Notes under the pieces: generated by a model
The model's input: the letters and a program-made list of their open reading frames with translations, nothing else
Databases searched by the model: none
Told to the model about the DNA's origin: nothing
IMG/VR virus record: IMGVR_UViG_3300044684_000139
Coordinates: 1 to 30,547 of that record
Length of the DNA stretch: 30,547 nucleotides
DNA from: a virus
Direction: 5' to 3' (one strand)
Translations under genes and position numbers: made by a program
Shown here: positions 1 through 30,547 of the stretch, piece by piece
Numbering within the stretch: position 1 is the stretch's first letter
How the letters are laid out: the number at the start of each line of letters is the position of its first letter

Positions 1-324
1 TCACAACCCGTCCCCCTCAACCGCATTCATTTGCCACCCTTCCCCGGAATCGACCACGCAAGTCTGCCCGTCAGGCTTAATGACGAGTTCGGTCCAGGTT
101 CCCTTTGACGAGGCCGTGATGACCGTCAGGGTTTTCGACGCCTGAGAAAGGCCAAAGGCGACCGGCTTTTCCTGATATTTGCTCAGGAGAGAGGCTAGGG
201 CTTCCTCGCGCGAGCCGCACATGGCGCCGGCTTGTTGCGCCTCGACATGGCCAGCGAGGCAAGCAAAGATCAGCGCGAGAATGAAGGCGCCCATTGGGGC
301 TCTGCAGAGCGATAAAAGCCTCAT
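1..324 (-). CDS. Small exported hypothetical protein (107 aa)
   Basis: The protein starts MRLLSLCRAPMG, followed by a hydrophobic stretch and a likely signal-peptidase site after HVEA, so it is probably exported. The mature part is about 75 residues with two cysteines (one near the start, one in a GQTCVV segment near the end) that could form a disulphide. Small secreted proteins with a GTWT-type strand and two cysteines occur in many proteobacterial phages, with no known role. I chose the internal ATG at 324 because it gives the signal peptide and overlaps the upstream stop as ATGA. It is the last minus-strand gene in the window, and its stop codon is the first three bases. Function unknown. 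Confidence 0.75.
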   Translation of the reverse strand: MRLLSLCRAPMGAFILALIFACLAGHVEAQQAGAMCGSREEALASLLSKYQEKPVAFGLSQASKTLTVITASSKGTWTELVIKPDGQTCVVDSGEGWQMNAVEGDGL

Positions 325-542
325 TTGTTTTCCGCGTCTTGAAGTTCGTCTTGCGCCTGGTCGGCATCGGCGAGCTGCTTTTCGTAGCCGATAATCGCCT
401 GGCCGAACGCTTGCTCTAGCTGGCCGAGCTGAATCATGGCCTGGGCCTGGATTTCTTGGGGCGACGGAGGTTTCTGAGCGGTTTGCGCGTTGGCGGAAGC
501 GAAAGCGCAGCACAGCGCCCCCGCCAAAAGCAGGCTTTTCAT
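321..542 (-). CDS. Small exported Gln/Ala-rich protein (73 aa)
   Basis: It begins with a clear signal peptide (MKSLLLAGALCCAFASANA, cleavage likely before QT). The mature part of about 54 residues is helical and rich in Gln, Ala, Glu and Asp, compatible with a periplasmic coiled coil. A good ribosome site (AGGAGAG) lies 7 nt before the ATG. The gene overlaps the next one by ATGA, so the two exported proteins are probably co-translated. A spanin-like or periplasmic helper role is possible but unsupported: no lipobox and no transmembrane anchor is visible. Confidence 0.75.
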   Translation of the reverse strand: MKSLLLAGALCCAFASANAQTAQKPPSPQEIQAQAMIQLGQLEQAFGQAIIGYEKQLADADQAQDELQDAENK

Positions 543-614
543 GATTGCTCTCTCCTGATAATCGAAGCGGCTTCGCGCTCAGACCAGCGCGCAAACCCAA
601 GGGGGAAGCGTAAA

Positions 615-1364
615 ATGTCGTCTCTGCACGTCGCCGCGAAGACCTGGAATAATGCCAGTGAGACGCTTGAGCAGGTCAATCGTCGCATTCACGACGGCGT
701 TCCTCTCGACCAACTCGACGCCCGAGCCGACCGATACGTTAGCCGGCTGTTCGAGCTCTATCCCTTCGCCGAGCCGAAGGACTTTCAAACCTCGCTCGAA
801 ATCGGCAGCGGCACCGGCTACATCATGAAGGGCCTCAAGCGGTATTTGACCGCCCGCGGCGTCCAGCACCCGAAGATCATCGGCCTCGACATTGCCGAGA
901 ACATGCTCGCCAAGGCCCACGCAAATATCGGCGCCGATCCGACTTTCGACTTTCTGCTTTATGACGGGATCACCGTCCCGCTCCCGGATCACAGCATCGA
1001 TTTCATCTACAGCGTCGCAGCGATGCAGCACATTCCGAAGCCGTACGTCTACAATCTCTTCTTCGAGATCAGACGCCTGCTCAAAGATACCGGCTTCGCT
1101 GTGATTCACCTTCTGTCCTGGCGCATCCTTGAGCATCAGGAAAAGGAATGGCCGTGGCGCACCGAGATTTACAATCAGGTCCATCAGGTCGAAGCTCACT
1201 GGCACCATTTCTATTCGATCGACGAACTCAACGCGGTCCTGAAAGTCGGATGCGGGTTTCCCTTCGTCACGATGAACAGCGACATCATGCTGTGCGTCGG
1301 CAATGCCGAGAAGAAAATCACCGCCTCTGTGTCCCCCATCGCTTACGACGCGAAGTTTGCGTGA
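615..1364 (+). CDS. Class I SAM-dependent methyltransferase
   Basis: This 249-aa protein has the class I methyltransferase (Rossmann) pattern: motif I LEIGSGTG at residues 61-68, an acidic residue after the second strand (IGLDIAENM, D92), YDG near 116-118, and FIYSVAAMQHIP at 130-141, followed by the usual 'RRLLKDTGFAVIHLLSW' strand. The C-terminal HHFYSIDEL segment is also common in the family. The substrate is unknown; DNA, protein or surface sugar are all possible. I chose ATG 615 because a GGGGGAAG ribosome site precedes it and the protein then starts naturally. It lies on the strand opposite to its neighbours and converges on the tail gene with 7 nt between stops. A GATAAT hexamer at 557-562 could be its -10. 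It looks like a cargo (moron) gene. Confidence 0.9.
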   Translation: MSSLHVAAKTWNNASETLEQVNRRIHDGVPLDQLDARADRYVSRLFELYPFAEPKDFQTSLEIGSGTGYIMKGLKRYLTARGVQHPKIIGLDIAENMLAKAHANIGADPTFDFLLYDGITVPLPDHSIDFIYSVAAMQHIPKPYVYNLFFEIRRLLKDTGFAVIHLLSWRILEHQEKEWPWRTEIYNQVHQVEAHWHHFYSIDELNAVLKVGCGFPFVTMNSDIMLCVGNAEKKITASVSPIAYDAKFA

Positions 1365-1371
1365 CGCTTGA

Positions 1372-3153
1372 CTAGCAATGCGTGACAATGCCGGCCGTTG
1401 ACGCGAAGCTTGCCGTTGGGGAGCCGGAGCATGTCACGCCCGTAGACGCATCTACAGCGAAGGAGTGAGCGTTCACAAGCGACCACGCCGCTCCGTTCGC
1501 TCCAAGTTGCGCCCCGCTGTCATTCGTCTTCGGATAAATGCCGGCACTGTTCCAATAAGCCGTCGCGGCGCCTGCAACCTCCAAGGCTCCGTTGCCGCCC
1601 GTGCCCACGTTGATAACGAGGTTTGTCGAGTAGGCGTCCAACTCTGGCGTTCCAACATTACCGAAGCCGGAGATAAAGAAATTGCTGCCAACCAGCGCAT
1701 AGCCGCTGAATGCAAAGCCCCGAAGGTCAATCCCATTCGTGACAGTTTGGGTGCTGAGCGAAGACCAATAGTAGCCGATCAGCGTCGAGGCGCTTCCGAC
1801 AGGAGAGGCGGTATTGACGTCAGTCCAACAAATTCCGCATTGCCAGCCCGCGCCAGATCCGGCAGTTCCTTGCACAGTTTGAGCGCCGATCGCCACAGCG
1901 GCGTCAAAGGACGATCCCTGATTTTTCTCAACGTTGACGACGTTCAGGCCGATACCGTACTTCGCGTGAACATTCGACGCCGAAGCCGTATCGATTTCTA
2001 TCCCATCGTTTTCTGTGATGTAAAGAGAACCGCTCACCGGGTTGTCGAGGAACGTCGTCGAGGTCAGGCCGTAGTAAAAGCCGAGCGGGGAGCCGTTCGT
2101 GCCGCCGTCGCCGGTAGCGCTGTAATTGAAAATCTGTTGAGCGGCGTAAGAGCGAAGCGCCGCCGTATTGTTAGGATTGGTGGCTTGCTGCTCCATCGTG
2201 ACTTGGAACGCCGTCCGATACCCAGAGAGCGACGAACCACCGTAAAAGTCAGCGACCCAGAACGAAACACCAGTGTTGGTCGAGCCGAGATTCGCGTTGT
2301 CGCTCGTCGTCTCGATGCCGTTATAGGGACACCCGAAAGCGGCAGTGCAGATGCCGCCAACGCCCGTTTGCGTCCCGCTGATCGCTTGCGTCTCGAACAG
2401 GCCATAATTGAGGCCGGTCGTCGGCGAGATATTCAGGGCCGGCGTCGTGGTGGAGCCGCCGCTGAATGTTGCTTGTGGGATGGTCAGCCCGCTCGGCAGC
2501 GTCGTGCATTCCGTCGGGGCGGTGTTTGAAGCCGCTCGACATGGGACAGAGTTAGCGACAGGAGTCGTGATCCCCGGCCCCGCCCCCGCCCCTCCCGCAT
2601 AAGGAATGCCGTATTGGGGGGTGATATTATAGAGGCTTCCTGTACCGACAATGGGAACGCCAAAAGTCGCCAAAATCGGCGTGTAGCCCGAGCGCGTAAC
2701 CGACAGCCACGTATTCGTCGCAGAGCCAGCGTCGTTCATCGCCTGGAATTCGAGCGTCCCGGTCGTATTGTCGACCCGCTGATTCCATGCGCCTAGATTC
2801 TGGCCGCCATTCAGTGACGTGTTGTCAAGGTAAAGAAACGGGTTCGATGGATTGGTGATATTGACGCCATTTTGGAAAGTAGGATTACTGGCGGTAAGAT
2901 CGCCGAAGCCGAAATTATTCGCGCCGGTCCAGGTGTTTGTATCAGCCAAATTGCCGAAGCTAGCGATTCCATTCGCTTGCAGCGTATAGACGCATTGGGC
3001 ACTGATTTGGCCCAATGCGTTGTTGAAAATGCATGGGTTCAGGTAATTGGTCGTCAGTTGCGACCGCGTATAGGGCGCAGCCGCATTGCCTATAGACGAC
3101 AAGCAAATTGTGCCGCACAAGGCGATAAAGGATAGGATTATTTTTTTGAACAT
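1372..3153 (-). CDS. Putative tail fibre/spike protein with N-terminal signal peptide
   Basis: This 593-aa protein is rich in Gly, Ser, Thr and Asn, with long beta-type segments typical of phage fibres. Near the C-terminus comes a YWNSAGIYPKTND segment and an 'LGANGAAWSLVNAHSF' segment, resembling the shaft end of many fibre proteins, and the protein ends in GIVTHC, a tail I associate with related alphaproteobacterial phage proteins. The N-terminus ([20 protein letters not shown]... cut near NAAA) looks like a Sec signal peptide, which is odd for a virion part. The start at 3153 overlaps the upstream stop as TAATG, which decides it over the longer frame. A host-recognition role is inferred from composition and position, not from a catalytic motif. 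Confidence 0.75.
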   Translation of the reverse strand: MFKKIILSFIALCGTICLSSIGNAAAPYTRSQLTTNYLNPCIFNNALGQISAQCVYTLQANGIASFGNLADTNTWTGANNFGFGDLTASNPTFQNGVNITNPSNPFLYLDNTSLNGGQNLGAWNQRVDNTTGTLEFQAMNDAGSATNTWLSVTRSGYTPILATFGVPIVGTGSLYNITPQYGIPYAGGAGAGPGITTPVANSVPCRAASNTAPTECTTLPSGLTIPQATFSGGSTTTPALNISPTTGLNYGLFETQAISGTQTGVGGICTAAFGCPYNGIETTSDNANLGSTNTGVSFWVADFYGGSSLSGYRTAFQVTMEQQATNPNNTAALRSYAAQQIFNYSATGDGGTNGSPLGFYYGLTSTTFLDNPVSGSLYITENDGIEIDTASASNVHAKYGIGLNVVNVEKNQGSSFDAAVAIGAQTVQGTAGSGAGWQCGICWTDVNTASPVGSASTLIGYYWSSLSTQTVTNGIDLRGFAFSGYALVGSNFFISGFGNVGTPELDAYSTNLVINVGTGGNGALEVAGAATAYWNSAGIYPKTNDSGAQLGANGAAWSLVNAHSFAVDASTGVTCSGSPTASFASTAGIVTHC

Positions 3154-4922
3154 TAGCCCCTTATCCCTACCGTCATAGCGACACGTGATCCAGGAGACCC
3201 GCTGCCGTTCCATGTTCCAGTGCCGCCTGAAACAAGACCGAGAAGAGTAGCATAGTGATACCCTTCGCTTAGTCCGCTTTTAAGATATGCAATTGCAACG
3301 CTTGCTTGAGGAGCGCCGCTGACCGTTCCCCTGGTATCATTGACGTCCTCTGGAGTTGTCCCATCTATACCAAGTGATGAAGCCATAAGAGCATTAGAGG
3401 GACCAACGGCAGACCCTGAGGCATTGATTTGCACATCCTCCCCAGCCCATGTGAGGAATTGCACTCGAATGGTCGAGCTTAGTTCGACAAAGGCGGTGCT
3501 TGTCGTAGTCTGGTTCGCCCCAAATGCATTTATACCGGAGAGAGAGCGCCTATTGAACCAAGAGAGGACAAGGAGATTTGCGCCGCCGTTGTTAAAGACC
3601 GGGCCACTTTGCGGGTACACCATGCCGATGAGAGATCGGCTATTATTCCCACTTTCGATTTCGACGCCAACATTTCCGGCACTTGAATCCGTTACATGAC
3701 CGGTAGTTGAAAAGTCGAGCGTAAGCGTCCCCGCGTTGTTGAATATGTAGACATAGTACTTAGTATTGGCGACGAGCGTTTGGCCGGACGAGCCGTTTAT
3801 GTAACAGTTCGTCGCGACAGCCGAGACGCCGGCCGAAGGAATTGGATAGTCGACGCCGGCGATTTTGACATAATTGCCGTTGAATGGCGAGAAAGTTACA
3901 GTTGTCCCTCCATTCACCGGAGCGGAAAGATATCCTTGTCCGAATGACAGGCCCAACGCGCCCGATGCCGCGCCGATCGTCGTTGACGTGACGACAGGCT
4001 GCATAGCAGCGGTTATTTGATTGTACCCTGCCAGCAGAAAATAATTCTGTGCGGCATAGTAGGTGACGGTGACGAGATTTCCGGCTGCGATTTCCGGAAC
4101 GCCAGTGAGAGGAACAGGGCCGCTCGGCGAGTTCTTATAGACCGGGATCGCCGACCCTGTCCCTGACGGCGTGATTGTGGTTGCGCCGGTGTTAGAGTTA
4201 GCCGCGACGAACTGAATGGACTGGCCATCTGTCGCGGAAAAAGAGGCGTCAGTGACCGTAATCGCATTAGCCGTCCCGCCTGCGAGAGAGGCCCAAAATG
4301 GATTTTGCGTCAGGCCATAGGTATTTTGATCCCAAATCTCATTGCCGAGCGAATCGTAAACGATCTGGCGATAAGCGCCGCTTCCAAATATAATTGCGCA
4401 ACCATTAGCATCAAGCGGGACTGGATTTTGATTGAGGATCGTTCCGGCTTGATCCTGGTACGTCTGCTTAGTCGTCAGAGTTCCGGGTACATAGAAGCCT
4501 ACCGATCCGCCGGCCAAAGCCGAATTTATGGCAGTCGAATTGACCGTAACCGAAAAGCCAGTGACGCCCCCAATGTTGCCGCTCGCAGCAGTCAGAGTGT
4601 CGTTGACTTGATATGTCGTACCCGGATTGAGAATGACGACTTGGGTGACGCCGCCGCCGGAAACGGTAATATTGGCCGTGGCGCCCGTTCCGCTCCCACC
4701 CGTAAGCGGGACATTGACATATGTTCCAGCGGTCCCGCCGGTCCCGGCCGTGATCGTGCCTAGGACGCCGATCATGCCGCTTACGCCGGTCGTCCCGCTG
4801 AAACAGACTTCGCCGGGCGGCAGTTGGCTCTGTTGCGCTAAAACCGCGTCAGGCGTAATGCTGGCAGCTAGGCCAAGCGAAAGCATCGCCGCAGCGCAGA
4901 AGGCGCGCAGTCTCTTGAACAT
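3153..4922 (-). CDS. Putative tail fibre protein with virion-attachment-like N-region
   Basis: This 589-aa protein begins with a signal-peptide-like segment ([20 protein letters not shown], cut near VLAQ). It then has a Gly-rich stretch with [16 protein letters not shown] (around residues 90-110). Next is a [15 protein letters not shown]...[11 protein letters not shown]...[17 protein letters not shown] segment that resembles the N-terminal virion-binding region of many podovirus tail fibres and spikes. The following '[11 protein letters not shown]' and '[20 protein letters not shown]' repeats are also usual in fibres. I chose ATG 4922, with AGGA about 6 nt upstream, over an ATG at 4964 that falls in a hairpin loop. 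It sits directly before the second fibre gene, so the two may form one receptor-binding apparatus. Confidence 0.8.
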
Positions 4923-4935
4923 TCGGATTCCTGGG

Positions 4936-5136
4936 ATGAGCGGGATTATTCGAGCAGCCGGCATTTGTGCCGGGCTGCTAACTCTCTCAGCGCTTTACGT
5001 GCTGATGAAATATCTGATCACTGGCCTTTCTGTCGCTTTCGGAGAAGGCGTTTTCGTCGGCTTTATTCTGAACTTCGCCCTATGGTTCGGGGCGTGGTGG
5101 TTCAGCCCAGAGAGCTTTCAGCGTCCGCCGAGGTAG
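4936..5136 (+). CDS. Possible small two-helix membrane protein (holin-like?)
   Basis: A plus-strand frame of 66 aa fills the only sizeable gap (about 195 nt) between the ejection gene and the fibre genes. It would encode two hydrophobic helices (about residues 5-27 and 38-57, with [21 protein letters not shown]) and a short basic tail ending RPPR. Size and topology fit a small holin, and no other holin candidate is seen. Against it: the ribosome site is weak (only GGG before ATG), its start lies 14 nt from the divergent fibre start, and its 5' half overlaps a strong RNA hairpin. It could be a chance frame. Treat as tentative. Confidence 0.35.
4954..4978 (-). other. Strong hairpin in the leader of the tail-fibre gene
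   Basis: GCAGCCGGCA at 4954-4963 pairs with TGCCGGGCTGC at 4968-4978: ten base pairs with one bulged base and a four-base loop. No U-run follows on either strand, so it is not a standard intrinsic terminator. It lies about 30 nt upstream of the fibre start at 4922 on the minus strand and contains the alternative ATG (4964) in its loop. It could be a processing, stability or attenuation element between the ejection and fibre genes. Confidence 0.5.
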
Positions 5137-7700
5137 TTGAGCAGCGTCGGGCCAGCGGTGCGGGTGAGCAAATTGACCCCGACATTGGCGGCGTTCGAAA
5201 GCGCGTTGGCCGCTCCGCCGGTTCGCGAAGCGCGAGCGATCTGGGCGAGAAATTCTTGCTGAGCCGGCCCCGTAGCGGCGAGCCCGCGCGCTGTGCTGGT
5301 CGACAGCCGGTTAGCCGCCGCCTCGAGGAGGGCGTTCCGCGCGTGCGAATAGAGCGCCTTAGCGCCGATGCCCGCTACTGCCCCAGGACCGCCAGCCAAC
5401 GCCTCGCCCGCGATAGCGGCTCCGGTATCAAGGGGAGTAACGGTCGGAACCGCGTATTTTTGCAAAATGGCCTGCCGTTGCGCAGTCGCCGAGTTTTGAG
5501 CAACAGCGTTCTCAGTTCCGCGCATCGCGATTTCGGACTCGACCGTATCGAATATTTTCCCGGCGTTGGGGAAAAGCGCGTCCAGCTTGGCTCGGTTAGC
5601 TGTCGCCTTAGCGAACAGGCTTCGCGCGGCGGAGAAATCCCCCTGGCGCGCATTGTCGAGCGCATCATGAATAGCCGAGAGCGCGCCCTGCCGCATGTTG
5701 TAGATCTGGTCAGGCGTCTTGCCGGCGATGCTGCGATTGACGTCTTCGATACGGGTCGCCGGCTTGAAGAGGTTTTGGCCCTCTTGCATTGCGTCCAGAT
5801 TGCGCATCTGCGTCGAATAGGCGGCGTCGCCAGCGGCGATGTTCGGATCAGCCTTGAGAACGCCATCGAGTTGGGCTCGAACGTTCTGCGCGGCCCTGAG
5901 CGCGTTCTTACCCGCCGACGTCTCAGCGTCGCCTCGGCGCTCGATAAAGTCGTCGAGGGCTTGCCTAGCTTCAAGCAAGGATTGCGGATCGTCTTTTGGG
6001 ACAATGATCTTGCTGGTCGCATTCCCCGGTCCGCTGGGTAGCGTCGCGACTTCCTTGGTCAGATATCCCTTGGCTGCGGTCAGAGCATCCTTGACGCCGC
6101 CCGTAGCCCCGCCCGCTAGCCTTTGATCGATTGCGGACAGGACGGGAGTAATGTCCATCGGCTGCGCCGACGCGCGAGCAGCGTTATAATAGGGCGCGGC
6201 GTCGGCGCTGGCCTTGGCCTGGATCGCCTGTTGCGAGGCCGTAAGATCAGGCCGCGGGCCGAGATATTGATCGACCGCCGACGCGACGCGATCATTGGCC
6301 CCTGCGGCGCGAGCCGCCATGGCGCTTTTGAGAACGGAGGTCGGCGCACCGCCCTTAGCGGCCAAACCGCCCGCCTCCGCCGTGAGGGCCGGATCGATAT
6401 CTGCCAAGGTCGCGTTCGGCCCCATGCGCGTCAACGCGTTCTGGGCGTCTTGGGGCGTCATGCCGATATTGGCGAGAACACCGGCGACGTTACGCGCCGC
6501 TGGCGTTGTGCGGCTGACCAAATTCGAGAGCACGTTGACGCCAGAGCCAATTAGCCGGCCGGCCGCCGGAGCCGCAGCGCCGAAAGCTCCCCCGAGTTCG
6601 GCCGAGTGGAGGATCGAAGGCCTGTCAAAGCCTTGGCGCGCCGCCGTGTCAGCCGCGCTGATCGCCGCACCGCTCGCGCTAGATAGCGCCGCGCTGGCGG
6701 GAAGGCTCATCGAGCCGACCCCGAACGCGGCGGGCGCCGCTGCGATTGCGCCAGCCGCGCCCGTCAGAGCGCCGCCTACCGTCGTTGCGCCAGCGGCGAA
6801 AGGCTGGTTGGTTTCGAAAGCTTGGCGGTCGCGCTCCGCCCCAGCAAGAGCATTGGCGTAGCGCTCGCCGAACGTATTCCCTTGCGGAACCGTATCCGTT
6901 CCGGTGAGCGCACCATAGGCCCCGCCAAGATAGGGCGCAAAGGGAGCCAATCCCGCATTGACAGCCGCGCCGGCCTTGACCAGCGACGGGCCGACGACTG
7001 GAATCGAATTGAGAAATTCGGCATCAACGCCTTGCGCTGTGGTCGGGGGCGTGGGCCGCGTCGCCGCGACTGGCGGCGCGACCGGGTAATCCTTTTCGAA
7101 AGACGGCGCATTGGCCGCAGGCGCGGCCGTGGCGGGCGTTGTCGCCTTTCCAGGCGCAGACGGCGGGGCAACCTCGAAATCCCGCAGGAAGTCGTCTGGC
7201 GCGGTTTTAGCAGGGGTCGAGCCGCCGGCGGGCGCGACCTCGAAATCCTTCAAGAATGAATCGTCGGCGACCTGCTTCGGCGCGTTGGGCGAGCGGTAAT
7301 AGGCTTGACCGCCGATCATGGTTTCGGGCGCGCGGCCGACAGACCATTGCGGGGCCGAGCGCCCAAGATAGGCTTGTGCGGTCGGGCTATAGAAAAGCAC
7401 GCTGCCATTGGTCGGATCGTCGACCTCGCCGCCCGCGACCCGCCGCGCGATCTCGTAAGCGGCCTGATAATCTGGCGACGATGGCGAGAGCGAGCGCCAG
7501 CGGGCGGAGCCGACGGGCTCAAAGGCGTTGCGCTGGAGGATAACGCCGCTCATGGTCGAGGGATATTCGCCGCTTCGAAGCCGATTCATCATCACGCTCG
7601 CCACGGCCGCGCGGCCTTCCGGCGTCGAGTCCTCGGTCGCAATGGTTCGCGCCATCAGGTCCAAATCCTGAGGCGTTAGGGTGATCGCGTCACTGTCCAT
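5118..7700 (-). CDS. Ejection/internal virion protein with SleB-type cell-wall hydrolase domain
   Basis: This 860-aa protein starts with a domain (about residues 10-137) that fits the SleB/Hydrolase_2 family. TEDSTPEGRAAVASVMMNRL holds the probable catalytic Glu (E23) and the conserved MNR, and GRAPETMIGGQAYY closes the domain. A Pro/Ala linker follows with three copies of F-x-[KR]-D-[FY]-x-V-A-P (residues 149-209). The rest is a long Ala-rich helical region with Gly/Ala hydrophobic segments, as in podovirus proteins that are ejected with the DNA and open the envelope. It overlaps the upstream gene by 11 nt. The inferred role is to degrade peptidoglycan locally at genome entry. It could also serve lysis, since no separate endolysin is seen. 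Confidence 0.85.
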   Translation of the reverse strand: MDSDAITLTPQDLDLMARTIATEDSTPEGRAAVASVMMNRLRSGEYPSTMSGVILQRNAFEPVGSARWRSLSPSSPDYQAAYEIARRVAGGEVDDPTNGSVLFYSPTAQAYLGRSAPQWSVGRAPETMIGGQAYYRSPNAPKQVADDSFLKDFEVAPAGGSTPAKTAPDDFLRDFEVAPPSAPGKATTPATAAPAANAPSFEKDYPVAPPVAATRPTPPTTAQGVDAEFLNSIPVVGPSLVKAGAAVNAGLAPFAPYLGGAYGALTGTDTVPQGNTFGERYANALAGAERDRQAFETNQPFAAGATTVGGALTGAAGAIAAAPAAFGVGSMSLPASAALSSASGAAISAADTAARQGFDRPSILHSAELGGAFGAAAPAAGRLIGSGVNVLSNLVSRTTPAARNVAGVLANIGMTPQDAQNALTRMGPNATLADIDPALTAEAGGLAAKGGAPTSVLKSAMAARAAGANDRVASAVDQYLGPRPDLTASQQAIQAKASADAAPYYNAARASAQPMDITPVLSAIDQRLAGGATGGVKDALTAAKGYLTKEVATLPSGPGNATSKIIVPKDDPQSLLEARQALDDFIERRGDAETSAGKNALRAAQNVRAQLDGVLKADPNIAAGDAAYSTQMRNLDAMQEGQNLFKPATRIEDVNRSIAGKTPDQIYNMRQGALSAIHDALDNARQGDFSAARSLFAKATANRAKLDALFPNAGKIFDTVESEIAMRGTENAVAQNSATAQRQAILQKYAVPTVTPLDTGAAIAGEALAGGPGAVAGIGAKALYSHARNALLEAAANRLSTSTARGLAATGPAQQEFLAQIARASRTGGAANALSNAANVGVNLLTRTAGPTLLNYLGGR
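7074..7256 (-). repeat. Three-copy F-x-[KR]-D-[FY]-x-V-A-P peptide repeat
   Basis: Within the ejection protein, the linker after the hydrolase domain holds FLKDFEVAP (residues 149-157), FLRDFEVAP (171-179) and FEKDYPVAP (201-209), spaced by Ala/Pro/Thr-rich sequence. The two first copies are nearly identical, and the third keeps F, K, D, V, A and P. A repeated short linear motif in a flexible linker suggests several copies of a docking site, perhaps for portal, scaffold or another ejection protein. That role is inferred. Confidence 0.8.
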
Positions 7701-8955
7701 TGGCGGGCGTGAAGATACCGGCTTGTTTGGCGAGCGCGTAGGAGCGCGCGAATTTCTGATAAGCGGGACTGTCCGGCTTGCCGAGACTATCGACGACGGC
7801 GCGGCGCTCTTGAGGCGTCATGAGATCGAATTGAAAGGCGCGCGGATCGGTGTTCTGATAATAGTTCGATTTATAGCCTAGATACTTCGTCTTGTCGGCT
7901 GGACTCGGAAATTGCTTTTCAAACGCGACCGGCAAAGCCGCATCCATGCGATCCATCGCGATCTGGTTTTTGACGAGCGCGAGATTTGCGCCTTGCGTCA
8001 GATCGAGGTTCGGATTTGAACCGAGCGCCTGCTCGAGCGCGCGATCGGAACGATCGGCGGTGCGCGTCTGGCCGGCATAGGCGCGGAGATATTTGTTCGC
8101 TTCTTGGCGAACCTCGGTGTCAGTCGTGTTCGGCCCGATAATGCCGGCGGTGATGAGCGCGCTTTTGACCTGAGCGAACCCCTCCGAACCGGGACCAAAA
8201 TCCGTGTTCGTCATCTTCTGCAAGAGCGGGAGCGCGTTTTGTAGAGGGCGCAGGCCCTGCAACGTTGTCGCGGCGCCGGCCTGATCCTTGACGAAGGCGC
8301 CTTGATTGGCGGCCAACGCTTCGCCTTGTCCGGGCGGCAATCCCGTCGGCAAGGCGCCAGACCGCGCGGCGATGTTCGTCGGAACACTGATCGGCTGCCC
8401 GTCGGGGCCGACGAGGTTCTGACGCTCGGTAACGGCTGCCGGGCCCGCCGCCGTGATCCCCAGCGTCGTTGCATATTGCTTGCGCTGATCTGGACCTTGA
8501 TTGAGCATGGTCTGCCGCCATGCATTAACGAGCGGCGCGGGCATGCCAGTACGCGCGAGTCGCGCCGAAGCATCCCAAAGATCGGCGTCGCTGATTGCAT
8601 CCTTCCCGGCGAGGCCGGATAGAATTTTCTGCGCTTGGTCATTATAGCCGACGCCGAGATTGAACTGGCTCGTATCGACGCCGATTTGTCTCTGACGAAG
8701 ATCGAGTGCGCTCTGCGCCGCTTCGGGCGCGGCAAGCGCGGCTTGCGGCGGCAACGTCGAAATGAACTTGCCGGTATCAATGGAGCCGTCAGGATTGCGC
8801 GCGCCGAGCAAGGCGTTGCCAACAGCCTGCTTGGCCTGAAACGCCTTGAGCGCGTTGACGCCATTGAGCGCGCCGACGAGCTGGAGCGGATTGGTCGCCA
8901 GGATGCTGCCGCCGCCTGGCTGCGCAATTGGATAGAGCGGAGTCGGATCAACCAT
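7690..8955 (-). CDS. Putative DNA-ejection / internal virion protein (421 aa)
   Basis: An Ala-, Gln- and Leu-rich protein without signal peptide or enzymatic motif. The N-terminal part (LYPIAQPGGGSILATNPLQL) resembles the start of many podovirus internal virion proteins. The rest is predicted mostly helical, with segments such as KFISTLPPQAALAAPEAAQS, FGPGSEGFAQVKSALITAG and FEKQFPSPADKTKYLGYK. It lies between the small ejection-type genes and the hydrolase-bearing ejection gene, overlapping them by 8 and 11 nt, the usual position of P22 gp20/gp16-type proteins. The assignment rests on order and composition; no direct sequence match is claimed. Confidence 0.75.
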   Translation of the reverse strand: MVDPTPLYPIAQPGGGSILATNPLQLVGALNGVNALKAFQAKQAVGNALLGARNPDGSIDTGKFISTLPPQAALAAPEAAQSALDLRQRQIGVDTSQFNLGVGYNDQAQKILSGLAGKDAISDADLWDASARLARTGMPAPLVNAWRQTMLNQGPDQRKQYATTLGITAAGPAAVTERQNLVGPDGQPISVPTNIAARSGALPTGLPPGQGEALAANQGAFVKDQAGAATTLQGLRPLQNALPLLQKMTNTDFGPGSEGFAQVKSALITAGIIGPNTTDTEVRQEANKYLRAYAGQTRTADRSDRALEQALGSNPNLDLTQGANLALVKNQIAMDRMDAALPVAFEKQFPSPADKTKYLGYKSNYYQNTDPRAFQFDLMTPQERRAVVDSLGKPDSPAYQKFARSYALAKQAGIFTPANGQ

Positions 8956-9502
8956 TGCTCGGTTTCAATCCGTTATAGTGACCCGCGAGGCCGGATATGA
9001 TGCTCTGATGATCGTCCGTGCTGTAGTCTGGCCCATTCCAGTCCTGGCCAGCGAACGCGGCGCCGTGATGATCGAGGACATCATTCGCGTGCTGAACCGT
9101 CTCGGCGAGCTGCTTTTCCAGAAATACCTTCTGGTCGAACGGACGATCCGGGACTTGGCCCAACTGTATCACTGCGGTTGCTGGCGTCATCACGCCCGAA
9201 GCAACCAGTTTCGTCGCACCGTCGATGATCTTCGATTTCATATCGGCTTTGCCGAGATCGGGATCGGCGAGCAATCCGGTCAACTCTCGTTCGATCAAAT
9301 CGAAATGACGGAGCGCGGCGACGGTTTGAAGATGCGTCGGCGCTGGCGCGGTTTGCTGTTGCGGCTGCGGCTGCGGCTGCGGCTGCGGCGCGCCCTGCCC
9401 CATGAGCGCATTGGTCGGCATAGCCGGCCGCGGCTGATCATTGCCGCCCTGGGGGTTTGGCGCGGGAGGAGGTCCGCTGAGCGCGGAAAGAGCGCTATTC
9501 AT
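8948..9502 (-). CDS. Small virion/ejection-module protein with PQ repeat (184 aa)
   Basis: The first third is Pro/Gln/Ala-rich and disordered, with a PQPQPQPQ run (about residues 40-48) encoded by a hexanucleotide tandem repeat. The rest is helical (LRHFDLIERELTGLLADPDL, ATKLVASGVMTPATAVIQL, FDQKVFLEKQLAETVQHAND) and ends with SIISGLAGHYNGLKPSNG. It overlaps the upstream gene by ATGA and the downstream gene by 8 nt, so it belongs to the ejection operon. I do not recognise a named family. A chaperone or minor internal virion protein is plausible. Confidence 0.75.
   Translation of the reverse strand: MNSALSALSGPPPAPNPQGGNDQPRPAMPTNALMGQGAPQPQPQPQPQQQTAPAPTHLQTVAALRHFDLIERELTGLLADPDLGKADMKSKIIDGATKLVASGVMTPATAVIQLGQVPDRPFDQKVFLEKQLAETVQHANDVLDHHGAAFAGQDWNGPDYSTDDHQSIISGLAGHYNGLKPSNG
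9361..9388. repeat. Hexanucleotide tandem repeat (GCGGCT)4
   Basis: Four complete GCGGCT units and a partial fifth lie in tandem. On the minus strand they encode alternating Pro and Gln in the linker of the 184-aa protein. A change of unit number would keep the reading frame and only alter linker length. Confidence 0.85.
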
Positions 9503-10206
9503 GGAAGCGGGTAGCCGGCGTCTTGCAGGAAATCTTGCCCCGCGTTTGATAAGCCGAGATAGTTCGACGTTCCGTTGTTATACCCCGCCCCGCCATAAAG
9601 ACCGCCGCTTCCGCCGCCCATGAGGCTATTCAACAGCAATGCATTTCCAGCGCTGCCCAAACCGCCGCTGATCGCGTTCGCACCGCCGAGTATGCCTGAC
9701 GCCTGGGCGTTGCCGATATTCTGTTGCGTCTGTCCCATCATGCCGCCGAACGCCGCCGCATTGCCGCCGAGCGCCGCAGCAGCGCTTCCGCCCATATTGG
9801 CAAAGTTTTGGAGCGCGCCGATATCATTGAACAAATATGTTCCAGCGAGACCATTGTTATAGTCCGAGATCGCTTTCGCGAGCGGGCCGCCAGAGCCACC
9901 AAGCCCTTGCGCTGATAGCGCATTCTGAGCGGCTAGCGTACCCCATTGCGATTGAAACTGAAAGCCAGGAAGGCTCGATATCGCTTGCGCCGACTGCCCT
10001 GGCGTCATCAAAGCCTGGAGCGTAGGAAGAACGTTCTGCCCGGCTTGATAGTATGGTTGAAGGGCCGCCTTCGTCTGGTCGAACATTTGCCCTTGCAAGG
10101 CAAGCGCACTCTGTGCAGCCTTCGCCTGCTTATTCGCGGCCATGTTCGAGCCGACGGCCTGAATGCCAGCGCCGGCGACGGCTCCGATCGCGGCGCCTAT
10201 AGGCAT
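9499..10206 (-). CDS. P22 gp7-like DNA transfer (ejection) protein
   Basis: This 235-aa protein begins MPIGAAIGAVAGAGIQAVGS, a Gly/Ala amphipathic start, then an Ala/Gln-rich helix (ANKQAKAAQSALALQGQMFD), a TKAALQPYYQAGQNVLPTL segment and a Gly/Asn-rich low-complexity C-terminal half. The segments around 'PYYQAGQNVLPTLQALMTPG' and 'PGFQFQ' are typical of small ejection proteins encoded before the larger ones in P22-like phages. It is likely carried in the head and expelled into the cell envelope at infection. It overlaps the GNAT-like gene by 10 nt. Confidence 0.8.
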   Translation of the reverse strand: MPIGAAIGAVAGAGIQAVGSNMAANKQAKAAQSALALQGQMFDQTKAALQPYYQAGQNVLPTLQALMTPGQSAQAISSLPGFQFQSQWGTLAAQNALSAQGLGGSGGPLAKAISDYNNGLAGTYLFNDIGALQNFANMGGSAAAALGGNAAAFGGMMGQTQQNIGNAQASGILGGANAISGGLGSAGNALLLNSLMGGGSGGLYGGAGYNNGTSNYLGLSNAGQDFLQDAGYPLP

Positions 10207-10946
10207 CTGATCACCTTAAAATTGTCGCCGTCGACCTGAATAATCGCGTTGCCGATATTGACGACCAGCGGCTCTTTCGCGACAAGGCCGATCACTCCGT
10301 ACCCGGCAAACCTCGCCCAGCGGTTATAGAGCGCCACGGCCTTGACCGGCTGGCCGCCTTTCAGCATTTCGACGCACGCGCCGACGTGAAGATCATGGCA
10401 CTCCTCATCCTCGTGTTGCGGCTCGAAATGGCCATGACGCAGAAATTCCTCTTCAAGCCGATGATGGAACCAACGGCCAGACTCGATAAGTTCGGGCGTA
10501 CGATTTATCCAAGCGTCGTATCGCAGCGACCAGTACGACATATCGACATGACCATCTTTGGTTGGCCATATCGCCTTACGCTCGAATTGCTTCTCGCCGC
10601 CAGCCGCCGCGGTGAACATCGCCGCCGCTCGATTGCTGGCCGGAACCTTAGTCAGGATCGTCATGCAATCGGTTCTCGTGAACATCCAACGCGCGGCTTG
10701 CATAGCCGCCTTCATCGCGTATCTGCCGCGATGTGTGCTCAAGAAATTTGTATGTACTTCGTAAATTCCCGGCTCGTGCCAGTCATAGAAAATCGCTCCT
10801 CCTTCGCAGGAGAAGAAAACGTTCAATGGATTTTCAATCAGCGTAGAGACATCAAACGTCTCGACACCAGGCAACATGATCGTCTGGAAAACGCTCGGAT
10901 CGTTGAGGATCGGATTGATGTCGGCCGGATCAAATGTTCGCCTTAT
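10197..10946 (-). CDS. GNAT-fold acyltransferase-like phage protein, non-standard start
   Basis: The core reads EPGIYEVHTNFL, then RGRYAMKAAMQAARWMF, TDCMTILTKVPASNRAAAMF and FERKAIWPTKDGHVDMSYWSL. This order of strand, acyl-CoA-binding-like loop (RGRYA) and 'VPASNRAA' is that of a GNAT-like family often found beside podovirus tail genes. The target is unknown. The first ATG is at 10877, but the frame upstream (RRTFDPADINPILNDPSVF) resembles the family's conserved N-terminus as I remember it, and no ATG, GTG or TTG is present there. I therefore place the start at ATA 10946, which overlaps the upstream TAA as ATAA. Without that assumption the protein starts at 10877 and has 226 aa. Confidence 0.75.
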   Translation of the reverse strand: MRRTFDPADINPILNDPSVFQTIMLPGVETFDVSTLIENPLNVFFSCEGGAIFYDWHEPGIYEVHTNFLSTHRGRYAMKAAMQAARWMFTRTDCMTILTKVPASNRAAAMFTAAAGGEKQFERKAIWPTKDGHVDMSYWSLRYDAWINRTPELIESGRWFHHRLEEEFLRHGHFEPQHEDEECHDLHVGACVEMLKGGQPVKAVALYNRWARFAGYGVIGLVAKEPLVVNIGNAIIQVDGDNFKVIRCL

Positions 10947-11638
10947 CTGCGGCGTCTCGCTCCGATGAACCCGAAGCCTTTGAGACCCGATCCTGTGAAC
11001 GATACCATCGTGCTGAGATAGATTGTCGTCGCCTGTCCCAGGCTTTGGCGCATCATTCCGAGTGGAGCCGTCAGAGGCCCCGTCGTCAATGTTTGTGCCC
11101 CGCCCGATAGACTGTTTGCGAATTGGAAATACGCCCCGTTGTTCGGAGGATTTGGGTCTGTCGCCGACGTCGCGCTCAGCCACGCGTTCATCGTCGTGAT
11201 ATTTCCGGAGCCTAGGGCTATGCCTATACTTCCCCATACGTCCCAATCTCCGGGAGAAAGCGCGAGCAAAAGGATGTCGGCAGCGACGCCTGACGACAGC
11301 CCAATTCCATGCGTTGAATCGAGTTGCGACGAAGAGAATTCGCCGATGTTTCCGGATGCCGCGTTATCGTTTGTCGCCGTGGCGGGATATTCTCCAGCGA
11401 CATTTGAGAGATCGGCGCTTGCGATCGCTCTAAAATCAGCAACTCCGGCCTCATTCGCGGGCGTTGCAAAAAATTGGTTCGCTGGATTGTCGGGAAAGTT
11501 TGCGCCGCTCAGAAAGCCATTCTCTCCGCCTGTTCTTTGGAACAGCTGGAAGAGGAACTGCTGCCCGATGTCGGTAAGAGAGCCATCCGAATTCGTTAGC
11601 GCGGCGTTGGGAAACCCAGCCTGAAACCCGTTACTCAT
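10943..11638 (-). CDS. Putative tail/fibre-associated virion protein (231 aa)
   Basis: The N-terminus has DGSLTDIGQQFLFQLFQRTGG, then VADFRAIASADLSNVAGEYP, a linker typical of phage fibre or tail-hub proteins, and a beta-rich C-terminal domain ending in TIYLSTMVSFTGSGLKGFGFIGARRRR. Ser, Thr, Gly and Asn content is high, as in structural proteins. It lies between the gp10-like gene with its small companion and the GNAT-like gene. In P22 order this is about where the tail needle sits, but no coiled-coil needle is evident. The role as a tail accessory or fibre is inferred. Confidence 0.75.
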   Translation of the reverse strand: MSNGFQAGFPNAALTNSDGSLTDIGQQFLFQLFQRTGGENGFLSGANFPDNPANQFFATPANEAGVADFRAIASADLSNVAGEYPATATNDNAASGNIGEFSSSQLDSTHGIGLSSGVAADILLLALSPGDWDVWGSIGIALGSGNITTMNAWLSATSATDPNPPNNGAYFQFANSLSGGAQTLTTGPLTAPLGMMRQSLGQATTIYLSTMVSFTGSGLKGFGFIGARRRR

Positions 11639-11823
11639 TCAGGCGCCCAAATGATCGTCAGCGAGCCAATGACTCGGCCGCCTTTGTCGCGACGCTTTGC
11701 GGCTTCAATCGCGGCTTCTTTCGATACGTACTTATTCCTCGCTGCGCCATCTTCGCGAGGCTTGAGCGAAAGAACCCATTCATCGCCTTCGCGCCAGCCA
11801 TGGCAAATTTGGGGAACGCTCAT
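11635..11823 (-). CDS. Small hypothetical protein (62 aa)
   Basis: A short basic protein: MSVPQICHGWREGDEWVLSL, then KYVSKEAAIEAAKRRDKG and a C-terminal GSLTIIWAPE. The middle 'SKEAAIEAAKR' is a probable helix between two strands, a compact fold seen in small DUF-type proteins. It overlaps both neighbours by ATGA, so it is translated with the tail-hub gene. Function not recognised. Confidence 0.7.
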   Translation of the reverse strand: MSVPQICHGWREGDEWVLSLKPREDGAARNKYVSKEAAIEAAKRRDKGGRVIGSLTIIWAPE

Positions 11824-13373
11824 GCCGCATGCTCTAGCGGCTCAAGATAAGCCCCATTCAGAGCGGACGGACCAGGATAGGCCCATAGCAACTCATAGAC
11901 GCGATCACGCGCCATGCCGAGCCCTCGAAATCGCATCATGCTTCGATAATTGCCGGCGGTGACAAGACCCTTCTGGCGGTAATTGCTCCAGGTCTTGCCG
12001 CCGGTATTGCTATAGCGCATGCAGAGCGCGGGTCCAGCGGGGAGTCCCCATGCCGCGTTTGCGCCTAGAGGCCCGAACGCCTTACTAAACGCATTACTCC
12101 AAGGCGATGCGCCGGCCGTCACTTCTTGAGTGTTCGGCATTTCTCCCGTCTCAAAGTCTGCCACAAATGAGACATGCGTAATCTCGTGCATGTCCTTCAA
12201 TTGATGTGGGAACGTACGACGGAATACGATCGGCTGGCCGTTGTCGGTATAGTATTGAGGGTCGAGGGCGTAAATCTGTCCGGTCGACCAATCCTGGCCG
12301 ACGATGGTCGGCGGGAACCCGCCATCCGCCCCGACCGAGGCATAGAACGCCACCTTCTCGCGGTGAGCGACGCCATTATTGTCGATCCAGGTTCGACGAT
12401 GCCATTGCTTCGTGGCGAGATCGTAGCCCCAGGTCCGATCGGCGGTCGGAAAGTGGAATAGTATGAAGGTATGCCCGGCCTGTTGGAACGTTCCCGCTAT
12501 GCAGTCGTCTATCCGCGGGTAGGCGGACCACTCATATTCGAGGGCGCGGGTTGAGATAGCCTGAACCGCGTAGCCCTTAGTTTGGACCGCAATCGCCTGA
12601 CCCTGCTCATTGCGCGAGAGCCAGAAAAGATCGATATCGGCCCGAACAAGGCTATAGGCTGCCGCGCAGCCGTAAGGAACGAAGATGTTCGGCCATTCCT
12701 GGTACGGAAATGGCGTCGCGCCATTGTTGAACCAGACCTCGGAGCCCCGCGTTTTAAGAAGCCAAGCCTGTCTCAGATTGAAGGAGAGCGTCTGAATTGG
12801 ATCAGGGTTAGAGTCCGCGTTCGCCTGTACCAGGGCGTTGAACGCGACCTGATTGGAAAGCGATAAATACCATTCGTTTGCGCCTGGCGCGGCGAATGCA
12901 AAGAATGTGTCGGCAAAATCGACTCGTCGCGAACCAACAAAGGTTCCGGTATAGTCGTTGATCTGCGTCAGGACATTAGTCCCGAGAGAAATCTGATAGC
13001 CATGAACGCTCCCGTCGACCAGGACCGCGTTTGTCCCATTGTCCGACATTGAGACCGGCGTCGTCAGATTATCCAGTACTTGGCCAATTTGCGTCCAGGT
13101 CCAGTTACGATCGATCGAATAGACGTTCTGCCCCACTGCGGCGTAGAGTTGGCCAGTCGACATCGCGAATACGCCACGGCCTGGGCCGGGATTCGGCGGT
13201 GCAGAAAGTGGACGCTTGCCCTCTCTCGGGATATGCACAACGGGCGTCGTCGGCTCTTGGTCCTGCGGCGTCACCTCCGGGAAGAGGTTTTCGCAGATTT
13301 GGTAATCCGAGATATGCGCGCGAGATTGGTACGCGCCGCCGAGCAGCGGTATGAGATTGTCAGAGCGGAGCAC
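11820..13373 (-). CDS. P22 gp10-like head-completion / tail-hub protein
   Basis: This 517-aa protein has the look of the P22 gp10 (packaged-DNA stabilisation) family. It begins with a LLGGAYQSRAHISDYQICENLFPEV segment. Repeated blade-like elements follow (GVFAMSTGQLYAAVGQNVYSI, VDGSVHGYQISLG, DFADTFFAFAAPGANEWYLS, DLATKQWHRRTW), ending with RYSNTGGKTWSN and RDRVYELLWAYPGPSALNGAYLEPL. In P22 gp10 joins the gp4 ring to the tail and plugs the head after packaging. It follows a gp4-like gene with two small genes between, and its length is similar to gp10 (about 470 aa). Confidence 0.85.
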   Translation of the reverse strand: MLRSDNLIPLLGGAYQSRAHISDYQICENLFPEVTPQDQEPTTPVVHIPREGKRPLSAPPNPGPGRGVFAMSTGQLYAAVGQNVYSIDRNWTWTQIGQVLDNLTTPVSMSDNGTNAVLVDGSVHGYQISLGTNVLTQINDYTGTFVGSRRVDFADTFFAFAAPGANEWYLSLSNQVAFNALVQANADSNPDPIQTLSFNLRQAWLLKTRGSEVWFNNGATPFPYQEWPNIFVPYGCAAAYSLVRADIDLFWLSRNEQGQAIAVQTKGYAVQAISTRALEYEWSAYPRIDDCIAGTFQQAGHTFILFHFPTADRTWGYDLATKQWHRRTWIDNNGVAHREKVAFYASVGADGGFPPTIVGQDWSTGQIYALDPQYYTDNGQPIVFRRTFPHQLKDMHEITHVSFVADFETGEMPNTQEVTAGASPWSNAFSKAFGPLGANAAWGLPAGPALCMRYSNTGGKTWSNYRQKGLVTAGNYRSMMRFRGLGMARDRVYELLWAYPGPSALNGAYLEPLEHAA

Positions 13374-13581
13374 TCAGGCGATCCCATGCCATTTGAATAT
13401 CGCCCGGAAGAGGCGGCCACCAATAGACCGACGATCGCTTTTTTACTGCGATATCTCTGACAGTCTGCAAATCGTGAACCTCGACCGATGGCCTAGTCGG
13501 GGCATCCGGAGGGTTTTGACTAACCCGAAAGGTCGAGTTTTTGACGTCGAACCAAGCGTATAGGGTTCTCGCTCGCCTCAC
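13360..13581 (-). CDS. Small hypothetical protein with GTG start (73 aa)
   Basis: The gene fills the gap between the 156-aa exported protein and the gp10-like gene. A GTG at 13581 starts one base after the upstream stop TAG, and its stop overlaps the next gene by 14 nt, so it is likely translated by coupling. It reads LYAWFDVKNSTFRVSQNPPD, then EVHDLQTVRDIAVKKR and a Trp/Pro motif VYWWPPLPGDI near the C-terminus. An ATG-started version beginning at 13689 would overlap the upstream gene by about 100 nt and is less likely. Family not recognised; a small head-tail protein fits the location. Confidence 0.6.
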   Translation of the reverse strand: MRRARTLYAWFDVKNSTFRVSQNPPDAPTRPSVEVHDLQTVRDIAVKKRSSVYWWPPLPGDIQMAWDRLSAPL

Positions 13582-13582
13582 G

Positions 13583-14053
13583 CTATTTGCAGGCCCAGAC
13601 GCCATTTTTGGCGGAAAAGCAATAAATCTGCGTATGAGTGGCGACGCCGCCGGAAAAGCTGGTTCCGTTGTTGATCGTATCCTGCGCACCCGTCAGACCG
13701 TTATTCGCAATCGATGGGTAGACCGCGAGGGTATTTGCGCCGTTATTGTAGATCGAAATCTCGGTGCCGGCCACGGCCGGCGGAAGAGCGACGCCAGTCG
13801 ACGATGCGACGGTATCAATTTCGATAAGCGTATTGCCTGGGACGAGCTGGAGCGATCCGGCCTGGTTCGACCCAGTAGCCGTGAGGCCGTAAATGTAGCT
13901 GGCGTTCTGGCCGTTGGCGACGCCGTTTAGCCAAGTCGCGTCCGGCACAGTCGGACCATTGCCCGGATTCGGCGCAATGCCAGTCGCGGCGAGCGCCGCA
14001 CTCGAAGCGAGAAACATCGCGCCAAGAGCGAACTTGGCGATGGTCTTGAACAT
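13583..14053 (-). CDS. Small beta-rich protein with signal peptide (156 aa)
   Basis: It begins MFKTIAKFALGAMFLASSAALA, a clear signal peptide with cleavage before ATG. The mature protein is rich in Gly, Asn, Thr and Ala and contains STGVALPPAVAGTEISIYNN, then GANTLAVYPS and a final CFSAKNGVWACK with two cysteines. The 'ALPPAVAG...NNGANTLAVYP' pattern occurs in many small phage structural or decoration-type proteins as I remember them. It lies between the gp4-like and gp10-like genes, so a virion role is likely by position, yet the leader predicts export. Confidence 0.75.
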   Translation of the reverse strand: MFKTIAKFALGAMFLASSAALAATGIAPNPGNGPTVPDATWLNGVANGQNASYIYGLTATGSNQAGSLQLVPGNTLIEIDTVASSTGVALPPAVAGTEISIYNNGANTLAVYPSIANNGLTGAQDTINNGTSFSGGVATHTQIYCFSAKNGVWACK

Positions 14054-14067
14054 AGCTGGGGTCTCCG

Positions 14068-14844
14068 TCAGTACTGCCCGGCGTCGTCCGAGCGATAGTC
14101 ATAGGCGCGCTGCCTTCTCAGGAAAGCAGGCATTCGAAGCGTCGACATGGCCTGATTGGCGAGGCGCAAGGTATTTAGCGCGTTCTTTGCCAGCCTATCG
14201 ATCGTCGGGTCTGGTGGCATTTGATAGGTCGCGCGCAGAACTTGCGCGCCGCAGAAGTTCAGCGCCGCTTCATATTCAGGCGGGAAACTGATTTGCTGTT
14301 GGAGCGACGAAAATCTGGGCAAAACGACTTTGAAGCCGACATGGATTTCATAAATGTTCGGCTGCGGAACTGGCCAAGGAAATAGCTCTCCGATCGGCCA
14401 TTTCGGATCATAGAAGATGCGCCAAGGCAATGTGCCTATCGTCTTCACCGCGATCCGAGAATAGTCCTCGTGCGATTGGATGATCTCAATTGGGACGTCT
14501 ACCGGGAACTGCGCCGGCTCTCCAGTGTTGAGAAACCGCAGGAAGGCATATTCAAGCCGATCGGGGCGCGGATTGATGTTGATCGTCTGGTTAAGCCCGA
14601 CCGCGTAGCTCACCGCACCCGTCGCGACGAAACTATAATCCTGAATGCGATAGCAGAGCCATCTTTTCCTCGCCCATTGAGCGAGCAGCCAATTCAATTG
14701 CGTGAAAGCGCGATTGATGACCGGCTGTTCAGGATTTTCGTCGATGCCGATAATACCGGCATCGACGAGCATATTGACGATCAGTTTTTGAACATTATCG
14801 ATCGGCTCAACTGGTTCCGTCGGAGCCGGACCGATATTGGTCAC
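14068..14844 (-). CDS. P22 gp4-like head-tail adaptor
   Basis: This 258-aa protein has the pattern of P22 gp4-type tail accessory factors: AFTQLNWLLAQWARKRWLCYRI (helix with LN..L..W), then YSFVATGAVSYAVGLNQTI (beta hairpin with S-Y-x-V-G) and RPDRLEYAFLRFLNTG. Later come HEDYSRIAVKTIGTLPWRIFYDP and a C-terminal helix (ALNFCGAQVLRATYQMPPDP). Gp4 binds the portal after packaging and starts tail assembly. The protein is longer than P22 gp4 (166 aa). Gene order, with gp10-like downstream and coat upstream, agrees. Confidence 0.8.
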   Translation of the reverse strand: MTNIGPAPTEPVEPIDNVQKLIVNMLVDAGIIGIDENPEQPVINRAFTQLNWLLAQWARKRWLCYRIQDYSFVATGAVSYAVGLNQTININPRPDRLEYAFLRFLNTGEPAQFPVDVPIEIIQSHEDYSRIAVKTIGTLPWRIFYDPKWPIGELFPWPVPQPNIYEIHVGFKVVLPRFSSLQQQISFPPEYEAALNFCGAQVLRATYQMPPDPTIDRLAKNALNTLRLANQAMSTLRMPAFLRRQRAYDYRSDDAGQY

Positions 14845-15689
14845 GCCGCAGCCTTCTCGACCTCGGCCTTGATCCGATCAAGACCCCAGCGGCCATCGAC
14901 CTTCAAACCACGCTCTTCTGCGGCGCGAAGCCAGACGGCCCTTTCCTGTTCAGGGGAGAGCGGCGTTGGCTCACCATCTTCAACAGCGGTCAGAGCGACT
15001 TCTTCGTCGTCGGATTCAGACTGAACGACGCGCTCCGCAACGACCTTGGAAGCGGCCGCCGCGGCCTTCCATACCTTGAACGCCTGGAACTCTTCCCAAT
15101 CCTTCGCATCGATGTCAGCCGGCTTGCCGGGCGCCGCAGCGCCGCCGATCGCCTGAGCAAATAGCGCCGCCATTTGCGGCATCAGTTCGCGAACCAGCGC
15201 ATGATTTGCAAGTTCAGGGTTTGGCGGCGGCAGGATCACCGTCTTGCCGTGCTCTTGGTCGAGTCGGCGCGGCGGCTTGCCATCCTTGGTCAATGCGGCG
15301 CCGTCCCGATGCGGGCGCCATTCGCCATCTTCTTTCCAATCCCAAACCCATTGACGACCGTAGCGGGCGCGCTCGTCATTGGTCGCCTTGCGAAATACAA
15401 TCCCGAACCGCGACGCTTCGTCCTGATCCCTGACAATCCGCTCTTCTCCGGTGATCCGGTTGAAGATATAGGCCGGATAGACGACATAGCCGGTGCGGTT
15501 GAAGTATTTCGCGACTGACTTGACGCGACTGAGATCGGGAATCGCAAGTTTTGGCGCCAGGCCGGTGTCGGGAATTTCTCCCGCCGTCATTTCGACTTTC
15601 ATGCCCTCGTCGGCGACTTCCTTGTCGAGATAGCCGACGCTGCCCTTGGGCGGCAGATTGAAGGTTGCGAATCCGCTCTCCATGTTCAC
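14841..15689 (-). CDS. Hypothetical structural-module protein (282 aa)
   Basis: No signal peptide. The N-terminal half reads LPPKGSVGYLDKEV, VKSVAKYFNRTGYVVYPAYI and DEASRFGIVFRKATNDERAR. The middle has a charged WDWKEDGEWRPHRDG. The C-terminal third is helical and acidic, ending in RGLKVDGRWGLDRIKAEVEKAAA, which resembles small helix-extended-loop-helix (HeH/LEM-like) tails found in phage proteins. It overlaps both neighbours by ATGA. I do not recognise a specific family. Location suggests a head or head-tail joining helper. Confidence 0.7.
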   Translation of the reverse strand: MNMESGFATFNLPPKGSVGYLDKEVADEGMKVEMTAGEIPDTGLAPKLAIPDLSRVKSVAKYFNRTGYVVYPAYIFNRITGEERIVRDQDEASRFGIVFRKATNDERARYGRQWVWDWKEDGEWRPHRDGAALTKDGKPPRRLDQEHGKTVILPPPNPELANHALVRELMPQMAALFAQAIGGAAAPGKPADIDAKDWEEFQAFKVWKAAAAASKVVAERVVQSESDDEEVALTAVEDGEPTPLSPEQERAVWLRAAEERGLKVDGRWGLDRIKAEVEKAAA

Positions 15690-15973
15690 GCCGCCTTCCC
15701 GTCGTCGCCATTATTTTCGGCGGCGGGCTCTTCGACCTTCGCCTCGACCTTCTCAGCCAAGGCGCGCGCTTCGTCCTCGGCATTGTGAACGAGAACCTTA
15801 ACCGCTCCGGTCACGCGATCGAAGAAATGCTCAAAGCCGGCCACGCTCACGCTCGCCGGCGCGTCGCCGCTCTCTTTGCGAACGATCTGAGACGGATGGA
15901 TTTCAACCCATTTCGGCCAATCGGCGTCTGCCTTGTCGTCAAGCGTTTTTGGCTTATAGTTCTGTGACATCAT
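15686..15973 (-). CDS. Hypothetical protein of the post-coat operon (95 aa)
   Basis: It begins MMSQNYKPKTLDDKADADWP, has a compact middle (VAGFEHFFDRVTGAVKVLVHNAED) and a charged Ala/Glu/Lys tail that is probably disordered. GGAG lies 10 nt before the first ATG, which I chose over the second one. It is the first gene after the terminator behind the coat gene, so it is reached by read-through or by a promoter I cannot identify. Function unknown. Confidence 0.7.
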   Translation of the reverse strand: MMSQNYKPKTLDDKADADWPKWVEIHPSQIVRKESGDAPASVSVAGFEHFFDRVTGAVKVLVHNAEDEARALAEKVEAKVEEPAAENNGDDGKAA

Positions 15974-15987
15974 GGGAGATCGACTCC

Positions 15988-16019
15988 AATAAAATGGCCG
16001 CTGATAGGCTCAGCGGCCA
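15988..16019 (-). terminator. Intrinsic terminator after the coat gene
   Basis: On the minus strand TGGCCGCTGA, a five-base loop, and TCAGCGGCCA form a perfect ten-base-pair stem, followed directly by TTTTATT. It lies 16 nt behind the coat stop and 14 nt before the next gene. This is the clearest terminator in the window. It probably reduces rather than abolishes transcription into the tail genes and would give the coat the highest message level. Confidence 0.85.
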
Positions 16020-16035
16020 CAAGCCTTCGTCAGTC

Positions 16036-17295
16036 CTACGGGACCGAATCTGCTACTTGGCAAATCCATTCCGGCCTAGGCACGCCCGACCCGAACAGAA
16101 TATCCAAGCGATCGATCGGCTGATCCGTGGTCGGCTCGTACACAACAAGCGACCGCATGCTCAGCCGATCATATTCATGTCGCGCCGCCGCAATGACGCC
16201 CTTCTCGTTCGTCGGCACCCACAACGGGGCGACGACCATCGTAATGGCGTCCGGCGAATAGACCAGGTTCTCGCGATAGGTCACGCTCGCGTTGGCGAAA
16301 GGCGTAATCGTCGCGTTGTTGGCCGGCGAAGCCGTCACGGTCTGATATTGCTGTGGCGTATAGGGCAGGCCAGCATAGGCCGTCGAGCTCGCCGGCGGGA
16401 TGATCGGCGGGTAGATATTCATCGTGGTTGCGCCGTTCGCCACGGCCGCAGTCACGACAAACTGCGCCGCAACGCCGAGCGAGGAGAAATTCGCCCGGTT
16501 GACGCCGTTGACGCCCGCGATCGTCACCACGTCGCCGGCATTCAGTGTGCCGGTGATGGCGTTGATCGTGAGAGATTGTCCGGTCTGGTTAGCGCCGTTC
16601 ACCGTTGCCGAGGTCGCCGAACCGGTCGTGTGGGCAACGACCGACTGATCCTCGAAGAAGCGAAGCTGATAGGCTTCATACATCATGCCGGTATTGAACT
16701 GATCGGAGATCGTCGCGACCGGGTTGAAAATGCCTTTCAAGGACTGCTGAACGCGCGTGTCGGAACGGGGCGCAAGAACGGCTTTGCGCATACCCATTTC
16801 GCCAAAGTTCGGCGCCGAATTTTCCTCGAGGATGGCGCGAGCCAGGGCGAACGGGCCATCGTTGACCGGCAGGATATTGTTGTTAGAGTCGACGTTGGCG
16901 ACGATATTCTTGGCCGCGTTGACCGTATTGGCCATGATCTGGACCGCGACGTTCGCCGCCAGATAATTGACGCGTGGAAGAACGAAGCGCTCCATATAAT
17001 CGTCGATATCGAGCGTGGTTTCCGCCGAGGTGAACGCGACGTCGATATGGCGCTGCGTCGAGACGGTAAGCAAGAACTGCTCTTCCGTCGTATCCTGGAT
17101 CGAAATCCCAGGGCCATCGGTCGGAACGTACTGGTTCGGATAGCGGATGCGAAGCTGAGCGCCGATGCGCGCGCCTTCGCGGCCGAATTGATCTTCGAAC
17201 TGACGCGAGATGTTCTGAATGAAGTAGTTCGTGTTCAGAAACATCCTGATCGCAAACCGAGTGATCATGCTCGGCGTGAGGATGTTGTTAGCCAA
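16036..17295 (-). CDS. P22 gp5-like major coat protein
   Basis: This 419-aa protein fits the P22 coat family: start ANNILTPSMITRFAIRMFLN, then QFGREGARIGAQLRIRYPNQY, RHIDVAFTSAETTLDIDDYMERFVLP, and a C-terminal VTYRENLVYSPDAITMVVAPLWVP followed by LSMRSLVVYEPTTDQPIDRLDILFG. The region about 230-310 (TGQSLTINAITGTLNAGDVV) corresponds to the inserted domain of P22-type coats. The start codon is TTG at 17295, supported by AGGAG 8 nt upstream; no ATG is available in frame. It follows the scaffold gene and a 57-aa gene and is closed by a strong terminator. Confidence 0.93.
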   Translation of the reverse strand: MANNILTPSMITRFAIRMFLNTNYFIQNISRQFEDQFGREGARIGAQLRIRYPNQYVPTDGPGISIQDTTEEQFLLTVSTQRHIDVAFTSAETTLDIDDYMERFVLPRVNYLAANVAVQIMANTVNAAKNIVANVDSNNNILPVNDGPFALARAILEENSAPNFGEMGMRKAVLAPRSDTRVQQSLKGIFNPVATISDQFNTGMMYEAYQLRFFEDQSVVAHTTGSATSATVNGANQTGQSLTINAITGTLNAGDVVTIAGVNGVNRANFSSLGVAAQFVVTAAVANGATTMNIYPPIIPPASSTAYAGLPYTPQQYQTVTASPANNATITPFANASVTYRENLVYSPDAITMVVAPLWVPTNEKGVIAAARHEYDRLSMRSLVVYEPTTDQPIDRLDILFGSGVPRPEWICQVADSVP

Positions 17296-17413
17296 GACGG
17301 TTCTCCTGGATGCTCATGCTGATGAGGCGGCTTGCCGGCCTCGACCAGTTGCTCAGGCTGGGGCTGTTACGAGCAGAGCATCGGAAAGGAGCGCCGAGAC
17401 GCTTGACTGTTCG

Positions 17414-17587
17414 TCAGTCGATAGAAGGCTCTTGCGTATCCGGTACGGATATGCCGTGCGCCTTCAAAAGCTCTTTTAATCGTTCGTTCTCGCGACGTAC
17501 GCGGATAAGCTTTGCGTGTTTTTTCTTAAGCTGACGATCGCGCCAGTCGGGTTTTTCCGTTGACGGCGCGATCGCTGTTTGGCTCAT
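17414..17587 (-). CDS. Small basic coiled-coil protein (57 aa)
   Basis: An ATG one base after the scaffold stop, preceded by GGTGAG, opens a 57-codon frame. It begins MSQTAIAPSTEKPDWRDRQL, continues as a Lys/Arg-rich helix (KKKHAKLIRVRRENERLKEL) with a heptad-like Leu/Ile pattern, and ends in an acidic tail TQEPSID. It fills the gap between scaffold and coat. An assembly-related or nucleic-acid-binding role is possible. No family recognised. About 118 nt without a gene then follow before the coat start, where I see only the coat ribosome site. Confidence 0.65.
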   Translation of the reverse strand: MSQTAIAPSTEKPDWRDRQLKKKHAKLIRVRRENERLKELLKAHGISVPDTQEPSID

Positions 17588-17588
17588 C

Positions 17589-18443
17589 TCACCGGCGGCG
17601 CGCTGCGCGCTTCTTCATCCAGTCGTTGAAGCCTTCGTCAAACTGGCCGTCAGACGCCTTGTCCGACCGCCAGTCGACTTCGGCCGCCGCGCCGACGGGC
17701 TGGATCACTGGAGCCGGGGCCGGAGCTTTGCTGATCGCCCTGGCTGCTGGCTTGGACTCGACGGCGGGAGCCGGGGCCGGATCGGATTTCGGCGCAGTCT
17801 TGGCGACGTCCATTCTGATAAGCTCCGCGATACGGCTACGGGAATCCATTGAGCCGAGCCGCGCGGCGTCTTCCGGGTTCGAGGCGATTTGAGCGAGGAT
17901 TTTGTGAGCGTTGACCGGATCGATCGCGCGCACATCTGCGATAACTTCGGCCCCGGCGCATCCCGTCGCGGCGAGGATATTGGAAAGCTCGTCGAAACGC
18001 GCCTTGCCGAACTCGCGATATCCGGCCTGAACGATCGAGTCGATGGTTTGCTGAAAGACCTGTTGGCTAGCGGCCCGAGCGACGGCGGCCTCAAAGTCTT
18101 TCTGGGCGGTCGGAATGGCCGTTTGCTGAGCCGGGGGAGCCGCAGGATCGGCCTTCGGCGGCTGAGCGACCGGAAGGCGCTGCGCCAGCGCTTCGGCGTC
18201 AGCGGCCCGTTTCTCGGCCGCCAGACGGGCCGCTTTTTCCTTGTTCAACTCGGTGATGAACCAGGGCGTCTTGCCAGCATTGCCGTGTTGATGCGGCTCA
18301 GGATCGCCGCTCGGTTCAGGGGCCGGATCGACGGCAGGCTCGTGCTCGGCGACAACTGGCGCCGGGGCAGGATCAGCCGCAGCTGCCGCCGGATCAGCCG
18401 TGTTAAAAGCGGGGAGTCTATATTTTTCTACAATGCTCAGCAT
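17589..18443 (-). CDS. Scaffolding protein (P22 gp8-like)
   Basis: This 284-aa protein is acidic and Ala/Pro-rich with extended disordered segments, a helical middle (NKEKAARLAAEKRAADAEAL; FEAAVARAASQQVFQQTIDS) and a C-terminal helix with a basic end (FDEGFNDWMKKRAARRR). A basic C-terminal helical tip is what P22-type scaffolds use to bind the coat. It lies between portal and coat, the classic place. Its function is to direct procapsid assembly and then leave. Sequence is poorly conserved in this family, so the call rests on composition, tail and order. Confidence 0.85.
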   Translation of the reverse strand: MLSIVEKYRLPAFNTADPAAAAADPAPAPVVAEHEPAVDPAPEPSGDPEPHQHGNAGKTPWFITELNKEKAARLAAEKRAADAEALAQRLPVAQPPKADPAAPPAQQTAIPTAQKDFEAAVARAASQQVFQQTIDSIVQAGYREFGKARFDELSNILAATGCAGAEVIADVRAIDPVNAHKILAQIASNPEDAARLGSMDSRSRIAELIRMDVAKTAPKSDPAPAPAVESKPAARAISKAPAPAPVIQPVGAAAEVDWRSDKASDGQFDEGFNDWMKKRAARRR

Positions 18444-18449
18444 GAGCCC

Positions 18450-18920
18450 TCACTTGAGCCAGTTCATCTTGGCCGCGCCCTTTGCAAGCTCGGCCCGATA
18501 GTTCCGCTTCGTCCCATAGTTTTCGAGGATAGACTTATTCTCCTTCGCGTCGCCCTCGAATTGCTGCGATCCCGGCGCGAGCTGCAGGCGCGTATCGCCC
18601 TCATGGCCCATGCGCTCTAGACCCGCGCTGAAAGCCCGCTCAACTAGCATGGCGAGATACATCTTCCGGGCATCGTCCGGAGATGTCTTTGGGTCGCCCA
18701 AGCGCTCGGAATACATCATGCGCACAGCCTGAACGAAGGTCCGCCAGTTCGCGTCAGCAAATTCGTATTCGTTCGGCCAATTGGCGCGGAACTTCGCGCT
18801 ACGGTTCATGCCGTGAAACTCGCCGGCCATTTCCCGCGCGTCGTGCTGGATCAGCGCGACGAGATTCATGGCGTCGCGAACCGAGATAACCTCATTGCCG
18901 ATGACGATGTTCTGACTCAC
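18450..18920 (-). CDS. Hypothetical protein between portal and scaffold (156 aa)
   Basis: The GTG at 18920 overlaps the upstream stop as GTGA, with a GGGG run before it, and is preferred. An ATG at 18929 would add three residues. The protein is helical: SVRDAMNLVALIQHDAREMA, then FADANWRTFVQAVRMMYSER, and DDARKMYLAMLVERAFSAGL, with a basic C-terminus. No motif tells its function. The constant position in the head operon suggests a capsid-assembly helper. Confidence 0.75.
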   Translation of the reverse strand: MSQNIVIGNEVISVRDAMNLVALIQHDAREMAGEFHGMNRSAKFRANWPNEYEFADANWRTFVQAVRMMYSERLGDPKTSPDDARKMYLAMLVERAFSAGLERMGHEGDTRLQLAPGSQQFEGDAKENKSILENYGTKRNYRAELAKGAAKMNWLK

Positions 18921-19204
18921 CGGCCCCATCCGAACATATTGATCGTCACGCCGTAGGATTGGAACTCGCCTCGCTTGGCGAGCTCCTTTTGCAGGCCATC
19001 GATTTGAATCGCCGCAGCCCACAAAGACGAATTTCGTTCATTGATCATTGTCTGTAGAGCAGCGTTCTGTTTCTGCAATTCGGCGATCTCGTCGGCGGCG
19101 CGGCGCAATTCCTCACGCTCGCCCCTCGAAAGCGATTTGGCGTCCTTGGCGATGATGCAGAGAATATCGATGCTGTTCGATTGCTCGGCGATTTCTGAGA
19201 TCAC
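18917..19204 (-). CDS. Small coiled-coil protein (95 aa)
   Basis: Residues about 20-75 form a long charged helix with heptads (LSRGEREELRRAADEIAELQ, KQNAALQTMINERNSSLWAA), ending in a short beta-like FQSYGVTINMFGWGR. It overlaps the portal gene by ATGA. Coiled-coil proteins of this size occur after portal genes in several podoviruses. Function unknown. Confidence 0.7.
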   Translation of the reverse strand: MISEIAEQSNSIDILCIIAKDAKSLSRGEREELRRAADEIAELQKQNAALQTMINERNSSLWAAAIQIDGLQKELAKRGEFQSYGVTINMFGWGR

Positions 19205-21366
19205 GCCTCGGCTCCCGTCGCCTGCGGTTGCAATTCGGCGGCATTCGTATCGACGATCATCTGCATCGTTGCGTCATGCGAACGCGTCGCGATGTCGTGC
19301 TCCATCTGGGCTTGTTGTTGCGGCGTTAGCGCCAATTTCGCCAAAGCTTCAACCGCCATTCGCAAGCGGTCCGTCTCAGCCTTGAACGCTTCAATATCGC
19401 GCTTTTCGTCCTTGCCCTTGAGCGCCAGTTCCTTGACCGCAAGCTTCTGGACGAGTTCGGCGTTGATAGCCGTCAACCGCTTCAATTGCTCATTGGCGGC
19501 CAAAAGCTGCGGATTCGGGTCTTCGTCGAAGAGATAGGGTTTCGTGGCCTTGATCTCTTTCTGCAATCTCTCTCGAAGCTCTTCGGCGCCGGGGAAATCG
19601 CCAAACTTGACCAATAAATCGGCGGCAACGGACGCGGCCCAATTGTTCTGTTGCAGGATCATGGAATAGGCGTTCCACGCCTCCTGCCGCTGCGTGGCAT
19701 AGCTCGGCCCCGGATCGGAGATACATTCATACTCGCCGATCGATGGGTTGAACGCGAGCTTTACCGCTTCTTCGTCCTCTTTCTCGTGCTTAAGCTCTTG
19801 GATAACATCATCCTGGTTAGGATCGATTCTGATCCATTGCCGCTCGCCCTTTTCGTCCATGATGAACATGACGCGTTCGGTGTCATAGATTTTAGGGATG
19901 AGGTCGATAAGTTGTTTGCCGATATACCGCTTCATGTCGCTGTTGTGCTCCACGAAGTGGTATGTCGCGGTGTCGCCTTGCTGCTGGCGCTCTGCGATGG
20001 CCTTGCCCGACGCCGCGCTTTGCTGATCGTTCTCGCCCATTTGGGCCTGGAACTGGCCCGAAACCATCATCGCCTGGCGCTCGGCATCCTGCATGCCTTG
20101 CAGATTGGCCGGCGAGACTTGCGGAGGGTCAATCCGTTCTGGCGGCGGGATCGGATTGCCGTCCTCGTCTAGGTGATTCCAGAGCAGAACGGCGTGGTTT
20201 TCGGTGTTCGCCGTCTTCCATTGCTCTTGACCTTCGGTCGCCGCGGCTGGGGCCATCCATTGCGACTTAGGCGCCAGCGCAGCGACCTGAACCGCGACCG
20301 ACGCATTGTAGTTCAACATACGGTTCGGATCGATCAACTGCCGTGTCATGCCCTTGCGGTCTAGCGTTCCGTCAACGACCGCTACGCGACCAAAGCAAGG
20401 GACGATCGGAATATACTTACCGGCCCAATCGCCGCGGTCGACGACCTGATTTCCGGCGATCAGGTACCACTTTACTTCATCTCGCGTAACTTCTCGGTAC
20501 CGACCGTCCAGAGTGCCATCCTTGATCTGCTGCATCAAGGCGTCGTATATTTCCTTCTTGGCGTCCTTTTTGATTTCCGACGCCAGCTTCTCAACATAAT
20601 CGGCGCCATCGTTCTCGCGGAAGGCTATCAAAAGGTCCGGCTTGTTTTCCTTCTCGTAATATTTGGCGACGACAATCTCCTTGTCCGAAATCCACTCCGT
20701 CATGGTGTTTTGGAGCGGAGAGACGGCGACCCTGTTCTTATACTTGGGGTACTTTCGATCAAACAGTTTTCGAGACATTTTCTCGAAAACGAAACCCCAT
20801 CGCGCGTCAGAGCAATCCGGCTCCTTGCACCATGGATAAAGATAGACGCCAGTCGGGTCTTGCGCCGCCCGAAGAAAGATGTCTTGGTCAAACGACCGCT
20901 CCGACACGTAGGCGGTGTCGAGCAGAATATAGCCAGCGCCGCCGTCAACCTGATGCTCGGTGACCAGACGATATTGCGTCGAAGCGTTCGACACATATTC
21001 GATGCGTCGGACGATGTTCTGCATAATCTCAGCGGACTTGTAGCTTGCCTTTCCGCCGGTCGGTCTGATCTTGATCCCGTATGCGTTCTTTGAGATCGCG
21101 TTGATGATCAGGTCGTTATGGACCCTCGTGATATTGATGGTCAGGCATGGCAGTTCTTGGCCGCCGCCGGTTCTGGCCCGGTAAAGCGCATCGGGCCATT
21201 GATACGTATTGCGCGCGTCGCCGATCGCAAACTTACGATCATCCCTAGAGCGATCATCTTCCGCGCCCTGCCATTCTTTGGCGGCTATGAAATTCTCATA
21301 GGCGCGTAGCAAAAGACCTTCATCGCCAGTCTTATAGGTCGAGGCGGGCTCAACGGTGGCAACCAT
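19201..21366 (-). CDS. P22 gp1-like portal protein
   Basis: This 721-aa protein matches P22-type portals in size and pattern: FAIGDARNTYQWPDALYRAR, PCLTINITRVHNDLIINAIS, QYRLVTEHQVDGGAGYILLD, YLYPWCKEPDCSDARWGF and later PCFGRVAVVDGTLDRKGMTRQ. A Gln-rich segment follows (MVSGQFQAQMGENDQQSAAS), then a long C-terminal helical region that would form the barrel. The portal is the dodecameric vertex through which DNA is packaged and ejected. It follows the large terminase gene by three bases. Confidence 0.93.
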   Translation of the reverse strand: MVATVEPASTYKTGDEGLLLRAYENFIAAKEWQGAEDDRSRDDRKFAIGDARNTYQWPDALYRARTGGGQELPCLTINITRVHNDLIINAISKNAYGIKIRPTGGKASYKSAEIMQNIVRRIEYVSNASTQYRLVTEHQVDGGAGYILLDTAYVSERSFDQDIFLRAAQDPTGVYLYPWCKEPDCSDARWGFVFEKMSRKLFDRKYPKYKNRVAVSPLQNTMTEWISDKEIVVAKYYEKENKPDLLIAFRENDGADYVEKLASEIKKDAKKEIYDALMQQIKDGTLDGRYREVTRDEVKWYLIAGNQVVDRGDWAGKYIPIVPCFGRVAVVDGTLDRKGMTRQLIDPNRMLNYNASVAVQVAALAPKSQWMAPAAATEGQEQWKTANTENHAVLLWNHLDEDGNPIPPPERIDPPQVSPANLQGMQDAERQAMMVSGQFQAQMGENDQQSAASGKAIAERQQQGDTATYHFVEHNSDMKRYIGKQLIDLIPKIYDTERVMFIMDEKGERQWIRIDPNQDDVIQELKHEKEDEEAVKLAFNPSIGEYECISDPGPSYATQRQEAWNAYSMILQQNNWAASVAADLLVKFGDFPGAEELRERLQKEIKATKPYLFDEDPNPQLLAANEQLKRLTAINAELVQKLAVKELALKGKDEKRDIEAFKAETDRLRMAVEALAKLALTPQQQAQMEHDIATRSHDATMQMIVDTNAAELQPQATGAEA

Positions 21367-21369
21367 GCG

Positions 21370-22983
21370 TCAGTAGCGCATCCAGCCAGCGCCGCGATCG
21401 CCTGTCCTTGAAACGGTAATCGTCGGCACTTTAGGAATCTCTGCTTTCGGCGGGGAATAGCCCATCGCACCGGTCATGTATGAATCGGCGCCGTGAGAGG
21501 CCCAATCGTGAAGCGGTTCTCGGCTCCAGGTCGATAGGCGATCGTTCCAAGCCTTGCGATAATTGTCGAGACAACGGATGCCCTGCTCGCAATGCTTTTC
21601 ATCGAACCAGCTCATGCCGATCATTCGGCGAGCCGCGTCGATCGCGTCGTCTTTGTTGTCGATCCGAGGAATGACCTTGATCTCAATCCCAAGGCCGCGA
21701 GCGATGTCTTTGCGGGATTTTCCTTGCCCGCCCCAATCGGTATTTCCGAAATCGTGCGGGCCGTAATGCTTGCCGAAGGTCCAGCCAAACTCAATCCGCT
21801 TATCGTTCAGGACGCCGATATAATGGCCGATCTGCTCGTCGAAATTCTCGTAATAGTCGATGAACCGATGCCGAACACCATCGGTTTGGTGGAACCAAAT
21901 CGACGTCGTGTCGTTGCCGATATCCCAGAACGTATTGACCGGTCGAGTGTCGTCATAGGGCAATTGACAAATGCGACCCTCAAGCCGCGCCTTGGTCATC
22001 TGCCGGCGGAAATAGGCTCCCTCGATCGAGGACTTGAACGCCTCATCAGGATATGACGGATATTCCCGGAACATCACGTCCGGGCCGATCTGATAGCGCT
22101 TGGCCGCGTACCAGGCCCGTTGATCAGCCGATAGGTTTACGCCATGCTTGGCTTTCAGTTCCGAAAAATATTCCTCGAGGTCGGCTGGAACTCGAACCTT
22201 CGACGGATCGATCTTATACTCAGAATGCTGCCACCAGGCGAAGAAGTGAAGCTTAAAATCGAGCTCGGAAAGCTCTCGGCCCTCTTTCTGGAGAGCGTCG
22301 GCCCGCTGGACCATATCGTAGAATTCGCCGCCCACGCCCTCCGCTGTGCTCTCGACATGGATTGTCTGGCCGACATGCACCGTTCCGAATCCGCCGGCCT
22401 TGATCTCCTTGGCCTTGTCGGGCCGCATCGCGCTGATCTTGCCGTATTCGGATACATGCAAGATTTGCAATGTGCCGCCGCGATGTGAGGTCCCTACCTC
22501 AATACGCGATCCGTTTGAGAACTCCATCGTCTCGGTGTTCGCCGTGACGAGGCCTACTTTGGCCTTGATGTCCTCTCTCAGACGATTGTAGGCGAACTTA
22601 ATCTTCCCGAGCTTTTTCTTGGCGTCGTCGAGACTGTAGTCGATAATGCCCGCCGTCGTGTTTGGCGTGAACAGGCATTTATCCAGAATCTCTAAGGCGA
22701 TCTCAGTCGAGAACCCGAGCTGGCGCGCTTTCAGGATGACGTTAAGGAACCAACGATCTTTCCACCATCGCTTCTGGGCTTCGTTTCGGTAAAACTTTAC
22801 CGCCTTCCCTTGCGCATCTTCAATCCAATAGAGATTGTCGATGCGCCATTCCGGATTGCCAAGCGTGGCTGCTTGAAGCTCCGGCGCGATCAGCCGATCG
22901 AGTTCCGCCTTTTCCTTTTCACTTAAGGAGGCGACGTACCGTTCGAGATCGAGCGCCGAAGAGTCTAGAGTTGGAATCCCCAT
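21370..22983 (-). CDS. Terminase large subunit
   Basis: This 537-aa protein has an ATPase with the deviant Walker A KARQLGFST (residues 85-93), Walker B ILHVSE (174-179) and coupling motif ESTAEG (211-216). The C-terminal nuclease shows acidic residues in FWDIGND (D354), GPHDFGN (D411) and HGADSYMTG (D500). It cuts concatemeric DNA and drives it into the head through the portal encoded just downstream. The start overlaps the upstream gene by 19 nt and has no evident ribosome site, so translation is probably coupled. Confidence 0.95.
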   Translation of the reverse strand: MGIPTLDSSALDLERYVASLSEKEKAELDRLIAPELQAATLGNPEWRIDNLYWIEDAQGKAVKFYRNEAQKRWWKDRWFLNVILKARQLGFSTEIALEILDKCLFTPNTTAGIIDYSLDDAKKKLGKIKFAYNRLREDIKAKVGLVTANTETMEFSNGSRIEVGTSHRGGTLQILHVSEYGKISAMRPDKAKEIKAGGFGTVHVGQTIHVESTAEGVGGEFYDMVQRADALQKEGRELSELDFKLHFFAWWQHSEYKIDPSKVRVPADLEEYFSELKAKHGVNLSADQRAWYAAKRYQIGPDVMFREYPSYPDEAFKSSIEGAYFRRQMTKARLEGRICQLPYDDTRPVNTFWDIGNDTTSIWFHQTDGVRHRFIDYYENFDEQIGHYIGVLNDKRIEFGWTFGKHYGPHDFGNTDWGGQGKSRKDIARGLGIEIKVIPRIDNKDDAIDAARRMIGMSWFDEKHCEQGIRCLDNYRKAWNDRLSTWSREPLHDWASHGADSYMTGAMGYSPPKAEIPKVPTITVSRTGDRGAGWMRY

Positions 22984-23528
22984 GCCGATACAGTTGCGTT
23001 GCCTCCCGTTCCGGCAGCGAGGGTGTTCACATTTATTGCGGTATTGGTCGCAGACGCGGGAATACAGGGGCCAATCGGCGGAGAGAGCGGAGCTAGCGGG
23101 ACCGATGTAGTGCCGATATTCTCCGTGAAGTTCAGCGTTCCGCTTATCGTTCCCGTCACAGTCAGAGTTCCGCTCACCACTGCCGTCGCCGAGCCGCCAG
23201 CGCTAAAGCCGCATAGATAGGTTGTCTTGCCGACTGCGGCCGGCAATGTTGCTGTGATGCTGGCAGTCGTTCCTGTCGTCGAGGCGGTGACCGGGACCGC
23301 GCCGCTTGGATAAGGCGGAACGCTTACGAAAAGAGGTGACCCGGCAGCGCCACCCACAGCGTTTGAAACCGGCAAAGGAAATGACGACGAAACGTCCTGG
23401 CAGCTATAATTACCGACCGAGTTGACGCTTTTGACACAGACCGAAGTGACACCCTGAGCGTATGCGGGCGCAGCCATCAAGAGCGCGCCAGCGACCAAGC
23501 AAAGAGCGGCGAGGATCAGCTTGCGCAT
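22965..23528 (-). CDS. Beta-rich protein with signal peptide (187 aa)
   Basis: It starts MRKLILAALCLVAGALLMAA with cleavage likely after AYAQ. The mature part is rich in Thr, Ser, Val, Gly and Ala, with TATLPAAVGKTTYLCGFSAG and a final PCIPASATNTAINVNTLAAG then GNATVSAWGFQL. I recall the same ATLPA..GKTTY.CGF and CIPASA.NTAI patterns from unnamed phage-associated proteins. Cysteines at both ends could form disulphides in an exported protein. It lies immediately before the large terminase and overlaps it by 19 nt. Confidence 0.75.
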   Translation of the reverse strand: MRKLILAALCLVAGALLMAAPAYAQGVTSVCVKSVNSVGNYSCQDVSSSFPLPVSNAVGGAAGSPLFVSVPPYPSGAVPVTASTTGTTASITATLPAAVGKTTYLCGFSAGGSATAVVSGTLTVTGTISGTLNFTENIGTTSVPLAPLSPPIGPCIPASATNTAINVNTLAAGTGGNATVSAWGFQL

Positions 23529-23531
23529 TGG

Positions 23532-23744
23532 CTATTCGCCTATCTTGGGGAGGGCATTAATCGCAGCTATCTTTGCCGCTTGGGCATAGGAGATCGCCCG
23601 AGGCAATTCACGCGATCGATTGAGCCTGACTACGGCAACAGCCGGAACATATCGCGCCGGCTGTCCTGTCCATGCCTTGGCCCTTCCAAGGCCGCCCATT
23701 TCGCGCACAGCGTTACGCCGCTCAGCGCGAGTGAGGAAGGCCAT
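23532..23744 (-). CDS. Small basic hypothetical protein (70 aa)
   Basis: Starts MAFLTRAERRNAVREMGGLG and is Arg/Ala-rich (AKAWTGQPARYVPAVAVVRL; ISYAQAAKIAAINALPKIGE). I chose the ATG at 23744 because it overlaps the upstream TAA as TAATG; an earlier in-frame ATG at 23801 would lie well inside the neighbour. Function unknown. Confidence 0.65.
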   Translation of the reverse strand: MAFLTRAERRNAVREMGGLGRAKAWTGQPARYVPAVAVVRLNRSRELPRAISYAQAAKIAAINALPKIGE

Positions 23745-23935
23745 TAGCCGCGACCGTTCGGAATTGGAACGGAAGGGCTCGGATTGGCAGGCGGCTTGCA
23801 ACCGCCAGGATTGTCCTTGCCGCCGGAAAGCAACGGCTTCATGCCGCCAACGCCAGGCTGATTGTTGAGAGCCGACGAAGTCGTGGTGACGCTGCGATTG
23901 ACGAAATTGGTCTCGGTCTTGTTCATCTTCGACAT
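23744..23935 (-). CDS. Small hypothetical protein (63 aa)
   Basis: Begins MSKMNKTETNFVNRSVTTTS, then a Gly/Asn/Pro-rich, probably disordered tail ending in SPSVPIPNGRG. AAGGAG sits 9 nt upstream of the ATG at 23935, which decides the start over a longer frame that would run into the 212-aa gene. No family recognised. Confidence 0.65.
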   Translation of the reverse strand: MSKMNKTETNFVNRSVTTTSSALNNQPGVGGMKPLLSGGKDNPGGCKPPANPSPSVPIPNGRG

Positions 23936-23948
23936 GATTGCGATCTCC

Positions 23949-24587
23949 TTACTGGATGCGGTACCAAGTCGTATTGGACGCCTGATAGCGCCAAGCATAG
24001 CCAACGCCCGCGACGCAAGCCGCGTTCGGATTGCCTTTGAGGGTCTGTCCAGTATTGGCGGCGACGGTGAGCGTGCCGACCGTAGCGGCCTCGCAAATGA
24101 CGCGCTGAATTTGCCCTTCGATCGCCGACGCCGGCATGGTGACGGTCAATGCCGAGCCCTGGGCGCCATCAAGAAAATACCACGGCGTAGAGTTCGGGAT
24201 GGTCTGCGAAGTTCCGACCGACGTAAGATCAATCATCGGGCCTTGGCCCAATTGAAGGATAGAGACCGCCTGAGTAGCAGGAGGAGTCGATGCGGTCGAA
24301 CCGAGCGGCCCAACATCGAACGGCGCGTATTCAGTGCCCGCAAAGGTCGGCGAGCCGGCCGGAACGGTCTGAGCGCAAGGGCCTTGGCCAGTCCCTTGAG
24401 TCGAGCCGGGGAGGACGCCGTAATTGCCCTGCGACGCCGGCAGTGTGACGCCGCTGACGGTCGAGGCGCAATAAGACGACTGACCGATGCCCGGTAGGGT
24501 CGACCACATGCCATAGCCCCACGACGCGACAGGGGCGACGACAGCCAAAGCAAGAGCGGCAAGCGCCGCGACGCGGAGCTTTTTCAT
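23949..24587 (-). CDS. Beta-rich protein with signal peptide (212 aa)
   Basis: MKKLRVAALAALALAVVAPV is a typical signal peptide. The mature part is Gly, Thr, Ser and Pro rich, with ASTVSGVTLPASQGNYGVLP, a VTMPASAIEGQIQRVICEAA segment, TLTVAANTGQTLKG and a C-terminal GYAWRYQASNTTWYRIQ. The final part resembles the small beta domains of phage fibre or decoration proteins. AAGGTG precedes the ATG by about 6 nt. The 88-nt gap upstream holds repeats and palindromes that may be regulatory. Confidence 0.75.
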   Translation of the reverse strand: MKKLRVAALAALALAVVAPVASWGYGMWSTLPGIGQSSYCASTVSGVTLPASQGNYGVLPGSTQGTGQGPCAQTVPAGSPTFAGTEYAPFDVGPLGSTASTPPATQAVSILQLGQGPMIDLTSVGTSQTIPNSTPWYFLDGAQGSALTVTMPASAIEGQIQRVICEAATVGTLTVAANTGQTLKGNPNAACVAGVGYAWRYQASNTTWYRIQ

Positions 24588-24610
24588 AGGTTCACCTTTC
24601 GACAGAGAAT

Positions 24611-24624
24611 GGCGGCGCGCCGCC
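24611..24624. repeat. Perfect 14-bp palindrome upstream of exported-protein gene
   Basis: GGCGGCGCGCCGCC is a perfect palindrome 24-37 bp upstream of the 212-aa gene start. A second GGCGCGCC lies at 24648-24655. It might be an operator or an RNA structure over the leader; no U-run follows, so it is not a terminator. Confidence 0.55.
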
Positions 24625-24649
24625 GAAATACCGGGCGTCAGGCGGCCGG

Positions 24650-24693
24650 CGCGCCAAGCTCAAACATTTCTGGTCTCAGACCGCGCCAAGCTC
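24650..24693. repeat. 12-bp direct repeat pair with intervening dyad
   Basis: CGCGCCAAGCTC occurs at 24650-24661 and again at 24682-24693, 32 bp apart from start to start. Between them GGTCTCAGACC (24672-24682) is a near-perfect dyad. The right copy encodes the C-terminal Glu-Leu-Gly-Ala of the 81-aa protein, so the left copy may be a duplication of that gene end. Spacing near three helical turns would also suit protein binding. Confidence 0.6.
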
Positions 24694-24921
24694 CGTCAAG
24701 GCGGGTTTGGCAATGCACTCAAATGGAAACTGCACCCGATCATCGGCTGTAGTCCAGCCAATATCCACATGCTTCCCTGTGACTTGCCGCCAGAATGAAA
24801 CTATATCAACCGACAGATCGCGTGGACGATGACGAAGAACCTTAACGCCACTCGGCATGCGATCCCTAAACGGACAATCTACCCATTCCGGCCATGTCGA
24901 GACGTCGGAGTCGTCGATCAT
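24676..24921 (-). CDS. Hypothetical protein (81 aa)
   Basis: Starts MIDDSDVSTWPEWVDCPFRD, then VKVLRHRPRDLSVDIVSFWR and DIGWTTADDRVQFPFECIAK. Compact alpha/beta character, two cysteines. The ATG at 24921 overlaps the upstream stop as ATGA. No family recognised. Confidence 0.65.
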   Translation of the reverse strand: MIDDSDVSTWPEWVDCPFRDRMPSGVKVLRHRPRDLSVDIVSFWRQVTGKHVDIGWTTADDRVQFPFECIAKPALTELGAV

Positions 24922-25139
24922 TGCGGCGACAATTCTGAAGCCGGTTTTCCTTCCGGACCAAACCGGAAGAACTCGCATTGATCGGCGGCGAAGCGATGCG
25001 ATAGGCAGGCTCGCATGAACTCGGCGTCGGTTGAGCGAACGGGCGCAGTCTCCGACACCTTTGCGGGAGACGCGGCAGCAAGTCCAATTGCAACCGCAGC
25101 AACGGCACAAAGAGCAATCAACAGGCCGTCAATTTTCAT
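24918..25139 (-). CDS. Small protein with N-terminal membrane or signal segment (73 aa)
   Basis: MKIDGLLIALCAVAAVAIGL is a hydrophobic N-terminal helix that could be a signal peptide (cut near AASPA) or an anchor. About 45 residues follow, with two cysteines (FMRACLSHRFAADQCEFFRF). The CxxxxxxxxxC arrangement resembles small helical hairpin proteins held by disulphides. It overlaps the upstream gene by 11 nt. Function unknown. Confidence 0.7.
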   Translation of the reverse strand: MKIDGLLIALCAVAAVAIGLAAASPAKVSETAPVRSTDAEFMRACLSHRFAADQCEFFRFGPEGKPASELSPQ

Positions 25140-25881
25140 TAGCCACCTTCTGCCAGAGGTCGCATCCTCGATCCTGCCTCACGGTCCCGCTCACCGCCTC
25201 ACACGCTGCAATTTGTCCCTGCTCTTGGCTCAGATAACTCGGCGACCAGAACCGGCAGGCCCGGCAACGATGCTTCGCCATGCCGTAATGAACGGAGTAT
25301 TTCGAGCGCTTGTGGGCGTCGTCGACGCCTAGCTTGGCGAGTTGTGCGAGAATTTCTTCATCCCGCTCGCCTGGATCGTCTAGGTTAGGACCGCACCATA
25401 GATCTGGCGGAGGATTCTTGATCGGCCTATGGTAGCAGGCAAGCAACGCAGGCCAAATCGTCTCTTCATACCGCCTGATCTTTGCGGCTCCGTCTTTACG
25501 TCCTAGGATCGCAAGAACGCCTTCATGCTCAAGACAGAGCGCTCGCTCATGCGCCGGATAGTAGGTATCAACGGGATTGTCGCCGGCCAAGATGCAAATC
25601 TCGGCGTGCTCGTGATCAAGCCAGCGGTCGACGATTTGCTGAGGCTCTAGGCCAGTCGCCTTGAACTCGCCGTCCATGCATTGCTGGTAGAGGACGCGAT
25701 CAATGTAATGCGTCTTGCGGTCGATTGATGACCCGCCGCCGTTCGGGACGTCATGGTCCACATCGACATTATAGGGCTTGCCGAAGAGGGCCGGCGTATC
25801 GAATTGGCCAAGAGCGGCGCAGGTTTCAGCGGGCGTCACCTGGGCGAGTTCGTCGTCTGCGAGGCGGTGACTTATGGTCAC
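25129..25881 (-). CDS. Putative metallopeptidase-like protein with C-terminal Cys cluster (250 aa)
   Basis: GTG 25881 overlaps the upstream stop as GTGA and gives VTISHRLADDEL as start. The middle shows SSIDRKTHYIDRVLYQQ, then WLDHEHAEICIL and YYPAHERALCLEHEG. The order YIDR, H-E-x-x-E, AH, E recalls small phage-borne zinc-peptidase-like proteins in which His and Glu bind metal. The last 40 residues have CRACRFW, then CEAVSGTVRQDRGCDLW, a four-cysteine group that I know fused to such domains. Enzymatic activity is not proven. A role in capsid or tail maturation is only suggested by its place between the two terminase genes. Confidence 0.7.
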   Translation of the reverse strand: MTISHRLADDELAQVTPAETCAALGQFDTPALFGKPYNVDVDHDVPNGGGSSIDRKTHYIDRVLYQQCMDGEFKATGLEPQQIVDRWLDHEHAEICILAGDNPVDTYYPAHERALCLEHEGVLAILGRKDGAAKIRRYEETIWPALLACYHRPIKNPPPDLWCGPNLDDPGERDEEILAQLAKLGVDDAHKRSKYSVHYGMAKHRCRACRFWSPSYLSQEQGQIAACEAVSGTVRQDRGCDLWQKVANEN

Positions 25882-26084
25882 GCGGACTTGCGTTTCGCTC
25901 TCGATCGGCGCTGCCGTTCCGCCGCGCTCATGGGCGCGGCGCCGAGACATGGCCGACCGCGCCCGCGCTTGTCACGAAATACCTTGGTAGGCTCTGTCAT
26001 TTGCGTGACAGGCGGCTCTATTTTCGTGACTGCGCCCTCGGAGAATAGCTGCCGACGCGGCAAATGCGAGAGGTCGGACTTCAC
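25878..26084 (-). CDS. Small basic protein with AAERQRR tail (68 aa)
   Basis: The end PMSAAERQRRSRAKRKSA is a motif widely seen in short phage proteins next to terminase genes; preceded by a GRGRP AT-hook-like segment (RGRGRPCLG). Both elements point to nucleic-acid binding. It overlaps terS and the next gene by ATGA and GTGA. Role unknown, perhaps a terminase or DNA-packaging accessory. Confidence 0.7.
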   Translation of the reverse strand: MKSDLSHLPRRQLFSEGAVTKIEPPVTQMTEPTKVFRDKRGRGRPCLGAAPMSAAERQRRSRAKRKSA

Positions 26085-26512
26085 GCGCCCTTCCCCTTCG
26101 TCTTCGCCAAGAAAGCCGCAAGAGCAGCGGCACGATCTTTGTCGGACACGTCAGCCGTCATGATCGGGCCCCCATCGGCGCCAGTGTGCTCGACCGACTG
26201 CTTTTCGCGCCAATCCTCGCCGGCCGCGTTTTTGAGGGCGAATATGGCTGACGTCACGCTCTGGCTGTTCTCTGCCTTGATCAGCTTTCGCTCAAGAAAA
26301 AGCTGTCTCTTGCCCTTCGCTAAAGCTATAGTGTCCGCAAATTCGGGATGCTTATCGAGCCAGTCATATACACGCTGACGATGAATGCCGAGTTCGGCAG
26401 CGGCGGCCGCGAGAGAAAGTCCCTCAGCCATGAGGGACAGGATTTCTTCGCCGAAGTTGGGACGGAAATCCGTTGGCCGTCCGCGCTGAGCCTTAGCTTG
26501 GCGGGCGGTCAT
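26081..26512 (-). CDS. Terminase small subunit
   Basis: This 143-aa protein has an N-terminal helix-turn-helix (about residues 31-54, SLAAAAAELGIHRQRVYDWL). An oligomerisation helix follows (FADTIALAKGKRQLFLERKL), and the conserved pattern FALKNAAGEDWREKQSVEHT is typical of terminase small subunits. It recognises the packaging site and hands DNA to the large subunit. The gene is separated from terL by eight genes, which is unusual. Its start codon lies head-to-head with the plus-strand gene, with no spacer. Confidence 0.9.
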   Translation of the reverse strand: MTARQAKAQRGRPTDFRPNFGEEILSLMAEGLSLAAAAAELGIHRQRVYDWLDKHPEFADTIALAKGKRQLFLERKLIKAENSQSVTSAIFALKNAAGEDWREKQSVEHTGADGGPIMTADVSDKDRAAALAAFLAKTKGKGA

Positions 26513-26516
26513 TCAG
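26506..26516. repeat. Direct repeat CGGTCATTCAG, copy 1 (terS start)
   Basis: The 11-bp sequence contains the terS start codon in the minus orientation (CTGAATGACCG). An identical copy lies at 27320-27330, and a shorter one (CGTCATTCAG, nine shared bases plus one) at 26885-26894. The two 11-bp copies bracket the plus-strand gene and the 77-aa gene. Confidence 0.7.
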
Positions 26517-26579
26517 TTTCAAGCTCTCGCAACTACCCTGATAAGCCTTAAGACGGCCGGTGATCTGGCTAAGGCGTTT

Positions 26580-26981
26580 ATGGACATACAAGGGGCGGTT
26601 AAGGAACAAGGAAAGGTTTTCGAACTCCAGCGCGTAATTCTCGCCGCCCATCAAAGCGCACTTGCTGCCCAGGAAGCGCAAGCGACGCTGTTGCAACGTG
26701 TACGTGAGCTTGAAGAACAAGTTAGAGGCTTTGAAGCATGGGACGGCGAGAAAGATAGCTATAATATGATGGACGTGAACCGCGGGAGAGGGTCTGTTCT
26801 CATATACGGATTGAAAAAAGACGCCAGTGGAACCGAACCATTCCATGCACTTTGTGCAAAGTGTTATAATCATAAGATAAAATCCGTCATTCAGGCCACG
26901 TACCGGATTGAGCGGGCGCAACTACCCGCTCGCTTACCCTCCTCCGCGATCTTGGTACGAAATATACGTGGGGCAACATGA
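26580..26981 (+). CDS. Plus-strand coiled-coil/Cys phage protein, probable remnant or non-standard start
   Basis: From 26580 the 133-aa frame has HQSALAAQEAQATLLQRVRE and LEEQVRGFEAWDGEKDSYNM, then IYGLKKDASGTEPFHALCAK and CYNHKIKSVIQ. The order helix, LxxRVRELE, W..EK..Y, YxLK, EPxH.LC..CY, KS.LQ belongs to a family of unnamed phage proteins that I know as a coiled coil plus zinc ribbon. Coding continues upstream of the ATG (LATTLISLKTAGDLAKAF) back to about 26511 without ATG, GTG or TTG. Only the first Cys pair is present; the usual second pair is missing. It may be a truncated cargo gene or start at ATT 26511. 80 nt without a recognised gene follow. Confidence 0.65.
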   Translation: MDIQGAVKEQGKVFELQRVILAAHQSALAAQEAQATLLQRVRELEEQVRGFEAWDGEKDSYNMMDVNRGRGSVLIYGLKKDASGTEPFHALCAKCYNHKIKSVIQATYRIERAQLPARLPSSAILVRNIRGAT

Positions 26982-27061
26982 AAAACTGCGAGAGAACTCA
27001 TCGAAACTGAAGCCAATGGGATTAGGGGAACTTAGAAACCACCTAATTGAGGTAAAAAACC

Positions 27062-27295
27062 TCAGAGGACGGCTTCTGATCTTTTTCCATGACACTCTGA
27101 CCAAACTGCCGCAAGAATCTCGGCAATCAAATCCTCAGTCAGCGAGCGAGAAATCTCAGGAAAAGGCAATCTCCGCAGAAGAATATCTGCACCGGCGGAA
27201 ATAGCCTCATCACTAAACTCTCGATTACATTCGGGCGCGCCAGCCGACTTTGAATGATCTTCGCGGTCGGCGGGCGAATCAACACACGTCGGCAT
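27062..27295 (-). CDS. Small hypothetical protein downstream of the main promoter (77 aa)
   Basis: After a disordered start, the C-terminal half is helical: EFSDEAISAGADILLRRLPF and SRSLTEDLIAEILAAVWSEC. The DEAI.AG..L and I..IL.A.W pattern is frequent in small phage early proteins. The ribosome site is weak. A 15-codon frame (27279-27326) overlaps its start. It opens the transcript of the promoter at 27379-27407. Function unknown; a plus-strand frame across this region is less convincing. Confidence 0.55.
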   Translation of the reverse strand: MPTCVDSPADREDHSKSAGAPECNREFSDEAISAGADILLRRLPFPEISRSLTEDLIAEILAAVWSECHGKRSEAVL

Positions 27296-27326
27296 TGGCT
27301 AACTCAAGTAGATAGTCGCCGGTCAT
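27279..27326 (-). CDS. Possible 15-codon leader peptide
   Basis: Minus-strand ATG at 27326, within the second CGGTCATTCAG copy, opens the frame MTGDYLLELANADVC and stops inside the start of the 77-aa gene. The overlap would allow translational coupling. It may also be just the beginning of a gene lost by frameshift. Tentative. Confidence 0.25.
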   Translation of the reverse strand: MTGDYLLELANADVC

Positions 27327-27330
27327 TCAG
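27320..27330. repeat. Direct repeat CGGTCATTCAG, copy 2
   Basis: Exact copy of the sequence at the terS start (26506-26516), again reading CTGAATGACCG on the minus strand. It lies about 50 nt inside the transcript of the promoter at 27379-27407 and marks the right border of the unusual segment. Confidence 0.7.
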
Positions 27331-27378
27331 CTAATTGTCCGGAAATTAAGACGCAGGTATGGCGTCGAGCGTGAACCC

Positions 27379-27407
27379 CTTTTACGAATCGGCGGGTGAT
27401 TTGTCAA
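27379..27407 (-). promoter_or_regulatory. Sigma70-type promoter for the packaging/structural block
   Basis: On the minus strand TTGACA (27407-27402), exactly 17 nt, then TAAAAG (27384-27379). The -35 is perfect and the -10 has four of six consensus bases. It overlaps the stop of the upstream 101-aa gene and points to the 77-aa gene, terS and the structural genes. The expected start is near 27372. It is the best promoter I find and a candidate late promoter, read by host RNA polymerase. Confidence 0.65.
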
Positions 27408-27709
27408 GCGCCGGCCGACACAAAGGCGCGGATATGATCAAATACCTGTTCATTAAGCTCTGCGTCAGTGAAGCAAACATGATCGGAATGAGATAGACTA
27501 ACCACATGAGTTCCATCGGGCGTGGTGAAATCGTATTGGAGGCGCGGCCAATCTGAGAATTTGATTTTAGCGGCGCCATACAGGCGCGTGAAGCGATCAA
27601 TGGCGACGCGCCGTTCGGTTTCGCTCGGCCAGTAGAAACTGGACGTCGGCGGCTCGCCTCGCATCACGGCGCGCCCCGCTTCCGCGCCCATAAAGAGCCC
27701 CTTGCTCAT
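27404..27709 (-). CDS. Hypothetical protein (101 aa)
   Basis: ATG 27709 overlaps the upstream stop as ATGA. The protein reads MSKGLFMGAEAGRAVMRGEP, then SETERRVAIDRFTRLYGAAK and VVSLSHSDHVCFTDAELNEQ, alpha/beta with no known motif. It is the last gene of the early block, and a promoter begins within its stop codon. Function unknown. Confidence 0.65.
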   Translation of the reverse strand: MSKGLFMGAEAGRAVMRGEPPTSSFYWPSETERRVAIDRFTRLYGAAKIKFSDWPRLQYDFTTPDGTHVVSLSHSDHVCFTDAELNEQVFDHIRAFVSAGA

Positions 27710-28305
27710 ATCGCCTTGTCCCTGTTCACGCCCAAATCGATATATCCATAGTGGACGGCGAGTTTCCAAAGGCAGTGCTTGAGGAGATCATGGTCGTATA
27801 TCGAGGGCTCGAGCTGGTCATAGACAAAGCGCTCAACGGCGCGCGGGGCGCGGGGCATGACAGTAACTAGGACCGCAATAGCGTCACGCTCTCGGATGAC
27901 CGCAGCCTCTCGCATGGCTTCGATTTGTTGTGGGGTGAGATCGGAATTGCCGCCGGCGCCGATGAGATCGGGAACCTTGAACCCGCGGGCCGCCTTCGCC
28001 TGGCGCAGCACCTCGGCGTGTTGATTGCCGGCCCGCCAGCATTCATTTTTAAGGCGGTGGGCGGCGCAGAAGCGGCCAAGGGGCTCGGATAGGCGCGGAT
28101 CGGTCGATCCTTGCCTATGAGGCTGCGCAAGGGCCACGGCCATCGTTTGGGCGCGCTCCGCGTCGGTTCTCTTGCGCTCTTCCTGGGCCGCCTTGTCGAT
28201 AGCCTGCAAGCCGCGGGCCTCGGTCGAGAACACGATCCGATCGGCCGATTTCATATGCGGCCTGGGTCTCAACTTATCTTCGATGGCCATTAGGTTCAGC
28301 CCCAT
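27706..28305 (-). CDS. Hypothetical early-region protein (199 aa)
   Basis: Contains RIVFSTEARGLQAIDKAAQE, QPHRQGSTDPRLSEPLGRFC, VPDLIGAGGNSDLTPQQIEA and VERFVYDQLEPSIYDHDLLK with a Trp/His-rich end (CLWKLAVHYG). The pattern of a charged N-terminal helix and a C-terminal helical part with conserved Tyr/Asp recurs in alphaproteobacterial prophages in my memory, without assigned role. A second ATG 15 nt downstream (MAIEDK) is an alternative start. Confidence 0.65.
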   Translation of the reverse strand: MGLNLMAIEDKLRPRPHMKSADRIVFSTEARGLQAIDKAAQEERKRTDAERAQTMAVALAQPHRQGSTDPRLSEPLGRFCAAHRLKNECWRAGNQHAEVLRQAKAARGFKVPDLIGAGGNSDLTPQQIEAMREAAVIRERDAIAVLVTVMPRAPRAVERFVYDQLEPSIYDHDLLKHCLWKLAVHYGYIDLGVNRDKAI

Positions 28306-28315
28306 GGGTTAGCCT

Positions 28316-28555
28316 CTATTCTGGAATATCCGGCCCGAATACGGCCGCTCGGATTTGTGGATCGGAGAGGAGAGCGGCCATTTGGGCGCCGGTGCGTGAA
28401 ACACGACGATGAGATGCGATGGCGGGCTTGTCTGGCGGAAAAGTGAAGATTTTCAATGATTCAGTCTCGGCGTCGAGGCCGCGAATGATAGCGGACGTAC
28501 CCCCAGAGGCGTCCGATGTTTCACAAGTTTCACGCGTTTCACGGAGCGTAGTCAT
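28316..28555 (-). CDS. Small hypothetical protein (79 aa)
   Basis: Thr/Glu/Arg-rich start (MTTLRETRETCETSDASGGT) and a C-terminal helix (TGAQMAALLSDPQIRAAVFG). It overlaps the upstream gene by ATGA. No domain recognised. Confidence 0.55.
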   Translation of the reverse strand: MTTLRETRETCETSDASGGTSAIIRGLDAETESLKIFTFPPDKPAIASHRRVSRTGAQMAALLSDPQIRAAVFGPDIPE

Positions 28556-28803
28556 GGGGACTCCCAGACGAGTGCCCTGGCGCTTCGATAGCGCTCCGCG
28601 TCGTTCTCTAGCGCGTGCTCAAACTCGTCATCATCGCGGAAGGCCAAATACACATGATCCGCCATGCGCCACACCTCGCGACCCTGGCCATCAGGCTGGC
28701 TCAATCGACTCCAACCGTGTTCGTGTGCCCGCATCATCAGCTCGGCGTGGCGAGCAAGCTTATCGGCCCATTCCTTGCTCATGGCGCCAGGAAACGTGCT
28801 CAT
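28552..28803 (-). CDS. Small hypothetical protein (83 aa)
   Basis: Helical start with MSKEWADKLARHAELMMRAH, then a WSRLSQPDGQGREVWRMADH strand pair and DDEFEHALENDAERYRSARA. Acidic. Overlaps both neighbours by four bases. Function unknown. Confidence 0.55.
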   Translation of the reverse strand: MSTFPGAMSKEWADKLARHAELMMRAHEHGWSRLSQPDGQGREVWRMADHVYLAFRDDDEFEHALENDAERYRSARALVWESP

Positions 28804-29006
28804 GCCGGTTCCTTTCCCGCTTCTATTGGAACGATGCGAAAGCCGCGGTCTTCGAGGGCTTCAATCAGCTCGTCGGCCAGCTTTGCAATGTCGGGGCCGG
28901 TGAAAGCCCGGAAGGTGTCGTTGCTGGCAATCACGCTCCGCAGAACGATCGCGTCATCCTTAGGCTTCGGCTTCCGCTCGGCGAGGATCACAATCTCAGC
29001 GATCAT
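28800..29006 (-). CDS. Small hypothetical protein (68 aa)
   Basis: MIAEIVILAERKPKPKDDAI, then an amphipathic helix (GPDIAKLADELIEALEDRGF) and a basic/acidic tail. Ends in an ATGA overlap with the next gene. No family recognised. Confidence 0.55.
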   Translation of the reverse strand: MIAEIVILAERKPKPKDDAIVLRSVIASNDTFRAFTGPDIAKLADELIEALEDRGFRIVPIEAGKEPA

Positions 29007-29009
29007 CCT

Positions 29010-29450
29010 TCACACCCCTTCCATCAGCCTATCGACGATCCTATTGGCGAGCTCGCGGGCGAAGTCCTTTGGAGAACGGGCGGCGAGAAGCTTTTCATCG
29101 TCCCTGAGGGGGCTCATGCCATCGCCGATTGGACCGTCGCTAATAGGTTTCCTTCCTGCAAAGCGAGCATTAAGCGCCTTCCTCTGCTCTGTCTCACGAT
29201 TGAGCATAGACACCAAGGAATGCGCCGCATCGGCGCCGTCCTCACCATTTGCGATCAGTTCGAGCAAGGTCTTTCCGCCTGGGAGCTTCCTACCGATTTG
29301 TAGGCGTGACAAAGGCGCCTCGCTTGTAGCCAAAACGTCCGCTGCTCGCCTCAGGTTCTCCACTTTGACGATGTTATGGCTTTTGATTTCAGACCCAGAC
29401 CGCCAGTTGTAAAGCGATTGCCTGGAGACGCCGAGAAAGCGGGCGGTCAT
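29010..29450 (-). CDS. Helix-turn-helix regulatory protein (146 aa)
   Basis: The ATG at 29450 overlaps the upstream stop as ATGA and gives MTARFLGVSRQSLYNWRSGS, a helix-turn-helix of the XRE/regulator type. A segment RRAADVLATSEAPLSRLQIG and GGKTLLELIANGEDGADAAH follow, as in regulators that join a DNA-binding head to a short C-terminal dimerisation part. The C-terminus (FARELANRIVDRLMEGV) is helical. It may control this operon; no operator can be assigned. Confidence 0.7.
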   Translation of the reverse strand: MTARFLGVSRQSLYNWRSGSEIKSHNIVKVENLRRAADVLATSEAPLSRLQIGRKLPGGKTLLELIANGEDGADAAHSLVSMLNRETEQRKALNARFAGRKPISDGPIGDGMSPLRDDEKLLAARSPKDFARELANRIVDRLMEGV

Positions 29451-29770
29451 TGACGCCCTCCATAGTTGCAATCCGAAGATATCACCGCGACATTGCTTTC
29501 GATGGCCTCTTGTATCTCGGGAGGCATTTCACGAAGATGCTGGCCGCCGAACGCCTTCATTTCGTCAGGCGACACGAGCTTTGTACGGCCAAGAATGATC
29601 TCTGGATCATTCGTCGCTGCGGGTGGAATTTCTAATATCGCAACGTCGCCGCCAGGATTACGCCCAAGTTGCGTCGCAGCCGCGTATGCGCCGATAGGGT
29701 CGTCTGCCTCGACCACGGTGCAACCTCGAAATCCTTTGTCCGTCGCGAAAGAGATATAGAACTCAGCCAT
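29447..29770 (-). CDS. Conserved hypothetical protein (107 aa)
   Basis: MAEFYISFATDKGFRGCTVV, then DDPIGAYAAATQLGRNPGGD and VAILEIPPAATNDPEIILGR. The order FYISFAT..GF.G...V.A..P..A...A...G.NPGG resembles an unnamed family found in bacteria and phages. Alpha/beta, soluble. Overlaps the zinc-finger gene by 8 nt. Confidence 0.65.
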   Translation of the reverse strand: MAEFYISFATDKGFRGCTVVEADDPIGAYAAATQLGRNPGGDVAILEIPPAATNDPEIILGRTKLVSPDEMKAFGGQHLREMPPEIQEAIESNVAVISSDCNYGGRQ

Positions 29771-30194
29771 TCCCCTTCTCCCTGTATTTTCTCATGACGA
29801 ACTGCCTATGTGTTCTTGATTCCGAGAATAGACGCTCTTGGCCAGGAGGATCGCGGCGGAGCTTGAAACCATGCTGTTTCGCGTACCGCGCCGCTGTAAG
29901 ATGATCGATGCGGAGAATGATGGCGACTTCCCGCGCGCTGGCGTTATAGCCCTCCAAGATAGCAAAAGCTTTGAGCCGATGTTGATCCGGCTCTGGCTTT
30001 GGGCGACCTCCAGTCTTGCAGACCAGCGGATCGCCATTGCGCCACCAGCGGTACCAGTGATTGCGGCAGTAACCACGCCCGTAGTGACGACCGGAGCATC
30101 CGTCAATGGAACATCGTCTGACGACGCCGGAATCTCCGAACATGGACATCGGAAGAAAGCGCTGCTCTATCGGGTGAGAGAGGGCGACGGTCAT
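29763..30194 (-). CDS. Zinc-finger/HTH DNA-binding protein (143 aa)
   Basis: The N-terminal segment has RRCSIDGCSGRHYGRGYCRN followed by HWYRWWRNGDP: C28, C33, C43 and H46 make a small zinc knuckle known from phage homing-endonuclease-type and related proteins. The later part has an HTH (NASAREVAIILRIDHLTAAR) and a basic tail. It probably binds DNA; without a visible nuclease core it is best seen as regulator or remnant of such an enzyme. Overlap with its upstream gene is ATGA. Confidence 0.7.
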   Translation of the reverse strand: MTVALSHPIEQRFLPMSMFGDSGVVRRCSIDGCSGRHYGRGYCRNHWYRWWRNGDPLVCKTGGRPKPEPDQHRLKAFAILEGYNASAREVAIILRIDHLTAARYAKQHGFKLRRDPPGQERLFSESRTHRQFVMRKYREKGNG

Positions 30195-30469
30195 GGCGAC
30201 GCCTCATTCGGAAAGTATTTCGCAATGACGCCCTTCAATCTGAGTTGCGCTCCGCTATATGATTCCCTGATGACAGATGGCCATAAACTCAACACGGCCG
30301 CATCGAGCGCGGCGCGCAATCGGAGCCGATGCTTGTCGCTCTTCGTGATCTTCAAATCGTAGTTCGAGACCGTCGCCTTGCTCGCCTCTATCATAGCCAA
30401 TGTTGGTTCGCGCGGTACGATAACAAGGCTGTGTTCCCACAAAATTCGCACGAACGTTTCCGCGCTCAT
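30191..30469 (-). CDS. Hypothetical protein at the window edge (92 aa, may be partial)
   Basis: ATG 30469 follows GGGAG by about 4 nt and gives MSAETFVRILWEHSLVIVPR, then TLAMIEASKATVSNYDLKIT and LRAALDAAVLSLWPSVIRES. Helical with a 'PREPTLAMIEASKA' motif common in small phage early proteins ('P..PT..M..A'). The frame stays open to the right end of the window (...RCAVQDTLDWALIQSGSE), so the true start could lie outside. Function unknown. Confidence 0.6.
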   Translation of the reverse strand: MSAETFVRILWEHSLVIVPREPTLAMIEASKATVSNYDLKITKSDKHRLRLRAALDAAVLSLWPSVIRESYSGAQLRLKGVIAKYFPNEASP

Positions 30470-30547
30470 TTCGCTCCCGGATTGAATCAGCGCCCAATCC
30501 AACGTATCTTGGACAGCGCAGCGTTTGTGCCTATTCGTGTTCCGCTG

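Follow-up and report, generated by a model that had tools for sequence, protein, structure and literature searches.

The textbook view holds that tailed phages assemble wholly in the cytoplasm, and the question raised by this locus is why several late-block proteins of such a phage should begin with what look like Sec-type signal peptides (SPs). The window analysed here is a viral DNA stretch of 30,547 nucleotides (IMG/VR record IMGVR_UViG_3300044684_000139, positions 1 to 30,547); all features discussed lie on its minus strand, and genes are named by their left coordinate. A sequence-only reading had listed at least six and possibly eight genes with SPs and suspected that something undescribed was to be found in this region, a suspicion that was well placed. 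The window portal matches P22-like phages (tblastn), and PHROG matches place a P22-like portal, coat, head closure protein Hc3 and ejection proteins in their usual order, by which this soil phage is P22-like and short-tailed. Its host is probably an alphaproteobacterium; an anchor-domain search (see gene 23949 below) across 398 genomes of the order of a Beijerinckiaceae MAG gave, besides the phage contig of that MAG itself, only a single weak match, which makes the host assignment uncertain.

Signal peptides follow one functional class of virion genes

SPs were scored with a heuristic of our own (not SignalP) that combines h-region hydrophobicity, n-region charge and the -3/-1 rule, with eight known SPs from E. 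coli serving as a check. By this score the appendage proteins have the n-, h- and c-regions of an SP with small residues at -3/-1. Seven of the eight genes listed by the sequence-only reading (1, 321, 1372, 3153, 13583, 22965 and 23949) were borne out with a basic n-region, a hydrophobic core and an A-x-A-like end, five of them among the six that lie in the interval 1372-25139. The exception is gene 24918 (24918..25139, 73 aa), which has an N-terminal hydrophobic segment but an n-region (MKID...) without net positive charge, and its SP is not supported. Shuffled N-termini reached the observed score in at most 0.3% of cases for genes 1, 321, 13583 and 22965 and in 4-14% for 1372, 3153 and 23949, so that the SP case for these three is their conservation among relatives and not the single sequence.

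SPs track spike and fibre proteins and are absent from core virion proteins. In related contigs, none of the 154 homologues that we scored for ten core virion genes reached the SP threshold, compared with 25/29 homologues of 13583 and 25/27 homologues of 23949, all of these being counts from related sequences and not independent events. The SP-less core controls in the window include the terminase large subunit (21370..22983; phrog_2 and phrog_2472), the P22-like portal (19201..21366; phrog_156), the major capsid protein (16036..17295; phrog_283), a gp4-like tail adaptor (14068..14844; phrog_12985, matched to the adaptor-position gene of phage phiAX1) and the head closure protein Hc3, which is P22 gp10-like (11820..13373; phrog_578). 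A tail fibre/needle-like protein (10943..11638; phrog_11393 tail fiber) provides the contrast of a fibre lacking an export signal.

Pfam and PHROGs searches gave no name for 1372, 13583, 22965 and 23949 and no lysis family match for any appendage SP protein of the window. None of these proteins has a lipobox-type Cys directly after its predicted cleavage site, and we rejected SAR endolysin or spanin identity for them on both counts.

A signal peptide precedes the tailspike head-binding domain

Tailspikes with a head-binding domain are virion components that sit as six trimers on the tail. Gene 3153 (3153..4922, with its true start at the ATG at 4922 and not at 4964) encodes a predicted tailspike or fibre precursor of 589 aa (phrog_5342 tail fiber), laid out as an SP, a Cys-bearing N-terminal domain, a tailspike head-binding domain and a variable C-terminal part. 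The SP comprises 29 aa (4836..4922, ...DAVLA/QQSQ; cleavage point from alignment with relatives), and the head-binding domain (4320..4532) matches, as it does in the relatives, PDB 7eeq and 9vyg and the fibres of named podophages. Six podophages (P26218, PAE2, VvAW1, ctfPj964, ctNMl277 and 41E34.2) have this domain at the N-terminus without an SP, whereas an SP precedes it in the window phage and in relatives. In one of these (L089), the head-binding domain directly follows the SP, and Collar and Peptidase_S74 domains above the Pfam cut-offs identify the protein as a tail fibre.

Six near-complete relatives each encode one head-binding-domain protein, always with an SP-type N-terminus, though most contigs are not proven complete and an SP-less tailspike could lie outside view. 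Since the only head-binding-domain protein found is the one predicted to be exported, the exported form would have to supply the tailspike. Tail proteins of Rhizobium phages RR1-A and TM26 and a Bradyrhizobium phage protein were set aside as counterparts because they have only the C-terminal part of 3153 in common and no SP.

Gene 1372 (1372..3153) appears to encode a second SP-bearing, fibre-like and Cys-rich protein, judging by its SP score and by SP-bearing counterparts that follow the 3153-type gene in relatives. Its start was corrected to the ATG at 3153 (from 613 aa to 593 aa), which shares one base with the upstream stop codon (TAATG) and has an AAGGGG ribosome site ahead; the predicted SP has 24 aa (3082..3153, ...IGNA/AAPY). 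The N-terminal domain of this type, which we presume to be a common tail-fibre anchor, has no match in named phages. Two small genes at the left end also score as SP-bearing: gene 321 (321..542) encodes 73 aa that possibly form a periplasmic coiled coil, and gene 1 (1..324, whose start, at 324, overlaps gene 321 in an ATGA) encodes 107 aa with one Cys pair. A small SP gene similar to 321 follows the fibres in one relative (L084). In ten relatives, SP-bearing fibres are encoded among the genes that directly follow the ejection/hydrolase gene; one of two SPs in each of L081 and L084 was recognised only with a corrected start or by eye.

Signal peptides at position A and beside the terminase gene

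Gene 13583 (13583..14053) encodes a putative fibre-tip or spike protein of 156 aa at what we call position A, between the gp4-like adaptor gene (its left neighbour) and the Hc3 gene. Its predicted SP of 22 aa (13988..14053, ...SAALA/ATG) is present in 22 of 25 aligned loci; in the other three, which lack an SP, the initiator Met stands where the mature protein is predicted to begin. The protein has no match in named phages (tblastn). Alignments A1 and A3 proved too diverse for scanning the collection, and a sequence search with A1 gave no PDB relative. The fold of the 13583 protein resembles the tailspike of phage Solidus (24qj; prob 1.00, E 0.0019) and the capsid spike of Pseudomonas phage Pa223 (PDB 9ny6; prob 0.92, E 0.036), both low-scoring likenesses with no sequence relation. 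As neither position A nor the anchor of 23949 has a solved relative by sequence, their placement on the virion is drawn from gene order and fold.

Upstream of the terminase large subunit gene, gene 22965 (22965..23528) encodes 187 aa with a predicted SP of 24 aa (23457..23528, ...APAYA/QGV) and two Cys pairs, and also has no match in named phages (tblastn). Gene 23949 (23949..24587) encodes a putative fibre protein of 212 aa with an SP of 24 aa (24516..24587), a conserved anchor domain with two invariant Cys (24258..24515; alignment A4 and 29 related loci) and an exchangeable fibre-tip C-terminus that here matches a Klebsiella phage tail fibre/depolymerase; its structure model, with a mean pLDDT of 54, was too poor to use. 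All 28 readable terminase-side anchor-domain proteins have an SP, and mean identity is 35% in the SP vs 49% in the anchor. By these alignments, the SP is kept although its sequence diverges.

Cysteines of the SP-bearing proteins

The number of cysteines is even in 49 of 51 SP-bearing proteins, and a Cys pair lies in the head-binding domain of 9/10 SP-bearing vs 0/6 SP-less proteins (p = 0.0009, uncorrected for relatedness), in counts that again come from related sequences and not from independent events. Against this trend stand an SP-bearing protein without this pair (L089) and an SP-less one with two Cys (L039). By itself, cysteine parity is too weak an argument, and we read it only in combination with the presence of SPs and with gene order; the even numbers suggest periplasmic disulfides in the exported forms.

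Comparison with known phages

Rhodoferax phage P26218, Pseudomonas phage PAE2 and Vibrio phage VvAW1 share the core virion genes, their order and the head-binding domain with the window phage, but their spikes start at that domain without an SP, and their gp4 gene adjoins Hc3 where the window phage has an SP gene in between. Acetobacter phage phiAX1 (LC644973) has a P22-like core with two SP proteins between gp4 and Hc3, one fibre-like and one a GH66 enzyme, neither of them homologous to 13583. In the paper describing it (PMC8566455), phiAX1 is predicted to be incomplete, and all particles seen in the strains studied there were myovirus-like. The phiAX1 annotation makes no mention of SPs and has the GH66 enzyme too short.

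The gp40 esterase of the P22-like Xanthomonas podophage PBR31 has an N-terminal SP and resembles tail-associated hydrolases but, unlike the window proteins, is a single enzyme with a possible lysis role according to its authors and not a spike or fibre (PMC10975493). Phage lysis proteins that use Sec, such as SAR endolysins and spanins (e.g., JG068; PMC3765740), likewise have N-terminal signals into or across the inner membrane, but they are not receptor-binding appendages, and SAR signals remain uncleaved. Our literature search, of partial coverage, found SPs reported on lysis proteins and one hydrolase and no precedent for SP-tagged tail fibres.

A possible route through the periplasm

We propose that the spike and fibre proteins 3153, 1372, 13583, 22965 and 23949 are made as Sec pre-proteins, and that the core virion (terminase, portal, scaffold, capsid, tail adaptors and ejection proteins) would be made without signals and assembled in the cytoplasm. 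Comparison with homologous phages, the check that the sequence-only reading had suggested, shows the SP pattern to be conserved in dozens of relatives and marks the signals of the appendage set, as far as sequences can tell, as real Sec SPs. We strongly infer that these proteins are exported and then cut by signal peptidase I, because cleavage positions are conserved and SP-less homologues begin at the mature N-terminus. The paired cysteines suggest that folding with disulfide bonds would follow in the periplasm. At lysis, periplasm and cytoplasm would mix, and mature spikes might then dock on finished virions via their head-binding and anchor domains. We lean slightly towards this sequence of export, periplasmic processing and oxidation, and late docking as the best explanation, and regard it as an evenly balanced question whether this holds for a whole group of tailed phages, whose receptor-binding apparatus would be built via the periplasm and mounted only at lysis, in a two-compartment assembly.

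If true, periplasmic maturation changes the evolutionary options of receptor-binding proteins (disulfides, periplasmic chaperones and secreted enzyme domains) as well as the manner and timing of spike addition to particles. The wrong compartment would otherwise be chosen for expressing such spikes for study, and an SP ahead of a head-binding or fibre-anchor domain would be a simple genomic mark to spot spikes in unannotated phages.

Of the three readings offered from the sequence alone, virion parts delivered through the envelope is best supported, given that the SP proteins carry virion-mounting or fibre domains and that the sole head-binding-domain protein of six relatives is SP-bearing. The second, decoys coating the host surface, belongs to a wider and rather unlikely possibility, in which export is not followed by incorporation into the virion. 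As free adhesins, depolymerases or receptor-occupying proteins, the SP proteins could then block superinfection, keep progeny off debris or clear surface polysaccharide. SP genes that encode enzymes would fit this (one for GH66 in phiAX1, two for arabinofuranosidase-like proteins in L090), as would the position-A tip domain on SP-less needle- or fibre-like proteins of some relatives, the pattern of a competitor. However, the conserved head-binding and anchor domains would be useless to a free protein, these phages would be left without a recognisable virion tailspike, and before lysis Sec export alone stops short of the outer surface. The third reading, membrane-bound assembly, has become improbable: uncleaved N-termini could hold fibres at the inner membrane for pick-up by tails or heads, or be retained on the virion, and the cleavage sites of some SPs are indeed weak or shifted (L052, L053 and L055 have an extra stretch ahead of the anchor, and the SP of L017 ends in FAFG). 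Yet cleavage-type residues are conserved just ahead of the conserved mature start despite SP divergence, three homologues without the whole segment begin at that start, the Cys pairing fits the periplasm, and a tethered domain facing the periplasm would still be apart from cytoplasmic virions.

We consider it very unlikely that each protein is made in two forms, of which one carries the SP and the other arises in the cytoplasm from an internal start and alone joins the virion. Some genes have an in-frame ATG or GTG shortly after the SP, but no internal start is conserved across homologues, and a ribosome site precedes very few of them (3 of those listed, each a minimal 4-base match) vs most SP starts; dual translation is not supported by this test. 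It seems just as improbable that these are moron-like lysogenic conversion or host-envelope genes sitting by chance among virion genes, as the varying number and sequence of SP genes between relatives might suggest, since the SP proteins include tail-fibre, head-binding, Collar and S74 domains and their genes occupy fixed places in the late block of all relatives.

Late block and relatives of the window phage

The window, a 30.5 kb record from an uncultured virus, carries on its minus strand the late block of a short-tailed phage similar to P22. Its genes, named here by their left-hand coordinates, encode the terminase (21370), portal (19201; phrog_156), major capsid protein (16036; phrog_283), Hc3 (11820; phrog_578), an ejection protein (9499; phrog_598) and a fusion of cell-wall hydrolase and ejection protein (5118-7700). 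The PF07486 cell wall hydrolase domain forms the N-terminal part of this last, large ejection-type protein, which is probably a virion lysozyme. The portal shares about 40% identity or less with those of P22-like phages. Capsid proteins 77-82% identical to that of the window are encoded by 33 IMG/VR contigs, and one of the same similarity by a 57.9 kb contig from a Beijerinckiaceae MAG (L043; JARLIW010000323.1). Because a homologue of 5118 spans both ends of this contig, the latter probably represents the whole circular genome of a phage of this group; going by the MAG binning, its host may belong to the Beijerinckiaceae. The window protein encoded at 10197-11021 overlaps fiber gene 10943 and is weakly similar to phrog_651 (head morphogenesis), DUF2824 and an acyl-CoA N-acyltransferase family.

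Signal peptides of appendage and core proteins

The sequence-only reading had assigned Sec signal peptides (SPs) to at least six, possibly eight, genes. We scored starts with our own heuristic (hydrophobic core, n-region charge and -3/-1 rule), tried on eight known E. coli SPs, and seven of the eight named genes (1, 321, 1372, 3153, 13583, 22965 and 23949) reach its threshold while 24918 fails. The SP of 1372 starts at an internal ATG at 3153, supported by a TAATG overlap and a ribosome site, and that of 3153 at an internal ATG at 4922. In related contigs, 25/29 homologues of the 13583 family and 25/27 of the 23949 family score as SP proteins, compared to none of 154 homologues of ten core genes. 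Likewise, none of the annotated head and tail genes of P22, PAE2, P26218 and DSL-LC05 is SP-like; SP-like starts in these phages belong to lysis or membrane genes, spurious ORFs and one 169-aa hypothetical protein of P26218. By sequence comparison, predicted SPs are restricted to appendage proteins (spikes and fibers), conserved, and located at the domain edge where SP-less homologues start. The P26218 protein (15492-15998) has a strong SP and is encoded near lysozyme-like and tail fiber genes, and the fibers of this phage lack SPs. At the left end of the window (1-542), where the record stops, lie two small SP proteins, one with a cysteine pair and the other coiled-coil-like.

Tail-end fibers of the 3153 and 1372 types

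In ten relatives, SP-bearing fibers of the 3153 and 1372 types are found among the genes directly after the ejection/hydrolase gene. Fibers of the 3153 type share a domain with six named podophages of gamma- or betaproteobacterial or unknown host, where it starts the tailspike without any SP. A profile of this domain made from SP-bearing forms alone hits two solved structures, 7eeq, a tailspike head-binding domain (E 5.9e-5), and 9vyg, a tail spike (E 1.4e-4). A cysteine pair in this domain (GE.CF, NGC) is present in 9/10 SP-bearing but 0/6 SP-less forms (p = 0.0009, relatedness ignored). At locus L089, an SP is fused straight onto the head-binding domain of a 1571-aa protein; since this protein also has tail Collar and Peptidase_S74 (chaperone) domains, each over the Pfam cut-off, its sequence identifies it as a genuine tail fiber carrying an SP.

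Tail regions of other relatives encode further SP proteins. Two at L090 (5812-6861 and 7434-8444) have arabinofuranosidase-like PF09206 domains, and one of them also matches a virion structural family. Seven of at least 240 aa are encoded at L083 (reverse complement; 255-8245 and 13873-18880); one of these, 1369 aa long, contains 26 cysteines and matches no family.

Appendage genes beside the terminase and between gp4-like and Hc3 genes

On the terminase side, the anchor domain of the 23949 protein is conserved and contains two invariant cysteines. The C-terminal module that follows is exchangeable, being either a fiber-tip domain with relatives at the ends of Klebsiella phage depolymerases or a longer tail-fiber module (phrog_4492). 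Scanning for the anchor domain yielded 29 loci, most with terminase or portal genes close by, and all 28 proteins with readable start carry an SP. Mean identity in this family is 35% for the SP and 49% for the anchor. In the neighboring 22965 family, a C-terminal cysteine pair is retained in 7/8 aligned members.

The gp4-like gene directly adjoins Hc3 in P22, P26218, PAE2 and DSL-LC05, whereas a 13583 homologue separates the two in most relatives of the window phage. At this position, 22/25 aligned loci have an SP; these SPs diverge in sequence, yet cleavage is always predicted before the common conserved start VGxxPxxGPxLxDGxWLNG. Three loci (L039, L024 and L042) have a methionine exactly at this mature start and an in-frame stop upstream. 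Of 21 complete SP forms, 20 contain exactly two cysteines in the mature part, and this pair occurs at three alternative sets of positions. The structure model of the mature 13583 protein (pLDDT 85) is nearest in the PDB to phage tailspike depolymerase 24qj, T4 gp9 and Pa223 capsid spike 9ny6, with modest scores throughout, and its closest matches in a viral library are phage fiber and tail proteins amid many unnamed ones.

Inferred export and possible docking of appendage proteins

We strongly infer from these sequence features that appendage pre-proteins are exported, cleaved and disulfide-bonded, and mature spikes may then dock on finished virions at lysis. In P22, tailspikes can be attached in vitro to heads that are already complete, which makes such docking plausible. 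If spikes with a head-binding domain are used by these phages at all, docking would also be a necessity, as no SP-less form of them was found in the group. In six near-complete genomes, the SP form is the sole protein with this domain; the SP of G010, although low-scoring, is obvious on inspection. The main rival explanation, that the exported proteins function free of the virion, is made less likely by the conservation of their mounting domains. Dual translation was considered as well and is not supported.

Use of Sec by phage lysis proteins is known (PMC3765740), as is an SP on one esterase that is similar to tail hydrolases (PMC10975493). Spikes and fibers themselves are also known, but their export route may be new: a partial literature search found no precedent for exported tail fibers or spikes, which is a lead and not proof.

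Acetobacter phage phiAX1

The gp4-like/Hc3 interval of Acetobacter phage phiAX1 contains two genes, encoding a 321-aa fiber-like protein and a 641-aa GH66 (dextranase-type) protein, each with a clear SP. This phage was predicted to be incomplete by its authors, whose strains gave only myovirus-like particles (PMC8566455). Both phiAX1 proteins lack homology to 13583; from these sequences, exported proteins therefore seem to have entered the slot more than once. The GH66 gene (27387-29309 of L044) lies within the head-gene cluster, and its deposited start is 105 bases too late, whereby the SP was missed.
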